IMG/VR virus record: IMGVR_UViG_3300020438_000029 | Location: 1-64,000 of that record | Source of the DNA: a virus | Length of the DNA: 64,000 nucleotides | Strand: one strand, 5' to 3' | Shown here: positions 1 through 64,000 of the stretch, piece by piece | How the letters are laid out: each line of letters begins with the position of its first letter | How positions within the stretch are numbered: the first letter of the stretch is position 1 | The notes under the pieces: model-generated | Database searches by the model: none | What the model was told of the DNA's origin: nothing | The model's input: the letters and a program-made list of their open reading frames with translations, nothing else | Program-made: the position numbers and the translations under genes

Positions 1-1033
1 CTTTTGCATTGCCTGCTTTTTTCATTGCTTCAATGCCTTTGCTTGCTTCGTCAACCAATTCTTCTGGCCCTAGTTCTGTTGCTTTAGTAGCTTCACTTAC
101 TAGTTTATAAATGTACGGAAATACATCTGATAGTTCTTCGTTAAACTGTTTGATAGTTAATTGGTCAATCCAGTTTTCTTTTACGTCTGCTGGTACATCT
201 TCCATTATTGGTGTTTCAAATGCTGCAAATGCTTCTGCATAGTATGCTGGCTTTTGAAGTGATGCAATTGTTTTCTTAACTGTACTAATACGCTCTTTAA
301 CAACATCTACATACCCTGCTAGGCTTTCTGCCATTACAGCTGAACGGCCCATGTAGTTTTTAAACTTGCGTAATTTTGCCATCTCTTCTGATAAACCTAC
401 AATATGTTTACCAAAGTCATCATATGTGTTTCCACCTTCTGCAACGTGTCTTGCCATTGCTCTAGCACCACTTAGGTGTTTGAATGGATAACGGAATCTT
501 TCGCCATCAGCACTTTCAATATAAATTTTACCAATTTTTTGTGTACGTCCTGTTGCACTTTCTTGATTAACACCTTCAGTGTGTTTAATTACAATACGTG
601 CTTCGCCTACTTTTTGATAGCTAATACGGCTTGTGCCATAAAGTTTTGATTCTGTCATTTGTCCGTCCTCAGGGGTTTTTGCTAAGAAGTTATAATCTCT
701 TTTATTTAAATTTGACTTTGTAATATCTCTTACGCTATAATCTAACATACGTTTCTTACTAAAAACACGTAATTCTTTTAGGAAATCATACCAGGCTTCT
801 TTAGTTAGCTCATCTTCGTTTTGCATAAAGTCTTTACTATATATAATTGTCAATCCGTCGTCTTCGTCAATAGCAACACTTACTTTGCCCAATCCGTTAT
901 AATCAAAATCAAAAAATCTTGCTAGGTTAGGTTGATTAGTTACTTTACCGTCGGCAGCGCCGATTGTAACATTTGGAAAACGTCCACGTATCTTATTGAA
1001 AAGATCTTCACTTATTTTGTCAAACTCGTTCAT
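1..1033 (-). CDS. Conserved phage protein, unknown function (partial, N-terminal 344 residues)
   Basis: The frame is open without a stop from the ATG at 1033 to the left edge of the window, so the C-terminus is missing. The visible part is soluble, mixed-charge and largely helical in appearance. It has no signal peptide, membrane segment or catalytic motif that I recognise. It lies 10 bp downstream of the large terminase gene on the same strand. A late-promoter motif (GATAAATA, 1038-1045) ends 4 nt before the ATG and there is no Shine-Dalgarno sequence, so the message may start at the ATG. Its place among packaging and tail genes suggests a virion or morphogenesis role, but that is inferred from position only. 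The reading frame itself is certain; the function is unknown. Confidence 0.8.
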   Translation of the reverse strand, partial: MNEFDKISEDLFNKIRGRFPNVTIGAADGKVTNQPNLARFFDFDYNGLGKVSVAIDEDDGLTIIYSKDFMQNEDELTKEAWYDFLKELRVFSKKRMLDYSVRDITKSNLNKRDYNFLAKTPEDGQMTESKLYGTSRISYQKVGEARIVIKHTEGVNQESATGRTQKIGKIYIESADGERFRYPFKHLSGARAMARHVAEGGNTYDDFGKHIVGLSEEMAKLRKFKNYMGRSAVMAESLAGYVDVVKERISTVKKTIASLQKPAYYAEAFAAFETPIMEDVPADVKENWIDQLTIKQFNEELSDVFPYIYKLVSEATKATELGPEELVDEASKGIEAMKKAGNAK

Positions 1034-1037
1034 ATTG

Positions 1038-1045
1038 TATTTATC
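1038..1045 (-). promoter_or_regulatory. Late promoter motif GATAAATA, 4 nt before ATG
   Basis: The minus strand reads GATAAATA, one base from the T4 late consensus TATAAATA. It overlaps the terminase stop codon and ends 4 nt before the ATG at 1033. With T4 spacing (motif at about -13 to -6) transcription would start at or next to the ATG. Confidence 0.55.
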
Positions 1046-2624
1046 AATAGTTACTGCTAATGAAGATCGGCATTGGTGCTTCGTAATCTTCTAAATCTTC
1101 TGCTTGTGTAAAAGTGCTGTATACTCTAGGATCCCAGTCTTTTAGTACATCCATCATTCTTATTGCTAATAGTGTTGCACTAACAAGATCATCTGACATG
1201 CCGGGTTTTGCTTGATAACTCGATCCTGTTGCAATAAAACCCTTTAATTCGCTAATAAAAGGTTTTGAATTAACAGACATTTTATCGTTTTCTATCATAG
1301 TCTTTAATCTACTACATGCAGTAACTTTTGAACTGTGTGTAGTATTAAAGCCTTTGCGGAACTTTCTTACATGTCCTTTGCGCATTGGTTCGCTTACAAA
1401 AAGTCCAGGTATGTTCTCTTCGCCAAAATCATTAATAACAATTAGACATGCTTCGCCAATACCGTTGTTTTCAACACTCCAGTATATGCCTTGAGGATTG
1501 TTAGTTTCTTGTTCTAAGTATTTGCATATATCTGCAAGTACCCGAACTTGTCCTGGTATAGCAGTAGTATTATGTTGCCATTCGCCTACTTGTTCGTAGC
1601 TGGGTAGTTCAAATATCTGTATTGCAGCATAGTCGCCACCAGTGCCCATACTCGGGTCAAGTGCAACAGCATATGTATACTGATTAGTTGGCTTTTTGTA
1701 CCAACGTGTTTGTCCCATATTAAGTACAGGATTAGTACCTTCAAGTGCAGAAAGTTTAATTGAATTAATTAATGTTTCGTCAAATACTAAGAACTCACAA
1801 CCGTATTCGCGTCTAAACTTTTCTTCACCAATACGACCAATTTCTTCTACTTTCCATTTTTCGTCACGATCAGGATGTTCTTCCCATTGTGCAACAAAAC
1901 TATGAAATCCATTTATACCTAGCTCTTGCTCATTACCATGTGTATCAAACTTTTGTTCTGCTTGTTTCCAAATAGTAGCAAATGTATCTTCATCTGAGTT
2001 AGGTGTACTAGTAATAATAGCACGACCACCTGTTGCTAGTGTAGGTGATATTGATGTCCAAAACTCTTCAGCAATATTAGGTTGCACAAATGCAAACTCG
2101 TCACAGTATAGTAACGAGATACTCATACCACGTCCTGTATTACCTGTTGTAGTCTGCGCTACAATACGTGATCCATTTTCAAATTCAATTGATTGTTTGT
2201 TATAGCTTACAACACCTGCTCTAATATGATCTGGACAAGTTTCGTATACAAAGCGTATGCGTGACATAATTTCTTGCGCACCTGTATATTTGTGCGCTGC
2301 TACAAGAATAGTTTGATCAGGTTTAAACATAGCATACCATGCTAGATAGATACTAGCACATGTAGTTTTGCCTGTTTGTCTAGGCATCATGTTAATGTTA
2401 AAGCGGTAATTGTGATATGAGTGCATCAAACGCAACTGATACTCATAAGGATCAAACAGCAACTTACCTTTTACAGGATGTTGAATAAAAGCAAAGTGTT
2501 TTGCAAAGTGTAAATAACCTTCGTCAGGATCCATACACTTTAGCAGTTCTTCAACTTGCTCGTTAGTATATGTTTCTTGTTTGTTCGCCTTTTTAATTAA
2601 GACGCCGTCTAATGATGCTGCCAT
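1044..2624 (-). CDS. gp17: Terminase large subunit (T4 gp17-like)
   Basis: This is the ATPase-nuclease of the DNA-packaging motor, which docks on the portal, pumps DNA into the prohead and cuts the concatemer. The N-terminal ATPase has a Walker A motif PRQTGKTT at residues 81-88, a Walker B LLYCDE at about 171-176 and a TSTP coupling motif at 206-209. The C-terminal RNase H-like nuclease begins with a conserved acidic strand, ALDPSMGTGGD, with D323 and D331. At 526 residues it is somewhat shorter than T4 gp17 (about 610). It is preceded by an intrinsic terminator and its own late-promoter motif 5 nt before the ATG, so it is probably transcribed separately from the genes upstream. The small subunit gp16 lies three genes upstream on the same strand. 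No Shine-Dalgarno is visible. Confidence 0.97.
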   Translation of the reverse strand: MAASLDGVLIKKANKQETYTNEQVEELLKCMDPDEGYLHFAKHFAFIQHPVKGKLLFDPYEYQLRLMHSYHNYRFNINMMPRQTGKTTCASIYLAWYAMFKPDQTILVAAHKYTGAQEIMSRIRFVYETCPDHIRAGVVSYNKQSIEFENGSRIVAQTTTGNTGRGMSISLLYCDEFAFVQPNIAEEFWTSISPTLATGGRAIITSTPNSDEDTFATIWKQAEQKFDTHGNEQELGINGFHSFVAQWEEHPDRDEKWKVEEIGRIGEEKFRREYGCEFLVFDETLINSIKLSALEGTNPVLNMGQTRWYKKPTNQYTYAVALDPSMGTGGDYAAIQIFELPSYEQVGEWQHNTTAIPGQVRVLADICKYLEQETNNPQGIYWSVENNGIGEACLIVINDFGEENIPGLFVSEPMRKGHVRKFRKGFNTTHSSKVTACSRLKTMIENDKMSVNSKPFISELKGFIATGSSYQAKPGMSDDLVSATLLAIRMMDVLKDWDPRVYSTFTQAEDLEDYEAPMPIFISSNY

Positions 2625-2629
2625 ACGTA

Positions 2630-2637
2630 TATTTATT
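2630..2637 (-). promoter_or_regulatory. Late promoter motif AATAAATA, 5 nt before gp17 ATG
   Basis: The minus strand reads AATAAATA, 7 of 8 matches to the T4 late consensus. Five bases separate it from the gp17 ATG and no Shine-Dalgarno is present. It follows directly after the terminator at 2639-2665, so gp17 has its own start of transcription. Confidence 0.55.
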
Positions 2638-2638
2638 G

Positions 2639-2665
2639 AAAAAAATAGGCTCCGAAGAGCCTATT
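2639..2665 (-). terminator. Intrinsic terminator with UUCG tetraloop
   Basis: On the minus strand a 9-bp stem, AATAGGCTC paired with GAGCCTATT, closes a TTCG tetraloop and is followed by a T run. This is a textbook rho-independent terminator. It ends transcripts coming from the 131-residue gene upstream and insulates gp17. Confidence 0.88.
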
Positions 2666-2697
2666 GAGTTTGCTGGGGGGATGTTTTTTATATTATA

Positions 2698-3093
2698 TTA
2701 TGTGGCTACTAATGTTGCCGCATGAGTAACTAATGTACCGCTTGTATCAATGTTATTTGGTCCAACTGCTGAAACAGCGTATGTATTGGTAGATCTAGTC
2801 CAATCGCCACCTATTAATCTAATTCTATGTTGTAAGTCTAAGTGATTATCAAATGTATCACATACTACAGTCATTGTACCACTGGCATCGTCAGTAGTAT
2901 GATAAATTAAAGGATTAAGTTCTTTGCAAATTGCTTCTACTACTTCGTCAATAGCATCATCTTCTGCTCTCAGATCAACTGCTGTACCGTTTGCAATTTT
3001 TACTAAAATTTTAAAAGCGAATACAGCGCCATTGCTGAAAACATTTCCTGCTGTTGATAGTCCTGATCCGTTTACTCTTGTTACTGCTACCAT
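2698..3093 (-). CDS. Small conserved phage protein, probable virion component
   Basis: A 131-residue protein with no recognised family. It is rich in small and beta-branched residues (T, V, N, G), with an acidic helical stretch near residues 42-57, which suits a small beta-rich structural or decoration protein. A Shine-Dalgarno AAGGAAAG lies just upstream of the ATG and the gene follows the 280-residue gene by 13 bp, so it belongs to the gp16-side operon. An intrinsic terminator follows its stop. The virion role is inferred from composition and from its place between gp16 and gp17. Confidence 0.75.
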   Translation of the reverse strand: MVAVTRVNGSGLSTAGNVFSNGAVFAFKILVKIANGTAVDLRAEDDAIDEVVEAICKELNPLIYHTTDDASGTMTVVCDTFDNHLDLQHRIRLIGGDWTRSTNTYAVSAVGPNNIDTSGTLVTHAATLVAT

Positions 3094-3106
3094 TTATCTT
3101 TCCTTA

Positions 3107-3949
3107 TTAACTACAACCGCAGCTTGAACACGCCATTAATTCTTTTTTACCTGGTGCGCCGCACTTTGGACAGTCTTTTGTTTGACCGCCTTCGTCAGTA
3201 CCTTTTTTCTTAAACTGTGGAGGTACTTCGCCTTTTTTAGGCTTGCTACCTTTTTTGCCTTTAGCAAGATCGTTTGGACCTTTGCCGTCTTCTGCATAAT
3301 CAGGAATACCATTCTTATTTGCGTCTGGTTTTTTCTTTTCAGCAAGTGCTGCCATTAGTGTTGCTTTGATTGCTTCAACAGCCATTGGGTTATCGCCATC
3401 TTGTGTAGCGGCGTATGCTTTCTTCTTACGATTTAAATCATTGCCATCTGGAATAGCATCGCTCATATCGCCGTACTGTGGATCAGGTTCGTTTGCATAT
3501 TCTTCAAGATCGTCTTCTGTAGCAAGTTCTTCATCAGTTAATGAATCGCCTGCTGCTGCACCTGTCAATGCTCCTAGTGGTCCGCCTAGAGCCATTCCTA
3601 AAGCGCCGCCTCCAATAGCACCTAACGTTCCTGCTTTTAAATCTGTATCATCTGGATTATCATCATCGCCTGGAATTTCTGGATCATCATCCATTGCTGA
3701 ACGGAACTTTTCCATATCGCCACGCATACCTAAACTTGGAGCACCAACTGGTTCTGCTGCTGACATGCCTGCGTTTTTCATCATATCAATAAGGTCAGCT
3801 ACATGATCTTTACCACTAGCATTAATGCTTACATTCATTGACACTGGTTGTCCTGCATCTGCACCTGGCATCGCAGTTGGCATAGGATCTTCAGTCATTC
3901 CACATTCTTCAATGTGATCCATTGATTCAATTAATTTTTTCATATTCAT
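3107..3949 (-). CDS. Acidic protein with Gly-zipper segment and C-terminal zinc ribbon
   Basis: A 280-residue protein of unrecognised family. It has an acidic N-terminal half, then a hydrophobic glycine-rich segment at about residues 108-134 resembling a glycine zipper. A Lys/Pro-rich stretch carries the calcium-loop-like sequence DANKNGIPDYAEDG (about residues 209-222), and the C-terminal tail has CPKCG followed by CSSCGC, a probable zinc ribbon. A strong Shine-Dalgarno GGAGG sits 8 nt before the ATG. It lies 4 bp downstream of the 186-residue gene. The Gly-rich segment could insert in a membrane or help oligomerise. Position suggests a virion or assembly role; the function is not known. Confidence 0.78.
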   Translation of the reverse strand: MNMKKLIESMDHIEECGMTEDPMPTAMPGADAGQPVSMNVSINASGKDHVADLIDMMKNAGMSAAEPVGAPSLGMRGDMEKFRSAMDDDPEIPGDDDNPDDTDLKAGTLGAIGGGALGMALGGPLGALTGAAAGDSLTDEELATEDDLEEYANEPDPQYGDMSDAIPDGNDLNRKKKAYAATQDGDNPMAVEAIKATLMAALAEKKKPDANKNGIPDYAEDGKGPNDLAKGKKGSKPKKGEVPPQFKKKGTDEGGQTKDCPKCGAPGKKELMACSSCGCS

Positions 3950-3953
3950 AATA

Positions 3954-4514
3954 TCAGCCTCCTACAACTGCTTTAGTGTTTTCTGCATCGCCAATATCCG
4001 ACGACTCTCCAACTGGTGCGCCTTCTGCACCACTGTGTTCGTTTTCTTTGCGAGCAATTTCTAATTCTTTAAGTAAGTCCATTACGCGACTACCTGCTAC
4101 TGAATCTTGTGCGCTTTCGCCGCCCATATCTTCTTTGCCTAGCATTGCTTCATATGGAGTATCATCTTTAGTTTCTTGATACTCTTCTCTTGGGTCATTT
4201 GCATTACGTACAATAATATACGATTGATCAAGTCCACAACAACGTGCTATGTATTCTTGTAGCACTTGACTAGTAGTTGGATATTCAACTTCTGCTTCGA
4301 AGTAAGTAACTTCTGTGTTTTGTAACTGTGGAAAATCTAAAGGACGTTCTTGGATTGGTGTTTTCTTACCTGGAGTAATATTTACAACACTGTATTTCTT
4401 AAGGCAAGTTTCCATTTTTTCTACACACTCGGGTGTACAATCTGGTCCAGCAATACCAATTTTAAATTCGTATGTCTTTTTTGATTCAGTTAGTATTTCT
4501 TTAAATGATCTCAT
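3954..4514 (-). CDS. Conserved phage protein, unknown function
   Basis: A 186-residue protein beginning MRSFKEIL, with a folded-looking N-terminal part (residues 15-110, containing C-x3-C and a CC pair) and a low-complexity acidic C-terminal tail. I recognise no enzyme motif. A late promoter GATAAATA lies 27 nt upstream of the ATG. It is the first gene of a unit running through the 280- and 131-residue genes to the terminator at 2639-2665. Its location between gp16 and gp17 suggests a structural or packaging-related role, which is inference. Confidence 0.75.
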   Translation of the reverse strand: MRSFKEILTESKKTYEFKIGIAGPDCTPECVEKMETCLKKYSVVNITPGKKTPIQERPLDFPQLQNTEVTYFEAEVEYPTTSQVLQEYIARCCGLDQSYIIVRNANDPREEYQETKDDTPYEAMLGKEDMGGESAQDSVAGSRVMDLLKELEIARKENEHSGAEGAPVGESSDIGDAENTKAVVGG

Positions 4515-4540
4515 TGCGCAATGATCCTGTTCTATATGTA

Positions 4541-5044
4541 TTATTTATCTTTATCAAGACCTTTTAACTTCTCTAATAGACTGTTCCTATCAGTAACTAC
4601 GTAACCTTCTCCGTTTACCATTTCGCCGTCTATTTTAGAATTGTCTTTATCTAACTTTTCTTTTTTAAGTTGTAAGTCTACCATTTTTAATTTTTTGTCT
4701 AATTTAGCAATTTTAGCATCAAGTCCTGTTTTAAGAAAAGTGCCAGCTACTTCAAACACTCTACCACTATAGCGTTGTTCAACATTCATACCTAAATCCA
4801 TTAAGTCTTCATATGCTGTCATAGCTTTATCTGCAACTTCATTAAGTTCTTTATCAGCCATTTCGCCTAGGCCTTTTACTTGCGGAAGTGCCGAACTAAT
4901 TTTATCAAACTCTGCAATGTCACGCATAGTTTTATTAGTTTCTTCTATTTGATATTTTTGTTGTTCTTCTTCTTGGGCTTCTGCTTCTTGTATAATTTCT
5001 TTTGCGTCAGGTAAGTTAAGAAGATCTTCTAATTTTTTTGTCAT
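4541..5044 (-). CDS. gp16: Terminase small subunit (T4 gp16-like)
   Basis: The 167-residue length matches T4 gp16 (164). The protein has an acidic, Gln/Glu-rich N-terminus, a central helical region and a long Lys/Leu-rich coiled-coil segment at about residues 100-140, the layout of phage small terminases that assemble as rings. Gp16 recognises or organises DNA for packaging and stimulates the gp17 ATPase. It lies upstream of gp17 on the same strand but separated by three small genes. A late promoter GATAAATA lies 26 nt upstream of the ATG. The call rests on size, architecture and position; sequence identity to T4 is low by eye. Confidence 0.75.
   Translation of the reverse strand: MTKKLEDLLNLPDAKEIIQEAEAQEEEQQKYQIEETNKTMRDIAEFDKISSALPQVKGLGEMADKELNEVADKAMTAYEDLMDLGMNVEQRYSGRVFEVAGTFLKTGLDAKIAKLDKKLKMVDLQLKKEKLDKDNSKIDGEMVNGEGYVVTDRNSLLEKLKGLDKDK
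4542..4549 (-). promoter_or_regulatory. Late promoter motif GATAAATA
   Basis: The minus strand reads GATAAATA 27 nt upstream of the ATG at 4514. It overlaps the 3' end of the gp16 gene. The spacing leaves an ordinary leader. Confidence 0.6.
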
Positions 5045-5070
5045 GCGTCCAGTCCATTATATGCTACTAT

Positions 5071-5078
5071 TATTTATC
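5071..5078 (-). promoter_or_regulatory. Late promoter motif GATAAATA
   Basis: The minus strand reads GATAAATA 26 nt upstream of the gp16 ATG at 5044. It overlaps the stop region of the gp4 gene. Confidence 0.6.
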
Positions 5079-5511
5079 GTCTACGTCCGTTATGAAAAAT
5101 ATCTTGTTCAGTAACAATACGGAAATATACACCTTTTTGTTTACACCAGGCTCTAGCTGCTTCCCACTTTGCTTGATTAACAACATAATGTGCTTGATTA
5201 TGTTTAGATCTTCCTAACTTTTCTTTTACTGCTTGACTACTAGGTTTAACTTCAACTAGTTCAACACGTTGTTTTCCATTCTTATCAGCATATACAATAA
5301 AAAAGTCTGGCACATATATAGTTTGTTTACCAGTAAATGGGTTTCTGTAAGGGATACGTATTGATTCACTAGCCCATTGACTAACACTAGGATGTTCGTC
5401 ACAAAACTTCATGAAGGTAAACTCCCAACCTGATCTATACGTTGGTGTTTTATTACCCATATATTTTTTAGGATTTTTTAGAGTGAATTTGCCTTGTGCA
5501 AAATGTGCCAT
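5074..5511 (-). CDS. gp4: Head completion nuclease (T4 gp4-like)
   Basis: A 145-residue protein close in length to T4 gp4 (about 150), which with gp50 and gp64 finishes the filled head before tail joining. It begins with an AQGKFTLKNPKKYMGNK segment, then has the PD-(D/E)XK-type nuclease pattern: E30 in the first helix, VPDF with D69, and EVK at residues 87-89. This is the TnsA-like restriction-endonuclease fold. The start codon lies within the upstream stop region (TGATATG arrangement), so translation is probably coupled to the 126-residue gene. No signal or membrane segment is seen. Confidence 0.88.
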   Translation of the reverse strand: MAHFAQGKFTLKNPKKYMGNKTPTYRSGWEFTFMKFCDEHPSVSQWASESIRIPYRNPFTGKQTIYVPDFFIVYADKNGKQRVELVEVKPSSQAVKEKLGRSKHNQAHYVVNQAKWEAARAWCKQKGVYFRIVTEQDIFHNGRRR

Positions 5512-5512
5512 A

Positions 5513-5893
5513 TCATATTACAACATTTCTTTGATCAAACAAATCTAAGTCTACTTCTTTTTTTGCAAATCCAATTGCACTAGTTTTAGATCTATTTATA
5601 TTTAAAATTTGTGCAACAATAACACTTAGTTGCACATCGGTTACTCCTGTCAATGTATCTAATAATTGCTGAACATTTAAGTTATCTATTTTTGCTTGTT
5701 GTAATATAACACTTGCGGTGTTTATTGCTGCTACTTTATCAAAACCTCTTTTTAAGAAATAACCAATAGTTGCATCTATTTCTTCAGGATTATATGAAAT
5801 GTCAGTCTCAAAGAAGTTTTTATAGTATTCCGTAGTTGGCTCTGTAGATATTGTTCTTGAATCTGAAGTGGATGTACTTTTAGTTCTACTCAT
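5513..5893 (-). CDS. Conserved phage protein, probable tail/neck component
   Basis: A 126-residue protein with a low-complexity Ser/Thr N-terminus (residues 1-20) followed by a compact helical domain. No known motif is recognised. A Shine-Dalgarno AGGATAA precedes the ATG. It sits 6 bp after the 426-residue tube-like gene and overlaps the start region of gp4, so the three form one operon. A structural or assembly role is inferred from these neighbours. Confidence 0.75.
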   Translation of the reverse strand: MSRTKSTSTSDSRTISTEPTTEYYKNFFETDISYNPEEIDATIGYFLKRGFDKVAAINTASVILQQAKIDNLNVQQLLDTLTGVTDVQLSVIVAQILNINRSKTSAIGFAKKEVDLDLFDQRNVVI

Positions 5894-5899
5894 TTTGTG

Positions 5900-7180
5900 T
5901 TATCCTGTAACTGTAATTAATGCATTTGATACTAATTGTATCACTTTGATATTTTCGGACCTAGCTAAGTCTATTACATTTTTTTCAATTGCAAGTGCTT
6001 GGGCTGCTGTACTATTATTGTATGTACTCATTGTAATGCCAGGCAATACTCCGGAGTTAAGTACTGGGGCAATAAGTTGTGACATTTGAGCAGGGTTTGA
6101 CAGTGCTGCTACTACTTCTGCTGATGATAAAATAGGTAGATCTCTTGCAATTGGTTGATTAGCTGATGTTACATTTGATTGGCCGTCAACCGTTGGAATA
6201 TTATTGCTACCCGGTGCTACACTAGCACCTGCTGCAGCCTCTGCAACAGATCGCGATTGACCGGCTATTACTGTATTAGCTACTGTTCCAAGAAGACTGC
6301 CAACTAAGGCGCCGCCTGCAGCTTGAACAAGTTTACTACTACTGTTGCCAAACAATTTGTCTGTAATTGTATTAGTAGCGAGCCCTATAAGTGAAGGAAT
6401 AAGTCCGTTGCCGCCTTCACCAATAAATCCTTGATCTATTATACCCAACGGACTAGGTTCTGCATCATAGCCAACGTCTGCGTCACCAAAGCCTACAGGA
6501 GGATTTTGACTTACTTTTCCTTTAGTATATAGTACTCCTTCGTAAGCAACAATCATTGATGCTTCGTTAAATCCTCCATCGGTACTATCTACACCTCCGT
6601 GGTCCCATGCCGATAGTAACGGATTTACTAAAGTATATGCAAACCATTCTCGTCTTGCTAATTGGTATATTGTTATGTAACTAAAAAATGGAGTTCTTTT
6701 TTTGTTGTTTAAACCGTAGTTTGGTACATCGCCAAAATATTTGTCTCTTGGCAAGTATGCTGCTTGAGAACCAGTTGCAGATCTATTACCATCTGCAAAG
6801 TAGTATTTGTAATATTCTTCAAGCATTGATCGGACTGCACCTAGATTATCATCATGCAATGTCATTCTAACGTCTTGATAATCTAATCTTGTTTGAATAT
6901 TTTTCTTTCTATTGTACTGTTGTTTATTTTCTACACTTGCTCTAAAACTAGGCAAGTCTGTTGATTTCACAAGTATACCTAGTTCTTTCTGGAACTGAAA
7001 AGAATTAGAAGTTGCATTATTTCCAACCTCTGGATTTGGTTGAAATACCACATGGTACATATACTTTTGTTTGGGTGCAAAAGTAAAATTATTTTGGGTA
7101 TAAATCTGATGTGCATGCCTAGCATCACGCAGGTGTGTACCAGCAGTTAAATTAAACATGAATTGATCTTTGATGCTCAT
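5900..7180 (-). CDS. Tail-tube-fold structural protein (second tube or tube-initiator candidate)
   Basis: A 426-residue protein. Residues 1-190 contain features of the myovirus tail-tube/hub beta-barrel family: a VKSTDLPSF strand, a following ETR-like turn and a YQDVRMTLHDD strand, then an aromatic helical segment. The C-terminal 180 residues are Gly/Ala/Ser-rich with a hydrophobic glycine-zipper-like stretch (about residues 285-315). It directly follows the gp19 gene but is separated from it by a terminator. Possible identities are a gp54- or gp48-type tube initiator or cap, or a tail-tube paralogue; I cannot choose between them. A late motif ends 5 nt before the ATG. Confidence 0.7.
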   Translation of the reverse strand: MSIKDQFMFNLTAGTHLRDARHAHQIYTQNNFTFAPKQKYMYHVVFQPNPEVGNNATSNSFQFQKELGILVKSTDLPSFRASVENKQQYNRKKNIQTRLDYQDVRMTLHDDNLGAVRSMLEEYYKYYFADGNRSATGSQAAYLPRDKYFGDVPNYGLNNKKRTPFFSYITIYQLARREWFAYTLVNPLLSAWDHGGVDSTDGGFNEASMIVAYEGVLYTKGKVSQNPPVGFGDADVGYDAEPSPLGIIDQGFIGEGGNGLIPSLIGLATNTITDKLFGNSSSKLVQAAGGALVGSLLGTVANTVIAGQSRSVAEAAAGASVAPGSNNIPTVDGQSNVTSANQPIARDLPILSSAEVVAALSNPAQMSQLIAPVLNSGVLPGITMSTYNNSTAAQALAIEKNVIDLARSENIKVIQLVSNALITVTG

Positions 7181-7185
7181 ACTAA

Positions 7186-7193
7186 TATTTATC
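7186..7193 (-). promoter_or_regulatory. Late promoter motif GATAAATA, 5 nt before ATG
   Basis: The minus strand reads GATAAATA ending 5 nt before the ATG at 7180. An AAGGA stretch overlaps the upstream edge of the motif, about 12 nt from the ATG, so a weak Shine-Dalgarno cannot be excluded for longer transcripts. Confidence 0.55.
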
Positions 7194-7219
7194 CTTAACT
7201 ATTATATGCGCATATAAAG

Positions 7220-7255
7220 AAAAGCGAAGATTGATAGCAATCAACCTCCGCTTTT
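7220..7255 (-). terminator. Intrinsic terminator after gp19
   Basis: A 16-bp stem with two G-U pairs (minus strand AAAAGCGG at one end, CGCTTTT at the other) closes a 4-nt loop. A/T runs flank both sides, so it could act in either direction. It separates gp19 from the tube-like gene that follows. Confidence 0.78.
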
Positions 7256-7279
7256 TGTAACGCCAATCTTTAAAGCTAG

Positions 7280-7921
7280 TTAGCCGGGGGCTGTTGTTCC
7301 GCCAATACTTCCAGCTGTGGCTCTTGCAATAGACTCGCCAATACCTGAAATATCATCGCCGCCAAATTGTATCGCATTATCATAACGGATAGTTAATGAT
7401 GTAGTTACTGCGTCACTTGTAGCATATGCCAATGTATTGTAGTTTGCTGATTCAATATAGCACCCTACTAGTTGGAATCTGTCGATTACGTTAGCTCCGT
7501 CTACGCCGTTGCCGCCGTCTAAGATTTCAATTCTAGTTTGGAATTTATATGTTCCACTTGATATAGCACTTTGTTGTTCAAAGAAATCAAACTGTCTTTG
7601 TAGTTGCTGACCAATAATTTTTTGTACATTATTATTAGCATCTTCACGCAATGTAAGTGTAATTGGTTCCCATGTATGCTTACCTGCAAGATATGTTCTT
7701 GAGTTATAAGCATCGATTGTCATTTGTTCAAAAGATAAGTTAGGACGGGTTACGTCTACTACTTGTCTTGAAATTTCTCTTGTTCCGTCAGCACCGCCTG
7801 TAGTACCGAAACTATCAAGTAATACTCTAAAACGATACTGTAACTTAGGCATCAATAAAGATGAATTAGATCCAGAACCTTCTGTAGGTATACTAATGTT
7901 TTGTAGTGTTGTGATTGGCAT
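7280..7921 (-). CDS. gp19: Tail tube protein (T4 gp19-like)
   Basis: Gp19 polymerises into the inner tube of the contractile tail. The 213-residue protein (T4 gp19 is 163) has the family pattern: an early strand YRFRVLLDSF, then TREISRQVVDVTRPNLSFE, then HTWEPITLTLRED, followed by a C-terminal strand region with SLTIRYDNAIQ. The last 25 residues form a Gly/Ala/Ser-rich tail absent from short homologues. A late promoter CATAAATA lies 25 nt upstream and a good Shine-Dalgarno AGGAG is present. The gene sits just downstream of sheath gp18, as in T4, and is followed by an intrinsic terminator. Confidence 0.93.
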   Translation of the reverse strand: MPITTLQNISIPTEGSGSNSSLLMPKLQYRFRVLLDSFGTTGGADGTREISRQVVDVTRPNLSFEQMTIDAYNSRTYLAGKHTWEPITLTLREDANNNVQKIIGQQLQRQFDFFEQQSAISSGTYKFQTRIEILDGGNGVDGANVIDRFQLVGCYIESANYNTLAYATSDAVTTSLTIRYDNAIQFGGDDISGIGESIARATAGSIGGTTAPG

Positions 7922-7946
7922 TTTTTATAATCTCCTGTTACACATG

Positions 7947-7954
7947 TATTTATG
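7947..7954 (-). promoter_or_regulatory. Late promoter motif CATAAATA
   Basis: The minus strand reads CATAAATA 25 nt upstream of the gp19 ATG, followed by a leader containing AGGAG. This separate start would let tube protein be made in excess of sheath. Confidence 0.6.
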
Positions 7955-7997
7955 CTATTTTGGGTGGAGTATTTCATCCACCCATTAAGTGCGCATA

Positions 7998-10900
7998 TTA
8001 ACCTAGTGCAGCAATCTCCCCAGTATTCTTAAGTCTTAGCGGAATGTAAATAAATTCAATCGCCTTAACTGGTTCAATAGCTACGTCTAAGTAAAGCTCA
8101 TTACGATCAATTCTAGCTGCTGTATTATTAGATTCGTCACATACAACTAAGAAATCATATAATGCACGTAGTGCTACTAATTCTAATAACAATGCATCTG
8201 CTGATGCTTTAATTTGATCACGTGTAATCTTGTCATTTGGTTCAAACAAGTATGGTTTTGCCAATAATTCAAGCTGTCCACGTAAGTAAACAGTTAAACG
8301 TGCTACGTTAACTCTATCCAATGCACTTGCGTTTCTTGCACGAGTCTTTTGCCCAAATACTACTAATCCTGCACCACTTAAGAATGTAATTGGATTAATC
8401 TTATTTGAATATAGTGTATCACGCTGTCCTGTGTTTAGTGCTACTGAAACAAACTCTCCTTCGTTATTAATATAACCCGAGCTTGTTGCGTTGCTTACGC
8501 CGCCTCGTCTTGTACCTGCTGGAGCAAACCAGGGGAACGCAACTTGGTCGTTAAGTATAATAGTACGTAGTGCCATATGACTTGGAGGAACAACAATGTT
8601 GTTACCAAAGTTGTCACTTGTAAAGCCTGCACCGTAATACATAGCCATATACTCGTCAAAGCTCACTGCACCATTGTCGTTATCTTCAACAGCAAGTTTA
8701 ACGTTTGATGCCCATTCATTTAATGAAGTTGCATCTGGTGTTAAACGGAATGGTGTGTCACCAACTACAAACGATGTTAAACGTCTATCTGTGTTTAGTG
8801 TAACCATTTCACCAATTAGTTCAGGATAACCTGGCGCTGCCATTAAGTTAAACTGACGTGATTCTTCGTCACGTATTTCTTGGTTACTGTTTACTAGTGC
8901 TTGTAACGCTTGTACAACACTCTTGCGTTGTGCATGACGACCAAATGTTCCTGAACCGTCTTCATTATTGCCTGAGTCTGTTACCCAACGATGTGGATAG
9001 TAACTAGTTGTACTTAGGTCTCCGTAACGTCCGTTAGTTCCGTTAGTATCTATATAGTTACGCTCAAAACGCTTAACATTGAAGCCACTTCTACGTGTGT
9101 TCCATAACAACATACCTTTTGGATATAATGCTGGGTCTGGAGCATCTGGATCTAAGTAATCACTAGTAAGCATTTCTGAAATAGTAGCATCTGGAGCTGC
9201 TAGTGTTGTGCCACCGCTGTCGCCATAACGTGCATCAGCGAACAAAATACCTTCTTCAGTAGTTTGGTCTGTATTGTTAACTAAAATCCAACCATTTGCT
9301 CCTGTTGCAGCAATAGTTGCATTATATTTGTAAATTACCGGATAGTCTTCTACGCTTGATGTGCTAACCCAAATATCACCTGTTACTAGTGCTGACAAAT
9401 TAGCTTGTGTAGTTGGCTCAGTTGCTGAAACAATCGGTCCTTCTATATCTGTACCACTGTAAGGGCTTGCAATTGAGCTTTCGCCGGCCGCTCCGTCATA
9501 TGCTAAACCTACCCAAGTCTCACCATTGTGTACCATCATGTCAACTTCGTCGACAATTGAATTATACCATAGTGCGCCCTGTGCTGTTAAGCTCAATGGT
9601 GCGTTATTTGAAGCTGAATATACAAGTGGTTCCCAATTTGACGCTACAAACTGCTTTGGTGATGTAGCTGCTGTTGTGCCTGGAGCAAAATACAAGTTAG
9701 TTGTTCCGCCAGCACTTGCACTAAAGCCAAATAGTGCTAAACCACCGTCAGTATCAACTAAGTCAATTTCACCGCCTAGTTTGTGTGAAATCTGTACTCG
9801 ATTTTGTGCATCAACTACAGCAATAACATTCGTTAATCCTGCTGCGTTAATTTGACCAGCTAATGTATCTGCATCAGCAATGTCAGCAGCAGTTGTAACG
9901 CTTACTGTAACTGGGCTTGCTTTACTGGCTGTTGCCGCTGTTGTTTCTGCTACAGTAAATGTATATGTAGCTGCTGTAACACCTGTTGACGAAACTCTAG
10001 CACTGGTAATTATTGTTGCTCCAATTGTACTTCTACGGAATACTTTAAAGTCAGCAAGTGGCGTTGTTGTTCCTCTAACATTAACGTCTGCATATAATGC
10101 ATCGACATTAATATTTAAGCCGCCGCCAGTTGGATCTAAACTGTAAATTGCTTGCTGAGGTGTATTAAAAATTGGTGCTGAAACTTTATTCCAAACACTA
10201 GCTGCTGCTGAATATTTTTTAATGTTAATATTTGCGCCGCCATTTGGTTGTGTAGTTTTAATCCAAACACTGCCTGTTGGTGCAGGTGATGTGTCTGAAG
10301 ACTTAAATTCAGGTACACTTGTATGTGGAGCAATTTGCACTCTTGGTGCAGAGTATGTTCCAGCTGTTAAACCTAAGTTTGCTACTAGTGTTCCGCTGCC
10401 TTCTGCAATACTAACTGTTCCTGTAGCTGTAGTGCCCGAACCGCCTTCATCATCAATTGCTGTAGCATCTACATAAATTTTAATTCTACTATCAACTAGT
10501 GCAGCATTTACGCCTGTTACTGCTGCTGCATTAATTGCTGCAACTACATCAGTAAATGTTGTGCCGCCAGCAACGACTGAAACACCATTTAGTACAATTG
10601 TATGTGTAGCATCAACTGTTGCTGGAGCATTTGAACCTGTTGCTGCTGGATAACTATCTGCCCATTCGTTACTTCCAAGTAGAACCCATTTGCCTGCATT
10701 TGCTGTTCTTGTTGCTTGTGATGCACCGTAACCTGGTGACTTATAAAATACTCTATTATCATTGCTTGAATGATCAATAGCATAGTTGCCGATAGCACCA
10801 ATTGACTCTTTAGGCATATCACTATCATCTAAGTCATCACTTGATGTAATAGCAATGTGTGATGCACCAGTAAATGCTTGTCCGCCTACAGTTGTTATTG

Positions 10901-11357
10901 CATCGCCGTTCCATTCTAAAATACCAAACTCACTTGCAAGAGTGTCTAACCACCATGCGCCATTTGCAGGTGCTCCACCCGGTGCTGATGCACTTGCTTC
11001 TAGTTCAGCTAAGTCAATGTCTGCTCTTACTACATAAGCACGATTTGAAACGCCTAATGCAGAATAAGCAGCTTGCAAGCCATATTCGTTAAGCTCTCCG
11101 CCGTGGACCATATTACCTGATGTGTCACTATAAAATAATGGGTCGCCAAATGTTTCACCAAGCTCTCGCTGACTGGTGAGTAAGTAAGGTTGACCAGCGT
11201 TTGCTTTAGTTGTACCTACCGCTGTTCCTGCGCCGCTGCTTGAAAGTTTGTTACTAGCAGTTGCTACAAAAATCATAGGTACAGTTCCGCCAGCTGCTGG
11301 GGTGTAGAACGATTCGTCAATTACGTTGACTTCTACGCCTGGTGATACTAATGCCAT
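7998..11357 (-). CDS. gp18: Tail sheath protein (T4 gp18-like), greatly enlarged
   Basis: Gp18 forms the contractile sheath. The N-terminus (MALVSPGVEVNVIDES) and a GETFGDP strand near residue 70 match the family. The C-terminal third (about residues 800-1119) carries the conserved polymerising core, including LNTDRR, VPPSH-like and KPYLFEPND segments and a final beta strand AIEFIYIPLRL. At 1119 residues it is much longer than T4 gp18 (659). The extra length lies in the middle (about residues 130-780), in Thr/Ala/Gly-rich beta-type segments likely to be exposed on the sheath surface. The Shine-Dalgarno is AGGAG and a late-type motif GGTAAATA lies 40 nt upstream. Confidence 0.93.
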   Translation of the reverse strand: MALVSPGVEVNVIDESFYTPAAGGTVPMIFVATASNKLSSSGAGTAVGTTKANAGQPYLLTSQRELGETFGDPLFYSDTSGNMVHGGELNEYGLQAAYSALGVSNRAYVVRADIDLAELEASASAPGGAPANGAWWLDTLASEFGILEWNGDAITTVGGQAFTGASHIAITSSDDLDDSDMPKESIGAIGNYAIDHSSNDNRVFYKSPGYGASQATRTANAGKWVLLGSNEWADSYPAATGSNAPATVDATHTIVLNGVSVVAGGTTFTDVVAAINAAAVTGVNAALVDSRIKIYVDATAIDDEGGSGTTATGTVSIAEGSGTLVANLGLTAGTYSAPRVQIAPHTSVPEFKSSDTSPAPTGSVWIKTTQPNGGANINIKKYSAAASVWNKVSAPIFNTPQQAIYSLDPTGGGLNINVDALYADVNVRGTTTPLADFKVFRRSTIGATIITSARVSSTGVTAATYTFTVAETTAATASKASPVTVSVTTAADIADADTLAGQINAAGLTNVIAVVDAQNRVQISHKLGGEIDLVDTDGGLALFGFSASAGGTTNLYFAPGTTAATSPKQFVASNWEPLVYSASNNAPLSLTAQGALWYNSIVDEVDMMVHNGETWVGLAYDGAAGESSIASPYSGTDIEGPIVSATEPTTQANLSALVTGDIWVSTSSVEDYPVIYKYNATIAATGANGWILVNNTDQTTEEGILFADARYGDSGGTTLAAPDATISEMLTSDYLDPDAPDPALYPKGMLLWNTRRSGFNVKRFERNYIDTNGTNGRYGDLSTTSYYPHRWVTDSGNNEDGSGTFGRHAQRKSVVQALQALVNSNQEIRDEESRQFNLMAAPGYPELIGEMVTLNTDRRLTSFVVGDTPFRLTPDATSLNEWASNVKLAVEDNDNGAVSFDEYMAMYYGAGFTSDNFGNNIVVPPSHMALRTIILNDQVAFPWFAPAGTRRGGVSNATSSGYINNEGEFVSVALNTGQRDTLYSNKINPITFLSGAGLVVFGQKTRARNASALDRVNVARLTVYLRGQLELLAKPYLFEPNDKITRDQIKASADALLLELVALRALYDFLVVCDESNNTAARIDRNELYLDVAIEPVKAIEFIYIPLRLKNTGEIAALG

Positions 11358-11397
11358 GTTATTTCTCCTGTTGGAATTATTAGTTGTTCTATATGTA

Positions 11398-11405
11398 TAT
11401 TTACC
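11398..11405 (-). promoter_or_regulatory. Late promoter-like motif GGTAAATA
   Basis: The minus strand reads GGTAAATA 40 nt before the gp18 ATG. It is a weaker match than the others (6 of 8), but it is the only candidate in the gp18 leader. Confidence 0.4.
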
Positions 11406-11430
11406 ATTTAATTAATAAATCACCTATAAT
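11401..11430 (+). promoter_or_regulatory. Candidate early (sigma70-type) promoter for the HNH-like gene
   Basis: A perfect -10 hexamer TATAAT lies at 11425-11430, with TTACCA (4 of 6 to TTGACA) 18 nt upstream. The predicted start near 11437 gives a leader of about 36 nt containing AAGGTGA. Confidence 0.5.
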
Positions 11431-11460
11431 AGACACCTAAAAAAGGGGTAGAAAAGGTGA

Positions 11461-11468
11461 GCTAAATA
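11461..11468 (+). promoter_or_regulatory. Late promoter motif GCTAAATA, 4 nt before ATG
   Basis: The plus strand reads GCTAAATA, the same 8-mer as the motif before gp14, ending 4 nt before the ATG at 11473. With the -10 element upstream it would give this gene both early and late expression. Confidence 0.45.
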
Positions 11469-11472
11469 CAAT

Positions 11473-11808
11473 ATGAGACCTTTATGTGTTTGTGGACAAC
11501 GGCCTGCTGCTATTAATTATAAAAAAGACGGCAGAACGTACTACCGTAAAAAGTGCGAATCGTGCTTGCGTAATGGTGTTGGCCACGGTATACCTATGTG
11601 GCAACAAAAAGGATATGTGAAAAAAGATATATGTGAAAAGTGTGGTTTTAAATCAAAACATTCTGAACAGTTTAATGTGTTTCATGTAGACGGCGATTTA
11701 AATAATTGTCGTCCTAATAATTTAAAAACTATTTGTGCTAACTGTCAACGAACACTTCAGAAAGAAGGTATTCGCTGGCGGCAGGGAGATTTAACCCCTG
11801 ATTTTTAA
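11473..11808 (+). CDS. Small zinc-finger / HNH-like protein
   Basis: A 111-residue protein with two zinc-binding-looking knuckles. The first has C5/C7 and C28/C31. The second has C54/C57 and C88/C91 enclosing FHVDGDLNN and RPNNLKTIC, the pattern of an HNH endonuclease core. The usual first His of the HH pair is Phe70 and the final His is Gln92, so catalysis is doubtful; H71, D73 and N83 remain. It may be a degenerate homing endonuclease or a nucleic-acid-binding factor. It is a lone plus-strand gene behind gp18, and its last 71 bp overlap the 3' end of the opposing dNMP kinase gene. Confidence 0.78.
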   Translation: MRPLCVCGQRPAAINYKKDGRTYYRKKCESCLRNGVGHGIPMWQQKGYVKKDICEKCGFKSKHSEQFNVFHVDGDLNNCRPNNLKTICANCQRTLQKEGIRWRQGDLTPDF

Positions 11809-12298
11809 ATACTGTTTGCATTAGAACATGTACATTCTTTTTTAGTCGCTGTAAGTCGCCGTTGTTATCAATAGTATAATTACACATCCATTGCTCAATG
11901 CTCATTGAGTCTTTTGATTCAGGAGGTAAATGATCTGATCTATCTACCCAAATAGCGTAGTCAAATATTTCTTCATTTTGCATTGCAAAGAATTCACGCT
12001 TGTTACGTAGACCACAGTAGATATCATGTTCGGAGAATAAGTTACGTCCCAATCTTGCTAAGTCATCACTACAATAGTTATGTATCATATTATACCATTC
12101 GGTGCGACGATTGTGCCTATCAGTATAGCACTCTTCCTCATCAGCGTATCCGTACTTGTCTTTTAGATCATCAAAGATAAACAATTGTGAACAAAATTTT
12201 GAACTAGACTGAAATGTATATCCGTATTGTTCAAGCAGTTCACAAACAGTATCTTTGCCATGACGACCGTGGCCAACAACAAGTAATTTAGGTAACAT
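11738..12298 (-). CDS. Deoxynucleoside monophosphate kinase-like P-loop protein (T4 gp1-type)
   Basis: A 186-residue P-loop kinase. The Walker A GHGRHGKDT lies at residues 9-17 directly after the first beta strand, as in adenylate/dNMP kinases. A middle region rich in Arg, Asp and Tyr would form the lid and nucleotide-binding part, and IWVDRSD supplies the later strand. T4 gene 1 (241 residues) phosphorylates dTMP, dGMP and hm-dCMP for phage DNA synthesis. Substrate specificity here cannot be read from sequence. It has a consensus sigma70 promoter and a strong Shine-Dalgarno AAGGAGAA, so it is expected to be expressed early although it lies between late genes. Confidence 0.8.
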   Translation of the reverse strand: MLPKLLVVGHGRHGKDTVCELLEQYGYTFQSSSKFCSQLFIFDDLKDKYGYADEEECYTDRHNRRTEWYNMIHNYCSDDLARLGRNLFSEHDIYCGLRNKREFFAMQNEEIFDYAIWVDRSDHLPPESKDSMSIEQWMCNYTIDNNGDLQRLKKNVHVLMQTVFKNQGLNLPAASEYLLSEVFVDS

Positions 12299-12324
12299 AC
12301 AATTCTCCTTAAAGTATACTATGT

Positions 12325-12353
12325 AGTATAACTTAATTTTAAGGGTTTGTCAA
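12325..12353 (-). promoter_or_regulatory. Consensus sigma70 promoter for the dNMP kinase gene
   Basis: On the minus strand TTGACA (plus 12348-12353) and TATACT (plus 12325-12330) are separated by exactly 17 nt. That is 6/6 at -35 and 5/6 at -10. It begins 7 bp after the gp13 stop codon and leads to the AAGGAGAA Shine-Dalgarno of the kinase gene. Confidence 0.85.
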
Positions 12354-12359
12354 GTGTTT

Positions 12360-13118
12360 TTAGCCAATAGTAAAGCCGTAGCCAACGCCGCCGGATACTT
12401 GTAAAGTTAGTTCAGCATCAAGTTTATCCATTTCTTGTTGAGCCTCTGCTTTGAGCGCATCGCCGTTTAGTGTTGAGCCGCCTTGAGGGCCTGCGATAGT
12501 AGCAAACTTTGAACGTGCTTCGCCTAGCATATACTTACAACTTGCAAGAGTATAGTCTTTAATCCATTGGCTTGCTAAATAATCTTCTAGTAGCTGACTA
12601 TCTGGACGATAATTATAGCAATAAAGTAATAGTTCTTCTTCTGCTCTAGGACGCTGTAGTAGTGTAAGTTTTTTACTTGTAGTATTCCATTTAAATTCAA
12701 TAAATGACCCAAACATTCTGCCTACTAGTTCTTGGTGTTGTGAAAACAAATCATATGTTGCTAGTCCGCCCATCTTAGAACCTGATAACAAATAAGTGTT
12801 TGTGTACGCTAGATTAAACGGCTCAAACATACTTCCGCCGTCACCGCCTCCCGAACGTGATCCAATACTTCTACGAAATAGTTTACGTACTTCTATAACT
12901 TCATTAGGTAATGTATATTCATTTTGATCTATAACTGTAGTTAAAAATATATAAGATTCTTCAACACTATTATCACTACGCTGCCTAAAACGACTTAGTG
13001 CTTTATTAAGTGCAGTTTGATAATGTATAGGATCAAGTTCAACATCAACCATCCCACCACCTAGGAACGTATTAACGTAATCAAATATTTCTTGTTTTTG
13101 TGTTGCTAAGTCTGCCAT
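12360..13118 (-). CDS. gp13: Neck protein (T4 gp13-like)
   Basis: Gp13 forms with gp14 the neck that seals the filled head and accepts the tail. The 252-residue protein shows the family pattern: an N-terminal helix, GGMVDVELDPIHYQTALNKAL leading into a helix, then an IDQNEYTLPNEVIEVRKLF segment, the common head-tail connector fold. The C-terminus is an acidic helix followed by a Gly-rich end. It is transcribed divergently from gp14, with overlapping late promoters between them, whereas in T4 the genes 13-14-15 are co-directional. A late motif lies 16 nt upstream of the ATG and GGAG serves as Shine-Dalgarno. Confidence 0.88.
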   Translation of the reverse strand: MADLATQKQEIFDYVNTFLGGGMVDVELDPIHYQTALNKALSRFRQRSDNSVEESYIFLTTVIDQNEYTLPNEVIEVRKLFRRSIGSRSGGGDGGSMFEPFNLAYTNTYLLSGSKMGGLATYDLFSQHQELVGRMFGSFIEFKWNTTSKKLTLLQRPRAEEELLLYCYNYRPDSQLLEDYLASQWIKDYTLASCKYMLGEARSKFATIAGPQGGSTLNGDALKAEAQQEMDKLDAELTLQVSGGVGYGFTIG

Positions 13119-13134
13119 AGTTTGTCTCCACTAG

Positions 13135-13142
13135 TATTTATG
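13135..13142 (-). promoter_or_regulatory. Late promoter motif CATAAATA (gp13)
   Basis: The minus strand reads CATAAATA 16 nt upstream of the gp13 ATG. Its outer base is shared with the plus-strand motif at 13142-13149, so two late promoters face outward from one point. Confidence 0.6.
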
Positions 13143-13149
13143 CTAAATA
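13142..13149 (+). promoter_or_regulatory. Late promoter motif GCTAAATA, 5 nt before gp14 ATG
   Basis: The plus strand reads GCTAAATA ending 5 nt before the ATG at 13155. No Shine-Dalgarno lies between them or upstream, so the gp14 message is predicted to be leaderless. Confidence 0.55.
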
Positions 13150-13154
13150 TACAT

Positions 13155-14327
13155 ATGCCAAGACTATCTCTATATAAACCCGAACGCGGCAATGATTATT
13201 ACTTTTTGGATAAGCAAATCCAAGAAATGTTTACCATTGGCGGCACTGATATTAATATACACAAATATTTAGGACCCGACGCACCGGCAGAAGATGACCG
13301 GAGTGCTGTACAGCCAGAGTACGATGTAGTAAAAGAAACAAACATCCAAGACTTGTTATTTTTAGAAAACAGAGATCGTAAATACGATCCAGATGTTTAT
13401 GAAATGCGCGGAATTTATAATGTACAAGATATTGATTTTGATCTATCACAATTTGGATTATTTTTAAGTAATGATACGCTGTTTATGACTATACCGATTA
13501 ACAGTAGTGTAAAGACATTAGGCAGAAAAATTATGAGTGGCGATGTAATTGAATTGCCGCATTTAAAAGACGAATATGCATTAAATGACTACGATGTTTC
13601 ACTTAAACGGTTTTATGTTGTAGAGGATGTAAACAGAGCCGCAGAAGGATTTAGTCAAACATGGTATCCACATTTATATAGACTAAAATTAAAACAAATT
13701 TATGATGGACAAGAATATGCAGAAATACTTGATCTTCCTGTATCAGAAGATTCTGATACAACACTAAGAGATGTATTATCTACCTATGAAAAAGAAATGC
13801 AAATTAATAGTGCAGTAGTTGCACAAGCAGAAGCAGACGCTCCTAAAAGTGGTTTTGACACTAGTCATTATTATTCTATAGCAACCGACGATAACGGCAA
13901 TATTGCATTACAAACAGCAGACGAAACTGATTTAGATGCTAGTAATATCAATGTTACTTCCGACGAAATAGCTGACAGGCCGGAGCGTGAAGGCTATTCA
14001 GGATATCTTGTTAATTACGGTGACGGAACTGCTCCAAATGGTGCTCCATTTGGCTTTGGTATACAGTTTCCTAGAACTAATCAAAACGGTGATTATTATT
14101 TACGCACTGACTTTTTTCCTAATAGAATGTTTAGGTATGACGGTTTGCGTTGGATAAAAGTAGAAGACGGATTAAGAATGGACCTAAGTAACACACTAGA
14201 ACGCAGAACTTATAAATCATCGTTTATTAATAATACTGCATCAAATACAATTGACGGCGAAGCAGTGCCTGAAAGACAGAGTTTGTCAAAAGCATTGCGT
14301 CCACGTAAGCCAGAGGCAGATAATTAA
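13155..14327 (+). CDS. gp14: Neck protein (T4 gp14-like)
   Basis: A 390-residue protein. The start MPRLSLYKPERGNDY at 13155 was chosen because an earlier in-frame ATG at 13140 overlaps the late-promoter motif. Residues 15-200 match the gp14 pattern: an IQEMF helix, an IHKYLGP strand, a QDLLFLENRDRKYD acidic segment, a LSQFGLFLSNDTLFMTI strand and a GDVIELPHLKDEY loop. The C-terminal part is more variable and contains a segment resembling phage fibre modules (NGDYYLRTDFFPNRMFRYDG). With gp13 it builds the neck. Its stop overlaps the gp15 ATG by one base (TAATG), so the pair is translationally coupled. T4 gp14 is shorter (256). Confidence 0.85.
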   Translation: MPRLSLYKPERGNDYYFLDKQIQEMFTIGGTDINIHKYLGPDAPAEDDRSAVQPEYDVVKETNIQDLLFLENRDRKYDPDVYEMRGIYNVQDIDFDLSQFGLFLSNDTLFMTIPINSSVKTLGRKIMSGDVIELPHLKDEYALNDYDVSLKRFYVVEDVNRAAEGFSQTWYPHLYRLKLKQIYDGQEYAEILDLPVSEDSDTTLRDVLSTYEKEMQINSAVVAQAEADAPKSGFDTSHYYSIATDDNGNIALQTADETDLDASNINVTSDEIADRPEREGYSGYLVNYGDGTAPNGAPFGFGIQFPRTNQNGDYYLRTDFFPNRMFRYDGLRWIKVEDGLRMDLSNTLERRTYKSSFINNTASNTIDGEAVPERQSLSKALRPRKPEADN

Positions 14328-15745
14328 TGCTACATTTTTATGACGGACAAATAAGAAGATATACTACACAGATGATGCGCATACTTAGTAACTTTCCAGT
14401 GAAAGATGGTAAGGGTACAATTAAAGACGTACCGGTTACTTACGGAGACTTAACTAGGCAAGTAGCAAGTATTATTAGAGAAAATAGTGAAAACAAACTT
14501 CCAACTGTTCCTAGAATAGCTGTATACCTAACTGGATTAGAGCTTGATAAAGATCGTTTAGCTGATGCTACTTATACACGCAAAACAAATATAAGAGAAC
14601 GTGCATATGACGAAGAAAATAATGAATATTTAAACTATCAAGGCAAAAACTATACAGTTGAAAGATTAATTCCAACTCCTTATATGATGCGATTAAATGC
14701 AGACATTTGGGCAAGTAATACTGATCAAAAACTACAACTACTAGAGCAAATACTAGTATTATTTAATCCTAGTTTAGAAATGCAAACTACTGATAACTTT
14801 ATCGACTGGACTAGTATAACTGTTGTAAATTTAGAAAATGTAACATGGTCTAATCGAAGTATTCCTGTAGGTGTTGATAGTGAAATTGATATTGCAACTC
14901 TTACATTTAGCATTCCTATATATATTAGTCCTCCCACTAAAGTTAAAAAGATGGGTGTTATTACAAATATTATTACTTCAATGTTTGATGAGTCTAGAGG
15001 CGATATCGATTCTGGTATAAGTTCTCCGCAATTAAATCAATACGACGATTACGCCCAACCCGGTACTGTTGAAACTGGTGGCGGACGTAAAGCAAGTACA
15101 GACATTGCAGGCGAAACTGCCAATGTTAATTTTAATACATTCGGAGCATATGTAGACGGTGACACAGTAAGATTAATATCAAACGGTGCTGTTGGTATGA
15201 AAAATTGGAGAGAGATATTTATAGCACTTCCAGGAACATATGCTGCTGATGTAGCTAGAGTATTCTTTAGAAGCATTGATAATGATAGTACGGCAACTGG
15301 AACGTTTACCCTTAATCCGTTTGATGAAACTATAATTAATGTTAATTGGGATGCGGACAGTTTTCCAACTGACACTATCATAAGTGACAGAACTAGTATT
15401 GATTATATTATTAATCCTTTAAGTTTTAATCCAACAAGTATTAAGACTTCTGGATTACGCTTATTATTATTAGACGACATAGGTGATCCTAGTAGTACTG
15501 CTACAGAATTTCCAGTTGCTTGGCAAAACAACGACGGCAGTGGAATAGTAGCAAGTGCAAATGATATTGTTGAGTGGGACGGCACTAAATGGATAATTGT
15601 GTTTAATGCAAGTTCTGCTACAGACACAGTATATACCACTAACCTTAATACTAACACTCAATACAAATTTAAAGACGGTGAGTGGCTAAAATCTGTAGAC
15701 GGGGATTATCCAGTTGGGACATGGAGAATAGACTTGGCTGGCTAA
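14327..15745 (+). CDS. gp15: Tail terminator / sheath stabiliser (T4 gp15-like), C-terminally extended
   Basis: Gp15 caps the finished tail and joins it to the neck. The first 215 residues match T4 gp15 well: FYDGQIRRYTTQMMRILSNF, a DVPVTYGD strand, a YLIPTP-like IPTPYMMRLNADIWA segment, an EQILVLFNPSLEMQT helix and an IPVGVDSEIDIATLTF strand ending in PIYISPPT. Total length is 472 residues against 272 in T4. The extra C-terminal 250 residues contain DGDTVRL and KFKDGEWLKSVDGDY type segments that recur in phage virion proteins. The start codon overlaps the gp14 stop. Confidence 0.87.
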   Translation: MLHFYDGQIRRYTTQMMRILSNFPVKDGKGTIKDVPVTYGDLTRQVASIIRENSENKLPTVPRIAVYLTGLELDKDRLADATYTRKTNIRERAYDEENNEYLNYQGKNYTVERLIPTPYMMRLNADIWASNTDQKLQLLEQILVLFNPSLEMQTTDNFIDWTSITVVNLENVTWSNRSIPVGVDSEIDIATLTFSIPIYISPPTKVKKMGVITNIITSMFDESRGDIDSGISSPQLNQYDDYAQPGTVETGGGRKASTDIAGETANVNFNTFGAYVDGDTVRLISNGAVGMKNWREIFIALPGTYAADVARVFFRSIDNDSTATGTFTLNPFDETIINVNWDADSFPTDTIISDRTSIDYIINPLSFNPTSIKTSGLRLLLLDDIGDPSSTATEFPVAWQNNDGSGIVASANDIVEWDGTKWIIVFNASSATDTVYTTNLNTNTQYKFKDGEWLKSVDGDYPVGTWRIDLAG

Positions 15746-15753
15746 CTATATGT

Positions 15754-16194
15754 ATGACCGATATGATTACATGTAGTGGAGCACTATTCTACACACTAGA
15801 TACTAATAGATTTCTTTTTTTGCACAGAGCCAAAGGTAAACGCAATAATATGTGGGGATTAGTTGGCGGTACTAACGAAGGTTTAGAAACTCCTTGGGAA
15901 GGCCTTAAAAGAGAAATTTCCGAAGAAATAGGTAGTTTCCCAGACATTAAAAAAACTCTTCCTCTAGAAAGTTTCATTAGTGCAGATAGTAAGTTTCACT
16001 TTCACACATACCTGTGTGTAGTACAATCTGAATTTATTCCTATATTAAATGACGAGCATAACGGATATGCTTGGTGTAGTTTTACCAAATGGCCAAAACC
16101 GTTACATCACGGTTTGCGCAATACACTTCAAAGTAAAGTCAACTTATCTAAATTAGAAACTGTATTCCAAACTATAAATCTTCTTGACAAATAA
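15754..16194 (+). CDS. NUDIX hydrolase
   Basis: A 146-residue single-domain NUDIX protein. The NUDIX box is complete: G39-x5-E45-x7-R53-E54-I-x-E57-E58-x-G60, which binds the divalent metal and catalyses hydrolysis of a nucleoside diphosphate linked to another group. The upstream GLVGG strand fits the fold. The gene starts 9 bp after gp15; the ATG at 15754 was chosen because the open frame upstream lies inside gp15. The next gene's promoter lies in its last codons. It directly precedes a sugar-nucleotide cassette, and NUDIX enzymes often act on NDP-sugars (GDP-mannose hydrolases are one class), so the substrate may belong to the same pathway. T4 NudE acts on ADP-ribose and Ap3A. Confidence 0.88.
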   Translation: MTDMITCSGALFYTLDTNRFLFLHRAKGKRNNMWGLVGGTNEGLETPWEGLKREISEEIGSFPDIKKTLPLESFISADSKFHFHTYLCVVQSEFIPILNDEHNGYAWCSFTKWPKPLHHGLRNTLQSKVNLSKLETVFQTINLLDK

Positions 16195-16212
16195 TACAAA
16201 AGAAAGTATAAT
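16184..16212 (+). promoter_or_regulatory. Perfect consensus sigma70 promoter for the heptose cassette
   Basis: TTGACA at 16184-16189 and TATAAT at 16207-16212 are separated by 17 nt, a 12/12 match to the bacterial consensus. Six bases follow before the hldE ATG at 16219, so the first base of the ATG is the predicted +1. The -35 box lies in the last codons of the NUDIX gene. Confidence 0.9.
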
Positions 16213-16218
16213 AAGACT

Positions 16219-17358
16219 ATGAAAGTATTAGTTTTTGGTGATGTAATAATCGACAAATATATCTATGGTACTTCAGAACGCATAAGTCCTGAAGCACCTG
16301 TACCTGTGGTCAAATATCAGCGTGAAGTTGAAACACTAGGCGGAGCAGGACTAGTATACGAAAATCTTAAAAGTCTAGGTGTAGATGTTACACTATTACA
16401 AACTGAACAACCGCGTAGTATCAAGACGCGAGTTATTTGTGACGGGCATTACATTACACGAATAGACGATGACAAAGTGGCCGATAGTACTGCTGTACTA
16501 AGAAATGTATTGCGTAGTGATTTTTCTCAATGGGATTATGTAATACTAAGCGATTACAACAAAGGCGTACTTGACGAATCTCTAAGAATTATCGAACATC
16601 TAAACACATTTGGATGCAAAGTAATTGTAGATCCTAAAGAACATGCAACCCAATACAAAGGCGCATGGTTAGTAAAACCTAATAATGTTGAATTTACTAA
16701 GTTTGGATTTAACGAATGGCAAGGTAATATTATCACAACAAACGCAGGCGAAAACGTAGTTGCCAGCATAGACGGTGTTGATTATAACCTGCCTGTTGCA
16801 CAAGTAGAAGTATCAGATGTCACCGGTGCAGGTGATTGTTTCTTGGCTGCATTTGTATATGGATTAACTAAGAATTATGACTATACGCAATGTTTAGAAC
16901 TTGCTATAAAAGGATCTAAACGTGCAGTACAGCATGTAGGCACCCATATACTTACACATAATGATATTGAAGAACATGTAATCTTTACAAACGGTGTATT
17001 TGATATTATGCATACAGGACATTTTAATTTACTAAAAGAAGCACGTAGTTTAGGCGACAAACTTGTAGTTGGTATTAACTCAGATGCAAGTGTAAAACGT
17101 CTAAAAGGTAACGATCGTCCAGTAAACAATATAGAAAAACGTGTTGAACAAATATCTATACTACCATGGGTAGACGAAGTTCACGTTTTTGATCAAGATA
17201 CTCCTTATGAGTTAATTAAACATATACAGCCTAACTTAATTGTAAAAGGCGGAGATTATACTGTTGAAACTGTAGTAGGACATGATTTAACTGATGTGCA
17301 TATTATACCTACAGTAGACGGATACTCAACAACACAAATTATAGAGAATAGCAAATGA
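16219..17358 (+). CDS. hldE: HldE-like bifunctional heptose-7-phosphate kinase / heptose-1-phosphate adenylyltransferase
   Basis: HldE makes D-glycero-D-manno-heptose 1,7-bisphosphate and, after GmhB removes the 7-phosphate, couples the sugar to AMP. Residues 1-245 form a PfkB/ribokinase-type kinase: GDVIIDKYIYG at the start, GGAG at 41-44, and the anion hole and catalytic base DVTGAGD with D206. Residues 252-379 form a nucleotidyltransferase: FTNGVFDIMHTGH with HTGH at 265-268, GINSDASVKRLKG, and a late IVKGGDY strand. At 379 residues it is about 100 shorter than E. coli HldE (477), mostly in the kinase part, where the segment between residues 40 and 65 is compressed. Its ATG is at the predicted transcription start. 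Its stop overlaps the hldD start (ATGA). Confidence 0.9.
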   Translation: MKVLVFGDVIIDKYIYGTSERISPEAPVPVVKYQREVETLGGAGLVYENLKSLGVDVTLLQTEQPRSIKTRVICDGHYITRIDDDKVADSTAVLRNVLRSDFSQWDYVILSDYNKGVLDESLRIIEHLNTFGCKVIVDPKEHATQYKGAWLVKPNNVEFTKFGFNEWQGNIITTNAGENVVASIDGVDYNLPVAQVEVSDVTGAGDCFLAAFVYGLTKNYDYTQCLELAIKGSKRAVQHVGTHILTHNDIEEHVIFTNGVFDIMHTGHFNLLKEARSLGDKLVVGINSDASVKRLKGNDRPVNNIEKRVEQISILPWVDEVHVFDQDTPYELIKHIQPNLIVKGGDYTVETVVGHDLTDVHIIPTVDGYSTTQIIENSK

Positions 17359-18173
17359 GAATATTAATAACTGGATATAAAGGATTTATTGGAAGAAATC
17401 TAGCAATGTATTTGCAGCGTCAAGGACATGATGTAGAAGGATGGGAATGGCAACCTGGTATCATTCCTAGTACAGAAGACTACGATTGGTGTATACATTT
17501 AGGTGCAATTAGTTCAACTACTTTTACTGATGTAAATCAAATACTAGAACAAAATTTTGAATTTAGTATTAGGCTTGCACAAGTGTGTGAAAACTTTGGT
17601 ACTAATTTACAATATGCATCTAGTGCAAGTGTATACGGACCTACTACACATTTTACCGAAGATGGTCCTTTATTGCCGCAAAGCCCATATGCATGGTCAA
17701 AATATTTGTTTGATAGATATATTACACAATACAAGGACGAATTCGGTATCTTAGTGCAAGGCTTCCGTTACTTTAATGTGTATGGAGAAGGCGAAGAACA
17801 CAAAGGTGATCAAGCAAGTCCTTATACTAAATTTGCATATCAAGCTAAAGACAACGGTGTAATTAAATTATTTGAAGATAGTAATAACTATCTTAGAGAT
17901 TTTGTATGTGTAGAAGACATATGTAAAGTACACGAACTAATGTTAAATGTAGATGCTACAGACATTTACAATGTAGGCACAGGACGCCCTGTAAGTTTTG
18001 AAACAGTAGCACAATCTATTGTTAACAAACACGGCGGTGACATTGAATATATTCCAATGCCAGAAAATTTAAAGTCGCAATACCAAAGTTATACATGTGC
18101 TAATATAGATAAATTAAATTCTGTAATAGACATGAATTGGACAAATATAGAGGATTATATTAATGGAAAGTGA
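17355..18173 (+). CDS. hldD: HldD-like ADP-glycero-manno-heptose 6-epimerase
   Basis: A short-chain dehydrogenase/reductase that converts ADP-D-glycero- to ADP-L-glycero-beta-D-manno-heptose. The Rossmann motif TGYKGFIG gives G7, G10 and G13. The catalytic YxxxK is Y112 and K116. Several features are specific to HldD rather than to general sugar epimerases: AISSTT near residue 51, GFRYFNVYGEGEEHKG, KLFEDSNNYLRDFVCVEDI, NVGTGRPVSFETVA and IEYIPMPENLKSQYQ near the C-terminus. At 272 residues it is somewhat shorter than E. coli HldD (310). It overlaps hldE by 4 bp and the cupin gene by 11 bp, so the cassette is one translationally coupled unit. Confidence 0.9.
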   Translation: MRILITGYKGFIGRNLAMYLQRQGHDVEGWEWQPGIIPSTEDYDWCIHLGAISSTTFTDVNQILEQNFEFSIRLAQVCENFGTNLQYASSASVYGPTTHFTEDGPLLPQSPYAWSKYLFDRYITQYKDEFGILVQGFRYFNVYGEGEEHKGDQASPYTKFAYQAKDNGVIKLFEDSNNYLRDFVCVEDICKVHELMLNVDATDIYNVGTGRPVSFETVAQSIVNKHGGDIEYIPMPENLKSQYQSYTCANIDKLNSVIDMNWTNIEDYINGK

Positions 18174-18567
18174 AACTACTCGGTTAAACGGTGTTGTAGA
18201 AAAAGGTTGGGGCTACGAATTAATTTGGGCAACTAATGACAAGTATTGCGGAAAACTTATGGTGTTTCAAAAAGCAGGCGCTCAATTTAGTATGCATTTT
18301 CATCAAGAAAAAGACGAAACTTGGTTTGTAAATAACGGTAGATTTTTAGTAAAATGGATTGACACTAAAACTGCTAAATGGAACGAGCAAGAGCTTAAAG
18401 CAGGTGATACATGGCATAATCCTCCATTGCAGCCGCACCAACTAATTGCTATTACATCAGGAAGTAGTATTACAGAAGTAAGCACACCTGATAGTGTTGA
18501 AGATAATTACCGAGTTGCCCCAGGTGACAGTCAAAGAGAAAACAATGAGCCGGTTCCAAAAAGCTAG
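18163..18567 (+). CDS. Cupin-fold protein, possible sugar-phosphate isomerase/epimerase
   Basis: A 134-residue single cupin. The first cupin motif HFHQEKDETW supplies metal ligands H45, H47 and E52, and H92 in NPPLQPHQL supplies the fourth. The GWGYELIW start and HFHxxKxET pattern resemble type II mannose-6-phosphate isomerases and related sugar cupins. It lies between hldD and gmhB with overlaps on both sides. It could fill a missing isomerisation step or modify the heptose; GmhA, the usual sedoheptulose-7-phosphate isomerase, is absent from this window and has an unrelated (SIS) fold. The substrate is not known. Confidence 0.83.
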   Translation: MESETTRLNGVVEKGWGYELIWATNDKYCGKLMVFQKAGAQFSMHFHQEKDETWFVNNGRFLVKWIDTKTAKWNEQELKAGDTWHNPPLQPHQLIAITSGSSITEVSTPDSVEDNYRVAPGDSQRENNEPVPKS

Positions 18568-19144
18568 TACACAACAGTTAAATAGATATAACAAATATGT
18601 TGTTGGTCTTGATCGCGACGGCGTAATTAATAAAGATATTGGAACATATGTTACTAGTGTTAACGATTTTATTCCTATAGAAAAAAGTTTAGAAGCGGTA
18701 GCACTAATACGATCTAAGGGTCACCCAATTGTAATTATTACAAATCAAGGTGGTATACAAAAAGGCATTGTTACAGAAACACAGCTAAATGATATTCATA
18801 AACACATGTTTGATCTTTTAGGAAAAGCAGGATGCCCAAGTATTGACGGACTATATTATAGCTCTAGTAGTTTAAAACAAGATTTCTATGCTAAGCCAAA
18901 CATAGGAATGTTTGAACGTGCCCAAGATGAAATACCTAATATAAAATTTTCTAAAGGCATATATATTGGCGACAAACTTAGCGATCTAAAAGCAGCAGAT
19001 AAAATAGGCGCAAAGCCTATACTAGTGCGTACCGGACATGGATTAGAAACTGAAAAATTGCTTAATACTCGTTTTACTTATAACAAACTTAAAAAGAAAA
19101 CTCGAATATTTGATAGTCTTTGGGACGTTGCACAAGCCCTTTAG
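18545..19144 (+). CDS. gmhB: GmhB-like HAD phosphatase (heptose 1,7-bisphosphate 7-phosphatase)
   Basis: A 199-residue HAD-superfamily phosphatase of the histidinol-phosphatase/GmhB class. Motif I is DRDGVIN with nucleophile D23 and acid D25. Motif II is ITNQGGIQKG (residues 65-74), motif III is the K117-P118-N119 segment, and motif IV is GDKLSD with D143 and D147. The zinc-binding Cys/His loop found in E. coli GmhB is absent: residues 105-116 contain only Ser, Lys, Gln and Asp. Zinc-free GmhB relatives exist, so activity is still plausible. The start at 18545 is the last in-frame ATG before motif I and overlaps the cupin gene by 23 bp. The stop overlaps the stop of the giant minus-strand gene. 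Confidence 0.85.
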   Translation: MSRFQKASTQQLNRYNKYVVGLDRDGVINKDIGTYVTSVNDFIPIEKSLEAVALIRSKGHPIVIITNQGGIQKGIVTETQLNDIHKHMFDLLGKAGCPSIDGLYYSSSSLKQDFYAKPNIGMFERAQDEIPNIKFSKGIYIGDKLSDLKAADKIGAKPILVRTGHGLETEKLLNTRFTYNKLKKKTRIFDSLWDVAQAL

Positions 19145-22100
19145 GCTTGCGCTTCACCCCATTTAAGAATCAAGTTAGCTTCAACATTTGTACCGCCCAC
19201 TTTATACACATTAATAGCAAGTACGTCTGGACCATTTGGGAATGTTCCTCGTCCACCTAGCGTAGTATTTGTAAGCTCTTTCAATTCACTAAAGTCAACA
19301 GTTGCACGTTCTCCTGGTGTTGCAATAAAGGAGAACACAGTTTCACCTGGTTGTGCATAGGGTGGTTGAACGAATGTAAATTCTACTGTACCACTACCTG
19401 CTGTTAGTGTTCCACTAAACGAATTGTTAAACTGTACTTCATAAAATTGAGTAGATCCGTGTTGTTTAGCAGTTACACTGTTAACCTGTGTGTTAGCAGG
19501 GAAAGTTACTGAGCCGCCGTTACTTAGATTTGTACCTTGCTTAACTCCTGCAGTATCAATTTCTGATTTACTAAGATATGCATAGTTTCTGCCTACAAGT
19601 GATTCATTAAACGTAAATGTCTGCTGTTGATTATCAATGGTGTTGCTCACGCCTCGGCTTATTCTTATTGCAACATAGCTAGTGTACACGTTAACACTAG
19701 TAACAGTAGTATCAGATCTAATATTAGTGCCTGTTACTGTTGATCCAACAACAATTGGTCCGTTAGCTTCATACATGCTTGTAGAGTAATATAGTGTAGT
19801 ATTCCTCCTCCAAGTTGGATAATCATCATTATTCATAGTAGCCACTACACTACCAAGTGCTGTAGCTGTTGCTGTAGTAGCAGCCTCGCCTGTTGACCAT
19901 ACAACAGAACCACCAGCAGCAACTTGTGCAAAGCTAGGCTGACCACCTTGCGCAACACCGCTCAATGTTGTCCAACCAACATCGTTTGGATTGATTGGAT
20001 AGTTTTGTGGGTTAAGTACACCTTCAACAACAATACCGCCAGTTATTGGTGCATTACTATTTCCAGTATCAACACCGTCTGATGTAACTTCAAGACCTTG
20101 TAGCAACAATTGTGCTCTGTTTAGTAGTTCTCTTTCACCTAAGTCTCCAATAATTGCGTTTGAAACACTGGGTGCTAGTCTAATCATAAACGCTGTTTGT
20201 TTAGTTGTACTAACATCAATTCCTGGTTCTGCATATGAGAAGATATATCCTCTATCTTCATCAAATCCGCCGTCTGTTAAGAACGCCGAACCCCAGTGAC
20301 TAATTAAAGGAGTAATTGTATTACTAATTAATATTACGCCAGTTCTTGCATCATGTGGGACAGCTCCGCCTGCGCTATAAGTACGTTCGGCGCCTGCTTG
20401 GAAGTTAGTTAATGTTGTTCCTCTTGTTAAACCAGTTAGATGATTTGAAGAACGTCCACTAAACGTAATAATTTCATTATCAATATAAACAGTGCCGTAT
20501 TCTGGGAAGAAACTTCCGTCCACTAGTTCTAAAGTAGTTGCACTTGCATCCAAATCTGCTGCTAGTTTACCCGGAGGTCCTTCGTTAGTAACTTCATAAC
20601 GCACAGGCAAGTTACCTGAACGCATAAATGCTTCTGTGTTTACGTTTGAGTTACGCATTCTGTGACAGAATATAAAGTTACCATCTTGTCCGCGAAGCAT
20701 AAAGTCAATAAATCCAGCACCATACCAACTGTATTGAATACCAATCATTTGCATTTTAGCAATATCAATGTCGTATCCACTAGGACCATTGCCATCCAAT
20801 GTGTCTAGATTAAAGTCAGCTGACTTAACTTTCTTATCAATAACTAGATTCATTTTTGCACCAGTAGCAGGAGTTACACCTCTAAAGTCAGGCGTAACAG
20901 TACAAGATGTTTGGCTAGTAACATTTGTTACCACGTGTGTCATACCTTTGATAATAACTCTATCACCTGCTGTTAACTGATCGCGGAATCTTGTGTTTGT
21001 TCCTGTTACTAGATTCCCGTCAACTTCAATTGCAATAGTTCCAGCTACCTGCTGAGTACCAGTACGTTGATTAACACTAACGTTAGTACCGTCGAATTCC
21101 CAAAAAATGCCGTTTTGATCATCAAAGATGCCTGAACGTACAGTTGCGCCGTGCCATGCAACAACACTCATTTGTGCGCCAAAACCAATGTTGGCTTCTT
21201 GTTTAAATGCTCCAATAGTATCTTCAACTACGGCTGTATTTCTTCTTTTCTTAAGTTCTGCAAGAGTATCTGCAATTCTTGTAGATAACGATTCAGCTTG
21301 TGAAACACCGTCTAAATAATTTATAAGATCAGTAGTATCATCTACAGTGAAGCTTCCTGAGTTGTTAATATCGCCCCACGCATATCCATCTGGTGCAGTC
21401 TCGTTGATAAAGAAGTTGTGTATGTCATGAGTGTTAGTTCCACTTGCTGCTTCATCAAATGCAACAACTAGTGGTGACGTATTAGTCGGCGAGTTTAAAA
21501 CAATTTCTGTAGTGTCGCCTAATCTGCGTTTTGATCTAACTGTAAATGAACGTTCACTTAATACTTCTTCAACTGTGTAATCAAATCCTGGAGGTACTTC
21601 CGGATTAACTCCTGAATTATATCCCGGTGTTTCTACACCTAACAATCTAATTATGCCGCCTGCTTGTACGCCGTGATCGTTATCATCTGTTGTAATAGTA
21701 ATTAACGAATTAAGTTCTGTTCCAGCTGCTGATATAGTTGAAAGATCGTAACTTGGAGCAAATAGCGCACCAGTTGTATACATAATACCCTTACCTGATT
21801 GGTAACGAATATATTTTTTACTTTGACGTATTGCTTGTGCGCCATGCTGTGGACCGCCTGTTCCTAACTGCACACCGCCATCAAATGGTCTATGAACAAA
21901 GAAGCTGTCTGGCCTTGCATATAGTACGCCATTGATCGGATCAGTAGCAGCATCTGTTGTAATTGTTCCTGCTGCTCTAGCAGTATATCTTAGTTTATCT
22001 ATTGCCGGAATATTAGTAACAAGGAATGCTCCGTCTGCAAGATCATGATTGTTTGTTCCGTCATCTGTCGATGTTGCTGTAATAAACGTATCACCTGGCA

Positions 22101-25100
22101 CAAGTCCGTGTGCAGCAGGGAATGTAACTTCTAATGTTGCAATAGCACTAAACGTAATTGCTGTATTTGCAGCCATCTGTCCTGTTGTTGCTTCTGTCAT
22201 TGTAAATGTTGATATTAACGGAACTTGTGTGCCTGGATTTGCCGGCTGTTGTGTTGTTGTAAATGTTGTTAATGCATTATTGTTAAGTGTATCGACACCT
22301 GTAACTGTGATAGTAATATCATTGTCGCCATTTACACCGTCCATATCACTACCATTAAGTGTTAATACATCACCTATTTCATATTGTGTTCCGCCGTCGC
22401 CGTCTATTTCTTGGTAGCCACCGTTTATTCGCTGAACACTAAATTCTGCACCAGAACCCGGTCTATTAACATTTGTTAGTAATAAACCTAAATAAGTTTC
22501 TGTTCCACTTGTTGCTGTACCTGCACTACTAAATCCTGTGATTGCGCCAGTACCACTTACACTTGTTATTGTAATAGTAATGTCATTTGCTGGTGTTTGA
22601 CCTTGTAGTTCTGTACCTAATATTTTAAGTTCTTGATCTACAAAGAAGTTTAATCCGCCAACGTTAAGTGTAACTGCATAGTTATTAGGAGTAAGAGCAA
22701 TGTCAAACAATGCTCCAGTACCTGCAAGGATTGTTCCTGTTAGTGGTGTAACAATCTGTTGGTTAGTTGCGGTACCTGATATGCTTGCAGCTGTAATATC
22801 TCCACTGCCACCAACGTTATCAATTGTAATTGTTGCATCGTTTGTAGGAGATGCGCCGTTTAAATTTGTACCTGATACTAGCAGTGTATCACCGATACTA
22901 TATCCAGTGCCCGGTACTGTAACAATCACAGCATAAGACGTGCCTTGCATTCTAACATCTACTTCAGCAGTGGTTCCAGCACTAGACGTTGTAAAACTTA
23001 CATTAGGAAATAACACATCTGCGTTTGGAGCAGTGCCGCTCTCAATTACTACAGTATTAATATTTCCGGTTTCGCCAGAGACAGCAGTTTGGATTCCTGT
23101 AACTTTTATAATTAAATCGTTAGCAGGACTTGTGCCTCCTGGAAACTGATCACCTGATATTAATAATCTATCGTTAACTACGAAGTCTTCTGAAACATTT
23201 GGCGGTGATCCTTCAACACCAACGCTTGTAAATGCGTTATTAGCCATAGTTACATTAAACTGGGGCGGATTAATACCAATGCCTCCAGCTAATGGTGCCG
23301 CAATACCAGTATAATTTTCTGTACCTGCAACTGCCGTACCTGTAAGTGTTACTGTTGCAATGCCGCCAGTCGCTGTAATACTAGCAACTGTACCAAACAT
23401 ATCATTAGTGGCAGTTACGCCGCCAAGTTGAGTACCGTCTATTAGAAATTTATCACCTACTTCATAATTAAGACCTGCTAGGTCAATTGCTGATAGAGAA
23501 TAGGATCCGCCGGATCTTTGTATATTAAGCAGTGCGCCGGAACCAGCAGGCTGAACTGTTGTTGGAGTTAATATTGGATATGTTTTTGTATTTGATACAA
23601 GTGATGAAGTTAATCCACTGCTTAATGAAACTGTACTTCCTACAACATTGTTAATAAATGTTGCTACACCGTCGCCTCTATCTAATGCTAGGTTTGGAAC
23701 AACACCGGTTGCATCAAATAATTGTATATCTGTATCTCCAATATTAGCATTGGATCCAATATTTAATGTTAAGTACTCGCCGCCGCCTGCACTGTTATCA
23801 ATAATATTAGTAACCTGTGAACCTACTGGAATAAGAGGACTTATTAAAGGTGAGCCAACTTCAGGTGAATTACCGTCAAACGGAATAGTATTTGCTCCGG
23901 TTTGGACTATTAGCTCAGACACCATTGCACCCGAAGAACCGTTACTTAATACATCAAATTCTGCGCCGTCAATTCCTGCTCCGGTATAAAAACCACCTTT
24001 TCTTAGTTGAGTATAACCGGCTGCTAATTGCTCACCATCTGCTGTTCCTACTTTTGATTTAGCATAGTACTGGAAACTTAAATTAGTTGGTACACTAATA
24101 ATAACAAACGAACCTTCAGCTCGTGCTGCGCCTGCAATAGATGTTTCAAGAGCTTTAATTGTAATAGGTGTACCTACTTCAAATCCGTGTGCTGATACTG
24201 TTGTAACTGTAATTAATGAAGCACCAATACCATCTGTTCCGTCACTTGCATCAGTTTCAACACTTAATACCTGTGTATCTGTTCCTGGAATTTCGTATAC
24301 ACTTGGATATCCACGCATCATAGAAATTGCAGACCATTTAGTAGGCTGTAAACCGTACTCAAAGTCAGCATCAAGCATACTTAATGGAGGAGCAATACGC
24401 ATACGTTCAATTGCGTCTGTTCCAAAATCATATGGTCGTTGCGTTACTACACTTTTTCCATTTTCCATTTTTTCTACAAAAATTTGTAGATCGTCAGTTG
24501 ATGAATGTGTAGTTGTGTTGTATGTTAAATTAATAGTAGTTACAGCATCAGTTGTCTGTAGATACTTTGGAAAATCTTCGTCTGCGCCGTGATCTTTAAT
24601 AACACATTCTGCACCGGCTTCGGGGTCACTAAAATTATAAATTATTTCATTTTTGGATGTGTTAGTGACAAGCAGTAATTCGTCTGAAGTATATCTTCCT
24701 TGGATTTTGATATTGCCTAAACCTGTTGTTTCTGCTGTAGGAAGGCTAGTAATTCCGTTAGTAAGAACATCAACAGTGTTTTGTGAAAGCGTTACAGCTC
24801 GCATACTTGCGCCAGCAATCACTGCTCCTGTTATAGCACTTGAAAATGTATGTAATGAAGTATCAGAACTTATACCTACATTCATTGTAATAGATGTTGC
24901 AGTGACACCAGTAATAGTAATTGGTTTATTAAAATATGGATCGCGCTGTAATGCATTAGGAACGCCTGCTCTGCGTGGATAAGGATGTAATGTAGCATTA
25001 CTGTCTAATGCACAAGTAAACGTTATTCCATCCGGTCTAATAATAATTTTATCATCAGCTTGAAGCGTGTGCGTACCAATCTCTAAAGTCATAATGCCTG

Positions 25101-26451
25101 TTGAAGGCGTATATGTAGCATCAGTAGGCGTATAATGTGTTGTTTCTGCCGGAGTCGATGTATCTATAGTTTGTGTTACACCTACTTGATTTTGCGCATT
25201 CCACGGTGCGTTATAAAGGATATAATCTCTAATTAAATCTTGCAAAAATGCATGTGTGTCAATTTCTGGTATTCTATTTCCGTCAACTTGTGCAACACCT
25301 TGATCCCAATAGTAACTTATTGATTTAGTAATGCTTTGATTGCCGCCATAACGGATATCGTGCAAATAAGAATCAATAATATAACCTACATCTCTTTCAC
25401 ACTTTGCTTGATTATATGTGTATCCAGTTTCCCATGTTACTTCGCTAACAATTTTAGATTTATTATTAACTATAGAATTTTTTGCTTGTTGTATTACATT
25501 AGAAGTCCATCCAATACTACCGGTTGTTCTAGTTAATGCATCTAAAGTTGCTACTCCTGTTTCAATAACATCTGATGTAATATCAATTAATCCAGTTAAT
25601 GTTGTTCCCTCTGATGCAGAAGCATTTGTACCTGATGTTACTTGCGCTGTACTGTTCCCGGCACTAACTGTTACAGCAGCACCTGTTGCTACTTCAGCAA
25701 TAATTGTTTTTAATCTACCATAACCCGCAACTACTGCGTCTTGATGATCGCCAGTTAATCCTACTGCTGGATCAGCTGAGTTTGGAAATAATTTTGCAAC
25801 ATCAAAACTTGCTGAATTACCACCATATAGTATATCGTATGCTGCAGCTCGTATTGCATACTTTACATCACACGATCCTTTTGTTAGTCCGTATGATTGA
25901 TTAATATCGTATGAAGGATAATTTACAATCGTCCATGCTAAAACTTCATCTCTTAAAAATGTTTCGTTAGCTAAAAGTCTATCTTTTGCAGAAATTCTAC
26001 TTGCTGTTGCATTAGTTGGATTAGGAAGCGATAGTGCGCTATATGCACCTGTTCGCATATTGTTTTTAATTTCATTAATTGTATCTTTAACCCTAGCTTT
26101 TGCTGTTGAATCAACAGCAACTTGAGGTATCAATAACATATGATTTAATGCTCTATCAATTGTTCTAAAAACAGTTTCTGAATTGTCAATTGAATAACTT
26201 TCTGCTCTTCCTAAAAATAAAGCATTATAGTTTGATCCAAATGCAACATCAAATGCTGTACCTTCAATTATAAGACCAATATCTCTTTTACATTTAGCCG
26301 TGTCAGCAATTTCTTTATTAATGTATGCTGTGCTTTCTGCTTGCAAAAATGCTTTATTAGCATTTAGTAGAGCATATGCATTCGGGTACAGATTTCCTTC
26401 TGAACCTAATCCTGGGGTAAATTTATAGTTTTTTACTTGTGTTTTTGCCAT
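19141..26451 (-). CDS. Giant modular virion protein (2436 residues)
   Basis: The largest protein in the window, beta-rich and repetitive, with no signal peptide; probably a tail fibre or other virion appendage. The N-terminal 450 residues contain three KCxRDxGxIIxxxxxDxxxGGN-type modules also found in the 1815-residue protein. Residues about 960-1410 hold five tandem modules of about 95 residues, each with a VGDxLxIxGTxLxGxxxxNDxTI core. Residues about 1692-1714 look like a dockerin-type calcium loop (GDINNSGSFTVDD then DLINYLDG). The C-terminal half has further beta modules and ends EANLILKWGEAQA. It starts 3 bp after the 306-residue gene, and its stop is shared with the end of the opposing gmhB gene. 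No enzymatic motif is seen. Confidence 0.85.
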   Translation of the reverse strand: MAKTQVKNYKFTPGLGSEGNLYPNAYALLNANKAFLQAESTAYINKEIADTAKCKRDIGLIIEGTAFDVAFGSNYNALFLGRAESYSIDNSETVFRTIDRALNHMLLIPQVAVDSTAKARVKDTINEIKNNMRTGAYSALSLPNPTNATASRISAKDRLLANETFLRDEVLAWTIVNYPSYDINQSYGLTKGSCDVKYAIRAAAYDILYGGNSASFDVAKLFPNSADPAVGLTGDHQDAVVAGYGRLKTIIAEVATGAAVTVSAGNSTAQVTSGTNASASEGTTLTGLIDITSDVIETGVATLDALTRTTGSIGWTSNVIQQAKNSIVNNKSKIVSEVTWETGYTYNQAKCERDVGYIIDSYLHDIRYGGNQSITKSISYYWDQGVAQVDGNRIPEIDTHAFLQDLIRDYILYNAPWNAQNQVGVTQTIDTSTPAETTHYTPTDATYTPSTGIMTLEIGTHTLQADDKIIIRPDGITFTCALDSNATLHPYPRRAGVPNALQRDPYFNKPITITGVTATSITMNVGISSDTSLHTFSSAITGAVIAGASMRAVTLSQNTVDVLTNGITSLPTAETTGLGNIKIQGRYTSDELLLVTNTSKNEIIYNFSDPEAGAECVIKDHGADEDFPKYLQTTDAVTTINLTYNTTTHSSTDDLQIFVEKMENGKSVVTQRPYDFGTDAIERMRIAPPLSMLDADFEYGLQPTKWSAISMMRGYPSVYEIPGTDTQVLSVETDASDGTDGIGASLITVTTVSAHGFEVGTPITIKALETSIAGAARAEGSFVIISVPTNLSFQYYAKSKVGTADGEQLAAGYTQLRKGGFYTGAGIDGAEFDVLSNGSSGAMVSELIVQTGANTIPFDGNSPEVGSPLISPLIPVGSQVTNIIDNSAGGGEYLTLNIGSNANIGDTDIQLFDATGVVPNLALDRGDGVATFINNVVGSTVSLSSGLTSSLVSNTKTYPILTPTTVQPAGSGALLNIQRSGGSYSLSAIDLAGLNYEVGDKFLIDGTQLGGVTATNDMFGTVASITATGGIATVTLTGTAVAGTENYTGIAAPLAGGIGINPPQFNVTMANNAFTSVGVEGSPPNVSEDFVVNDRLLISGDQFPGGTSPANDLIIKVTGIQTAVSGETGNINTVVIESGTAPNADVLFPNVSFTTSSAGTTAEVDVRMQGTSYAVIVTVPGTGYSIGDTLLVSGTNLNGASPTNDATITIDNVGGSGDITAASISGTATNQQIVTPLTGTILAGTGALFDIALTPNNYAVTLNVGGLNFFVDQELKILGTELQGQTPANDITITITSVSGTGAITGFSSAGTATSGTETYLGLLLTNVNRPGSGAEFSVQRINGGYQEIDGDGGTQYEIGDVLTLNGSDMDGVNGDNDITITVTGVDTLNNNALTTFTTTQQPANPGTQVPLISTFTMTEATTGQMAANTAITFSAIATLEVTFPAAHGLVPGDTFITATSTDDGTNNHDLADGAFLVTNIPAIDKLRYTARAAGTITTDAATDPINGVLYARPDSFFVHRPFDGGVQLGTGGPQHGAQAIRQSKKYIRYQSGKGIMYTTGALFAPSYDLSTISAAGTELNSLITITTDDNDHGVQAGGIIRLLGVETPGYNSGVNPEVPPGFDYTVEEVLSERSFTVRSKRRLGDTTEIVLNSPTNTSPLVVAFDEAASGTNTHDIHNFFINETAPDGYAWGDINNSGSFTVDDTTDLINYLDGVSQAESLSTRIADTLAELKKRRNTAVVEDTIGAFKQEANIGFGAQMSVVAWHGATVRSGIFDDQNGIFWEFDGTNVSVNQRTGTQQVAGTIAIEVDGNLVTGTNTRFRDQLTAGDRVIIKGMTHVVTNVTSQTSCTVTPDFRGVTPATGAKMNLVIDKKVKSADFNLDTLDGNGPSGYDIDIAKMQMIGIQYSWYGAGFIDFMLRGQDGNFIFCHRMRNSNVNTEAFMRSGNLPVRYEVTNEGPPGKLAADLDASATTLELVDGSFFPEYGTVYIDNEIITFSGRSSNHLTGLTRGTTLTNFQAGAERTYSAGGAVPHDARTGVILISNTITPLISHWGSAFLTDGGFDEDRGYIFSYAEPGIDVSTTKQTAFMIRLAPSVSNAIIGDLGERELLNRAQLLLQGLEVTSDGVDTGNSNAPITGGIVVEGVLNPQNYPINPNDVGWTTLSGVAQGGQPSFAQVAAGGSVVWSTGEAATTATATALGSVVATMNNDDYPTWRRNTTLYYSTSMYEANGPIVVGSTVTGTNIRSDTTVTSVNVYTSYVAIRISRGVSNTIDNQQQTFTFNESLVGRNYAYLSKSEIDTAGVKQGTNLSNGGSVTFPANTQVNSVTAKQHGSTQFYEVQFNNSFSGTLTAGSGTVEFTFVQPPYAQPGETVFSFIATPGERATVDFSELKELTNTTLGGRGTFPNGPDVLAINVYKVGGTNVEANLILKWGEAQA
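22230..23560 (-). repeat. Five tandem ~95-residue protein modules in the giant virion protein
   Basis: Each unit runs: a GSGAxF/L strand, a Y-x-I/V-GD-x-L-x-I-x-G turn, G-x-T-x-x-ND-x-T/I, then an Ala/Gly/Thr strand ending GTA. Conserved cores are YEVGDKFLIDG, VNDRLLISGD, YSIGDTLLVSG, FVDQELKILG and YEIGDVLTLNG. The units are diverged at the DNA level, so they are old duplications. Confidence 0.75.
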
Positions 26452-26454
26452 GTT

Positions 26455-27375
26455 TTATAATCCAAATGCTACTGAAAATGCTACTGCTGTTTTATCAACA
26501 TATCCTTTATTTGCTACACTTTTCTTTGTTGTTAAAACATTATTAACATCAGCTGATGTAAATGTAGCAGTCGAAGGTGTTGTTGCACCAATTGTCGTAT
26601 TGTTAATAGTACTTTCTGTTATGTTACTAGTATTTATAGGAATCGACAACCCTGTACTATTAATTTCTCCTACAAAAGAACTGTTGTTTTTAATAACAAT
26701 TTTATTTGCAGCGTCTAATTCTAAGTTTGTGTTTGACGTAATATTACTAATTCCAACACCATTATAAGCAACACCATTAGTTGTTATTTTACCGTCAACA
26801 AATATATCGCCGCCAATCCCGGCGCCTCCCTTAACAACTAATGCGCCAGTATCACCACTTGTGGCGGCGGTTGTAGATGTAAGTACTAAATCACCAAACT
26901 GTCCTGCAGCATCAGTAATTGTAATTATATTGTAAAGGCCTGTAGCTACATCACCGTAATATAATGTGTCTGGAGCATCTGCAGGTACTGTAAACTGTAG
27001 TACACCATCAGTATTACCCTGTGCCGCTGCTCCTGTAGTTATTACACCGTCGTCATGCGTATGTTGTAATCCCGTATTATATAGTGTGCCCAGGTCGTCA
27101 CTAAAAATACTAAATGTATTTTCAGTTAATTCTAAATTAAATGTAAATCGTGTAACTCTAGTAAGTGCTAAGGAAGGGTTTTGTGCAGCTTCTCCGTTAA
27201 GTTGGTAGTAGCCTATTTCGTCAGTGAATGAATAATCAGTTACCTGTGTACCGCCGCTGCCGCCTGCGCCGGCAGCTTGTATGCTAGTAGCAATTATATT
27301 ACCTTGCTCGTCGACAGTAAAGTTTGGACTTGTAAATCCAAACTGGGAACTAAAAGGTTTATTTACTACAGGCAT
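26455..27375 (-). CDS. Virion protein with degenerate cupredoxin-like domain
   Basis: A 306-residue protein, probably part of the tail or a fibre. Residues about 70-150 resemble the cupredoxin domain of the 1493-residue protein: NTFSIFSDDLGTLYNTG corresponds to the histidine loop and APDTLYYGDVATGLYN to the Cys-His-Met loop. The four copper-ligand positions are F88, G141, A144 and L147, so copper binding is lost. Later come an ALVVKGGAGIGGDIFVDGKI beta-helix type segment and a trimerisation-like C-terminus ending KGYVDKTAVAFSVAFGL. It has a late promoter CATAAATA and a Shine-Dalgarno CGGAGA. The giant gene follows 3 bp after its stop. Confidence 0.8.
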   Translation of the reverse strand: MPVVNKPFSSQFGFTSPNFTVDEQGNIIATSIQAAGAGGSGGTQVTDYSFTDEIGYYQLNGEAAQNPSLALTRVTRFTFNLELTENTFSIFSDDLGTLYNTGLQHTHDDGVITTGAAAQGNTDGVLQFTVPADAPDTLYYGDVATGLYNIITITDAAGQFGDLVLTSTTAATSGDTGALVVKGGAGIGGDIFVDGKITTNGVAYNGVGISNITSNTNLELDAANKIVIKNNSSFVGEINSTGLSIPINTSNITESTINNTTIGATTPSTATFTSADVNNVLTTKKSVANKGYVDKTAVAFSVAFGL

Positions 27376-27393
27376 CGATATCTCCGTTTAATA

Positions 27394-27401
27394 TATTTAT
27401 G
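27394..27401 (-). promoter_or_regulatory. Late promoter motif CATAAATA
   Basis: The minus strand reads CATAAATA 18 nt upstream of the ATG at 27375. It would drive the 306- and 2436-residue genes. Confidence 0.6.
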
Positions 27402-27407
27402 CAAATA

Positions 27408-27800
27408 TTAATCTGCAAGGGTCTGGAAGTACGTTGCTGTGTACATTACCCTAGCTCCTTCTTTGCCTACAGCAGCCGGGCTTACAATTAACTGAAATGA
27501 TGATTTATCAACAGATGCACTAACAGATAAGATGTCAGTACTTAACCCTGCTCTTCCAGTAATTGTAATAGCTGCGTTATCAGGACCTGCAACTGCTAGT
27601 ACTTGTATAGTTTCTTTATCATCGCGTCCGTTATCAGCAATGATAGTATAATTAGCACTCATAATTTCACCAATGTGCCATTTATCTAATACAATATTTG
27701 AATGGAGGGATTTCCAATGATTCTTGTACGAGAATTGCGTATTGTTTTTTAGCCTTAGTGTGTTGTGGGCACCTTTAATAAAAAAATCTTTGAAGTCCAT
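27408..27800 (-). CDS. Small virion protein, unknown function
   Basis: A 130-residue protein starting MDFKDFFIKGAHN. The N-terminal third is basic and helical; the remainder is beta-rich with VGKEGARVMYTATYFQTLAD at the end. No family is recognised. It is the first gene behind a late promoter (GATAAATA, 27830-27837) and is followed by the 306- and 2436-residue virion genes, so a tail or fibre-attachment role is likely by position. Confidence 0.72.
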   Translation of the reverse strand: MDFKDFFIKGAHNTLRLKNNTQFSYKNHWKSLHSNIVLDKWHIGEIMSANYTIIADNGRDDKETIQVLAVAGPDNAAITITGRAGLSTDILSVSASVDKSSFQLIVSPAAVGKEGARVMYTATYFQTLAD

Positions 27801-27829
27801 GCTGTATCCTAAAGTTCAGTTTCTAGTAT

Positions 27830-27837
27830 TATTTATC
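27830..27837 (-). promoter_or_regulatory. Late promoter motif GATAAATA
   Basis: The minus strand reads GATAAATA 29 nt upstream of the ATG at 27800. It lies in the short divergent region shared with the plus-strand unit starting at 27873. Confidence 0.6.
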
Positions 27838-27845
27838 AATATATC

Positions 27846-27853
27846 TATAAGTA
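27846..27853 (+). promoter_or_regulatory. Candidate late promoter TATAAGTA
   Basis: The plus strand reads TATAAGTA, one mismatch from TATAAATA, 19 nt before the ATG at 27873 with AGGAG between. A TATAAT at 27857-27862 lies too close to the Shine-Dalgarno to be a useful -10. This is the best candidate for the plus-strand unit. Confidence 0.35.
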
Positions 27854-27872
27854 AAATATAATAGGAGACTAC

Positions 27873-28598
27873 ATGTTTAATAAGAAGATTGTACTCAAGG
27901 CGCTAACTCCTGATATTAGTGTATTACAGACTGTTCCTGTAGCATTCGGTGAAAAGAAAGAAAAACCCAGTTGGCTTAAGACTATAAAAAGTACTGTGTC
28001 CCACTGGAATGAACGAATTGGACTACATGAAAAATCTGGAACTGTTGCAGTATGTCCTGGTATTAGAGAATATTTATCAAATCCGATACACATTAACATG
28101 TGGGAAGATGTTGATATAAGAATTAACCCTGACGGAAGTTGGTCGAATACTCCGTCTGTATCTGGAGGCGCTATTCCAATAGATATTTCAGAACATCCTG
28201 AAGATCAATGGAGAGGTCTGTATCCTGGAAAACGGATCGCCCTTAAATTGTCTAGCCCGTGGAAATTTACATGTAACCAAGACGTTGGGTTTTTGTTTAC
28301 AGAATCGCACTATAGTACATCATATTTTAGAGAAAAAGGCATATGGTTATCTCCAGGATATACTAATTTTAAATGGCAATATGCTACTAATATTCATTTA
28401 AATTGTCCAGTAAAGGATCAACCTTATGTTATTACACTAAAACACGGAATGCCATTAATATCACTATTTCCATTAACAGAAAGAGAAATTGATTTACAAG
28501 TTGAAAAAATGGATTTTAATCCATGGGCAGAACTTGGTGAACATTTTCCTAAAGTTAGATTTGGAAAATATTATAAACAGCCTGGATTTAAAAAATGA
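27873..28598 (+). CDS. Beta-rich protein of unknown function, paralogue of the next gene
   Basis: A 241-residue soluble protein with many Trp, Pro and aromatic residues. Its C-terminal half (WKFTCNQ, FREKGIWLSPGYTNFKW, HGMPLISLFPLTEREIDLQ) aligns in order with the same region of the next gene, so the two are tandem paralogues. The pattern is like the jelly-roll-type proteins of unknown function (possibly the DUF6065 group) that marine phages carry beside 2OG oxygenases; I hold that assignment weakly. The Shine-Dalgarno is AGGAG. It overlaps the next gene by 4 bp, first of a four-gene plus-strand operon. Confidence 0.72.
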   Translation: MFNKKIVLKALTPDISVLQTVPVAFGEKKEKPSWLKTIKSTVSHWNERIGLHEKSGTVAVCPGIREYLSNPIHINMWEDVDIRINPDGSWSNTPSVSGGAIPIDISEHPEDQWRGLYPGKRIALKLSSPWKFTCNQDVGFLFTESHYSTSYFREKGIWLSPGYTNFKWQYATNIHLNCPVKDQPYVITLKHGMPLISLFPLTEREIDLQVEKMDFNPWAELGEHFPKVRFGKYYKQPGFKK

Positions 28599-29314
28599 AA
28601 ACAGTGTATTGGGCGCCGTGGGATAGAATAGATTTATTAGAACCTATGTATTTAGGATTTACTGAACCAGTAAATGTACTTGAAGATTTACAAAAAAGAC
28701 AAAATAAAGAAAATAATCAAGATAACTTTTTAAATTGTCCAGCTTTTGTAAACAGTAGTAAAAATCTTTTTATGCTAAACAGTCCTGTTAATATAGATGT
28801 TGATATTTTTCCTGACCATCTAAGAAATAATCTTAGCGATAATATACCATTTAATGAAAGAAATTTTATTTTAAAACAGCCGTCTTTATTAAATGCTTAT
28901 ACTGTAAGATCTGCAGGCTCATGGATATTTTTTTGTGAGGAAGAATTAGAAATAGAATCCATGCATCCGTATATGCACAAAACACCAGTTTCTGATGCAG
29001 GATTTTATGTTCCCGGAAGATTTGATATCTCACAGTGGTTTAGGCCATTAGAATATGCATTTCAAATGCACGAAGGTAACACAAATTTTAAAGTGGGTCA
29101 AGGTGATCCTTTAATGTATGTTAATTTTAAAACTAATGAAAAAGTAAAATTACAAAAGTTTTTTCTAACCGAAGAATTATTATCGTTGTCAATGAGTTGC
29201 GTAAGATTAAAAAATACTTGGAAGCAGAGAAATTTAAATAAATTATACGATATTTTTAAAGGTTCAAAAATAAAAAATCAATTAATAAAAAAAATCAAAG
29301 AAAATTTAATATAA
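28595..29314 (+). CDS. Beta-rich protein of unknown function, paralogue of the preceding gene
   Basis: A 239-residue protein. WIFFCEEE, GFYVPGRFDISQWFRP and GQGDPLMYVNFKTNEKVKLQ match in order the corresponding segments of the upstream paralogue. The N-terminus MKTVYWAPWDRIDLLEP is distinct, and the C-terminal 25 residues are strongly basic (many Lys, Asn, Ile). It overlaps the upstream gene by 4 bp and abuts the first oxygenase gene (TAA then ATG). A function linked to the neighbouring oxygenases, such as substrate or partner binding, is possible but unproven. Confidence 0.72.
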   Translation: MKTVYWAPWDRIDLLEPMYLGFTEPVNVLEDLQKRQNKENNQDNFLNCPAFVNSSKNLFMLNSPVNIDVDIFPDHLRNNLSDNIPFNERNFILKQPSLLNAYTVRSAGSWIFFCEEELEIESMHPYMHKTPVSDAGFYVPGRFDISQWFRPLEYAFQMHEGNTNFKVGQGDPLMYVNFKTNEKVKLQKFFLTEELLSLSMSCVRLKNTWKQRNLNKLYDIFKGSKIKNQLIKKIKENLI

Positions 29315-29890
29315 ATGATACACAGTTTATTTCCAACTACCGTATACAATATACAGATTGCTGATACAATGCGACTCGAGTTGTTAGACGCATGTAATAG
29401 CGTGTTGACAGATGTAGGTGAAGATCATTTACTGAATATAGAAGGTTGGAATAGTACATTACACTCGGCACCTGATGAGTCAAATGTTATTAATAATATT
29501 CCTATAGTTATTGAAACATTTAAACTTATTAAAGAATCTATACAAGATTTTTTAAATCAAAGAAACCAACCATATTTTGAAGAAGATATGCAACACCCGT
29601 TTGGGTTTTTTAGTGATATGAAAAACAATGGACATTTACGTAGACATGCACATTTGGATTGTAAATTTAGTGGAATTATATATTTAGAAGTAGGCGATAA
29701 TGTTCCTCCTTTAGTATTTCATGATCCTAGACCGTATACTAAATTTGAATCTAGTAAATACTGTACTAATCCTGTTGTTACTATTCCGCCGCGACAAGGA
29801 ATGATGTTGATATGGGATCACTGGTTAGAACATGAGGTGTATACAAAAACAAACGATAATCCTCGTAAAAGTTTTACGTTTAATATTTAG
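29315..29890 (+). CDS. 2-oxoglutarate/Fe(II)-dependent oxygenase
   Basis: A 191-residue double-stranded beta-helix oxygenase of the small phage type (2OG-FeII_Oxy_5-like). The iron-binding facial triad is H113-x-D115 in HAHLDCKFSGIIYL and H173 in DHWLEHEVY. R184 in NPRKSFTFNI is placed to bind the 2-oxoglutarate carboxylate. The HPFGFFSDMKNNG region and the terminal strand fit the family. Such enzymes hydroxylate proteins, nucleic acids or small molecules, and the substrate cannot be told here. It directly follows the paralogous pair with no spacer and is 8 bp upstream of a second oxygenase. Confidence 0.85.
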   Translation: MIHSLFPTTVYNIQIADTMRLELLDACNSVLTDVGEDHLLNIEGWNSTLHSAPDESNVINNIPIVIETFKLIKESIQDFLNQRNQPYFEEDMQHPFGFFSDMKNNGHLRRHAHLDCKFSGIIYLEVGDNVPPLVFHDPRPYTKFESSKYCTNPVVTIPPRQGMMLIWDHWLEHEVYTKTNDNPRKSFTFNI

Positions 29891-29898
29891 GAAACATA

Positions 29899-30498
29899 AT
29901 GGATAAAAATTTTAGAGAATCTATCCAATGGCTTAGCGTTCCAATACATTTTTGGGAGTTTAGTTTTGAGGATACCGACGAGTACTCTGTAGAAGAATTA
30001 CACAATGATGTAGAGCGTGTTATTAAAGAAGTAGGCGATGCTAGAAATAAAGAAACAAATGTAAAGGCTACTATAATGACCGATTGGCTTATGACCGATC
30101 ACAAGCCATTTAAATATATTTGCGATCATGTCGAATCTTTAATACAGCAATGGCACAAAGAAAAAAGTGACCTAGATTTAAAAACATTTATGACAACATG
30201 TTGGGGATCAATATATAATCGAGGAGACTACAGTGAACTACATGCGCATGTGCCTGCTTTGTATAGTTGGGTGTATTATGTAAAAGTAGACGACGATGCT
30301 GCTCCGCTTCATTTCCCACACGAACCCGGAATGTATTATAAGCCTAAATCTGGGGATGGGATAATTTTTCCCGGTTGGTTATCACACCAAGTACAACAAC
30401 ATCAAAGCGATAATGAAAGAATTATTGTTGTAGGAAACGTTGAAGGAACTGGTGCAATTAGTTACCCTCAACGTTCATTTACAGATGTTAATTTGTAA
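29899..30498 (+). CDS. Second 2-oxoglutarate/Fe(II)-dependent oxygenase
   Basis: A 199-residue protein of the same broad fold. The metal site is probably H115/H117 in YNRGDYSELHAHVPALYSWVYYV and H163 in IIFPGWLSHQV, with R174 in DNERIIVVGNV for 2-oxoglutarate. The W-G-S-x-Y-N-R-G-D approach is typical of 2OG-FeII_Oxy_5. It differs enough from the first oxygenase to have another substrate. The Shine-Dalgarno AGGAAAC lies just upstream. Its last 11 bp overlap the 3' end of the opposing carbamoyltransferase gene. Confidence 0.83.
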   Translation: MDKNFRESIQWLSVPIHFWEFSFEDTDEYSVEELHNDVERVIKEVGDARNKETNVKATIMTDWLMTDHKPFKYICDHVESLIQQWHKEKSDLDLKTFMTTCWGSIYNRGDYSELHAHVPALYSWVYYVKVDDDAAPLHFPHEPGMYYKPKSGDGIIFPGWLSHQVQQHQSDNERIIVVGNVEGTGAISYPQRSFTDVNL

Positions 30499-32323
30499 CT
30501 GTAATTAGTTTTCCGTATTCAGGAAGATACAAATATTCAATATCACAACTTGCTAGTGTACGTATTGCATCATCAAGTGTTTCTACAAGAGGTTCACCAC
30601 CTAAGTTAAAACTTGTATTAAAGATAATTGGACAACCTGTTGCATCCTTAAATGCTTTAATAATATCATAGTAATGTTGATTCTGTTCTCTAGTAACAGT
30701 TTGAATACGACACGTTCCGTCGACATGAATAATCGCTGGAATCTTTTCTTCAATGCCTGGCTGGCAATTTACAGCATACATCATACTAGGGCTATCTTCC
30801 ATGCCACGAAGATCAAACCATTCGTGTACATCATCTTGTAAAATACTGCCTGCAAATGGACGGAAGTATTCCCTATGTTTTACACTATTAACAAAGTCTT
30901 TGCCGTTAGGGTCTGTTGGATCATACAAAATACTTCTATTACCTAAAGCACGTGGTCCTGCTTCAGAACGTCCTTGAAATAAGCTAACAATGTTTTTTGA
31001 TGTAATTAGTTTTATAACATCTTCATTTGTTGCATCACTAACTGTTGCATTATATTTTTGTGCTGTTTCTTCTATTTCATCATCAGTATAATTGTATTCA
31101 AATCCAAGATATAATCCGTCAGTTGAATTATCGACTTTATCAAATTCTCCTTCAAGATCTTTGTATACTAACATTGCTGCCCCTATAGAAGTTCCAGCAT
31201 CATTTGACACTGGCTCAACATAGATGTTGATACCTTCATCTTTAAGTGCTTCTAAGTAGTGATAGTTTGCAACACAATTTAATCCATAACCTCCACTTAT
31301 AACCACATTTTTATTACCAGATAGATCAACAGCTTTTCTAATTAGTCTTACGATTTCGTCTTGCGATTGTGTTTGTACAGCATATGCAAGATCTCTTCTA
31401 TTTTCTAAAAATGTTAAATTTTCTACAGTTGGCATTTCTTCTTCATTCTGTGTAAATTCATATGCATCAGCATTTATATATGCACCGTTTGGATATGACG
31501 GAACGACAAAGTTTCTATTAGTTAGATTAAATGAAGTATGGCCAAACAGTTTAGGAATATTAGGATTTTCCTTGCCATAAGGAAATAATCCCATTGTTTT
31601 GCCTGCTTCAATAAAGTGCCAGCCACAAAAGTATGTTACTGCTTCATATGTTTTTACAATTCCTGCCGTATCTGAAATTACACACTCAAAAGTATGTCCT
31701 TCTGGGTCCATAAATGCCTCACCCGAAGATTCTTCAACTGTTGACAATGCTGAAGAAGCAGTAGCAACATGCTTATATAATGTACGAATATCATTTGGGT
31801 AGTTACAAGAAAAAATTGATTCAGTTTCCCAACCTGGTACTGATGGCATTCCAGTGCCATTGTGATCTTGTTTAGCAACCGCCATTACAGATCCTGCACC
31901 ATCTACAATTACTGCAACAGCAGATTCAAATCCACTTCTATAAAACGCACATGCAGCATGTAGTTTATGATGTATTTTACCTAAGTTAATTACCTGAGGA
32001 TGGCTTCCGTCAAAATTATTTTGACTATCATCCCTAGAAATTAGTCCTGTCTTCCTAGCAAAAGCAGTATATATATCCTCCCCTGAAAAATCGGCTTGTA
32101 TTGTTTTTAAGTCTTCTGTTGTATGACAAATAACAAGATATTCTAATGTATCAGTATATTCTAATATTTTCATCATAGCTGTTGTTGGAGTGCCGTCGTA
32201 CTTACGTCTTGATAAGCGTTCTTCTTCTATGGCAAAAACTACTTCACCGTTTTTTAAAAGACATACACTTGCATTATGTCCACGTGTTATGCCTGCAATC
32301 CAAATATCTCTTTTGTTCGTCAT
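30488..32323 (-). CDS. NodU/CmcH-family O-carbamoyltransferase
   Basis: These enzymes transfer a carbamoyl group from carbamoyl phosphate, through carbamoyl-adenylate, to a hydroxyl, usually of a sugar. The 611 residues show both domains. The N-terminal Kae1/ASKHA-like domain has GITRGHNASVCLLKNG and EEERLSRRKYDG at the start, the metal-binding HHKLHAACAFYRSGF segment near residue 115 and GGYGLNCVANY near 345. The C-terminal domain has QGRSEAGPRALGNRSIL, HREYFRPFAGSIL and FNTSFNLGGEP. Length is normal for the family. The start overlaps the GT9 stop (TAATG), so it is coupled to a glycosyltransferase, which suggests carbamoylation of a glycan. Confidence 0.93.
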   Translation of the reverse strand: MTNKRDIWIAGITRGHNASVCLLKNGEVVFAIEEERLSRRKYDGTPTTAMMKILEYTDTLEYLVICHTTEDLKTIQADFSGEDIYTAFARKTGLISRDDSQNNFDGSHPQVINLGKIHHKLHAACAFYRSGFESAVAVIVDGAGSVMAVAKQDHNGTGMPSVPGWETESIFSCNYPNDIRTLYKHVATASSALSTVEESSGEAFMDPEGHTFECVISDTAGIVKTYEAVTYFCGWHFIEAGKTMGLFPYGKENPNIPKLFGHTSFNLTNRNFVVPSYPNGAYINADAYEFTQNEEEMPTVENLTFLENRRDLAYAVQTQSQDEIVRLIRKAVDLSGNKNVVISGGYGLNCVANYHYLEALKDEGINIYVEPVSNDAGTSIGAAMLVYKDLEGEFDKVDNSTDGLYLGFEYNYTDDEIEETAQKYNATVSDATNEDVIKLITSKNIVSLFQGRSEAGPRALGNRSILYDPTDPNGKDFVNSVKHREYFRPFAGSILQDDVHEWFDLRGMEDSPSMMYAVNCQPGIEEKIPAIIHVDGTCRIQTVTREQNQHYYDIIKAFKDATGCPIIFNTSFNLGGEPLVETLDDAIRTLASCDIEYLYLPEYGKLITVTN

Positions 32324-33249
32324 TAAGTTTTGTCCTCAATATCTTTAATTATTTTTTTAATAATATCAGCAAGTTCTTTGTCATTAAAGTCCATTGTGCT
32401 ATCATTTTTTCTATTTGCTATATCTGCATCAACGCCTTGTTCACACAACCTAATTGGAAAATATTCAATTTTCGTATTTGGTTTTTGAAGTATCTGAAAA
32501 TGATCTTTATATGTAACATTTTCTGCAAATGTACTTCCTAATATTACTGTACCAGGTTTATTAAATGCTTTTGCCATATGTTGACCAACACTGTCACATC
32601 CAATAAAATAATCACATCCTTCAATAATGCCTGCCCATTGCCGCAGTCCTGTTTGTATTTTAAAGGTCGTATCATCTACTTCGTTGTTCTCTCCCATGTA
32701 GATTACATTATATTTCTTATGTAGTTCTTTTATAATTGTGTTATAATCTTTTACACTTAATGATCTGCTCATTGGATCAATCATTTCATTTGCAATAGGA
32801 GCTGGTGTGGCAGATCTGCCAAATGGTTGTATTACTATTGTCTTTAATTTATTTTGTTGTTTAGAAGCATTCTCTAATGCATCTAATGCATTTAATTCTT
32901 CTTGTTTATTTAAACAAATTTTAATATTTGGTAAATCGCTATGATCGTCAGTTTCGTTAATAATATGATCAAATGCTTCAGTTAGGTGTCTTGTTTGATT
33001 ATAGTAACCGTGATCTTGATAAGGTTCAGGCTGTATTAAAATATTAGGCTGAATAATATCTTTAAATACGCCTTTATGTTCAGGGGTAAAAGTTAAATCT
33101 ACAAGCTCAGGAATACCTACAAAAAAATCTAAACCGCTTCCGGATAGTATATAAAAGTTAGGGCCGTGTTTTTTGTGATACTTTAATAATGCTGGGATGG
33201 AGCATAGTACTCGACCTGCTCCTCCATTGATACTAAATACTTTTTTCAT
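32323..33249 (-). CDS. Glycosyltransferase family 9-like (heptosyltransferase-type)
   Basis: A 308-residue protein with a GT-B type layout. The N-terminal strand SINGGAGRVLCSIPALLKYHKKHG resembles the GxGDxLxxxPxxxxLK opening of heptosyltransferases. The C-terminal domain has a TIVIQPFGR nucleotide-side strand and CDYFIGCDSVGQHMAKAFNKPGTVILG, the D-S-x-x-x-H-x-A-x-A pattern of GT9. It ends with a KDxELADIIKKII helix. GT9 enzymes use ADP-heptose in LPS core synthesis, which fits the hldE-hldD-gmhB cassette elsewhere in this window. Its Shine-Dalgarno AGGAAG lies inside a 16-bp inverted repeat. Confidence 0.8.
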   Translation of the reverse strand: MKKVFSINGGAGRVLCSIPALLKYHKKHGPNFYILSGSGLDFFVGIPELVDLTFTPEHKGVFKDIIQPNILIQPEPYQDHGYYNQTRHLTEAFDHIINETDDHSDLPNIKICLNKQEELNALDALENASKQQNKLKTIVIQPFGRSATPAPIANEMIDPMSRSLSVKDYNTIIKELHKKYNVIYMGENNEVDDTTFKIQTGLRQWAGIIEGCDYFIGCDSVGQHMAKAFNKPGTVILGSTFAENVTYKDHFQILQKPNTKIEYFPIRLCEQGVDADIANRKNDSTMDFNDKELADIIKKIIKDIEDKT

Positions 33250-33255
33250 GAAAAT

Positions 33256-33314
33256 GCTTCCTAGCTAACAGTTAGTTATATAATTAATTATATGTTGTCT
33301 GTTAGCTAGGAAGC
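33256..33314 (-). promoter_or_regulatory. 16-bp perfect inverted repeat enclosing the GT9 Shine-Dalgarno
   Basis: Arms at 33256-33271 and 33299-33314 are perfectly complementary over 16 bp. The 27-nt loop contains a second palindrome, ATATAATTAATTATAT. On the minus-strand RNA the 3' arm carries AGGAAG, the only Shine-Dalgarno for the GT9 ATG at 33249. Only about four U residues follow, so it is a poor terminator and a good candidate translational switch. Confidence 0.85.
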
Positions 33315-33325
33315 TAAATGTGGCT

Positions 33326-33333
33326 AATTTATA
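33326..33333 (-). promoter_or_regulatory. Candidate late promoter TATAAATT
   Basis: The minus strand reads TATAAATT, 7 of 8 to the T4 consensus, overlapping the stop of the 233-residue gene. Transcription from it would include the whole inverted repeat upstream of GT9. Confidence 0.35.
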
Positions 33334-34030
33334 CGCCTAACACTGTTTTCATATGGGCGATCCAAGCTGTTTGATCTGCTTCGACAGTTTCCATATGTGC
33401 AAGGTAAGATGCTTTGTCTTCGTCTGGTAAAACAATTTCAGATAATGTATGTTCTTGATCAGTTCCTTCTAAGAACGTAATCGGTTCTGGAAATTCAACA
33501 ACATCCGGATCATCATTTACATCTGCTTTTACTCCAGCAATTACACGCTTCGTATCAGCTAATACTTCTTCATAAAATGCTAAATTTTCAGCATTAATTT
33601 CTGGAATTTCTAATAGCTCTCTTATTGGGGTATAAACTGGCTTTGGAAAAGTTTTTGCTATTTTTTTACGTGCTTCTAACGATCCGTTACGTGCAGCAGC
33701 TTCTAAATTAGCATCTGCGTCTGAATTGTCCGGTGTATAATCCGTTGCATCCTGTTCAGCTTTAATTTGTGCTCTAATTGCTTCTTCTTTTGCAACTGCA
33801 GCAGCATCACTCTCTTCTCGATCTGCTGCTAACAATGGTCCAATATCATCGTTATAATCGTCACTTCCCGGCACATAAAATTTAGAATTATGCCAATAGT
33901 TTCCAGCAACACATAGTTCATCATCTGATTCTAACCAAGTGTTATTGTCGTTATTAACTAATAAATTCTCTGATTCAGTAGCAATTACTACGGCAATGCC
34001 TATTTTATTTGTTTTTGTTCTAAAATACAT
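33329..34030 (-). CDS. Probable fibre-associated or fibre-assembly protein
   Basis: A 233-residue acidic protein starting MYFRTKTNKIG. It has an N-terminal beta region, a long Ala/Glu/Asp-rich helical middle (about residues 65-130) and a helical C-terminus. It lies 12 bp after the glycine/cysteine-rich adhesin gene, the position commonly taken by tail-fibre assembly chaperones or fibre caps. No catalytic motif is seen. The Shine-Dalgarno is AAGGAG. The chaperone idea is positional inference only. Confidence 0.65.
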   Translation of the reverse strand: MYFRTKTNKIGIAVVIATESENLLVNNDNNTWLESDDELCVAGNYWHNSKFYVPGSDDYNDDIGPLLAADREESDAAAVAKEEAIRAQIKAEQDATDYTPDNSDADANLEAAARNGSLEARKKIAKTFPKPVYTPIRELLEIPEINAENLAFYEEVLADTKRVIAGVKADVNDDPDVVEFPEPITFLEGTDQEHTLSEIVLPDEDKASYLAHMETVEADQTAWIAHMKTVLGV

Positions 34031-34042
34031 TAATGTTACTCC

Positions 34043-35554
34043 TTAGTATACTACTACAACAGCTCCGGATCCGCCAGTCGGGTAAAGTCTGTTACCGCCA
34101 CCGCCAGCGCCTGCTGCTTCTTTTGATGTTGCTCCAAAACCAAATTTAAAGTCTGCTACATTAGTTCCGTCTCTAGATTTCATTGTTGATAATGGAATAA
34201 TACTGTTACTTGACGGTCTATTAGAATCTATATCCTTAGAATAACCTAATGAATAATATAGAGCGCCACCGCCGCCTCCACCGTAAAGGTTTTCCATAGC
34301 AGCACATGCACCACATGCACCACTGCCGTAAATAAAGCTAAAGTGATCTTGGCCAAATCCAATATAACACACAGTTGTATCAGAAGTTCCTGAGGCACTG
34401 CCGCCTCCGCCTGCTGATGGTGTTAACAATGTTGCATCACTTACACCATTATATCCGTCGGCATGCGAACTACCTGCTTCTGAACCAATGCCTACCGGAC
34501 AGTTTGTTACTTGGAAAGTATCGTCGTTTGATGGATACATTTGTCCACCGGCTCCGCCGCCTGCTGACTTAGCAAAGTTAGTTACACCGGACGAGCTGCC
34601 GCCGCCGCCGCCGCTGACACACAAGTATACGCCGTTACACATTCTTTGGCAAATACACTGTGACCACGGCATGTTATAGTAACATCTTCCGCCGAACACG
34701 TTATGATATGTTACCATACATAGGCAGTTAAAATTACTCTCGCCGCCCCAGTAGAAGCAACAACCGCATTGATTACTGTTTATTCCCTGAGTTGGTTTTA
34801 AATATGCTCGTGTACAAGTGCAATTACATCTGCAGCCGCCGAATGTATAATCATAACCACGGGCTGTCCAATATGTTTGAGTACAGCCTTCACCAACGCT
34901 ACTAGATACCGTACCAGTGTCGGTATAATTAGATGTAAGTGATCCGTCAACTTCACTGTCTTCTCTAAAGTACGGAATAAACACGCCTGCGCCGCCAGTT
35001 CTATTAATATCACCGCCTGCTGCTGTTCCGCCTGCGTTAAAGTAACCATTAATACAATTTCTATAACCACAAACTGGAAGATCAAATCCTAAACTAACTT
35101 CATTATCGAGGGTGTTATCTCTTGCAGTTGAATTCGATGTACAATTCCATGATATTGTTGTATCTGTTGCGTTATTTGCTGTTACTGTAGTGCCTCCAAT
35201 TGATGCACTACTTGCTGACAACCCGCCTACAGAGCCAATGTTAATAGTCATTGACGAACCAGGTGCTACGCCATCAAATGTTTTTTCTGCATAGCCACCG
35301 CCGGCTCCTACAAGGTGCCCTACAAAGTTTAAACAGTATTCAGTTCCTGGAGTTGCTACTCCTGAACAACAAGCTGAGCTACTTTCAAAACAGAATTCTG
35401 TATTTCTATAGTTACTACCTGCACCAATAACAAAAACTTTAGCTTTGCTTACCCCTGCCGGGACTGACCATGATGATGTTCCTGGTGATGTAAAAACTTC
35501 GGCTCTTGTATAGCCTTGTTCAACACCACTACTTCCTGATATAAATCTTCCCAT
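34043..35554 (-). CDS. Glycine-rich, cysteine-rich adhesin candidate
   Basis: A 503-residue protein. It begins MGRFISGSSGVEQG and then has WSVPAGVSKAKVFVIGAG, a segment seen at the head of glycine-rich phage fibre-tip domains. Poly-Gly runs occur at SGGGGGSSSG, AGGGGSASG and YGGGGGGALYY, as in polyglycine-helix receptor-binding tips such as the phage S16 gp38 adhesin. I count 26 cysteines, 15 of them between about residues 220 and 315 (34610-34895), which is unusual for a protein assembled in the cytoplasm. No signal peptide is present. It is followed 12 bp later by the 233-residue gene. A receptor-binding role is inferred from architecture. Confidence 0.75.
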   Translation of the reverse strand: MGRFISGSSGVEQGYTRAEVFTSPGTSSWSVPAGVSKAKVFVIGAGSNYRNTEFCFESSSACCSGVATPGTEYCLNFVGHLVGAGGGYAEKTFDGVAPGSSMTINIGSVGGLSASSASIGGTTVTANNATDTTISWNCTSNSTARDNTLDNEVSLGFDLPVCGYRNCINGYFNAGGTAAGGDINRTGGAGVFIPYFREDSEVDGSLTSNYTDTGTVSSSVGEGCTQTYWTARGYDYTFGGCRCNCTCTRAYLKPTQGINSNQCGCCFYWGGESNFNCLCMVTYHNVFGGRCYYNMPWSQCICQRMCNGVYLCVSGGGGGSSSGVTNFAKSAGGGAGGQMYPSNDDTFQVTNCPVGIGSEAGSSHADGYNGVSDATLLTPSAGGGGSASGTSDTTVCYIGFGQDHFSFIYGSGACGACAAMENLYGGGGGGALYYSLGYSKDIDSNRPSSNSIIPLSTMKSRDGTNVADFKFGFGATSKEAAGAGGGGNRLYPTGGSGAVVVVY

Positions 35555-35566
35555 AATATTATTTCC

Positions 35567-35884
35567 TTACGCTGTTGAGGTTACTATGCCGTATGCAATT
35601 GCATTTACATCTACAGCACTCGATCTTACTACAATACGCTGATCTGCTCCTACTACAACACCGGTTCTTTCTATCACACCTTTTGGTGGTACACCAACAT
35701 CGTATTCAATGTATTCTGCGTTAGTTGGTACATCAGCATCTGCTATTGCTATTCTAGCAGTAACAGTACTGCCACTGCGGTTAACAATGTTAACTGTTGC
35801 TATAGCAAATGTGCTTGCCGGTGCTGTGTATAAAACTGTGTCAGCATTTGCTGATAAGTTCTGTGCTCCTAATTTTCCTGACAT
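35567..35884 (-). CDS. Small beta-sandwich virion protein
   Basis: A 105-residue protein made almost entirely of beta-type sequence (LYTAPASTFAIATVNIVNRSG, VPPKGVIERTGVVV, QRIVVRSSAVDVNAIAYGIV). The order of strands and the VPP-x-x turn are like those of the 109-residue protein at 46260-46589, so the two are probably distant paralogues. It sits between the 1815-residue fibre protein and the adhesin candidate with short spacers. It may form a collar or connector; function is unknown. Confidence 0.75.
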   Translation of the reverse strand: MSGKLGAQNLSANADTVLYTAPASTFAIATVNIVNRSGSTVTARIAIADADVPTNAEYIEYDVGVPPKGVIERTGVVVGADQRIVVRSSAVDVNAIAYGIVTSTA

Positions 35885-35897
35885 TTTTTAATCTCCA

Positions 35898-38800
35898 TTA
35901 TCTCTGTAAAAAGTAGTTTAGTGCTAACGGACTACCAGAAATACCACCGGTAAAATTCGCTCTGCTTGTTATATTTATCGTACCATCAGTTACGTGATTA
36001 ATAGTATTTAGTTGTATTTTCACATTACCTGCTTGTATACTGTTAACATTTAGATTACTGCCACCGCCACCAATTTGTGACTGGATGTAAGTTCTAATTG
36101 CTTTTTGTGTTGGCACAATGCTATCGCTATTTGCAGCAAATGTGCCGTCTGTGCTAAATTCGTTAATAGCAGTATTTGAGCTTCCTAGTGTAATAACACC
36201 AAGTTGCAATTCTTGTAGACCTGCTAAGTTAAACGCATCAGCATTAAGTGTTGATTTACCTGTTGACTGTTCAACACTAAACAGTTCACCAACTCTAAAG
36301 TTGCCGTCTTGGTCAGTACTTGTGTAGAACACTCTGCCGCCGCCGCCTTCTTTTGTTTCGTCAGCTGCATCAGGTGCTGTACTTGGAGTACCTGGATAGT
36401 TAGTATCTGTAAAGTTACCAGTGCCGATATCTAAGAAATCGTGTCCTGTTAAACGCACCTGTGAATAACGTATTCTTACTTCTGCTGCTACAGCATGTTC
36501 TGGTGCATCTGTAATTGTAACTTCTGGTGACACTTGAAGTGTAGCAGTATAAGGTCCTGTACCTAGTAAGTTTGTTACATTAACAAGTTTATAATAGTTA
36601 CTATCTCCTGCAAATGTTACGTTAGCACCTTCTTGTGGTATTTCTGTTAAACCTTCTAAGTTTACAAATTTACCATTTTGATAGATATCTCCATAACCGT
36701 CGCCAGTTACAAAACCATCTGCACTTTCCCAGTCAACGCCTCTGTTTTGGAAACTAGGTTGTGCAAGTGCGCCATCGCCTACTCTAACAGTCCATGTTGA
36801 GTCTACTGTATTACTTGGATCAGTTAGTGTTACTGTTGGTGGTGTTGCATATCCTGAACCTGGTTCAATAACCCTAATATTAGAAATTGCTCCACTTGCA
36901 GATGCTGCTCTTAGTATAGCTTGTGTAAAGTTTCCACTTGATGCGCCTACTGCATTTGCATCTTCACAACCGTATGCCCAAGTGCCAGTACCGTATCCGA
37001 CTGCTTGCCATAAGTTTTGTGATGGCATAACTTGTGCTGTCCAAACAATTCCGTCTGGTGATGTAGCTGCTTTTGTAGTTCCGCCGGTGTCTTTTGCAAC
37101 ACTTAGGAATGTTCCTTGACCGTACTTAACTGTACTCCAGTCTGCACTTGAACTCATAGTTGTTGCTGTCCAGTTAACACCGTCAAAACTAATAGCTGCT
37201 TCGTCTGTGCCAATTGCTGTTGCAACAAAACGTCCATTACCGTATGCAATTGCACTATATGTTCCTGCACCTAATGTTGGAAGTGCTCCTGCACTCCATG
37301 TTGTACCATCATTCAACGAGTAAGAAGTTACACCATTTGCTGCTATTGCTAACCATGTATTTGCTGCTGAGCTATACACTACATCTAAAAATGCATCGCT
37401 GCCAGCAACTGAACCGCCTACAGTATAGGTTGTACCGTCATATACGCCTGTTACTCTTGTAGTATTATCGATATGAACAATTACATCTTTAGCTATTTCT
37501 AATACATCTGCTGTATTTCCGCCAAGTCCATAACCTGCCCAAGATGCTCCGTCATCTGTTGAAAATGCAAAAACATTTCCTGAATGAGTTGCAGCAAAGT
37601 AGGCAGTTCCGCCTATTTTGCCGCCTTTAATCTTACCTAGGTTATTAGTGCTGATTCCTCCTCCTGCTGACCATGCTATTCCGTCTGTTGATGTATCAAC
37701 AACTGCGCTTCCAGCAGTTACCGTTGCAAAAACATTTCCGTTATATGCAATGTCATCAACTGCTCTTGAACTACTATAGTTTGTATTTCCTGTAATAGTT
37801 TGGGTTGGCGCAGCTACAACAACTCTAGGTTCAACACTGTATGTTGATACTGCGTTTGGAGCAACAATAGTTGTTCCAGGAATCAAATGATCCCAGCCGG
37901 CTGTACCAGTGCTTGGTTTTAATATTGTAGCAACTTTTGTTCCTGAATTGTATGTGTCAACATATCCATATTGTCCAGCACCGTTACCTGTCTTAATGAA
38001 TATCATCATTCCGACATATGCTGAAGATGGTGCAGTTTCTGAACCAGCTAATGTAATTTGTGAAGTAGTACCTGCCTGTGCAGTGTTAGCTGAAGCTCTG
38101 TAATCTTCGCCTTCTGTTAATAATCTAACTTCAAAAATTCCGTTATCTCTAATTTCATCACCTACTAATACTTGATCATATCCAATACCGCTAAACGTGT
38201 ATGTATTATTTTCTGTAGTGTAATTAGTACCTGCATTATTATATTCTAATGCTAATATTTCAGTAGCATCAGTATATACTCTGCCAATTTGTGCTTCGTA
38301 ATATCTGTTGTTTACTGTAGCAGTTACAGCAGTTTCTGTATCATCTACACCTTCTGCTACTGATCCAAATGCACCATATGAGTTGTTACCGTTGGTAGCA
38401 CGAATCTTGCCGCCGTTTTCTGCAAGGTAGCCAATGTGGTTGTAGTATGTAAACACACTAACAAGTTCTGATCTACCTAAGTTTGTAACCCAATATCCAA
38501 TGCCATCGCTTAATACTTGTGTAAAGTCGTTAGCAACAATTGAATCATTTCCACCGTCGTGTAGTGCTCCGTCAACTTTAAGACCAATACATGCTGTTCC
38601 TAAAGAAGTTACGTTTTGTATATAAGGAGATCTACTTGCAATCCAAACTCTAGTATCTGCTGGACCCCATCCTGCGTCTAAACTTACATATGCTCCTGCA
38701 CTTGGACGCTTAGTACCGTATGCATTATCACTGCCCAATGTGCCTGTTAAGCCTGTTACTGTACAGTTTCTAATACCTGATGCGTCTCTTACATAGAACA

Positions 38801-41345
38801 TATCTTCTTCTACTGATCCAAGTACAGCGTTTACATAGTATCTACCAGCTAATAATGCTTTATAGTTACCAGTATAAATCAAATCGTATTTTACTGCATC
38901 TAAATATCTGTTTACATCTCTTGAACACTTAGCAATATCGTATGTATATGAAGGATATGTTGCTGCAATATATGCGTGGACTTCTGCTACTAAGAATGCT
39001 CTGTTTGCTTCAATACATTCTACAGCAAAAGTATAATCAGTATGAGTTTGCGGAGTGTTTGTACCAGCAATAACTGGAACAGTTGAATCTCCTGTTGCAC
39101 CATTGATACCGTAATCAATGTAGTCATAAACTTGCTGCATTATGTTTGCTGCCGCCGCGCCTGCTACTGCTGCGCCTGAAGGTCTTGTTGTTACTTGTGT
39201 CTCTGCATTTCCAGATGTTTTTGTAACTGAACCGTTTGTTGCAATATCGCTCATAATAGCCTGTAGTCTTGATATTGCATCTAAGCTATATGATACATCA
39301 CCCGAAGGTGTAATAGCTCCCATCGGTGCAATTCTAGTTGAACGTAGCTCATCGCCTATAATTGCACATCTTTCTGGAACAATCATTGGAAGTACTTCTT
39401 TAAACTCGCCTGTTTTAACAAACAACGAAGTATTAGGTTTAAGTTCTACAGGAATATCTGTAGGCACTGTTGCATCAAGTGCTGCTGTAATTATGTTAAT
39501 TAATCTAGTTAGTGTGAGTTGATCGCTAGGTAATTCTACCAATGTTGCGTCAATTTGTTGTGTAATTGGACTACCAACACTGTTTAGTGTTTGATAATTT
39601 GCTGCTGGTGCTGCATTACTAATAACAGCATCGACCACTTCTTCCATGTAGTCTAACGTTGCTGATAATTGTTGGTATTCATCTTGTATACTAGCAATTA
39701 ATGCACCACTATCAAAATAAGTTAGTGTAGCAGCTCTAGTTCTTGCATTGCCACCGTGTCCTAAGTCCCAAATAAGTGCATCAACAATTTGACCAATGTC
39801 TCTTGCACATTTTACTTTATCATCTTGAGTAAATCCATCCCAAATACTTCCGCCAGCAGCATTAGCAATTTGCCAATCTACCCACTCAGTTGCTTCTGCA
39901 GCAATAAAACTTCTATTAAGTTCTAGTAATTTTTGTGCGCCAGTACTGTTATGTCCAATATCAATTCTTTCTAAACCATAACGTACAGTTTTGAAAGGTT
40001 TATCTAATGTATATCCATAATCAATACTATCTGTACCATTATCAGCAACATAAAATACATTGTTGATAATACCAAAATCGGCCCATTCTAAGTTTGAATC
40101 ATTAACTTTTAATACTTGACCATCTGTACCAAGTGGTAATCTTGCAGGACCTGCTCCGGAGTAATAAACAATATCTCCGTCAGTTGTTAATACTGTAGTT
40201 TCAGCACCACCTACCATTTGGTTCCAATAAGAACCTACTAAATCTTGGTCTGGTCTGTTTTGTGTAACTGTTTCATCTGCTGTGTGTTCTGCAACACAAA
40301 CATAACTTGAGTTATCATATCTAACCAGGTCGCCAGCATCATAGTATGTTGCATCTGTCCAATCACCGTTCCATTCTTGACCTTGGTTTAAGCGATTCCA
40401 ATATGTATCATTAGGTGGACGGTTGCCAGTACTATCAGCTGTACACAAGTATGTGTAACCACCAACGCGGACAACGTCTCCCGTTTTATACGCAACGGCA
40501 TTGTCATAATCTCCAATAAATTTAAAGCCTGTTGAAAACACGTCCCAATCTGTTTGTGCTGTAGTTGTAGGAGTTGTGCCAGTATGATTTTCTACAGCAA
40601 CATACTGATAGCCGCCATAGTTTACAATATCGCCTCTTTGGTAAGCAGTAGAGTTACTCCATGTATCTTCAAATTCTAAACCTTCTACAAATTGTACCCA
40701 GTAAGCTGCGTCGGTTACAAATGCTGTTGAATCTGAAGTGTGTCCTTGTAGGCACAACCACAGTCCGCCGCCGCGTTTAACAACGTCATTTAACTTATAT
40801 CGTGTATCAGTTGCCCAATTATTTTTATAATCAAAACCTGTATTTAAACTATCCCAATTAACAACGTTTGCTTCTAAGCCTAAGGCTAAAGTAGCTGCAC
40901 TAGTATGGCCAGTAATACAACGATAAAGTCCAGCGCCGTACTTAACTAAATCACCAACTTTGTAATAAGTGTCGATAGCCCAACTTGATTTCCAATCAAA
41001 GGATGGCTGAGCAAATGTATCCCATTTAGATTGATCACTTTCAAGTAGTGCTTGCGACATGTGCCCAGTAGTACAAATATATACAGTTGAACCATATTTT
41101 ACAAGGTCATTTAATTCATACTGTGTACTAGCTTGCCAGTCACTTCTCCATTTTTGACCATCTGTCATTAGTTCCCATTTATTAGTTCCTAAATCTAGGT
41201 TAAAGTCTGATAAAGAAGTATGTCCGGTAACACATAGATATGTTTTACCGTTTACTAAAACTACGTCATCGACATAGTAAGTTGTAGAAGTTACCCAATT
41301 GTTTTTCCAAACAAATCTAATTCTACCTAATTTAAACTCAGCCAT
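35898..41345 (-). CDS. Modular fibre/virion protein with CBM-like repeats and an Asp-box beta-propeller (1815 residues)
   Basis: N-terminal region (residues about 10-355): seven repeats of a W-x(4)-T-x-Y-x(3)-D-x-V-x(3)-G-x-x-Y-x-C-x(3)-H-S/T type that resemble small carbohydrate-binding (CBM5/12-like) modules. Middle: two KCxRDxxxxxDAxxxDLxxxGN modules, then beta-helix-like segments (MFYVRDASGIRNCTV). Residues about 1193-1460 hold an inserted propeller with Asp-box motifs STDGIAW, STDDGASW, LNDGTTW, SFDGVNW and SPDGIVW. The C-terminus (RLTGHDFLDIGTG to NYFLQR) is shared with the 1493-residue paralogue. It has a late promoter GCTAAATA and a Shine-Dalgarno TTGGAG. Host attachment or appendage function is inferred. 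Confidence 0.85.
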   Translation of the reverse strand: MAEFKLGRIRFVWKNNWVTSTTYYVDDVVLVNGKTYLCVTGHTSLSDFNLDLGTNKWELMTDGQKWRSDWQASTQYELNDLVKYGSTVYICTTGHMSQALLESDQSKWDTFAQPSFDWKSSWAIDTYYKVGDLVKYGAGLYRCITGHTSAATLALGLEANVVNWDSLNTGFDYKNNWATDTRYKLNDVVKRGGGLWLCLQGHTSDSTAFVTDAAYWVQFVEGLEFEDTWSNSTAYQRGDIVNYGGYQYVAVENHTGTTPTTTAQTDWDVFSTGFKFIGDYDNAVAYKTGDVVRVGGYTYLCTADSTGNRPPNDTYWNRLNQGQEWNGDWTDATYYDAGDLVRYDNSSYVCVAEHTADETVTQNRPDQDLVGSYWNQMVGGAETTVLTTDGDIVYYSGAGPARLPLGTDGQVLKVNDSNLEWADFGIINNVFYVADNGTDSIDYGYTLDKPFKTVRYGLERIDIGHNSTGAQKLLELNRSFIAAEATEWVDWQIANAAGGSIWDGFTQDDKVKCARDIGQIVDALIWDLGHGGNARTRAATLTYFDSGALIASIQDEYQQLSATLDYMEEVVDAVISNAAPAANYQTLNSVGSPITQQIDATLVELPSDQLTLTRLINIITAALDATVPTDIPVELKPNTSLFVKTGEFKEVLPMIVPERCAIIGDELRSTRIAPMGAITPSGDVSYSLDAISRLQAIMSDIATNGSVTKTSGNAETQVTTRPSGAAVAGAAAANIMQQVYDYIDYGINGATGDSTVPVIAGTNTPQTHTDYTFAVECIEANRAFLVAEVHAYIAATYPSYTYDIAKCSRDVNRYLDAVKYDLIYTGNYKALLAGRYYVNAVLGSVEEDMFYVRDASGIRNCTVTGLTGTLGSDNAYGTKRPSAGAYVSLDAGWGPADTRVWIASRSPYIQNVTSLGTACIGLKVDGALHDGGNDSIVANDFTQVLSDGIGYWVTNLGRSELVSVFTYYNHIGYLAENGGKIRATNGNNSYGAFGSVAEGVDDTETAVTATVNNRYYEAQIGRVYTDATEILALEYNNAGTNYTTENNTYTFSGIGYDQVLVGDEIRDNGIFEVRLLTEGEDYRASANTAQAGTTSQITLAGSETAPSSAYVGMMIFIKTGNGAGQYGYVDTYNSGTKVATILKPSTGTAGWDHLIPGTTIVAPNAVSTYSVEPRVVVAAPTQTITGNTNYSSSRAVDDIAYNGNVFATVTAGSAVVDTSTDGIAWSAGGGISTNNLGKIKGGKIGGTAYFAATHSGNVFAFSTDDGASWAGYGLGGNTADVLEIAKDVIVHIDNTTRVTGVYDGTTYTVGGSVAGSDAFLDVVYSSAANTWLAIAANGVTSYSLNDGTTWSAGALPTLGAGTYSAIAYGNGRFVATAIGTDEAAISFDGVNWTATTMSSSADWSTVKYGQGTFLSVAKDTGGTTKAATSPDGIVWTAQVMPSQNLWQAVGYGTGTWAYGCEDANAVGASSGNFTQAILRAASASGAISNIRVIEPGSGYATPPTVTLTDPSNTVDSTWTVRVGDGALAQPSFQNRGVDWESADGFVTGDGYGDIYQNGKFVNLEGLTEIPQEGANVTFAGDSNYYKLVNVTNLLGTGPYTATLQVSPEVTITDAPEHAVAAEVRIRYSQVRLTGHDFLDIGTGNFTDTNYPGTPSTAPDAADETKEGGGGRVFYTSTDQDGNFRVGELFSVEQSTGKSTLNADAFNLAGLQELQLGVITLGSSNTAINEFSTDGTFAANSDSIVPTQKAIRTYIQSQIGGGGSNLNVNSIQAGNVKIQLNTINHVTDGTINITSRANFTGGISGSPLALNYFLQR
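36285..36335 (-). repeat. 51-bp identical block shared with 41775-41825 (copy 1)
   Basis: These 51 bases in the 1815-residue gene are identical to 41775-41825 in the neighbouring 1493-residue gene. The flanks are also similar, but they diverge. Confidence 0.85.
36965..37765 (-). other. Inserted Asp-box beta-propeller domain
   Basis: About 270 residues carrying at least five S-x-D-x-G-x-x-W motifs at 45-60 residue spacing. The flanking sequences, an EPRVVV strand before and IEPGSGY after, are nearly adjacent in the 1493-residue paralogue, so this is a clean domain insertion. Confidence 0.75.
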
Positions 41346-41378
41346 TGCTTACTCCAAAATTTTGTGTCTTCTTATACA

Positions 41379-41386
41379 TATTTAGC
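41379..41386 (-). promoter_or_regulatory. Late promoter motif GCTAAATA
   Basis: The minus strand reads GCTAAATA 33 nt upstream of the ATG at 41345. It is the same octamer as at 11461 and 13142 on the plus strand. Confidence 0.6.
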
Positions 41387-44300
41387 CATTCCCATTCAAG
41401 AACAGCGTAGCTTTCAACATATCACCTAATACGCCGTCGGTGAAATTTATTTGATCTTCAAAATTAACTACTCCAGTTGGAGAGCTTATTTCGTCTTGAT
41501 TTAGTATATTTGTTTGTCCTGCTAATAATCCACTGACTACAACATCTGCGCCACCGCCGCCGATTTGTGCTTCAATAAATGTTTTTAGTGCTTTTTGTGT
41601 TGGTACAATATTATCACTGTTAGCAGCTAGTACACCATCTGTACTAAATTCTCTAACAACTGCACTAGTGCCGCCTAATGACACGCCGCCTAATCTTAAT
41701 TCAGTTAATCCAGACAGCTGGAAGTCATCAGCGTTCAGTGTAATAACACCAGTAGCCTGTTCAACCTTAAACAATTCACCAACTCTAAAGTTGCCGTCTT
41801 GGTCAGTACTTGTGTAGAACACTCTACCACCTCCACTGTCAACTGCTTCGTTAGGTTGGCTAGGTTCGTTTGCAGAATCAAAGCCAGTTATATATCTTTG
41901 AGGATATTCGGTAGATCCAATATTTCCTGTACCAATATCTAAGAAATCGTGTCCTGTTAAACGTACCTGACTGTAACTTTCTCTAATAGTAATACCTGTT
42001 GCATGTGCTTGTGTCGTATTTGATTTTAAATACGGTGTTATTGCTAATGTTGCTGTAAAGTTTGGAGCAGTTCCGGTAATATTTGAAATATCAACTACAG
42101 CATAAATTGTATCAGTTCCTGTAAATTCTAAGTTTGCTCCTGGTCCTGGAATCAATGACAATCCTGTAACATCAATAGTTGATCCAACTGGATACTGGTC
42201 TGCATAACCAGCTCCTGATACAGTTGCAACAAACGCAGACACATAATTTGAACCTCTGCTTGTCCATGTAGGTTGTGCTAATACACCATCTCCGATTCTT
42301 ACTTCCCATGCTCCGGGAGAGGTAGCGTTTGGGTCTATAATTGTAATGGTTGGCGGTGTAGATGAAACATAACCTGAACCTGGTTCAATAATTTTGAACA
42401 CGTTTAATCCTCCGCCGGAGATAGCAAGTCTTATAAACGCTGTTGTACCGCTAGTCGGATCGTCTACAATAACTCTTGGTTCGATTTGATATCTACTTGT
42501 ACTATCGGGTTGAACGATAGTCGCTCCAGTAAAGTGTTCCCAGCCAGCCGAATCATCTAATTCTTTAGCTACTGTAGCTATTTTTGAGGAGTCATCAAAC
42601 GCTGTAATATAGCCGTATTGTCCTGCTCCTGCGCCACTAATAATAACTATTCTCATACCGTTGTAGTTTGCAAAGGTATTAATATCTGCACCTGACAATT
42701 TCATAGTACCAAGGCCTAAATCTCCGCCATCTTGTGCATTACCTTGTAATTGTAAATATCCAGTACCTAATGATAATTCACCGATTCCTGTTAATCTAAC
42801 TTGGAATATTCCGCCATCTCTAGTACTAGAAGTTGAAGCAGCAGCGCCGCTTCCTGCTCCAGTAACAGTATAAGTTGTATTTGTATCATACCCTTCGCCT
42901 GCATTTGCATATTCTACAGTTAGTACTTCATTACCATCAGTAACTACATTGTTAACAATTGCTTGTCCTGATCTATTATTTAATGAAGCAGTGATTGGTG
43001 TTTCAGTATTATCAACACCTTCTGCAACACTACCATATTTTCCGTATGAGTTGTTACCATTAGTGCCTCTAATTTTTCCGCCATTCTCTGCAAGATAGCC
43101 AATGTGGTTGTAGTATGTAAACACACTAACAAGCTCTGTTCTACCTAAATTTGTACACCATACACCAATACCGTCACTTAGTACCTGTGTAAAGTCGTTA
43201 GCAACAATAGAATCGTTGCCGCCGTTGTGCAGGTCTCCGTCAATTTTTAATCCTGTACATCCAGTACCGATTGTAGTTACATTTTGAATATAAGGAGATC
43301 TAGTTTTAATCCAAACACTTTCATCAGTTGGGCCAGTGCCTGGATCCAAACTTACATATGCTGCATCATTAACTGGGCGTTTGGTGAAGTATTCATTATC
43401 AACAGTTAATATGTCAAACAATCCTTGCATTGTTAAATTTCTAATGCCACTAGCATCTCTAACATAGAACATCTTAGTTGACTCGTATCCTATTTCTGGT
43501 TGAACAACTGTACTTCTTAATTCGTCTCCTACTAATGCACAACCTTCTGGTACACTAATCGGAAGTTCTTCACTATAAACTCCTGTTTTTATCATTACAG
43601 TTGAATTATTACGTTCAGAACGTTTAAAGGCATAAGTGCTGGCGCCGCCAGGATCAGTAACAGTATCAGAGTCATAATTAATTGTATCTACAAATGTTTC
43701 TGATGAAAACGTTGAAAACACTCTATTTAATTCGTTCCATAAATCATCACATGCTGCTTTAACAGTAGGAGTATCTACATCAACTGAACTAGTACCTGCA
43801 ATATATTTGTTGTAGTATTTTACCCATTGGCGAACGTCAGAAACGCTGCCAGGAACTGCATCATCACCATTAAAATCCCAATATCTGTCGTTTGTTCTAG
43901 GATTAGTTGAATTAATAAGAGTTGTAAAATTTGGTGCGGTAGTCTCTATTGCTCCTGGATTTGCAATATATGACATTATACCACGTGCTACAATTTGTCC
44001 GTTAAGTTTATCTCTATATGTAGGATTAGCTCTAATTTGATCACATGCATATTTTATTGTTTTAAATGGTGAGTTTAAACTCTTTCCTCTTTCTGGATTA
44101 TCAATTCCATCTGGATGTACGTAGAACACATCAGCTATAAGATCAAGATCTTGCCAATCTACACTAGTACTTTCTGCACGTAAAACTTGTCCTTCATTAC
44201 CTCTAGCAAATCTTTGCTTGTTTAGTTTAGCAGGATCGTTTGTATATGTAATTAAATCACCACGTGTTGTTAGTACGTTTGATGTTTTACCTTCAGCATG

Positions 44301-45863
44301 TAAATTCCATGTTACTGAATCAGTATCTGGTCTTTTACCTGTTGTTGATATATGCTTTACTGTACAAATATATGTGTTTGATCCATACGTTGCAAGATCT
44401 TCTAGTTTGTATTCTCTTTGATCAGCCCACTGACCTCTCCACTGTCTGCCGGGAACAACTACTTCCCAATGCGTTGCACTTGGAGGTTCAACTACATCTT
44501 CATTGTCTAAGATAGCAACATATAAGTAACCGTTGTGTCTAACAACATCTCCTACTTTGTATTCCTGCGAGCTATCATAATTATAATCGCCCTTGTGATC
44601 AAAGTTTTCATAAACTTGTTGCCAAGTTACTGTATCTGTTGCTTGTGGTTTTACATTTACATTATTTACTAATGCTCTATATCCATATCCACCATAGTCA
44701 ACTACGTCACCGATTTGATATTCAACTACTTCGTCCCATTGATTATCAAATTCCATTCCTTCTAAATATAAATTCCAATTACTTAATTCAGATGGAAAAT
44801 TTGTAGGGCTTGCTGAAACATGTTGAGTAACACACTTCCAAATACTTGAGCCCTTTTTAACAATGTCGTTAACTTTATAATTTACGCCAGCTGTGTGGTC
44901 TTGTAAATAATTAATCGCTTGAAATGCTATTTCCCATTTTTCAAGATCAGCTTCTAATCCTGTTAGTATAGTTGCAGAACTAGTATGTCCTGTTATACAT
45001 CTATACCAGGTTGCATTATTCTTTACAACATCATTTGGTCTGTAGCGTGTGTTGTTAATCCATGTACCCTTGTACGAATCTTGTTCTGAAAGAATGTGCC
45101 AATGTTGTGATTCTGACTCTAACCCAAGAGTAAGATCAGCAGTACTAGTATGTCTATCAATACATTTATAAATGTAGCCATTATAAACTACTATATCGCC
45201 TATATCATATATTGTTCCAACGGTCCAGTCGTTTTTATATACTTGCCCGTCAATTTGCTTTTCCCAGACTGCTTCATTAGATACATTAAAGTCATTGCCC
45301 ATTCCTGTGTGAAAATGACAGTAAAAAAAGAATGGTGTAGCATCAAGAGGAACAGTAATTCTTATTTCTCTATAATGTGCAGTGTTAAAATTAGCAACAT
45401 AATTGTCACCAGTAACTTCAGTATGGTTAATATAATATTTTACACCGTCTTCAAATCTAAAACCACTGTTTACTAATGTACCATCTTCTGTTTTGCTAAA
45501 GAACATAGGATGAGGATTTGGCGTTCCTCCGTTAGCATTTGGAAAATAAACGTTAGTTTGATCGTCTTGATTGAATACGTATGTTAAACCTTTCTTTAAC
45601 GTAATTTCAGGACTTAGTTGTCCTGAAACTCCATTGAAGTAATAAATGTTTGCTGTGTCAGCAGCATTTCTTGCTACAGTTACATATACTTCTTGATCCA
45701 ATGTGCCAAAGTCAATATCAAAAGATGCTGCTGACGTGTGTCCTACACGACATACATATGTCGACCCTGCATATTCTACAATCTCGTCTTTAATGTATGC
45801 AGTAGTCGGAGACCATTGATTTTTCCATTTAAAACGTATTCTATCTAATTTAAAATCTGCCAT
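41382..45863 (-). CDS. Modular fibre/virion protein with CBM-like repeats and a cupredoxin domain (1493 residues)
   Basis: Paralogue of the 1815-residue protein: both start MA-(D/E)-FKL-x-RIRF-x-WKN and share the C-terminal RLTGHDFLDIGTG region. It too has seven W...Y..D.V...G..Y.C...H repeats, but a domain of about 140 residues (55-195) is inserted after the first one. That insert looks like a cupredoxin, with possible type 1 copper ligands H118 (NPHPM), C182, H185 and M188 (YCHFHTGMGN). Later parts contain GNNSYG and SVAEGVDNTET beta-helix segments also present in the paralogue. The Shine-Dalgarno is AGGATAA. A host-adhesion or appendage role is inferred. Confidence 0.85.
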   Translation of the reverse strand: MADFKLDRIRFKWKNQWSPTTAYIKDEIVEYAGSTYVCRVGHTSAASFDIDFGTLDQEVYVTVARNAADTANIYYFNGVSGQLSPEITLKKGLTYVFNQDDQTNVYFPNANGGTPNPHPMFFSKTEDGTLVNSGFRFEDGVKYYINHTEVTGDNYVANFNTAHYREIRITVPLDATPFFFYCHFHTGMGNDFNVSNEAVWEKQIDGQVYKNDWTVGTIYDIGDIVVYNGYIYKCIDRHTSTADLTLGLESESQHWHILSEQDSYKGTWINNTRYRPNDVVKNNATWYRCITGHTSSATILTGLEADLEKWEIAFQAINYLQDHTAGVNYKVNDIVKKGSSIWKCVTQHVSASPTNFPSELSNWNLYLEGMEFDNQWDEVVEYQIGDVVDYGGYGYRALVNNVNVKPQATDTVTWQQVYENFDHKGDYNYDSSQEYKVGDVVRHNGYLYVAILDNEDVVEPPSATHWEVVVPGRQWRGQWADQREYKLEDLATYGSNTYICTVKHISTTGKRPDTDSVTWNLHAEGKTSNVLTTRGDLITYTNDPAKLNKQRFARGNEGQVLRAESTSVDWQDLDLIADVFYVHPDGIDNPERGKSLNSPFKTIKYACDQIRANPTYRDKLNGQIVARGIMSYIANPGAIETTAPNFTTLINSTNPRTNDRYWDFNGDDAVPGSVSDVRQWVKYYNKYIAGTSSVDVDTPTVKAACDDLWNELNRVFSTFSSETFVDTINYDSDTVTDPGGASTYAFKRSERNNSTVMIKTGVYSEELPISVPEGCALVGDELRSTVVQPEIGYESTKMFYVRDASGIRNLTMQGLFDILTVDNEYFTKRPVNDAAYVSLDPGTGPTDESVWIKTRSPYIQNVTTIGTGCTGLKIDGDLHNGGNDSIVANDFTQVLSDGIGVWCTNLGRTELVSVFTYYNHIGYLAENGGKIRGTNGNNSYGKYGSVAEGVDNTETPITASLNNRSGQAIVNNVVTDGNEVLTVEYANAGEGYDTNTTYTVTGAGSGAAASTSSTRDGGIFQVRLTGIGELSLGTGYLQLQGNAQDGGDLGLGTMKLSGADINTFANYNGMRIVIISGAGAGQYGYITAFDDSSKIATVAKELDDSAGWEHFTGATIVQPDSTSRYQIEPRVIVDDPTSGTTAFIRLAISGGGLNVFKIIEPGSGYVSSTPPTITIIDPNATSPGAWEVRIGDGVLAQPTWTSRGSNYVSAFVATVSGAGYADQYPVGSTIDVTGLSLIPGPGANLEFTGTDTIYAVVDISNITGTAPNFTATLAITPYLKSNTTQAHATGITIRESYSQVRLTGHDFLDIGTGNIGSTEYPQRYITGFDSANEPSQPNEAVDSGGGRVFYTSTDQDGNFRVGELFKVEQATGVITLNADDFQLSGLTELRLGGVSLGGTSAVVREFSTDGVLAANSDNIVPTQKALKTFIEAQIGGGGADVVVSGLLAGQTNILNQDEISSPTGVVNFEDQINFTDGVLGDMLKATLFLNGNG
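41775..41825 (-). repeat. 51-bp identical block shared with 36285-36335 (copy 2)
   Basis: These bases are identical to 36285-36335, in the same orientation and the same reading frame of the paralogous gene. Such blocks allow homologous exchange between the two fibre genes. Confidence 0.85.
45275..45700 (-). other. Cupredoxin-like domain with intact type 1 copper ligands
   Basis: Encodes residues about 55-195 of the 1493-residue protein. The His loop NPHPMFFS and the Cys-x2-His-x2-Met loop YCHFHTGMGN are both present, separated by beta strands, as in small blue copper proteins. Confidence 0.72.
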
Positions 45864-45876
45864 TTTTTTATCCTAA

Positions 45877-46248
45877 TTATTCGTTGCCAGCCGAAGATGA
45901 CCCATCATCATATGCTACTTTTGTATTTACACTTGCTACTAATTCGCCTTCACTATTAACATAATACCAAATGTTTTTATCATGCCATCTATACTGTTCG
46001 TAATTTAAGTTACTATATAGTAGCTCGTGGTCAATATCCCTACCTTCATAAAAATCATAACCTTCTTCAAGTTGATCGTAATCGCTTGCGTTATTGCCCG
46101 GCTTGTTAATTTGTATGCTTCCGTTAGAATCCATTTGATCTAGTTTGCCTAAAAACAACTCTCCAGAGTCTGTTCTACGTAATCCATAAAAATATCTATT
46201 TCTTACTGCTGATAAAATTTGATCTGCATTTTGTCCCATATACGACAT
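45877..46248 (-). CDS. Small virion protein, unknown function
   Basis: A 123-residue acidic, Tyr-rich protein starting MSYMGQNADQILSAVRNRYFYGLRRTD and containing an aromatic segment (YRWHDKNIWYYVNSEGELV). No family motif is recognised. It lies between the 109- and 1493-residue genes with spacers of about 11-13 bp and has an AAGGGG Shine-Dalgarno. The position in an unbroken fibre operon suggests a connector or fibre-attachment protein. Confidence 0.75.
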   Translation of the reverse strand: MSYMGQNADQILSAVRNRYFYGLRRTDSGELFLGKLDQMDSNGSIQINKPGNNASDYDQLEEGYDFYEGRDIDHELLYSNLNYEQYRWHDKNIWYYVNSEGELVASVNTKVAYDDGSSSAGNE

Positions 46249-46259
46249 ATCATTACCCC

Positions 46260-46589
46260 TTATACAATATCTACGTAACTAATAACAGCATCGAGAGACT
46301 CAATAGTGTTTGCTACTAGATATAACTGATTTGACGGAGCAAGTATTAACTTTTCTCCTGCACTTAGTGCTCTTAAACTTGTGTTTGGCGGAACCATAAC
46401 ATCTTTCATAAAGTATCCTTCAACACTAGTATCGTCGTGAACTAAAACACTTGCAGTAACAACGCCTTCAGTTAAATTTGCTAGACTTAATCCAACAATA
46501 GTTGATCTTGTAGCTGCATCAGTTTCCATTGCAAGTATTGGAACTGTACCAACTTCCTTTACTACTTTATTTTTAAATTGTGTTGCCAT
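46260..46589 (-). CDS. Small beta-sandwich virion protein
   Basis: A 109-residue beta-rich protein (VGTVPILAMETDAATRS, VVTASVLVHDD, VMVPPNTSLRALSAGEKLIL). Its strand order and VPP turn resemble those of the 105-residue protein at 35567-35884 and the N-terminal half of the 175-residue protein at 53219-53746, suggesting a small family of related connector proteins. The Shine-Dalgarno is AGGATAAA. Function is unknown. Confidence 0.75.
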   Translation of the reverse strand: MATQFKNKVVKEVGTVPILAMETDAATRSTIVGLSLANLTEGVVTASVLVHDDTSVEGYFMKDVMVPPNTSLRALSAGEKLILAPSNQLYLVANTIESLDAVISYVDIV

Positions 46590-46593
46590 CTTT

Positions 46594-49500
46594 TTATCCT
46601 AATGTTATTGCGTATTCAATTGCTAAATCTTCTGCTGCTGTTACACTAATTGAACCAGTTGCACCTGCTACAGAAACCCAACTAAATCCGTCCCATATTT
46701 CTAAATACCTTTGTTCTGTATTGTACCGTACCATTCCGGTTTCTCTATTTGCAGAAGCTGGACGCTGTACGTTTGTTCCAACTGGTACAATAAATCCGCC
46801 AGTACCGTCAATTTTAAAATATCCAGCGCCACTTTGTTCAAATAATGTAACCGCATCTACCGCTCTATTGGTAATAGTCGAATCTTTAAATGCAAGATCG
46901 TCTATAACTACAGCACCTGTTCCGTTTGACGACAGTACTAAATCAGTATTTATCGTAGTTGCTTCGATAGTATTGCCATCAATCACAATATCGTCTACTT
47001 CAATTCTAGGTGTTTCTAGTTTATCTGCATCAATTGTAGTTACTATAGTATCTTGTATATAAAATCTAATTACACCATCATTAGCACCGGGTGTTAATTC
47101 TGCTGTAATACGTGTATCTAAGTCTAAATCATAAACGCCATTGAGCGCAATCCAGTTGCCGTCATACCCTTCATACAAGTTTGTTTCGGTATTATAACGA
47201 ATCATACCTGTTGCAGGAGCTGGACGACTTGCTGTGTTTCCTTTTGGAAGTTGTAACGCACTTGACGAACTAATTCTAACTGTGCCGCTGTCTGAATCTA
47301 AATTAATATCGCCTGACAAACTTTCAATTGTATTACCACTTAATCTTAAATTTCCTGTTTCAATTTTGTCACCAGTAATTGTAGTAACGTTGCCACCAGT
47401 ATTAATAGTTATGCCACCAGTAGTGTCAATATTAAAGTCTGATGTAGTAAAATCTACAGTACCTGTTGATTGATCAATATGGAATAAATCACCAACTCTA
47501 AAATCACCTTTGTGATCAACTGAGCTATATCTTACTTTTGCTCCGTTTAATTCATTAACTTCATTTGCTTGTATTACATTTGTCTCGTCGTTGTCAGTTA
47601 ATTTACCTGTGCCAATGTACGCTAAGTTTTGACTTACTAGGTACATTAATACGCCTTTGCCGTCGCCTACTACTCCGTAGTTTCCATATACACATGCACT
47701 TGCAATAGAACGCAGTTCTGCGCCAAAGTCTGTAGTATCTGCTAATGTTATATAGTTAGCTGTGGCTCCGCCGCTAAATCTTATGTCTTGTGAATTTAAA
47801 GTGTCATCTGGAAATACTGTTGCTGCATTAGTTCCATTAAAGTGTAATAACAATGATGTATCTGTATCACTTGTTTCTTCCGATGTTGGAGCAACAAAAT
47901 TACTAGTATATCTAGCTACACCTTTTGAAACTCTTAATTCGTCAATATAACCGTTAAAATAATCTGCTGAGCCGTCAAAAATAGATCCAATTACTAATGG
48001 TTTAGCTGTGCCGTAATCATGATTGTCAGTATATGTTGCACCCGATTGTGTTCCGTTAACAAATAATTTTGTACTTGTTCCTGATTTTGCCAGTGCTATG
48101 TGTGTCCAAGTATTTGCGCTTATTGTTGCTCCAGCGATTTGATTTCCGCTATTTGTATAATAAAATAGTTGATTAGATGCATCAATGTATATCATGGGTG
48201 CTAAATCAACTGCTGAACCTGCTCTAAAGTCAACAATAGTTTGGACAGTACCTGGATTAGTATGGTAAATCCAAAAACTTATTTCTAATTCGTCAGTACC
48301 AAAGCCAAAGTCATCTTGTGATGTTATTCCAACGTAGTCGCCAGTGCCGTCAAGTAATAAACTTGTTTGTCCAAATTTCTTCTGTGTTGTACTTAACTGA
48401 GCATCAGCATATGCTGTAGTAGATTTGCCGCCGCGCTCGGCAGCAGTTTCTAAACCTGTTAAGTTGCCTGGTATATAAAATTTACCGTCTGAATCAACAC
48501 TATCAATTGTTCCTGTTGCAAGAACTGTAACACCGTCAGTATCGTAGTAAGTAAATGTTTCCGCAGCACTAAATGTTCCTGTAACATCACTAACTCTTAC
48601 TGAAGTTTTTCCTGCTGCTTTTAATCCTGTAGCACCGTTAAGTGCATATAAGCCTCTGTTTGCAAAGTATGTAAAACAGTTTAACCATTCTACTCTAACA
48701 CCGTTAGTAACAGTTAATGCATCTACTCCAGGCGTAATAAAAGTTACACTATGAAATAAACAGCCAGCTTCTCTTGATGCTGAATTTGCTATACTGCCGT
48801 CAAGTTTTGCACCACCGCCAGCATCACCTTGAGCAAAGCCTCTTGGGTCGTCTGCTGGTGTAACACTACCTGATGTAATTACACTTACATTTCTAACATA
48901 TGGTGATCTTGATGTTACTGTAAAGTTGTTTGCAAACTCAAAAGCATACCCTGGAGCAAAGAAGTCTTTAATTGTAACATCTTCGATTGTAGATTCACCG
49001 TTGAGCAAAAATGCTGTGTTGTTAATAGAACTAACATGCGGTACAATATTTACGCTACGAAGACTGTGTCCTTTTAGCGTTACACCGGCTGGTATAGTCA
49101 TTGGAAATAATTCTGTATATACACCTGGATAGATGTGAATAGTATCGCCTGCTGTTGCTTGACTTAGTGCATGTTTAATTGTTGCATAGGGGTCATTAGG
49201 ATGATCGCCTGTATAAGTGTCGTCGCCATTTTCTGCAACATATAATGTATTACCTTGGCGAAGTGCTAAGTTAATTCCGTCTGCAAGAATGTTAGTAGTA
49301 GTTACAGTGCCAGCATAAAAATTATTAGTCCATGTGTCTTGCCACTGCGTACCGCCTTGTGCTGGATCACTACCTAACTGATATGTGTCTGTTGCGTCAG
49401 GAATAATATCTGAATTAATTTCTGCATTAAAAGTGACATTGTCAGTATCTGCGTCTCCGATTGTAATACTACCGTCTGCTGTAATGTTTCCAGTTGCAGT

Positions 49501-49926
49501 AATATTACCATAGACATTTGTATCACCGTATATTTCAACAGTTCCGGTGCCGTTTGGATTTATTTGTAAATTGGTATTTTCAGAGTTTGTACTGATAACA
49601 TTGTTTTCGATATCGAAGTCATCAATAACTAATTTTTGTTGATATACAGTATTTGTATTTGCGCCAAGTTGAAGTCTATTTGTTACAGAAGATACAGTGT
49701 TGCCAGAGATTCTAACATCACCGAAAGCACCATCGCCTGGTACTTCTAAATTAGTTGTTCTTGTAGTTCCGGTTACATCTAGGTCATACTGGGGACTTGC
49801 ATTGTTTATGCCGATGCGACTGTTTGTAACATCTAGATATAGTAAGTCATTCTCAAAAGCTAGATCCACTCCCTCACGAAGCAGGTTTGCTTTTAAGAGC
49901 GGACCACTTATTCGACCAATAGCCAT
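46594..49926 (-). CDS. Modular fibre/virion protein with LamG lectin-like insertion (1110 residues)
   Basis: Paralogue of the 814-residue protein upstream: both contain RIGG/RISG-xLLKxNLxRxGxDLAFENDLLYLDV at the start and the VRVEWLNxFTYFANRGLYAxNG landmark. Right after that landmark comes an extra segment of about 260 residues whose last 200 (about 502-699, 47830-48420) are a concanavalin/LamG-like domain: FGQTSLLLDGTGDYV, FGTDELEISFWIY, NTWTHIALAKSGTSTKLFVNG and GYIDELRVSKGVARY. After it the two paralogues rejoin. The C-terminal part has repeated MIRYNTETNLYEGYDGNWI and TGMVRYNTEQRYLEIWDG modules. The gene has a 115-nt leader from a late promoter. Confidence 0.87.
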   Translation of the reverse strand: MAIGRISGPLLKANLLREGVDLAFENDLLYLDVTNSRIGINNASPQYDLDVTGTTRTTNLEVPGDGAFGDVRISGNTVSSVTNRLQLGANTNTVYQQKLVIDDFDIENNVISTNSENTNLQINPNGTGTVEIYGDTNVYGNITATGNITADGSITIGDADTDNVTFNAEINSDIIPDATDTYQLGSDPAQGGTQWQDTWTNNFYAGTVTTTNILADGINLALRQGNTLYVAENGDDTYTGDHPNDPYATIKHALSQATAGDTIHIYPGVYTELFPMTIPAGVTLKGHSLRSVNIVPHVSSINNTAFLLNGESTIEDVTIKDFFAPGYAFEFANNFTVTSRSPYVRNVSVITSGSVTPADDPRGFAQGDAGGGAKLDGSIANSASREAGCLFHSVTFITPGVDALTVTNGVRVEWLNCFTYFANRGLYALNGATGLKAAGKTSVRVSDVTGTFSAAETFTYYDTDGVTVLATGTIDSVDSDGKFYIPGNLTGLETAAERGGKSTTAYADAQLSTTQKKFGQTSLLLDGTGDYVGITSQDDFGFGTDELEISFWIYHTNPGTVQTIVDFRAGSAVDLAPMIYIDASNQLFYYTNSGNQIAGATISANTWTHIALAKSGTSTKLFVNGTQSGATYTDNHDYGTAKPLVIGSIFDGSADYFNGYIDELRVSKGVARYTSNFVAPTSEETSDTDTSLLLHFNGTNAATVFPDDTLNSQDIRFSGGATANYITLADTTDFGAELRSIASACVYGNYGVVGDGKGVLMYLVSQNLAYIGTGKLTDNDETNVIQANEVNELNGAKVRYSSVDHKGDFRVGDLFHIDQSTGTVDFTTSDFNIDTTGGITINTGGNVTTITGDKIETGNLRLSGNTIESLSGDINLDSDSGTVRISSSSALQLPKGNTASRPAPATGMIRYNTETNLYEGYDGNWIALNGVYDLDLDTRITAELTPGANDGVIRFYIQDTIVTTIDADKLETPRIEVDDIVIDGNTIEATTINTDLVLSSNGTGAVVIDDLAFKDSTITNRAVDAVTLFEQSGAGYFKIDGTGGFIVPVGTNVQRPASANRETGMVRYNTEQRYLEIWDGFSWVSVAGATGSISVTAAEDLAIEYAITLG
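47830..48420 (-). other. Inserted LamG/concanavalin-like domain
   Basis: About 200 residues with the typical LamG pattern: a GxxSLxxDG start, an I/L-S-F-W-I-Y strand, a W-T-H-I-A-L strand and a Y-I-D-E-L-R-V-S end. It is absent from the 814-residue paralogue. Confidence 0.82.
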
Positions 49927-50041
49927 CTCTTCTCCTCAGTACGGGGATCCTGTCCCTCTAGCCGAATTTTCACCCCTTAGGTTCTTTGCTGGCTAACCAC
50001 AGTCTGACCCTGCAGGTATTGGTCATACTCTGCATTAATAT
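49927..50041 (-). promoter_or_regulatory. Long, GC-richer 5' leader of the 1110-residue gene
   Basis: About 115 nt lie between the late motif at 50042-50049 and the ATG, several times the usual leader here, and the stretch is visibly richer in G and C than its surroundings. On the minus strand it has short self-complementary parts: TGACC with GGTCA, GGTT with AACC, GGGG with CCCC, and palindromes CCTGCAGG and GGATCC. It ends with a strong GAGGAGAAG Shine-Dalgarno. Confidence 0.5.
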
Positions 50042-50049
50042 TATTTATC
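50042..50049 (-). promoter_or_regulatory. Late promoter motif GATAAATA
   Basis: The minus strand reads GATAAATA between the 814- and 1110-residue genes, 115 nt upstream of the ATG at 49926. Confidence 0.55.
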
Positions 50050-50060
50050 GTTTTTTGGGA

Positions 50061-52505
50061 TTAACCAAGTACTATGGCGTAAATATCGACTAATTCTTTA
50101 AGCACTACGTCAGTAACTTCAGCGCCTTCACCAGCTGAACGCTGCCATTCTTCGCCGTTCCAAGTTTCGAGATATTCTTGGTCTGTGTTGTATCTAGTCT
50201 CGCCTTCGATTGGAGATGGGTTTTGTTGTGCTTCTGTTCCGACCGGAATAACTAAGCCAGTCGAACCGCCAAATTTTACATAACCATTATTAGTTGTAGA
50301 CAGTGTTAAATTATTAGCCGATGTATTGTAAAATGTACTATTTTTTAAATCAAAGTCATATACATCTACTACATTTGTAGCTGTAGTTCTTTTAAGTTCT
50401 AGATCTGACTGTGAAAGTGTTGTCGTTACTAAATTATTGTCAAACAATATATCGCCAGTTGATAGTCCGTGTAAATTAGTACTATTACTGTCAATGGAGC
50501 CTACTTGTGCGCCAGCAGCTCTGAGAATTATAGTATTATTAGTATCGTGTGTATCTATACTTTCTTGCCTATCGCTTGAATATATACCACCTAAACTTAA
50601 ATTACCTGAAGAATAACCTTCGTATAAATTTGAATCTGTATTATATCTAATATCAGCTTGTAAGTTATTTCTTTGTATATCTGTACCATTACTTAGAATT
50701 AAAGAAACATTATTATCTGTATTAAATAATCCAGTAACCGGAGATAGTGTTAAATCTCCATCAATAGTAGTTATTGTATTTCCGTTAATTCTAATATTGC
50801 CTACATCAACTTTTGATCCATCAATAAATGATCTTTCAAGACCGTTGCGCACTGTTATAGAACCAATACCACTAAAGTCAATTGTACTAGCATCAATGCT
50901 TGTTGAACCAGTTTCAAAATCTACAAAGAAGTTGTCTCCAACTTTAAATGTACCGTCTGCATCAGTTGTTGTGTAATATATATTTCCAGAATTTAATTCA
51001 GTAACTTCGTTTGCTGTAACAGTAAGTGTTCTATCATTTGATACATCTTTTCCTACGCCAATATAAGCAAAATTATGTCCTATTAGATACATTAGTGTAT
51101 TTGCGCCATCTGCTTCTGCACCTTTAGTGCCATACACATTTGCCGAGCCTATTGATCTTATTTCTGCACCAAATGTTGTGCCGTCGTTAGCTTTACCAGC
51201 AGTTCCGTTTGTTGCATACAATCCTCTATTAGCAAAGTATGTAAAGCTGTTTAGCCATTCTACTCTAACGCCATTTGTCATTGTAATACAATCTACGCCA
51301 GGGGTAATGAATGTAGCTGAATGGAAAAGCATACTAGCTTCTCTAGTACTAGACCCTGTTGATGCTCCATCAATTAAAGCACCTTTGCCTGCATCGCCTT
51401 GATCAAAACCTCTTGGGTCATTGGCACTTACAACACTACCTTTTGTAATAACTGTTATGTTTCTAATATACGGAGAGCGGTCTGTAATTATTGTATTAGC
51501 AGCAAAAGTAAACGCATGTCCTGGGCTATAAAAATCTTTAATTGTAAGATTTTCAATTGTAACATTTTGATTCATTTCAAATGCATTGTTTGTATTTGTT
51601 CCAGCTGTAGGTTTAATAATACAGTTTCTAATATCTTCGCCTGATATAGTAACTCTTTCAGGAACAACTAAAGGAAATATTTCTTCGTATTCTCCCGGAT
51701 AAACATGAATAGTTACTGGACCTTGTGTACTTGCATCAACTACACTAAGAGCATGTGACAATGTACGGAATGCTCCGTGTTGATGATCACCGACATTAGT
51801 ATTACTACCAAGTGTGCTTACATAAAATATGTTGCCTTGGCGCCTTGACAGAGCTGTACTTTCTACAATCACATTATCTACAAATGTTGACGTACCGTTT
51901 AATAAGTTACTGTAAATTGCATTCCATCGTTTTGTCTGCGATCCTAACGCATTTGCATTTGAAGAGTTTGGTAAGATGTCGCTATTAACATCAGCAGCAA
52001 ACGTAACATTATCGTTATTGTCGTCACCTAAAGTTAGATCGCCTGCAAATGTTATATTACCAGTTGAATGTATACTACCGGTCGAATTCCAAGAGCTTTG
52101 GATTTCAATAGTTCCTGTTCCGTTTGGTCTTAGTTCTATATTAGTATTGTCTGTGGTTGACGAAAGTTCATTGGCATCAAATTTTAAATTTTCAGTTTCA
52201 ATTCCTGTTGCAAAGATATCACCTGTTGAATTTAAGTTAATAGTATTTTCAACTAACTGAGTTATTGCATTACCTTGCAATTCAAAACTACCTAAGTTAA
52301 ATGTACCAGTTGTTATTGCATTAGTTGTTCTAATTGGAGAAATTGTAGTAAGTACATCAGGACTTGCCATCGATGTAGTATTAATACCAATTCGATCATT
52401 ATTAACGTCTAGATAAAGTAAATCGTTTTCAAATGCAAGATCAATACCTTGACGTTCAAGATTACTTTTAAGTACGCCACCACCAATTCTACCTACTTGC
52501 GACAT
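50061..52505 (-). CDS. Modular fibre/virion protein (814 residues), paralogue of the 1110-residue protein
   Basis: A beta-rich virion protein that shares its N-terminal region (VGRIGGGVLKSNLERQGIDLAFENDLLYLDV), the DPRGFDQGDAGKGALIDG region, the VRVEWLNSFTYFANRG landmark and the C-terminal ETRYNTDQEYLETWNGEEW module with the 1110-residue protein. It lacks that protein's LamG insertion. Beta-helix-like repeats (ITFAGDLTLGDDNNDNVTFAADVNSDI) and right-handed-helix-type segments dominate. The C-terminus ends LKELVDIYAIVLG. It has a late promoter inside an inverted repeat and a GAGGGAAA Shine-Dalgarno. Probable long tail fibre or appendage component; the exact place in the virion is unknown. Confidence 0.83.
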   Translation of the reverse strand: MSQVGRIGGGVLKSNLERQGIDLAFENDLLYLDVNNDRIGINTTSMASPDVLTTISPIRTTNAITTGTFNLGSFELQGNAITQLVENTINLNSTGDIFATGIETENLKFDANELSSTTDNTNIELRPNGTGTIEIQSSWNSTGSIHSTGNITFAGDLTLGDDNNDNVTFAADVNSDILPNSSNANALGSQTKRWNAIYSNLLNGTSTFVDNVIVESTALSRRQGNIFYVSTLGSNTNVGDHQHGAFRTLSHALSVVDASTQGPVTIHVYPGEYEEIFPLVVPERVTISGEDIRNCIIKPTAGTNTNNAFEMNQNVTIENLTIKDFYSPGHAFTFAANTIITDRSPYIRNITVITKGSVVSANDPRGFDQGDAGKGALIDGASTGSSTREASMLFHSATFITPGVDCITMTNGVRVEWLNSFTYFANRGLYATNGTAGKANDGTTFGAEIRSIGSANVYGTKGAEADGANTLMYLIGHNFAYIGVGKDVSNDRTLTVTANEVTELNSGNIYYTTTDADGTFKVGDNFFVDFETGSTSIDASTIDFSGIGSITVRNGLERSFIDGSKVDVGNIRINGNTITTIDGDLTLSPVTGLFNTDNNVSLILSNGTDIQRNNLQADIRYNTDSNLYEGYSSGNLSLGGIYSSDRQESIDTHDTNNTIILRAAGAQVGSIDSNSTNLHGLSTGDILFDNNLVTTTLSQSDLELKRTTATNVVDVYDFDLKNSTFYNTSANNLTLSTTNNGYVKFGGSTGLVIPVGTEAQQNPSPIEGETRYNTDQEYLETWNGEEWQRSAGEGAEVTDVVLKELVDIYAIVLG

Positions 52506-52517
52506 TTTATTTTCCCT

Positions 52518-52545
52518 CTTTGACTAATGTATTTATTTGTCAAAG
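52518..52545 (-). promoter_or_regulatory. Late promoter AATAAATA (52530-52537) flanked by a 7-bp inverted repeat
   Basis: The minus strand reads AATAAATA 24 nt before the ATG at 52505. CTTTGAC at 52518-52524 and GTCAAAG at 52539-52545 form a perfect inverted repeat on either side of it, so the motif lies in the loop of a possible hairpin or between operator half-sites. Confidence 0.55.
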
Positions 52546-53219
52546 TTATGTAATACTGTAATGTCTTTTCCAAAAGGTGGCGGGGATGTAAATCTTAGAT
52601 AGTGTCCTGTTGCTCTTACTTGCCCGGTTCCTGTAGGTGCGACATTATTCATGCTGAATACTGTATCTACGGCATTAGAAGCTGCGCCTAGCAACGTAAA
52701 ATCTGTAGTTCCAACAGTTGTTATTTTATACTCTGTGCCCTGTGTTGCTGTTGTTACATCAATTTCTCCACCTAAGTCACTTGCTGGAGGATTTTGTATT
52801 ATAGTATAGTTAGTTGTTGCTATTTGAAAAACGTTTTCAACAAATACTAAAATGTGCTTTTCTTGAGAAGGCGCAAATAAAGTATTGTTTGCTAATTTGC
52901 CAAATATAATATTAGTTGCATCGGCACCTGTTAGTGTTTGTTGAACAATCCCTGGATCTCTATTAGGTTCTTTAAATCTTATATTTCTCCAAGATCCATT
53001 TTGATATGCTTCAAATTGTTCGGTTGATGTGTTATATCTAAGTTGTCCTTCAGTCTGTGCTGTTGCAATACCCGATTCGCTTGGACGTTCAGATGTTGCG
53101 CCTTTAGGTACTAATAATGCACGTTCGCTATCAACAATTACTTGATCATCAATGTCGTACTGTACACCTTTTCCGGCAATACTTCTTAGGTTAGTAGTCT
53201 GGCGCTTTATTAATCTCAT
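52533..53219 (-). CDS. Fibre-cluster virion protein with TTDFT module (228 residues)
   Basis: A beta-rich protein beginning MRLIKRQTTNLRSIAGKGVQYDID. It contains a GQLRYNTSTEQFEAYQNGSWRNI module, which is the same unit seen in the C-terminal parts of the 814- and 1110-residue proteins. It also has a YKITTVGTTDFTLLGAASN module followed by GTGQVRATG near the C-terminus. The ATG overlaps the preceding stop (TAATG), so it is coupled to the 175-residue gene. Probably a fibre or baseplate-fibre connector; function not established. Confidence 0.78.
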   Translation of the reverse strand: MRLIKRQTTNLRSIAGKGVQYDIDDQVIVDSERALLVPKGATSERPSESGIATAQTEGQLRYNTSTEQFEAYQNGSWRNIRFKEPNRDPGIVQQTLTGADATNIIFGKLANNTLFAPSQEKHILVFVENVFQIATTNYTIIQNPPASDLGGEIDVTTATQGTEYKITTVGTTDFTLLGAASNAVDTVFSMNNVAPTGTGQVRATGHYLRFTSPPPFGKDITVLHNFDK

Positions 53220-53746
53220 TATACTTCCAAATAGCTTACAGTTGCTGATAATACTGTGTATCTTGACAACCGTGCTGTGCCCGATCCTGCACCTGCGCCA
53301 GTTGCTATAAAAATTGTATTAGGATTATTATCAGCTGCACCCAGTGTTGTAAAATCTGTAGTCCCAGCAGAAACAATCGTATATTCTTTTCCAGCTACAA
53401 AACTACCAGCACTAATAGACGGTCCTACATATTCTGGTTCAGATTGAAATCTAATTTTGTCGCCTTCGTCAAGAACAATTTTTTCATTATCAAATGTAAA
53501 TGTTTCACCAGCTGGTAATTCTAAGTTATTAATAACTCTAGTTACAAAGTTGTCTGTTGCGTCACCTTGTGGTACAATGTGTATATCGAATTGGGCAGTT
53601 GTTGAGCCGTTATTACAAACTAAAATATTTGTAATAGCATATGTTTTATTCTGTGGCACTCCACCTGCATACGCACCAGGATTGTCTCCGTCTGGGTCTA
53701 ATATGTCTACGTATGTTTGTCTTAATTGTGCGTTTTTAATTGCCAT
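53219..53746 (-). CDS. Fibre-cluster virion protein with TTDFT module (175 residues)
   Basis: The N-terminal 105 residues form a beta sandwich (YAITNILVCNNGSTTAQFDIHIV, LELPAGETFTFDNEKIVLDEGDKI) like those in the 105- and 109-residue proteins of this cluster. Residues about 115-160 are an inserted module YTIVSAGTTDFTTLGAADN then ATGAGAGSGTARL. The last strand of the sandwich (YTVLSATVSYLEV) resumes after it. The Shine-Dalgarno is AAGGAAAC. The role is probably a small connector in the fibre or baseplate. Confidence 0.78.
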   Translation of the reverse strand: MAIKNAQLRQTYVDILDPDGDNPGAYAGGVPQNKTYAITNILVCNNGSTTAQFDIHIVPQGDATDNFVTRVINNLELPAGETFTFDNEKIVLDEGDKIRFQSEPEYVGPSISAGSFVAGKEYTIVSAGTTDFTTLGAADNNPNTIFIATGAGAGSGTARLSRYTVLSATVSYLEV

Positions 53747-53755
53747 TTTGTTTCC

Positions 53756-54793
53756 TTAAAATAACATGCTGAATAGCAGTGATCTATTTTTACTTATTAA
53801 TTCATCTCGTGTTTGTTCTTTGTTTACAAAAAACAACCCTGTTTTTCCGTTAGATTGATCTGAAGCATATAATTTAATACCTTCACTAGTATATAACGGT
53901 TCTAAATTTTCAGGTGATATATCATCTACACCTGGAACACTTGTTAGTACTAATGAATCTTCAATCTTAACTCCGCCAACACCTGGTGCCCTAAGAACTA
54001 AATCAGCATCACTTGCTAGTGTTTCAATAGTAGTTCCTGCAACTCTTATTTGATCAAATTCCCAACGGTCAGCATACAATTGCGAAACTGTATTATTATC
54101 TATTGCGAATTTTATTACACTTGGATTACTTGTTGTTTCTTCGTCTTCAATAGTAATACTAGTAACTGATAACGATCCGTCGCCAATTTGACTTAAGAAA
54201 ACATTAGCAAAGTTATATGCAACATAATCTGCTACACCTTGTACATTAGTTAGTGCATCTGGATTTCTTAATGCTCCGTTAATGTTGCCACTAATATCAT
54301 ATTCAAATGTACCGTATTCATAGTTAACTACGTTTTGAACAGAAACTGTAGGTGCTGCTCCTGTACCCGTTGATGGATTTCCTGGAGTTAGTAATAGAGA
54401 TGCTCCGCCGGTGTCTAATCCGCTTGTTCTAAGTTTTTGTAAATTGCTATCTTGATCATAAATTATAAATCCGCTTATATCTTCATCATATCCAAAATAT
54501 ACATTAGCAATACTTCCTCGATTAATTTCTAATCCAGAAAATTTCTCAGTTCCTTGAATTCCGTTTGATCCGTCATCACCCTGGTTAAGTGTAATAACTC
54601 TATCTGTAATAACAGTATCAGTAGTTTCTAGTCTTGTAAAGTTGCCTTCAACTACTAAATCACCGGTAACAAAAACTGTTCCTGCTGCAACACCAGTGTT
54701 CAGTTTTATATAGCCACCTGATTGAACGGATACTGTATAGTTTCCGCTATTGAGTGCGCCCGGCGTTCCTGCTACGTTAAGATATTTTGACAT
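53756..54793 (-). CDS. Fibre-cluster virion protein (345 residues)
   Basis: A beta-helix-type protein starting MSKYLNVAGTPGALNSGNYTVSVQSGGYIKLNT. It has a VVEGNFTRLETTDTVITDRVITLNQGD strand run, and an IRVAGTTIETLASDADLVLRAPGVGG unit matching similar units in the 814- and 1110-residue proteins. The C-terminal 50 residues are charged and helical (NKEQTRDELISKNRSLLF). It is the first gene of the fibre cluster after a terminator, with an AGGA Shine-Dalgarno. Probably the capsid-distal start of the fibre operon; the function is unproven. Confidence 0.77.
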   Translation of the reverse strand: MSKYLNVAGTPGALNSGNYTVSVQSGGYIKLNTGVAAGTVFVTGDLVVEGNFTRLETTDTVITDRVITLNQGDDGSNGIQGTEKFSGLEINRGSIANVYFGYDEDISGFIIYDQDSNLQKLRTSGLDTGGASLLLTPGNPSTGTGAAPTVSVQNVVNYEYGTFEYDISGNINGALRNPDALTNVQGVADYVAYNFANVFLSQIGDGSLSVTSITIEDEETTSNPSVIKFAIDNNTVSQLYADRWEFDQIRVAGTTIETLASDADLVLRAPGVGGVKIEDSLVLTSVPGVDDISPENLEPLYTSEGIKLYASDQSNGKTGLFFVNKEQTRDELISKNRSLLFSMLF

Positions 54794-54808
54794 TCTTTAA
54801 TCCTATTT

Positions 54809-54840
54809 AAAAAAGTATATGGGGGAACTTAATCCCCCAT
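54809..54840 (-). terminator. Intrinsic terminator between capsid-side and fibre genes
   Basis: On the minus strand ATGGGGG pairs with CCCCCAT around an 8-nt loop and is followed by ATAC and six T. It lies 8 bp after the stop of the 134-residue gene. Confidence 0.85.
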
Positions 54841-54848
54841 AACTAATC

Positions 54849-55253
54849 TTAGTCAGCTTCAAAATCGTCTGCGCCAGTGAAATCATCAGCTGTACCAGCT
54901 TCTTCCATTTCAACTGCATTGTCATCAACTGCATCACTGAAGTTCCAAGCAATACTTGTGCCTGTGTCAAGTGTTACTTTACGTCCTGCAATTTTAGTAA
55001 CTTGACGAGCTGTTCCGCCATCGTCTTTTACAGTAATTGTCATTTCGCCTGCTACTAAAGTACCTTGTGCTTTATCAACTAAAGTACAATCCATTGTATT
55101 AGTACCATCATAGCAACGGAACTTTTTAGATCCTAATTGCTTTACAATCCAGCCGTTTGCTTCTGCTTGGCCTGTAGCACGAAAACGTACTTTAATTTCG
55201 TTGCCGTCTGCTGTCGGCTCTCCGAAAAATCTTTTATTAATTGGTCTTCCCAT
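54849..55253 (-). CDS. Small virion protein downstream of the capsid gene
   Basis: A 134-residue protein starting MGRPINKRFFGEPTADGNEI. It has a beta-rich core with two cysteines and a C-terminal acidic tail (DAVDDNAVEMEEAGTADDFTGADDFEAD). It stands alone between a structured leader with a late promoter on one side and a terminator on the other, so its dose can be set separately, as is common for decoration or abundant small virion proteins. No family is recognised by me; marine T4-like phages carry similar proteins after gp23. Confidence 0.77.
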   Translation of the reverse strand: MGRPINKRFFGEPTADGNEIKVRFRATGQAEANGWIVKQLGSKKFRCYDGTNTMDCTLVDKAQGTLVAGEMTITVKDDGGTARQVTKIAGRKVTLDTGTSIAWNFSDAVDDNAVEMEEAGTADDFTGADDFEAD

Positions 55254-55282
55254 TTGTTTTCTCCTATAAAAAGTAGTCCTAT

Positions 55283-55330
55283 GCCCGTTCTATGGGCTAC
55301 GCTGTGGTGCAGCATAAGTCCGCCTTGCGG
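55283..55330 (-). promoter_or_regulatory. Three adjacent hairpins in the leader of the 134-residue gene
   Basis: In minus-strand order: CCGC-AAG-GCGG (55320-55330), TATGCTG-CACCA-CAGCGTA (55298-55316, one G-T pair) and GCCC-ATAGAAC-GGGC (55283-55297). The last two abut with no gap and could stack. None has a U tract, so they are not terminators. They lie in a leader of about 90 nt. Confidence 0.6.
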
Positions 55331-55348
55331 CTCGCTATCTGACATTAG

Positions 55349-55356
55349 TATTTATC
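55349..55356 (-). promoter_or_regulatory. Late promoter motif GATAAATA
   Basis: The minus strand reads GATAAATA 95 nt before the ATG at 55253, just after the two gp23 terminators. It starts the transcript that carries the three-hairpin leader. Confidence 0.6.
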
Positions 55357-55365
55357 AAATAAGAA

Positions 55366-55397
55366 AAAAGCTCAACACAGTTAAGTATTGAGCTTTT
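55366..55397 (-). terminator. Second intrinsic terminator after gp23
   Basis: A perfect 10-bp stem (AAAAGCTCAA paired with TTGAGCTTTT) with a 12-nt loop and flanking A/T runs. On the minus strand it is followed by a T run. Confidence 0.75.
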
Positions 55398-55408
55398 AAT
55401 ATTAAAGT

Positions 55409-55436
55409 CAAAAAAATAGGCCCCGTAGGACCTATT
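55409..55436 (-). terminator. First intrinsic terminator after gp23
   Basis: On the minus strand AATAGGTCC pairs with GGGCCTATT (one G-T pair) around a TACG loop, followed by seven T. Its core resembles the terminator at 2639-2665. Two terminators in tandem fit the very high transcription expected of the capsid gene. Confidence 0.88.
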
Positions 55437-55457
55437 TTCTGTTTAGTAAAACTAAAC

Positions 55458-56633
55458 TTAGCTAAAGCTAACTGCTGTGTCAGTAATGTCTACTTTACCC
55501 AAGTAGTCAGCTGCGTTACCAAGCGATGACGCAGTGTTATTCAACTCAACATATCCATAACGTGTCATGAATGATACTGTTGGTTCGAATGTACCTGGAT
55601 CCAATACAACTCCTGAGCTCATTAGCGGAATATATGGGCAATAGAATGCTGCCGCATCTGATTCGCTTGAACCTTTGTAGCCGATTAGTACCGCTGAATC
55701 ATCAGCAGCATAAGTGTTTACATACACTTTCATAGCGTTGTTCAAAGTACCAACCATCTTAGTGTTAGTTGGAGCTTCAAAAGCACCTTCAGTTGTACGT
55801 GCAAACGCTGAAGTTGTAGCAGATTGTAGGATTGTTAACGCGAATGGCGATACAACAGCCCAGTTACCTGCACCTCTACGTGTGCGCTGTGCAATCAAGT
55901 TACTTACGCGGTTGATCTGCACTGCCAATGCGGCATGCTCGTCACCTACGAATGTAGCTGTACCTGAAACACCTGTTTGTACATATGTTTCAGCAGCAGC
56001 ACCAGCTAGTGTGTCTAAAGACGCTAGTACTTCTTGATCGATTTCAGCAGTAATCTCTTGTGCTAATGCAGCCATGATTTCTGCTTCAACGTCAATACCG
56101 TGCATAGACTGTGCGTCTTGTGCAGCTTCAAACGTCCAGCGAGCTGACAACTTACGTGTCTTAGCTTCAACTGTCTGCTTCAAGATTTGAATTGACATTC
56201 TGTTGCCTGCTTCACCTTCAAGTGCTGCTGTTGCATCAGCTTTACCTGATGTAGCATTACCTGAATATGCTTCAGCAATTTTGAATGGGCTTAGAGCCTC
56301 TTCGCCTGCTGTTGCACCTGATGCGCCTGCGCCTACTGTGTCTGAATAACGAACACGTAGAGTGTGGATTTGACCCACAGGACCAGTCATTGGTTGTACG
56401 CCTACTAACTCGTTAGCAATAACGGTTGGCATTACACGTCTGATCACTGGAAGGATCACACGATTTAGTGTTGCGACATTACCCGCACTTGTTGCACCAG
56501 CTGTAGCACTCTCTGACAAGTACTTGCGGGTGTTTTCTAGCGTAGCAGCCATAACAGACTTCTTGTTGCCTTGCAAGCCTTCAAGAAGAGCAGTTTTGGT
56601 GTCTACCCAGCGGCTTTCTAATAGTTCTGACAT
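55458..56633 (-). CDS. gp23: Major capsid protein (T4 gp23-like)
   Basis: The main head shell protein, an HK97-fold subunit. The N-terminal 65 residues are a scaffold-side delta region expected to be removed by the gp21 protease. The conserved core has NRVILPVIRRVMPTVIANELVGVQPMTGPVGQIHTLRVRYSD, then MSIQILKQTVEAKTRKLSARWTFEAAQD, a typical gp23 signature, and a GRxGYVELN-like end (MTRYGYVELNN). At 391 residues it is shorter than T4 gp23 (521). Two ATG codons are adjacent; the second (56633) has the better spacing of 6 nt to AAGGAG, the first (56636) only 3. It lies between scaffold gp22 and a double terminator. Confidence 0.96.
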   Translation of the reverse strand: MSELLESRWVDTKTALLEGLQGNKKSVMAATLENTRKYLSESATAGATSAGNVATLNRVILPVIRRVMPTVIANELVGVQPMTGPVGQIHTLRVRYSDTVGAGASGATAGEEALSPFKIAEAYSGNATSGKADATAALEGEAGNRMSIQILKQTVEAKTRKLSARWTFEAAQDAQSMHGIDVEAEIMAALAQEITAEIDQEVLASLDTLAGAAAETYVQTGVSGTATFVGDEHAALAVQINRVSNLIAQRTRRGAGNWAVVSPFALTILQSATTSAFARTTEGAFEAPTNTKMVGTLNNAMKVYVNTYAADDSAVLIGYKGSSESDAAAFYCPYIPLMSSGVVLDPGTFEPTVSFMTRYGYVELNNTASSLGNAADYLGKVDITDTAVSFS

Positions 56634-56647
56634 CATTATCTCCTTAA

Positions 56648-57748
56648 TTATAATCCAGCAAGACGTTTAATATCAACTACATTACTGATTGATTCTTCGT
56701 CTGCTTTAGTTGCTGTCATTGTTTCTTCTCTGTTGCCTGTAATTTCTTTGCCTTCTGTAATTGCTGCCTTACGCTTTGCTGGAGTATTTCCGTCGATAAC
56801 CGATGGTAAGTACTTGTCAAAAGACTTTTGTAGTCTAGTGGTTTGTACTGATTCCAGTAAGTCTGTCATAATCTCGCGCTGATCGTTGCTCAAAGGAGCA
56901 ATCAGTTCGTTCATAATCTTTTCTCTTTTTGCTGTTTCAACTAAACGTTGCTTTTCAACGTTAACTGATTCAGCTAAAGTTTTTGCCTTTGTTGCAAATG
57001 CTTTTGCTTCTACAAGTTGCTTGTCTTTAATATCAACAACTTTAAGAAGTTTAGCTACTTCTGAATTCTCATTCAAGTGGCTAGTTGTATACTCTCCTGC
57101 AAATGCTTCAAAGATTTTACGACCAAAATCGTTTCTTCGTGCTGCGTCAATATCTTCTTTAAGTGAAGTAATTTCAGTTTTAAGTGAGTTACCAACCATT
57201 TCAGATACTGCTGTAGCACTTCTTTCAATAAAATCAGTTTTAACTTTATTGAAGTGTGTCTTAGCTTCGCGTACTAAACGTACTTTAGTTTCTGCTAAGT
57301 CTTTCTTGTCTTCATAGAACTCAGAAATTTCATTAGACAGGGCGTCTACTACAAACTCTTCTAACTGGCTATAACTTTCAGCCAGTGCAGCTTTGTCTGC
57401 TCGTAGTTCTTTGATTTCTGCTGCTAAATTTTCAGCAACAAAACCTTTTAGAAGATCTGCATTTTCACGCATTGCAACAGCATACTTCGCTTTTGCTTCT
57501 GCTAAACCTTTACGGTCTTCTTGAAATTCTGCAATCTCTTCTGCAAGACGCTCAGAAAGCATTGAGTCAATAGCTTCAACCATAGTTGATTTATCATGCT
57601 CATACTTCTGTGCAAATTCTTCACGAAGTTCAGCAGCTACTTGCTGCTTATTTTCAGAAACCTTTGCGGTCCACGCCTCTTCTAACTCAGCCCTGATTTC
57701 CTCTGAAACAACATCATTTTCAAACAGTGTTTTCAGTGCATCAATCAT
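56648..57748 (-). CDS. gp22: Prohead scaffold protein (T4 gp22-like)
   Basis: The main component of the internal core that shapes the prohead and is degraded by gp21. The 366 residues are almost entirely charged and helical, with coiled-coil character, and include internal repeats of the type E-I-x-E-F-x-E-D-x-K-x-L-A-E-x-K at about residues 72-90, 110-120 and 142-155. T4 gp22 is 269 residues. The gene lies between gp21 and gp23, as in T4, with a clear AGGAGA Shine-Dalgarno. Confidence 0.9.
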   Translation of the reverse strand: MIDALKTLFENDVVSEEIRAELEEAWTAKVSENKQQVAAELREEFAQKYEHDKSTMVEAIDSMLSERLAEEIAEFQEDRKGLAEAKAKYAVAMRENADLLKGFVAENLAAEIKELRADKAALAESYSQLEEFVVDALSNEISEFYEDKKDLAETKVRLVREAKTHFNKVKTDFIERSATAVSEMVGNSLKTEITSLKEDIDAARRNDFGRKIFEAFAGEYTTSHLNENSEVAKLLKVVDIKDKQLVEAKAFATKAKTLAESVNVEKQRLVETAKREKIMNELIAPLSNDQREIMTDLLESVQTTRLQKSFDKYLPSVIDGNTPAKRKAAITEGKEITGNREETMTATKADEESISNVVDIKRLAGL

Positions 57749-57763
57749 TGTGTTCTCCTAATT

Positions 57764-58381
57764 TCACTGGAGTTTACTGATTATACTAATCAGTGATTCC
57801 TTTAGATACTTTTGTGCCTTTGGGTCTTCTTTAGTAGCCTGTGCTAATTCATATGCCTTATATCCGCCTCTTGCATTCATAAGATGTTCATAAATGGGAG
57901 TAGGATATGCACCAGGAGCAGATGGTTGAGCAACTACGTCCACGGTAATAATTTCAAAGTCGGCAACGTTTCCGGTGCCGTCTACTTCACCAGAGCCCCT
58001 AGATGAAACACCTAGTTTAACACCTGCCTCGAGCATTGTTTTAACTAGTTGTCCCATCGGGGTTGGTAATATTTTTAACTTGCCGTAACCGTTGCTACCA
58101 TCCATCCAACATTCAGTTATCATATGGCTTACACGGTCAATGTTAATGTTAAGTCCTTCTGGATGATCAACTTCTCCGAGAGGAGTATAGCCGCCGCTAA
58201 TCTGATCATTGAGCGTTTTGACAGCCCTGCCGATTTCATCTACAGGATACACTCGCTGATTAGCATTACGAATACCGCCTTGGATAATAATACCTTTTAA
58301 ATAAAGGTCTTTACCCTCGTTAGCATTCTCTAATACTACGTTAGCTTGGTCAAATGTCAAATGCTCTCGTAAGTTTCTCAT
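57764..58381 (-). CDS. gp21: Prohead core protease (T4 gp21-like)
   Basis: The serine protease that matures the prohead by cleaving the scaffold and trimming gp23. The 205-residue protein has a GGIRNANQRVYP segment, the catalytic histidine in GEVDHPEGLNINIDRVSHMI (H73) and the catalytic serine in LGVSSRGSGEV (S126 or S127), followed by the DFEIITVDVVAQPSAPGAY strand of the family. The ATG at 58381 is preferred over a TTG three bases upstream because it lies about 8 nt after TAGGACC. It lies upstream of gp22 and gp23, in T4 order. Confidence 0.95.
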   Translation of the reverse strand: MRNLREHLTFDQANVVLENANEGKDLYLKGIIIQGGIRNANQRVYPVDEIGRAVKTLNDQISGGYTPLGEVDHPEGLNINIDRVSHMITECWMDGSNGYGKLKILPTPMGQLVKTMLEAGVKLGVSSRGSGEVDGTGNVADFEIITVDVVAQPSAPGAYPTPIYEHLMNARGGYKAYELAQATKEDPKAQKYLKESLISIISKLQ

Positions 58382-58400
58382 CAATTGGTCCTAACTACTT

Positions 58401-59369
58401 TTATTTGCCTACAACGGATGTTTTGTTGTCAGCAGTCTCTGGCTTTGACTTCTTTTCAGCGCCGTGGCCAGGTTCGGTTTTGCCAGCTTTTGCTGCCTTA
58501 CCACCAGGAACGTTAACGTTCTTGGTATTCATGTCCTTTGCACTTGTATCACTTAAAGCATTACCTTTAACTGTACTTCCTGCTCCGGCTTCTGCGCTTG
58601 CGTCTGAACCAGCTTGGTTTAAATTACCTGCTGTGCCGCCCATATCGTTTGCGCCTGCTACTGTTGACTTGGTGTTTGCACCGTTGTCGCCCATTGTAGC
58701 TGATACTTTTTCAACATACTCGCGCATTTGCTCGCCTGCTGTTTGTGGTTCTTTTGATTCGTCAACTTCTTCGTCAGCTGCTTCATCTACTTCTTCGTCA
58801 GTTGCTTCGTCTACTTCTTCGTCTGTAGCTTCTTCAACTTCTTCGTCTGATGCTTCAAATGCAAATGCTTCTTCTTCTGGCTCTTCTTCGCCTTCATCGT
58901 CTTCGCCATCGTCATCACCAGCCATCATTTTTTCAAATTCTGCTTTAAGGTCGTCTAGTGCGTCTTCTAGGTCTTCTACACGATCTTCAACATCACCTTC
59001 TGGTGCGTCTTCGTCGTCGCCTTCTTCGCCTTCGTCGTCCATGCCTAGGTCTGCCATCATGTCATCTGTTTTGTCCATGTCCATTGGATCAGCTTCTACT
59101 TCAAACTCATCTAGGTCAAAACCTTCTTCGACTGTTTCGTCATCTGACTCGTCTAGATCTTCGTCAGTTGCTTCATCTACTTCTTCATCAGTTGCTTCAT
59201 CTACTTCTTCATCAGTAGCTTCATCAACTTCAGCTTCGTCTTCTAGTAAACTTTCATAGATATCACGTGATTTTTCAACTACAATCTCGTGGAATAATTC
59301 TTGTGCTGCTTCTTTGTCTTCATTGACAAGAAGCTCTAGCATCTTTTCAAACTTATTTTGATCTGCCAT
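58401..59369 (-). CDS. Highly acidic prohead core-type protein with EEVDEATD repeats
   Basis: A 322-residue protein. Residues about 40-210 are extremely acidic, with two arrays of the octad EEVDEATD and a long Asp/Glu/Gly stretch between them. The C-terminal 110 residues are Gly/Ala/Thr/Lys-rich and unstructured. An ordered helix occupies residues 1-40. The position between the portal and protease genes is that of T4 genes 67 and 68, whose products are core proteins, and the acidic content suits an internal scaffold component. Identity with gp67 or gp68 is not demonstrable by sequence. The Shine-Dalgarno is AGGAG. Confidence 0.8.
   Translation of the reverse strand: MADQNKFEKMLELLVNEDKEAAQELFHEIVVEKSRDIYESLLEDEAEVDEATDEEVDEATDEEVDEATDEDLDESDDETVEEGFDLDEFEVEADPMDMDKTDDMMADLGMDDEGEEGDDEDAPEGDVEDRVEDLEDALDDLKAEFEKMMAGDDDGEDDEGEEEPEEEAFAFEASDEEVEEATDEEVDEATDEEVDEAADEEVDESKEPQTAGEQMREYVEKVSATMGDNGANTKSTVAGANDMGGTAGNLNQAGSDASAEAGAGSTVKGNALSDTSAKDMNTKNVNVPGGKAAKAGKTEPGHGAEKKSKPETADNKTSVVGK
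58757..58848 (-). repeat. EEVDEATD repeat array 1
   Basis: Short tandem DNA repeats of about 24 bp encoding EEVDEATD-type octads, four near-identical units with third-base differences. Such arrays change length by slippage or recombination. Confidence 0.8.
59161..59240 (-). repeat. EEVDEATD repeat array 2
   Basis: A second array of about three 24-bp units encoding the same octad, 300 bp from the first and in the same frame. Confidence 0.8.
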
Positions 59370-59441
59370 TTTTAACTCCTATAAATGTTGTGTACACGCA
59401 AGAAACACCGAAGATGCTCCCTTTGTGGGGCTGTCAATATA

Positions 59442-59449
59442 TATTTACA
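59442..59449 (-). promoter_or_regulatory. Late promoter-like motif TGTAAATA
   Basis: The minus strand reads TGTAAATA 72 nt upstream of the acidic core gene. It is a moderate match (7 of 8) just downstream of the hairpin at 59477-59491. Confidence 0.4.
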
Positions 59450-59476
59450 TTATTTTGGAAAAAGTATACAGAAATA

Positions 59477-59495
59477 GGCTCAAAACGAGCCAAAA
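59477..59495 (-). terminator. Weak hairpin terminator
   Basis: On the minus strand GGCTC-GTTTT-GAGCC is followed by TATTTC. The stem core repeats that of the terminator at 2639-2665, but the T tract is poor. It lies a few bases after the stop of the 195-residue gene. Confidence 0.5.
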
Positions 59496-59499
59496 AGTA

Positions 59500-60087
59500 C
59501 TATGAAGCCATTTTTGCTTGAAAATCTGCAACTGACATGTGTGTAAGATTGTTTAATTTACTAAATCGCTTTGGAATAAAATTATTTTCTCCTAACACTC
59601 TTATATATCTCTTGTCAGGATTGTTAAATATGACACTATAAGTTTGGCTTTCCCAATTACCGTAATATGTAGCAGCTTCATTACTTTTTTTATAATTGTT
59701 AGTATCAGCGTATATGTTATTAACTCTGTTATCTTCGCCTAACCCTTTATAATCAAAACCTAAAATATATATTTCATTATTATTATGAATAGAAGCTAAA
59801 TGAAGGGCAGTGGGCCCACTACTCCATCCTTTTGTTGGGTTAAAAAAATTAAATCCAGTCATTTGGTGATATAACTTATTAGGATTTGTCCATACTTCGT
59901 TGCTGTGTTGATAACGTGCATTATTAATTTCTATAATCATTTTAACATCAACTGCAACCAAATAGTTAGGAGAATACTCTCTAAAAAGAGCATTACAACC
60001 GTATATTTTTCCTTTTGATTTTAATTGATTCAAATCGACTGGTTTACGACTTACACCGTTACCAACGACAAATGCTGTTATTGACAT
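59500..60087 (-). CDS. Rossmann-like protein, possible glycosyl/sugar-processing enzyme
   Basis: A 195-residue protein with an N-terminal strand-loop FVVGNGVSRKPVDL, then YGCNALFREYSPNYLVAVD, a GPTALHLAS helix and a YILGFDYKG strand. This looks like the MptE/DUF115-type or GT29-like Rossmann fold found in some phage proteins, but I would not assign an activity. It lies between the 81-residue gene (ATG overlapping that stop, TAATG) and the acidic core gene, inside the head operon, which is odd for an enzyme. It is followed by a hairpin. Confidence 0.7.
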   Translation of the reverse strand: MSITAFVVGNGVSRKPVDLNQLKSKGKIYGCNALFREYSPNYLVAVDVKMIIEINNARYQHSNEVWTNPNKLYHQMTGFNFFNPTKGWSSGPTALHLASIHNNNEIYILGFDYKGLGEDNRVNNIYADTNNYKKSNEAATYYGNWESQTYSVIFNNPDKRYIRVLGENNFIPKRFSKLNNLTHMSVADFQAKMAS

Positions 60088-60332
60088 TACATTTCAGCTT
60101 GTTGTTGTGACGCTATTCCGTACATTTGTTTAACAAACTCAAGTTCTTTTAATTTTTCTTCTTTATGTAGTTCAGATGATTTTCTTATTTTTTGAATTTG
60201 TTTTAAACTTAATCTTGTCTTACGAGTATCATTTCTGGCCATTGGTGAGTCATCAGAGTCTGCGTCATAACGTTTGTCATCTACAGACTCAACAGTCTCA
60301 GGATCAAAGTAAAATAATTCTCGTAGTATCAT
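60087..60332 (-). CDS. Small basic/acidic protein in T4 gene 67/68 position
   Basis: An 81-residue protein starting MILRELFYFDPETVES, with a central DSPMARNDTRKTRLSLKQI segment and a charged helical C-terminus. T4 gp67, also encoded just after the portal gene, has nearly the same length (80), but I see no clear sequence match. A perfect late promoter TATAAATA ends 5 nt before the ATG and no Shine-Dalgarno is present. A prohead core or portal-associated role is inferred from position. Confidence 0.72.
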   Translation of the reverse strand: MILRELFYFDPETVESVDDKRYDADSDDSPMARNDTRKTRLSLKQIQKIRKSSELHKEEKLKELEFVKQMYGIASQQQAEM

Positions 60333-60337
60333 ATTAT

Positions 60338-60345
60338 TATTTATA
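60338..60345 (-). promoter_or_regulatory. Consensus late promoter TATAAATA, 5 nt before ATG
   Basis: An exact TATAAATA on the minus strand overlapping the gp20 stop codon. Five bases separate it from the ATG at 60332, so transcription is predicted to start at the A of the ATG. Confidence 0.7.
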
Positions 60346-62095
60346 TCGTTTGTTCAGTTCCTGAACTAGAAGCTCCTAGTTCATTGCCCGTTACTGTTTC
60401 AGGACCTGTATCCGAGCCGCCGTCTTCGGCTCCGGTTTCAGTATCTACTTCGTCTTCTAAGTTTCCTAAATCATTACTGATTCCGCCACTGCTAATTCCT
60501 GCATCACGCATTTCTGCACCAGCTTCTCCAGGAATTGGAGATAAGTTTTCTTCGTTTTCTTCTCGCCATAGACGTTCATTCTCAGCAAGTTCTTCGTCAG
60601 TTAAGCCTAAGAAGCGTTGCATTGCAAAGCGATTTGAAATATAAGGTATTGCACTCATTTGTGTATATGTTGGTACACGAGCATTGTCAATTTCACTCTG
60701 TCTATATGCTGCAAAGTTCTGCGGTGGCTGAAACTTAAGATCAAACATTGCAACATCAACATTCATACCTTTTTCTAACAAATAACGTTTAAACTCTGTG
60801 TCAAATTCTTCAACTACTAGATTTTGCAAACGTTCACAATAGGTATTGAAGCGTAGCTCTTGGATATAAGCTGTACCCACACGTCCGTCATTATATTGTG
60901 CTGCTGAATCATCTGCTCCAGTTGGTAAGTACGAACTTGGGATACGTAAGCCGCGTACCAGCTTATTAGTAAAGTATCTAAGGTCATCAATCTCTCCTAG
61001 GTTAGTGCCGCCCGGAAGTGTTTCAACTTTAGAGCCTCTGCCTTCAGCAGTTTGTGGGAAAAAGTAATCTTCGTTGATTGACAAGGGATTGTATGAACTG
61101 TCTATGACATTTTGGCCTCCTCCTGTGGACGATGGGATACGTCTTTGATGTATTTCCGTTTTAACACGTTCCACAAATTGCATAGCAAGGTGTGAAGGCA
61201 TGTTACCCACATCAACGTAGAATACTCTTCTTTCTGGTGCTCGCTGTACACGATAGATAATAATCGCGTCTTCTAATAATTCTTTTTGCTTATATACCTT
61301 AAACACAGTTTCTAATAAGCTATTACCAAACGGATAGTTCTGATCTAAACCTTCGGATAAACTTAGATGCACTACGTGTTCTGAATTTACTGTAACTTCG
61401 GAATCGTCTGTTGTAAATCTTGAGCCTCCCATGCTTGACTGTGGTTGCCCAACCATTCCACGTGCGCCGCCTGTTGATTGGTATTGTCCGCCGTTGCCAC
61501 CACCTGTTATATTTCCGTTAGTTACTACCGGAGTAGTTGCAACACCATCTTTAAAGTTAAAATTAATATTTTTAATTACATATTGCTCTGGTACTTTACC
61601 TTCGCTTTCATTTACAATAATACGTGTTACATTTGCAGGATCAACATGAAACCATTTTTTAGTTTCTGGATCTCTTAGGAAGAATTGATCTCCCATCTTA
61701 AATATATTACGAAGAATTCTAAAAATCTTTGTTTCAAAATTTTGTAGTTTGTTCCATTGCTGTAAATATTTTTGAACAATAGTAACTTCAGAGTTAGTTG
61801 CCTTTTGCTTAAAGTCGATTATAAACGGAGTGTTATTTTGTTTATTTTTTTGTGTGCAAAATTCAGCAAGAATATCAAGAGCAGCATTAACTTCACTATC
61901 TTGATCCATTGTGTTATATTGTCCGTAACGTTCAACTCTATTGGGAGAACCTACATAAACATCAGGCAAGTAACTTGAATAGTTAGAACGAGCAGGGCCT
62001 GCCATGTTGCCGCTATTTTTTGTTGTAAACGGACTGTAACTGCCGTTTTGATTATTGCCTGTTGGCACAGGCGTAAAATATTTTTTCCAACTCAT
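60341..62095 (-). CDS. gp20: Portal vertex protein (T4 gp20-like)
   Basis: The dodecameric portal through which DNA enters and leaves the head. The 584-residue protein (T4 524) has the conserved helical core: RVERYGQYNTMDQDSEVNAALDILAEF near residue 50, an IFKMGDQFFLRD strand, a YRVQRAPERRVFYVDVGNMP segment and an LPGGTNLGEIDDLRYFTNKLVRGLRIPSSYLP region, all typical of gp20. The C-terminal 60 residues are acidic and low-complexity. A GGAGAATTAA Shine-Dalgarno precedes the ATG, 11 bp after the upstream gene. gp21 to gp23 follow on the same strand, as in T4. Confidence 0.95.
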   Translation of the reverse strand: MSWKKYFTPVPTGNNQNGSYSPFTTKNSGNMAGPARSNYSSYLPDVYVGSPNRVERYGQYNTMDQDSEVNAALDILAEFCTQKNKQNNTPFIIDFKQKATNSEVTIVQKYLQQWNKLQNFETKIFRILRNIFKMGDQFFLRDPETKKWFHVDPANVTRIIVNESEGKVPEQYVIKNINFNFKDGVATTPVVTNGNITGGGNGGQYQSTGGARGMVGQPQSSMGGSRFTTDDSEVTVNSEHVVHLSLSEGLDQNYPFGNSLLETVFKVYKQKELLEDAIIIYRVQRAPERRVFYVDVGNMPSHLAMQFVERVKTEIHQRRIPSSTGGGQNVIDSSYNPLSINEDYFFPQTAEGRGSKVETLPGGTNLGEIDDLRYFTNKLVRGLRIPSSYLPTGADDSAAQYNDGRVGTAYIQELRFNTYCERLQNLVVEEFDTEFKRYLLEKGMNVDVAMFDLKFQPPQNFAAYRQSEIDNARVPTYTQMSAIPYISNRFAMQRFLGLTDEELAENERLWREENEENLSPIPGEAGAEMRDAGISSGGISNDLGNLEDEVDTETGAEDGGSDTGPETVTGNELGASSSGTEQTI

Positions 62096-62106
62096 TTAAT
62101 TCTCCA

Positions 62107-64000
62107 TTAGCCCGGCAATACACTTACTGAGCTTGTTGCAATATTACCATTTGCCATATTTTTTGTATTTCTCTGTACGCCTGCTTCAATATCTCTAATT
62201 TCAGATAAGACAGCTAATACCGATCCCATTGTAGCGTTTAGTTGATCACTGTTGCCGCTGCCGCCTATTGAATCCATTTTAGCTACTACATCTCCTGCGT
62301 TAGTACCTGTACCTACGCCAAATTTGTTATCTTTAGCAAGTTCGTCATTTAATTTTCCGAGAACTTCTACTAAAGACTCCATAGCACTAGTATACGTTCT
62401 AACGCCGTTGATGTCAAGTCCTTTTTTCAATGTTTCAAGATTATTTTGTAACTCTGGTATTGAAGCAAATGACTGCACTACAGATTGTGTCTGTTGTAGT
62501 GCTGCTAGTCCTGTTTCTGCTTGTGTCGGATCTAAACTTGCAGGATTAGGAGCTTCAGGTGTTTCTACTACTTCTGCTGTCTCGCTTCCGCCTAAGAATG
62601 ATTTACCTTCGCCGCCTAACCATTTTGGAAGATACTGTTTAAAGTTTGGCATTTTAAAATCAAACGTAAAGAACCCTTTAACTTTATCAACTACGCCTTG
62701 GAATAAATCTTTTATGCTTGGTATTGCCAAATCACCAAAGCCAAACATACCTGTTACTGTTTCCCATGCTGTTGTCAACAATCCTGATATTGAAAATCCA
62801 GTAGTATTTTCTCCCCATGTAAAGAATCCTTTAACAGTTTCCCAAGCAGTACTTGCTAATGTTGATATTGAAAATCCAATAGCATCTTTTCCCCATGTAA
62901 AGAATCCAGTAACAGTTTCCCATGCTTTTGATGCTAGTGCAGAAAAGCTAAATCCTTCCTCACCAAAATCAAAAAATCCTGTGATCTTAGTCCATGCTTC
63001 GCTTATTAAAGTACTGATAGCATATGTTGCTTCACCTTCTCCAAAACCAAACCAACTTGTTACAGTAGTCCACACTCTTTTTCCAACTTCGCTTATACTA
63101 AACGACTCGCCTTCCCCAAATGTAAACCATCCTTTAACAGTAGACCAGGCTTCTGATGCTAGTTGACTAATTGCAAACGTTGCTTCACCTTCTCCAAAGC
63201 CAAACCATCCTGTTACAGTAGTCCACATTGCCGATGTTAAATCACTGATTGCATAAACAGTGTCCATAGAAAATATTCCAGTGATAGTGGTCCATACATC
63301 AGTAAACAAGTCTTTCATAAATTGAATTCCAAACACTGCCACAACTGCTGCCGCAATGCCTGCAGGAATAGCCAGTACTGGTGCAGCAATAGCTGCGCCT
63401 ATTCCAACTAATCCGCCTATGAATAAAGTGCCCCAAGGTATGTCAAAGTCAAACATACCATCAGCAAATCCTTTTGCTGCAGCTGTGATGCCTTCTAATA
63501 CAATATTACCGCTATCACCAAATGCTTTTGCTATTGTTCCGCCTTCGCCAAACAAATCTCCAAGTAAACCTTTTACAGCCGTGCCTTCAATTTCTTGGCC
63601 GGACTCGTCGATTTCGGCTTCTTTTCCAAATAACGCTGTGCCCAATCCGAATTTTTTGAAATTGTCAACAAAGGTAGAAATTGAATTAAAGAAACTATCC
63701 ATAGTAGCTTGTAGAGTTCCGTCTTCTATTATCCCAGTAATCTTTGTTGAAAACTTCTCTACTAACTTAGCTGCGCCTTCAAAAATACCACTGTCTACAA
63801 ATGCTTCTTGTATAATACCTCGTGCTTTACGTATTGCATCTTCAAAAGTTGTAAATGCATCCGTTGTTTTATCTCGTGCGTCCTGTTCTTTCTTTGCTGC
63901 GTCTAAATCTCTTCCGCCAATATCGATCATTCTAGTTGCATTATCTAAAAATTCTGCCATTGCAGGTTGTTGATCTCTTAATGATGCAATGTACTGAGCT
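62107..64000 (-). CDS. Tape-measure-like protein with Trp/Phe repeats (partial, C-terminal part)
   Basis: The frame is open through the right edge, so the N-terminus is missing; an internal Met at 63960 is not taken as the start because the frame continues upstream. The visible 630 residues have a charged helical start, a long hydrophobic segment (IGAAIAAPVLAIPAGIAAAVVAVFGI) able to span a membrane, then about eight repeats of 33-40 residues built on AWxTVxGFFxWG-xxxxFSISxL (62700-63300). The C-terminus is helical. Regular aromatic repeats and a membrane segment are usual in tail tape-measure proteins. It precedes the portal gene, an unusual position for T4 gene 29. Confidence 0.65.
   Translation of the reverse strand, partial: AQYIASLRDQQPAMAEFLDNATRMIDIGGRDLDAAKKEQDARDKTTDAFTTFEDAIRKARGIIQEAFVDSGIFEGAAKLVEKFSTKITGIIEDGTLQATMDSFFNSISTFVDNFKKFGLGTALFGKEAEIDESGQEIEGTAVKGLLGDLFGEGGTIAKAFGDSGNIVLEGITAAAKGFADGMFDFDIPWGTLFIGGLVGIGAAIAAPVLAIPAGIAAAVVAVFGIQFMKDLFTDVWTTITGIFSMDTVYAISDLTSAMWTTVTGWFGFGEGEATFAISQLASEAWSTVKGWFTFGEGESFSISEVGKRVWTTVTSWFGFGEGEATYAISTLISEAWTKITGFFDFGEEGFSFSALASKAWETVTGFFTWGKDAIGFSISTLASTAWETVKGFFTWGENTTGFSISGLLTTAWETVTGMFGFGDLAIPSIKDLFQGVVDKVKGFFTFDFKMPNFKQYLPKWLGGEGKSFLGGSETAEVVETPEAPNPASLDPTQAETGLAALQQTQSVVQSFASIPELQNNLETLKKGLDINGVRTYTSAMESLVEVLGKLNDELAKDNKFGVGTGTNAGDVVAKMDSIGGSGNSDQLNATMGSVLAVLSEIRDIEAGVQRNTKNMANGNIATSSVSVLPG
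62700..63300 (-). repeat. Aromatic helical repeats in the tape-measure-like protein
   Basis: About eight units with a W-x-T-V-T/K-G-F/W-F core followed by a short acidic-glycine turn and FSIS-x-L. The DNA is also repetitive, with recurring blocks for cat-gct-gtt, aca-gt and aac-cat. Confidence 0.75.

Follow-up and report, generated by a model that had tools for sequence, protein, structure and literature searches.

All heptosyltransferases studied to date use Asp13 as catalytic base (PMC5713226), and the TibC/BAHT protein heptosyltransferases provide a precedent for the transfer of ADP-heptose onto an adhesin protein (PMC4358343). Cyanophages, P-SSM2 among them, are already known to have the gene set treated here; in P-SSM2, T4-GC 302–308, like the corresponding genes of S-CAM1, S-CAM3, S-SSM7, P-TIM68 and Sf-FS3, carry the label of “LPS genes” in the literature (PMC3037559, PMC7029224), while the function of the P-SSM2 genes was never established (PMC3037559). 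That label favours the idea that such phages put heptose, possibly carbamoylated, on the lipopolysaccharide (LPS) core of the host and thereby block superinfection or change the receptor. The P-SSM2 set lies in the tail-fibre region and comprises a GT9 glycosyltransferase, a carbamoyltransferase (CTase), an adenylyltransferase, a kinase, a small HAD protein, a cupin and an epimerase. The HAD protein, 114 aa long, goes under the mistaken name of phosphoheptose isomerase; as it is not a SIS protein, it was ruled out as GmhA.

The same families are found in the DNA analysed here, which comes from a marine jumbo phage, a stretch of 64,000 nucleotides (the window; positions 1 to 64,000 of IMG/VR record IMGVR_UViG_3300020438_000029). 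Unlike the window, the P-SSM2-type set has separate kinase and adenylyltransferase genes and another gene order. A DNA megablast of the window against phages gave zero matches. Its designation as T4-like is right in a broad sense, the capsid being closest to those of PA5oct-type jumbo phages.

The heptose cassette and its promoter

15.7–19.1 kb, + strand: conserved cassette of Nudix, HldE-like, HldD-like, cupin and GmhB-like HAD genes
15721..16194, + strand: Nudix hydrolase that heads the conserved run; uncertain start (PF00293, E 3e-13)
16184..16212, + strand: exact sigma70 consensus promoter, TTGACA-17-TATAAT, before hldE
16219..17358, + strand: HldE-like kinase/adenylyltransferase (heptose-7-P kinase and heptose-1-P adenylyltransferase), both domains
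17355..18173, + strand: HldD-like ADP-heptose 6-epimerase (TIGR02197, 227 bits)
18163..18567, + strand: metal-type cupin (PF07883)
~18548..19144, + strand: GmhB-like HAD phosphatase without Zn-Cys loop (PRK08942, 132 bits; 4pnh, 2gmw)

All genes named in the preliminary description are present where it placed them, as judged by Pfam and NCBIfam scores and, for GT9, by fold. The HldE-like protein carries PfkB (E 4e-15) and cytidylyltransferase (E 2e-19) domains in one chain, both recognized by Pfam, together with the GAGD and NGxFDxxHxGH motifs, with a short kinase domain of ~245 aa vs ~315 model positions; its whole-length NCBIfam HldE match of 277 bits lies below the equivalog cut-off of 521, and it is therefore called HldE-like only. 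The epimerase is likewise termed HldD-like, its 227 bits falling short of the equivalog cut-off of 274.6. Its best solved relative is E. coli HldD (1eq2), and in the alignment to that structure the SDR catalytic Tyr and Lys and the Lys of HKG (K178) are retained. The GmhB-like HAD has the motifs DRDG, TNQ and KP and lacks the Zn-binding Cys loop and the CRKP motif, in place of which stands YYSSSSLKQDFYAKP, kept in relatives; the former loop region is conserved as S.SS.K.D.YAKPN.

These assignments support a putative, near-complete ADP-heptose route downstream of the GmhA step. The preliminary description had all steps after GmhA covered; every heptose enzyme of the cassette scores under its NCBIfam equivalog cut-off and the HAD is without its Zn-Cys loop. 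The search for gmhA itself gave no acceptable SIS_2 match in 33 records, the window record and its relatives, possibly all fragments. The cupin, whose profile finds D-lyxose ketol-isomerase (2y0o, E 1.4e-6) as well as further cupins, is a candidate aldose-ketose isomerase that might substitute for GmhA. 2OG-Fe(II) oxygenases, considered as part of a system that hydroxylates and then glycosylates, are often inserted in the cassette but are spread across entire long relatives; they are therefore not specific to it and were rejected.

In the conservation set of 80 loci, retained out of 231 found, the Nudix gene is kept beside hldE in nearly all cassette loci and the gene order is nearly invariant. 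Passenger DNA, in which the genes would serve as filler and encode no functioning pathway, has been raised as an option for cyanophages (PMC3037559); with intact frames and a nearly invariant order and promoter across many divergent loci, we find it scarcely credible here.

The consensus host promoter reported previously is confirmed: TTGACA-17-TATAAT-6-ATG is exact in 34 of 38 distinct hldE upstream sequences, and its occurrence is therefore not due to chance. The predicted +1 coincides with the A of the hldE ATG, so that the transcript would be leaderless. Sites for the T4 late promoter, TATAAATA, number four, below chance expectation, with none at the cassette. As GT9 in many phages also has a host-type sigma70 promoter, expression of the two need not be late.

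A GT9-like transferase coupled to a carbamoyltransferase

30488..32323, − strand: NodU/TobZ-type CTase, overlapping GT9 (Carbam_trans_C, E 5e-59)
32323..33249, − strand: GT9-like glycosyltransferase (phrog_8954), assigned by predicted fold
33256..33314, − strand: hairpin with 16-bp perfect arms and a T-run, immediately before the GT9 start codon (single-sequence folds)

The Pfam score of the GT9-like protein (15.9) is under the gathering score of 22, and a sequence search of the PDB with the GT9 profile returned zero matches; the assignment rests on the predicted fold, which is that of a GT9 GT-B enzyme. The closest structures are 3tov (GT9, Z 22.5), WaaF (20.0), TibC (19.9) and WaaC (18.6), after which Z falls to 12.2, except for plant NDH-complex chains at 18. 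The enzyme thus folds like a heptosyltransferase, in line with the earlier description, but differs at the catalytic position: residues 1–22 align without gaps to E. coli WaaC, and the position of Asp13 is an invariant Arg in 52 of 52 family members. With WaaC and WaaF the protein shares, besides the fold and the gapless N-terminal motif outside residue 13, the Asp261-type motif GxDSxGQHxA; it differs from them in Asp13, in its weak sequence similarity and in belonging to a family nearly confined to phages, with eight matches in cells, mostly on phage contigs. Unlike TibC and the BAHT enzymes, it has no Cys4 iron finger, there being no invariant Cys in the family alignment, and the equivalent of their Asp110 base appears to be replaced by Arg. 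The loss of the base of the studied heptosyltransferases is also a counterpoint to adhesin glycosylation, discussed below.

The pre-GT9 hairpin folds at −29.5 kcal/mol vs −7.7 ± 2.8 for shuffles, in single-sequence folds only, and its loop holds a TATAAT at 33287–33292.

The CTase has Carbam_trans_N and Carbam_trans_C, both above the Pfam gathering score, as in the O-carbamoyltransferases NodU, TobZ and GdmN; unlike these, it is coupled to GT9, the two genes adjoining in 73 of 82 loci. A phage carbamoyltransferase has been shown to act on 5-hydroxymethylcytosine (PMC8670742), and P-SSM2 has a thymidylate synthase gene, so that the target of the CTase, and of the sugar, could be a modified cytosine in DNA; in the loci compared, the CTase adjoins GT9, sugar genes and an adhesin rather than base-modification genes, and we consider DNA hypermodification very improbable.

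In the window GT9–CTase (30.5–33.2 kb) is 12–14 kb from the cassette. The pair adjoins the cassette in many phages, and the two halves therefore belong together, in agreement with the functional tie proposed previously. From this linkage, ADP-heptose may be the donor used by GT9. Several long records (372, 223, 194, 181 and 108 kb) have GT9–CTase without any hldE homologue, and the sugar may thus not always be heptose, or may be host-derived. These records, and the loose sharing of donors within GT families, would suit a GT9–CTase that acts on the adhesin with a different nucleotide sugar, the heptose cassette serving something else. Such an arrangement seems improbable when GT9 is present in 17 of 19 hldE records, hldE lies directly beside GT9–CTase in many unrelated gene arrangements and the nearest GT9 folds are those of ADP-heptose enzymes.

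Linkage of GT9–CTase to a Cys-loaded adhesin

33329..34030, − strand: protein between adhesin and GT9, possibly tail-fibre assembly (weak, by position)
34043..35554, − strand: Gly/Cys-rich tail-fibre adhesin of 503 aa with 26 Cys, the proposed acceptor

The window adhesin has no Pfam match and a poor structure model (pLDDT 36.8); its short relatives in locus L125 match PF21722 (Gly_rich_2) above the cut-off. In locus L189, the protein preceding GT9 matches phrog_4912, tail fiber assembly (E 7.5e-4). A Gly-rich tip domain class and a possible assembly gene after the fibre gene recall Pam3 gp24 and S16 gp38, fibre tips with a TFA chaperone (PMC9608196), from which the present adhesin differs in its load of 26 Cys and its tie to GT9–CTase.

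The adhesin and GT9–CTase are genetically linked in a near-obligate manner. In 55 of 60 loci, the 8 kb upstream of GT9 contain a Cys-rich ORF of the same orientation, vs 2 of 79 for the downstream side and 0 of 840 control ORFs in hldE-centred loci. In reciprocal scans from adhesins, every locus with sufficient flanking sequence has GT9 (22/22 and 40/40, together 62/62). Among Gly-rich WTVPAGV proteins, GT9 accompanies none of 93 Cys-poor vs five of six Cys-rich members (Fisher p 3e-6), and none of the 43 Cys-poor ones with at least 3 kb downstream; the Cys-poor control set comes from a scan for the WTVPAGV motif, and a scan seeded with one Cys-poor protein matched only itself. In annotated phages and viruses, the Cys-rich Gly-rich homologues are confined to P-SSM2/P-SSM5, S-SSM7/S-SSM6a, Sf-FS3 and the single-cell viruses AG-345-E02/F15, all of which carry GT9. 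An adhesin-like protein with GT9, CTase and HAD is also found on one Woesearchaeota contig, a single MAG contig. Archaea have no LPS.

These observations bear on LPS-core remodelling, which the preliminary description had taken as the purpose of the genes. It draws on HldE, HldD and GT9 being families of LPS-core heptose synthesis, and the host-type promoters at hldE and, in many phages, GT9 mean that expression need not be late. However, GT9–CTase tracks the Cys-loaded adhesin (62/62 adhesin-seeded loci vs 0/93 Cys-poor) and not any LPS gene, the trio reaches an archaeal contig, and a GT9 of a nearly phage-confined family lacks Asp13. Furthermore, the full module is found in phage Sf-FS3, flanked by tail-fibre and neck genes; the host of this phage is Synechococcus WH8102, and heptose is reported to be absent from the LPS of that strain (PMC4515613). 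We therefore regard modification of host LPS as unlikely. Linkage does not amount to proof of substrate, and an LPS-modifying enzyme could co-evolve with an adhesin reading that LPS.

Since GT9–CTase travels almost always with the Cys-loaded adhesin, the phage probably places the sugar on its own adhesin and not on the host surface, and virion decoration, an option previously mentioned in passing, is the better supported of the two. The phage HldE-, HAD- and HldD-like enzymes would make ADP-heptose from host heptose phosphate, with the cupin perhaps standing in for the absent sedoheptulose-7-phosphate isomerase; with ADP-heptose as donor, the GT9-like enzyme would glycosylate the Gly/Cys-rich adhesin, product of the neighbouring operon, and the CTase would cap the sugar. 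The outcome would be a receptor-binding tip decorated for stability, host range or protection. In this complete form, with phage-made ADP-heptose as donor and carbamoylation as the later step, we give the scheme about an even chance.

A more speculative extension, to which we assign a low probability, makes the cysteines the target. Only the Cys-loaded Gly-rich domain travels with GT9–CTase, and the general-base Asp is an Arg; GT9 may therefore S-glycosylate adhesin cysteine thiolates, for which a general base is not needed. The CTase could then carbamoylate the sugar, or the thiols themselves, as does its distant relative HypF. If so, these genes would form a dedicated cysteine glycosylation/carbamoylation system for phage adhesins, once captured by an archaeon.

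For some twenty years, these marine-phage genes have carried the label of LPS genes of unknown use. The adhesin linkage supplies a concrete substrate candidate for them, testable on cultured cyanophages. If adhesin glycosylation is correct, a lytic phage would import a nucleotide-sugar pathway of its own for the glycosylation of its receptor-binding tip, with consequences for adsorption, host range and the stability of virions in the sea; a new cysteine modification might also come to light.

Record and heptose cassette

The 64-kb window comes from a 67,461-base IMG/VR virus record whose major capsid protein is closest to those of jumbo phages such as PA5oct, Vibrio 2.275.O and Sinorhizobium Phosso (67–71% identity), and the record therefore represents only part of a far larger genome. 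Its tail fibres (35901–49926, minus strand) include CBM_5_12 modules in two proteins and a Laminin_G_3 domain. The cassette comprises:

15.7–19.1 kb, plus strand: Nudix, HldE-like, HldD-like, cupin and GmhB-like HAD genes, ends overlapping
16184–16212, plus strand (16184–16221 from site to ATG): TTGACA-17-TATAAT, then six bases and the hldE ATG

Relatives of this HldE occur in 231 viral loci, with gene order nearly invariant apart from occasional inserts among the best 80 of the 231. Every heptose enzyme falls under its NCBIfam equivalog cut-off, hence the “-like” naming; the HldD-like protein retains the catalytic Tyr/Lys and K178, the HldE-like protein has both domains with a kinase about 70 residues shorter than the model, and the GmhB-like HAD lacks the Zn-Cys loop of GmhB. 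The ADP-heptose genes of the preliminary description are present in one overlapping run as relatives of HldE, HldD and GmhB, all below equivalog level, and we infer that their products make ADP-heptose.

The gmhA gene that the same description proposed to seek was not found: no SIS-type GmhA occurs in this 67,461-base record or 14 relatives, and none lies above cut-off in 18 more, a result that falls short of absence since the records are fragments. The cupin, the sole other invariant enzyme of the cassette, is a candidate replacement because its profile matches, along with unrelated cupins, the D-lyxose ketol-isomerase 2y0o (E 1.4e-6). The annotated phosphoheptose isomerase of cyanophage P-SSM2 (L001:24312-24656) is a 114-aa HAD-type protein and is ruled out as a SIS isomerase; the same label recurs in other cyanophages. 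Among related contigs, a class I fructose-bisphosphate-aldolase-like gene, whose product could form a seven-carbon precursor, lies between hldE and hldD (L086:11682-12473), a PurN-like formyltransferase is inserted between hldD and cupin (L073:11945-12466), and a PLP enzyme like 5-aminolevulinate synthase adjoins the cassette (L085:3241-4425, minus strand).

Of 38 distinct upstream sequences from relatives, 34 carry the promoter without a mismatch, so it is a real sigma70-type element, which bears out the host-type consensus first described. Transcription likely starts at the A of the hldE ATG, which would leave the mRNA leaderless. The cassette has no T4 late promoter.

The GT9-like enzyme and its carbamoyltransferase

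30488–33249, minus strand: NodU/TobZ-type carbamoyltransferase (CTase) overlapping a GT9-like protein (phrog_8954)

The coupling of these genes, noted from the outset, holds widely, with CTase directly after GT9 in 73 of 82 loci. At the sequence level, alignment of GT9 covers the C-terminal half only, and a model built with AlphaFold2 from 52 phage sequences (pLDDT 93.6) predicts a GT9-fold enzyme, matching GT9 3tov (Z 22.5), WaaF (20.0), TibC (19.9) and WaaC (18.6), then three plant NDH-complex chains (18.2–18.5) and others from 12.2 down. Residues 1–22 align without gaps to E. coli WaaC, and the catalytic base Asp13 is Arg in all members of the family; D13A costs about 4,700-fold activity (PMC5713226). 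The heptosyltransferase-like label stands for the predicted fold, but the protein falls short of a canonical heptosyltransferase.

Sigma70-like sites are enriched upstream of GT9 (10 of 73 at 11–12/12 matches; none in shuffles or upstream of CTase). A minus-strand hairpin (33256–33314; 16-bp perfect arms and a T-run) abuts the GT9 start codon with a likely ribosome site in its 3′ arm, and close relatives, with different sequences there, fold strongly too; it is possibly a terminator or a gene-e-like translation switch. Two 2OG-Fe(II) oxygenases (29315–30498) converge on CTase and are kept in close relatives, such genes also being scattered elsewhere across long relatives, and in a phage without hldE a sulfotransferase lies directly 3′ of CTase (L141:12625-13440).

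Linkage to Cys-rich adhesins

34043–35554, minus strand: Gly/Cys-rich adhesin, 26 Cys in 503 aa

GT9 is present in 17 of 19 hldE records; the converse fails, hldE being absent from several long GT9 records. The decisive pattern is a Cys-rich, Gly-rich ORF at most 8 kb upstream of GT9 on the same strand, present in 55 of 60 loci; downstream, such an ORF occurs in 2 of 79, and hldE-centred loci have none among 840 ORFs. When two adhesin alignments served as seeds for the reciprocal search, 74 loci were recovered; 62 of them extend 6 kb or more downstream, and all 62 have GT9 within about 7 kb. An independent scan used WTVPAGV, a motif typical of the Gly-rich fibre-tip domain: GT9 accompanied 5 of 6 Cys-rich proteins with enough flank and 0 of 93 Cys-poor ones (0 of 43 when 3 kb or more of downstream sequence was available; Fisher p 3e-6), the lone exception, L327, being only just Cys-rich by the cut-off used. 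Pfam PF21722 (Gly_rich_2), the tip-domain class of Pam3 gp24 and S16 gp38 (PMC9608196), includes the short Cys-rich adhesins; the long adhesin of the window matches no Pfam family.

Possible roles: adhesin glycosylation or LPS remodelling

The analysis establishes the genes, promoter, fold and linkage; beyond these, we propose that the cassette would make ADP-heptose, that GT9 would move the sugar onto the adhesin, and that CTase would cap it. Transfer from ADP-heptose to an adhesin has a precedent in TibC (PMC4358343). The preliminary description favored remodelling of the host LPS core, with virion decoration mentioned in passing. LPS remodelling is a less likely alternative: an adhesin might evolve together with the receptor that is modified, but remodelling does not account for Cys content alone dividing GT9-linked from unlinked Gly-rich tips, nor for the full module in a phage of WH8102, whose LPS is reported to contain no heptose (PMC4515613).

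It also leaves an archaeal case unexplained. A search for the GT9 family across about 85,000 species gave 8 matches: L187–L190 carry phage tail-fibre genes, L185 has Gly-rich and Cys-rich ORFs like the phages, and L191–L192 are short partial matches. The eighth, L186, comes from a Woesearchaeota contig and is flanked by archaeal genes (enolase, Cbf5/TruB-like, endonuclease III, ribosomal protein-like); there a Gly/Cys-rich protein with a Tat-like signal directly precedes GT9, CTase and HAD (L186:6040-11317). Archaea lack LPS. Of the 279 genomes from this phylum, no other has a match over the full length, and the locus is an apparent phage-to-archaeon transfer.

The gene set itself is already known. 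Cyanophages P-SSM2, S-CAM3 and Sf-FS3 carry the same module within the tail-fibre region, and Sullivan et al. (2010) reported co-occurring “LPS genes”, including T4-GC 304, 305, 307 and 308, without being able to say whether they function (PMC3037559). In the boldest reading, the modification would fall on the cysteines themselves. The papers searched contain no description of the adhesin coupling, of Arg in place of Asp13 or of the conserved promoter at the start codon.

Follow-up and report, generated by a model that had tools for sequence, protein, structure and literature searches.

The window, a stretch of 64,000 nucleotides from IMG/VR record IMGVR_UViG_3300020438_000029, belongs to a 67-kb contig of a marine, T4-like tailed phage that encodes terminase, portal, major head, sheath and baseplate proteins and in which genes were called mechanically. 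On its minus strand, the gene for a GT9-fold glycosyltransferase of 308 amino acids (phrog_8954; 32323–33249), which is the putatively gated gene, is followed by that for a Nol-like carbamoyltransferase of 611 amino acids (30488–32323) whose start overlaps the GT9 stop. A tail-region gene on the same strand (233 amino acids; 33329–34030) ends 79 nt before GT9 and is the candidate source of read-through transcription. The match of the window protein to Pfam PF01075 (Glyco_transf_9) was weak (15.9 bits against a cut-off of 22), and a sequence search of solved structures with GT9 gave nothing useful. The AlphaFold model is confident (pLDDT 91.7), and a fold search with it returned GT9 structure 3tov as best match (Z 21.3) and heptosyltransferases I and II at Z 17–19, hence, as judged from the model, the GT9 label is right at the level of the fold.

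The minus-strand leader of GT9 is 79 nt long and reads, 5′ to 3′, TAA (the stop of the upstream gene), ATTAGCCACATTTA, GCTTCCTAGCTAACAG, ACAACATATAATTAATTATATAACTAA, CTGTTAGCTAGGAAGC, ATTTTC and ATG. It holds a 16-bp inverted repeat (33256–33271 and 33299–33314) with arms that are 100% complementary and 27 nt apart. In the RNA, the 5′ arm is GCTTCCTAGCTAACAG (33299–33314, minus strand), which includes the anti-Shine-Dalgarno sequence TTCCT, the loop is ACAACATATAATTAATTATATAACTAA (33272–33298, minus strand) with an inner AT hairpin, and the 3′ arm is CTGTTAGCTAGGAAGC (33256–33271, minus strand). The Shine-Dalgarno (SD) sequence of GT9, AGGAAG (33257–33262, minus strand), lies entirely within the 3′ arm, and this AGGA(AG) is the only one in the leader, with no second SD between the stem and the ATG at 33249. 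The first-pass annotation had described a 16-bp repeat that hides this SD, AGGAAG as the only GT9 ribosome site and an AT palindrome in the loop, all of which are borne out. It had also coupled GT9 to the carbamoyltransferase, which the one-base overlap of the two genes (TAATG at 32323) makes plausible.

This stem is the longest perfect stem detected across the 67-kb record and the sole perfect stem of ≥10 bp near any gene start. Among 1000 dinucleotide shuffles of the leader the longest stem at the same place was 12 bp and none reached 16 bp. Folding energy is likewise extreme, with z-scores of −5.98 for the plus strand and −4.58 for the minus-strand transcript (none of 200 shuffles matched either value). 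Over 50 starts, the median probability of being unpaired at −15 to −7 is 0.56; GT9 has 0.001 and the next lowest start 0.147, which makes the GT9 start the most occluded of the record. Prediction further gives a probability of an unpaired SD of 0.00 in the long transcript and 0.81 in a transcript started within the loop; in some relatives the loop-started leader is predicted to be only partly open (0.11 in L035, 0.43 in L005). The 16-mer arm has a single site in the record, with no repeated copies, and its exact IMG/VR matches outside GT9 leaders lie in unrelated contexts, on which grounds a repeated mobile cassette was rejected.

IMG/VR scans with GT9 yielded 115 distinct parsable leaders, and some more were read by hand. 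In the GT9 tree the window falls into a clade of nine rows (support 100/99) in which all nine carry the hairpin, with stems of 9–16 bp at the same place in the leader; none of the 13 rows of the sister clade has it. The hairpin label requires four changes on this tree, compared with 14.4 when labels are shuffled. Hairpin z-scores of the window-clade leaders (−3.1 to −8.6) are near the top of the 115, where L102, L150 and the terminator-bearing cyanophage leader L021 are also found; those of L154 and L152, from the second GT9 clade described below or its neighbours, are not clear. Seven stems are divergent in sequence, each with a perfect partner: GCTTCCTAGCTAACAG, AACCTATCTAACTA, AAACACCTAGT, ACACCTAGT, CCCCTTAATAGTA, AGTTGGTAAATCTA and ATCCCTAGTTG. 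Six arm types contain AGG; in their 8-pair SD core, 47 of 48 cells are paired, the exception belonging to L004/L009, and five of the eight pairs change type. Swapping arms between loci broke 13 cells on average, and 0.3% of swaps equalled the native pairing. The SD (AGG..) is within the 3′ arm in six of the seven divergent leaders; in L034 it lies just outside the main stem, yet is covered by an outer helix that extends it. What is kept in sequence across stems and loops is AGG/CCT and a −10-like element only. The leaders are not independent samples, a concern lessened by the tree and by the divergence of the stem sequences. Since nine leaders keep the stem in place while their sequences differ and complementarity stays, the hairpin is, on this comparison, under selection in the window clade. 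Two of its members, L033 and L034, encode a protein of 219–229 amino acids (MIPLTVVDNFY...) in place of the carbamoyltransferase 3′ of GT9, with GT9 and the hairpin retained.

The −10-like element of the window is TATAAT (33287–33292, minus strand), a sigma70-type hexamer in the loop at −43 from the ATG, a position conserved in relatives, from which a local transcript is predicted to start near 33280. No recognisable −35 accompanies it in the window, where the best sigma70 score is 6.2 with a 19-nt spacer, compared with 13.8 in L031 and L034. Each of these two leaders contains TTGACA-17-TATAAT without a mismatch, with all or most of the 5′ arm lying in the spacer. Such a match recurred in 6 and 10 of 20,000 shuffles, respectively, and in the 62-kb record of L034 the one in the GT9 leader is the only perfect match. 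The promoter of L033 is fair and the −10s of L005, L009 and L035 are weak. A −10-like [TCA]ATAA[TC] occurs at −45 to −33 in six of the seven divergent leaders (0.6 expected; 0 of 500 shuffles) and an exact TATAAT in three of the seven (0.14 expected). TATAAT is also found at −60 to −28 in 49 of the 115 GT9 leaders where 7 would be expected, hence GT9 genes often have their own promoter. By its motif class, the loop element is a sigma70-type −10 and not a T4-type late promoter.

Sigma70-type promoters precede other genes too, such as the dNMP-kinase-like gene of the window (named from sequence; 11738–12298, minus strand), which has TTGACA-17-TATACT directly upstream (12353); their placement is consistent with an early or middle class. 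In a relative, the start of the dNMP-kinase-like gene is strongly occluded by structure right after a TATAAT. The 357-kb record of L035 (IMGVR_UViG_3300044701_000569) contains, at 11663–23296, a row of codirectional perfect TTGACA..TATAAT promoters, and in several of them an inverted repeat crosses the spacer (e.g. TTGACACGAGTCCAAACTCGTGTATAAT); this stretch resembles an early region with a shared operator. In the GT9 leaders of L020, L062, L092, L105 and L109, a sigma70 −10 is fused into a late octamer, TATAATAAATA (e.g. TTGCAC-17-TATAATAAATA), as if both holoenzymes could read the gene from nearly one start.

The T4-type late promoter motif of this phage is, by its distribution, ATAAATA, which marks the structural-gene strand: it occurs 22 times on the minus strand of the record, where the structural genes lie, and once on the plus strand. 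ATAATTA and ATAACTA, unlike ATAAATA, have no consistent strand bias and were rejected as variant late promoters. ATAAATA is absent from all nine window-clade leaders, including the loop of the window itself. The nearest copy upstream lies 2.7 kb before GT9 on the same strand (35972–35978), inside the 3′ end of an open reading frame of 1815 amino acids (35898–41345), and its distance to GT9 is nearly equal in four related records. It probably serves as promoter for a small tail operon whose transcripts continue into GT9. In nine of nine window-clade members the tail-region gene upstream points the same way as GT9, and it always comes from the same family, so within this clade the stem and the upstream gene are inseparable. 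With this late motif and a codirectional tail-region gene before GT9, late transcripts are expected to read through into it.

A distant second GT9 clade, 45–47% identical to the GT9 of the window, has SD hairpins of another kind. Here five leaders (L135, L150, L166, L167 and L169) carry a late octamer, TATAAATA or CATAAATA, that overlaps the 5′ arm and loop (around 2415–2500), as in L135, ATCAACCCTATAAATAGTTTTATATTATTATAGGGTTGAATTTTTATG. In L135, L150, L166 and L169 no ATAAATA other than that of the hairpin occurs on either strand within about 5.9 kb. Read from sequence, this is the arrangement of T4 gene e, and the second clade has reached the same gating with another promoter class; as the same kind of gene uses a late promoter there, promoter class is not fixed. 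L102 has a further, independent SD-covering hairpin before GT9 (around 2430–2500; ATCTCCTCTA/TAGAGGAGAT). Within it lies an inner stem, and no clear promoter was seen in its loop.

The reading that we favour, with moderate confidence, is that the hairpin locks read-through messages and that messages started in its loop from a sigma70-type promoter express GT9 and the carbamoyltransferase. The inverted repeat would thus act as a translational lock against read-through transcription. When late transcripts of the tail operon enter the leader, the 16-bp stem would fold and bury the GT9 SD, and in members where a U-run follows the stem transcripts may also terminate. From a sigma70-type promoter of early or middle class with its −10 in the loop, the message would instead begin past the 5′ arm and be unable to form the stem, so that GT9 would be translated and the carbamoyltransferase with it by coupling. 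Both enzymes would then be made from their own promoter, and late read-through would yield neither, the opposite of the order in T4 e, soc and I-TevI. Activity of the window promoter, its timing and the effect on translation are all predicted here from motif and fold. SD gating combined with an internal start is preferred because it accounts jointly for the conservation of the stem, the position of the SD and the promoter-like loop.

The first-pass annotation had likewise proposed that the SD is hidden in read-through transcripts and that transcription starts inside the loop. Comparison supports both points, through the covarying stems conserved in relatives and through the −10-like sequences in their leaders. 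It had gone on to assign the window the logic of T4 e and soc, in which long early messages are silent and late ones start past the first arm. Its principle stands, and the second GT9 clade has precisely the T4 form; for the window phage the promoter class is probably wrong, ATAAATA being missing and the relatives having sigma70-type promoters. For T4 polarity to hold here, TATAATTA in the loop would have to be a variant late promoter. It differs from TATAAATA by one letter, GT9 sits among late-strand genes, and the second clade places exactly TATAAATA or CATAAATA within its SD hairpins. This reading is nonetheless unlikely, given a strong strand bias for ATAAATA and no consistent one for ATAATTA or ATAACTA, perfect sigma70 promoters as the best ones at this spot in the clade, and ATAAATA in none of its nine leaders. 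Polarity in the window clade is probably reversed relative to T4 e and soc, because the best promoters of relatives at this place match the sigma70 type perfectly and late tail genes precede GT9; it is the least certain step of our reading and is taken from motif class.

The most credible of the alternatives, though still improbable, is that the hairpin serves the tail operon as an intrinsic terminator or attenuator, its overlap with the SD being a by-product of short spacing. Its position between two transcription units would suit this, and in several leaders a stable stem is followed by U-rich sequence (TTTTTTC in L005, ATTTTTTATG in L035, long T-runs in L150 and L166). However, the ATTTTC tail of the window is weak, loops of 13–36 nt are unlike those of ordinary terminators, and L034 has no U-run at all, its stem extending over the SD instead. 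The SD is covered in every member, although a place outside the stem would be possible. A terminator scan of 32300–34300 found none, a weak test given that it allowed loops of 3–8 nt only and the loop here has 27. Termination may add to gating in members with a U-run, and fails to explain L034 or the constant position of the SD. Hairpins between the early genes of T7 are cut by RNase III, and a similar processing site could separate the tail and GT9 messages and free the SD. A perfect 16-bp duplex with an inner AT stem would fit such a site; we hold it to be very unlikely, as L007, L031 and L035 have stems of 9–11 bp, short for RNase III, what is conserved centres on SD pairing, and the promoter-like loop element would be left unexplained. 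SD sequestration by itself would suit any opening signal, hence a switch that a ligand, a protein, a small RNA or temperature would open, in place of bypass by an internal start, was considered as well. This has very little to commend it, since beyond AGG/CCT and the −10-like element stem and loop are not conserved in sequence as a binding site would be, and no Rfam family scored above threshold; a known RNA family was rejected, the sub-threshold matches being due to chance. The loop is AT-rich and palindromic, as a DNA-level cruciform without a role in RNA might be. Such a cruciform, or chance, is the least credible explanation of all, with 0 of 1000 shuffles reaching the stem, compensatory change maintaining it in a clade of nine and recurrence in at least two other lineages; shuffles, the tree and compensatory change led to the rejection of a chance repeat as such.

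Known phage leaders of this type are those of T4 e, soc, 49, I-TevI/II/III and segB and of Aeh1 mobE, where a helix in the long transcript sequesters the SD or AUG, the promoter’s own transcript is without the 5′ strand of the helix, and most of the promoters are of the T4-type late class (PMC3014915, PMC2988022). All genes then known to be regulated in this way were late genes on early or middle polycistrons (PMC2988022), hence the reversed case would be new; a limited literature search found no other phage sigma70 promoter within a hairpin, which is no proof of absence. Like the T4 e, soc and I-TevI leaders, that of the window is predicted to sequester its SD fully in the long transcript. 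Unlike them, the window clade is without the T4-type late promoter TATAAATA and has a sigma70-type loop element, and its gene is a glycosyltransferase within a late-strand block. The late promoter of the T4 leaders is found in the five hairpin leaders of the second GT9 clade, whose layout corresponds to T4 gene e as described in PMC3014915.

Read-through protection is also known from mobile elements. Transposase genes of IS10 and IS50 are protected in a similar manner. In the case of the IS200 transposase, a stem-loop in incoming transcripts occludes the ribosome site and protects against impinging transcription (PMC3196728). By prediction, the stem of the window likewise occludes a ribosome site and the transcript started locally is without one arm; the window differs in having no insertion sequence, transposase or terminal repeats, and in gating a GT9-fold gene of phage metabolism or decoration. 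The PeSL cassettes of T4-type phages consist of an early promoter and a stem-loop between genes. The window clade similarly pairs an early-type promoter with an intergenic stem-loop; unlike in PeSL cassettes, the SD is sequestered in the stem, the promoter sits within the structure, and each record has a single such element. The marine T4-like phages S-CAM3, S-SSM7 and P-SSM2 have the same phrog_8954/GT9 and Nol-like carbamoyltransferase pair in the same order. These three cyanophage leaders are without an SD-covering hairpin; in S-CAM3 a plain terminator stands in its place, along with a late-like motif.

Within the GT9 family the hairpin stays constant and promoter class varies, which makes the family a natural comparison. 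The leader of the window suggests that the timing of GT9 and carbamoyltransferase, as glycan-modifying enzymes, matters to marine T4-like phages. A promoter −10 in a loop together with an SD in the 3′ arm provides a signature with which other phage genomes can be searched. A wider proposal, evenly balanced between holding and failing, is that in a reversed-polarity leader an early or middle sigma70-type promoter inside an SD-sequestering hairpin expresses a phage gene that sits within the late tail region, and massive late read-through is silenced at the level of translation. The hairpin would have evolved at least three times in the GT9 family, one lineage using early-type promoters and another late ones, as a reusable gating module that chooses which promoter counts. 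Known phage leaders silence late genes on early messages, whereas that of the window appears to silence a gene of early or middle type on late messages.

Follow-up and report, generated by a model that had tools for sequence, protein, structure and literature searches.

Cupredoxins are otherwise known as electron carriers, secreted or at the membrane side, and as domains of enzymes. The metal of a type 1 copper site is buried, with only one histidine edge exposed, and the first ligand histidine is followed by proline (HP) in laccase type 1 sites, whereas plastocyanin has HN. Such sites accept other metals in vitro, and the glutamine ligand of stellacyanin-type proteins lowers the potential, a change which tunes the site rather than destroying it. 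The fold can also serve without metal, the ephrins and most factor V/VIII domains being precedents for metal-free cupredoxin scaffolds. Plastocyanin genes are known from cyanophages, petE of P-SSM2 being one, and encode separate soluble proteins, and a blue copper centre on a virion would be the first known to us. On the fibres of T4-like and marine phages (T4 gp37, Alteromonas phage R22Y) the presence of iron has been proposed via HxH motifs (PMC11705849). Viral nirK (PMC8115048) is a different gene of enzymatic function and was set aside; in the open-licence literature we found no description of cupredoxins in phage structural proteins. Here we describe a domain of a phage tail fibre, a new setting for a cupredoxin, which belongs among these proteins as judged by comparison of sequences and profiles and has a type-1-like ligand set. 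By family cut-off it is neither an amicyanin nor a plastocyanin nor a member of Copper-bind.

The fibre gene and the inserted domain

The window, by which we mean the whole stretch of 64,000 nucleotides analysed (positions 1 to 64,000 of IMG/VR record IMGVR_UViG_3300020438_000029), belongs to a virus record of 67,461 bases in total, assigned to the T4-like phages because gp23 capsid, gp15 and portal genes are present. The tail-fibre gene P0001 (41382..45863, minus strand, as are all features of this gene given below) encodes 1493 amino acids, and the match of its product to PHROG 9851 'tail fiber protein' (E 6.9e-167), which covers the main fibre body at residues 794-1433 (41565..43484), bears out the first-pass annotation of a fibre protein. 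Likewise, the seven repeats described there correspond to seven CBM_5_12 stretches found with Pfam (E 1.9e-36, the best at residues 213-243), repeats 2-7 occupying residues about 211-525 (44289..45233, limits approximate). Tail genes adjoin the fibre gene, those at 46594-49926 and 50061-52505 matching baseplate wedge PHROGs.

By homology the phage appears to be a mosaic T4-like phage, combining a giant-phage-like portal with a fibre nearest to those of cyanophages and pelagiphages. The portal (60341-62095, minus strand) has its nearest relatives among giant phages, at 44-51%, with Atu_ph07 at 49%. Elsewhere in the window lie genes for a pfkB-kinase/cytidylyltransferase fusion (16219-17358, plus strand), a Nol-like carbamoyltransferase (30488-32323, minus strand) and a 2OG-Fe(II) oxygenase (29315-29890, plus strand), and P-SSM2 has genes like these close to its own tail fibres. 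Residues about 503-707 of the baseplate wedge-like protein encoded at 46594-49926 (minus strand) form a segment common to the virion structural PHROGs 18802, 701 and 24074, which by eye has the appearance of a LamG/concanavalin-type module.

The predicted cupredoxin domain occupies residues 55-197 of the fibre protein (about 143 amino acids; 45273..45701; profile match E 7.4e-48, together with AF2 and Foldseek). On either side of it stand the two parts of CBM5/12 repeat 1, namely the first part at residues 15-48 (45720..45821) and, 3' of the insert, the closing strand AVWEKQ (45255..45272), both delimited approximately by comparison with uninterrupted homologues. The order in the window is accordingly HTSAASFDIDFG, then the 143-residue domain, then AVWEKQ. 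The nearest fibres, those of S-CAM1, P-SSM2, Pelagibacter phage Mosig and Sf-FS3, have in common with it the N-terminus (MADF-L-R--F-W) and the repeats, lack the cupredoxin, and in repeat 1 pass from HTS directly to the closing Trp, for example in HTSASNEAQWYGSDGARWQLHTEG. Since these four isolate fibres are continuous at the point where that of the window is split, the module was inserted inside repeat 1 and not, as first supposed, after it.

The four putative copper ligands are His118 in NPHPM (45510..45512), Cys182 as the thiolate (45318..45320), His185 as the second histidine (45309..45311) and Met188 as the axial ligand (45300..45302), and their codons were confirmed in the 1493-residue reading frame at the places first assigned to them. 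His118 aligns with the first ligand histidine of the plastocyanin family via the intermediates described below, as Cys182 and His185 align with the corresponding ligands, and the placing of Met188 follows from the translation and from the C-x2-H-x2-M spacing, which is that of amicyanin. The spacing had been reported as shorter than in plastocyanin, which is correct, but it is not unusual, the identical arrangement being found in amicyanin (CTPHPFM, PDB 1aac). When YCHFHTGMG is written as a degenerate DNA pattern, the window contains one match to it, as against 0 expected from shuffling.

Predicted fold and kinship with copper proteins

The structure prediction for which the first-pass annotation had called was made with AF2 from a 42-row alignment of the phage domain family (A2), and gave a model with a mean pLDDT of 84.2 and a pTM of 0.81, the ten-residue blocks around the first His and around the Cys-His-Met loop reaching mean pLDDT values of 95 and 91. 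In domain numbering, H69 precedes a strand at 71-74, C133 ends a strand at 129-133 and M139 precedes a strand at 140-146, and these positions, taken with the homology, argue that the four ligands would come together in the folded domain. The closest PDB structures are cupredoxins. With Foldseek, every one of the 27 PDB matches with E<=0.001 has the cupredoxin fold, led by the cupredoxin AcoP of Acidithiobacillus ferrooxidans (7z3b, E 8.5e-5, 14% identity), with factor VIII, laccases, spinach plastocyanin and a pseudoazurin engineered to carry the amicyanin loop (2ux6, E 6e-4) below it. Amicyanin 1id2 (E 2e-3) comes lower in the full list. VIA-align places a nitrite reductase cupredoxin domain at Z 8.4 (rmsd 2.8 over 104 residues), and the next rows are likewise of cupredoxin fold. 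The TM-scores against PDB cupredoxins are moderate, at about 0.5, and a VIA Z of about 8 is middling; the predicted model, with its Foldseek and VIA matches, is nevertheless that of a Greek-key cupredoxin-type beta-sandwich. Two BFVD entries annotated as 'beta-sandwich proteins' of Marseillevirus and Pithovirus (A0A481YVH3, A0A481Z6J5) also match the model (E 4e-6 to 9e-6), so that candidate cupredoxin-fold proteins of giant viruses are possibly to be found among such matches.

The kinship of the domain with known copper proteins is visible only indirectly. The window domain alone gave no relevant match to Pfam, NCBIfam or PDB sequences; against PDB chains nothing fell below E 0.2 and amicyanin was not in the list, while weak matches to antibody and FhuA sequences were regarded as chance. 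Nor did the window domain match Pfam Copper-bind (PF00127), whose gathering cut-off of 21.2 bits is not reached by its short relatives either (up to 17.5 bits), although this family is their commonest sub-threshold match (6/7 short members, best E 0.003). Direct comparison of the A2 profile with classical cupredoxins is similarly weak, at a probability of 2-4%. The classical proteins were represented by an alignment (A5) of P-SSM2 PetE, amicyanin, two plastocyanins and pseudoazurin, the four reference sequences having been checked against PDB chains, and the bridge by an alignment of short phage cupredoxins (A6) with no sequence in common with A2, which was used in place of an earlier bridging alignment (A4) that had members in common with it. 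The profile of A2 matches that of A6 with a probability of 98.3% (E 1.5e-14), and A6 in turn matches A5 with a probability of 96.8% (E 2.5e-10). The His, Cys, His and Met of the phage domains coincide with the copper ligands in each of these two alignments, all in register, and no control made by reversal or column-shuffling scores above 19, as against 83 and 59 for the real profile pairs.

By these profiles it is through shorter phage intermediates that the window family is tied to plastocyanin, amicyanin and pseudoazurin, and at homologous positions the family has the His/Cys/His and axial Met/Gln set that is expected of a type 1 site. Together with the predicted fold, these links uphold the original proposal of a cupredoxin domain with the four type 1 ligand residues. 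The domain is best called amicyanin-like in its loop and not an amicyanin, since the loop fits and kinship at the level of sequence is absent. The protein does not have the architecture of a multicopper oxidase or nitrite reductase, with two or three cupredoxin domains and additional copper ligands: it has a single ligand-bearing domain, and the one other copy found in the record is ligand-less and in a different gene.

Spread of the family and conservation of the ligands

Relatives of the domain are encoded at 11 IMG/VR loci. In tblastn searches the window domain matched 272 phage records, and a short relative used as query matched 225, those of Pelagibacter and Methylophilales phages included. 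Beneath these matches lie genes for baseplate wedge, tail fibre, virion structural and unnamed proteins, and all 42 members of A2 match PHROG 708 (baseplate wedge subunit). With its ligands mostly conserved across these loci and records, the domain is more than a chance resemblance, and by these homologies it is one member of a family widespread among marine T4-like phages, numbering hundreds, rather than a peculiarity of one fibre. Searches of bacterial genome contigs and, with the short relative as query, of plasmids found no relatives, so that no recent host origin emerges from them.

Eleven of the best 80 IMG/VR relatives of the fibre N-terminus carry the domain family, at two different positions. 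In three of them (L117, L118, L119) the domain stands at the insertion site of the window, and in the other eight (L120, L131, L137, L173, L179, L180, L182, L170) at about residue 130, past repeat 1, where one or two additional copies often follow. Two positions and extra copies imply that gain or movement of the module took place on more than one occasion, and that it was duplicated. In the fibres of L131, L137, L173, L179 and L182 there are two copies, of which the first lacks the ligands while the second keeps its C-x2-H-x2-M intact. In P-SSM2 there are both a soluble petE and structural cupredoxins in a tail spike and a tail fibre protein (L108 1104-1448; L104 3611-6895; L108 37086-40598). 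The window itself has a degenerate second copy, without the Cys/His/Met ligands, at 26953..27225 (minus strand) within the gene 26455-27375 (profile match E 0.0018, rescored at E 1.4e-4 in a small set). Its host protein is structural-looking, and LYYGDVATGLYN stands at the place of C-x2-H-x2-M.

Proteins of the family are present in virions both with and without the site. In purified virions of S-SZBM1 the 'baseplate wedge protein' S-SZBM1_206 was detected by LC-MS with 9 peptides at 24.9% coverage, as was S-SZBM1_53 (PMC9146016). The former ends in a complete short cupredoxin site (SHPFEIR...YQCTIHSGM), outside which the MS peptides may lie, and the latter carries a ligand-less copy. Complete sites are also encoded by the isolates P-SSM2, S-TIM5 and Bellamy, and a ligand-less relative by L065. 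A virion proteome has also been published for S-CREM2 (PMC10665884), in whose tail region, the region checked, no copy of the domain was found.

To assess conservation, ligands were tallied in 47 representatives of less than 70% identity drawn from all loci in hand. All four (HCHM) are present in 30 of the 47, or 29 by the automatic tally, whose single TCHM row is a misaligned HCHM with a sequence that reads GHPF. Gln replaces the axial Met (HCHQ) in two, L093 (P-RSM6) and L120, which belong to two lineages and resemble in this respect the Gln-ligand site of stellacyanin-type proteins. The Cys is lost in 15, nearly all of which have lost the second His too. Of the 30 rows with a complete Cys, His and Met, 29 keep the first His (30 of 30 after correction), and where all three are gone this residue, 64 positions away, is lost in 7 of 12, a difference (7/12 vs 1/30) with a Fisher p of 2e-4 that takes no account of the kinship of the rows. 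On the tree, the fully ligand-less rows belong to two clades and the partly degenerate ones require four changes, which points to a handful of independent site losses and not to twelve. The core columns F41, Q43, D45, N48 and G62 stand at 92-100% in the ligand-less rows, and loss of the first His along with the distant loop, the fold being kept, is as expected for one metal site.

Proposed function and comparison with known systems

The explanation that we favour, to which as a whole we give about even weight, is that of a cupredoxin module of plastocyanin ancestry acting as a rigid building or adhesion block and probably holding one copper ion. The domain would be a mobile module of marine T4-like tail and baseplate proteins, lodged here in a loop of CBM5/12 repeat 1, and its basic job would be mechanical because it outlives loss of the site, a compact sandwich extending or decorating fibre and baseplate, near the N-terminal end of the fibre. 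Where intact, the site would take up one copper ion. In a reducing cytoplasm free copper is very low and disulfides do not form; as phage proteins fold in this compartment, loading is likely to follow lysis, probably after the virion has left the host, and the metal could be drawn from the water or from host copper proteins set free. Bound copper would then lock and rigidify the ligand loop and shield the free Cys182, much as a disulfide does in a secreted protein. Copper loading, its timing and a stabilising or adhesive role are what we infer for the module, and the site could in principle stay empty or take another metal, copper being scarce in both the cytoplasm and seawater.

Were the four residues relics, kept by chance or for packing in a metal-free cupredoxin-fold sandwich, the many relatives that lack the site and keep the core would be accounted for, as would the ligand-less second copy of the phage itself and that of the virion protein S-SZBM1_53. 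Such a reading is rather unlikely, since most copies, in phages that have diverged very far, keep all four ligands, and since relics would decay singly, whereas the losses are concerted at two places 64 residues apart. That the natural metal of the site is another soft one (Cu(I), Zn, Hg, Ag), or that the site mops up copper around the virion, is in keeping with the metals accepted by cupredoxin sites in vitro, and is nonetheless very improbable in view of a homology and a ligand set specific to copper proteins.

More active roles for the metal are possible and find no positive support here. Type 1 sites have an architecture made for electron transfer, and the Gln-for-Met variant occurs twice, as if the potential were tuned, so that a change of oxidation state at the host surface might be imagined to trigger a rearrangement of fibre or baseplate; neither a partner nor a second redox centre was found, however, and ligand-less copies occur in virions, and we think a device of this kind improbable. 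The location of the domain in fibre and baseplate, and the iron proposed for phage fibres via HxH motifs, would also suit a lure, in which fibre copper engages a metal-uptake receptor of the host as the copper analogue of the iron Trojan-horse proposal. Yet a type 1 site buries its metal but for one His edge, many copies lie in baseplate wedge proteins, where receptor contact is not needed, and the domain is missing from most fibre homologues; we would be surprised if this were its role.

The favoured reading of a mechanical module with a copper site admits a bolder extension, which we put forward tentatively and with some doubt, that blue copper centres are standard in marine T4-like virions, copper-loaded cupredoxins being borne on the fibres and baseplates of hundreds of isolates and of a still greater number of uncultured phages, with virions that are redox-active or metal-gated and ocean viruses that constitute a pool of bound copper. 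If cyanophage virions do contain copper, it would join iron in the debate on the metals borne by ocean viruses. The family itself would supply content for many genes now labelled 'hypothetical' or 'baseplate wedge'.

Among the named systems, the cupredoxin domains of laccase and nitrite reductase have a fold like that predicted for the phage domain (VIA Z 7-8), but belong to multi-domain enzymes with extra copper centres, which it lacks; AcoP, whose fold it matches at 14% identity, is a respiratory-chain cupredoxin of a cell. Fibres with HxH motifs resemble the present proposal in placing a metal site on a phage fibre, but with octahedral iron, HxH pairs and no cupredoxin. PHROG 708 and related cyanophage tail families are of the same domain family, and in their annotation, which is of baseplate or tail, no mention of copper or cupredoxin was seen. 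Plastocyanin, including the cyanophage PetE (P-SSM2 PSSM2_230), shares the predicted fold and, via the intermediates, the four ligands in register, but has the loop C-x2-H-x4-M where the phage domain has C-x2-H-x2-M; moreover PetE is soluble, host-like and matched by Pfam (E 4.7e-19), whereas the structural-protein family remains below the Pfam cut-off. Amicyanin has the same fold as that predicted here and the same short H...C-x2-H-x2-M loop, but is a soluble electron carrier of about 105 amino acids, as against about 143 in a fibre, and has Asn (HN) rather than Pro (HP) after the first ligand His. In the open-licence literature the family itself appears to be undescribed, while the spacing of its ligand loop was already known from amicyanin.
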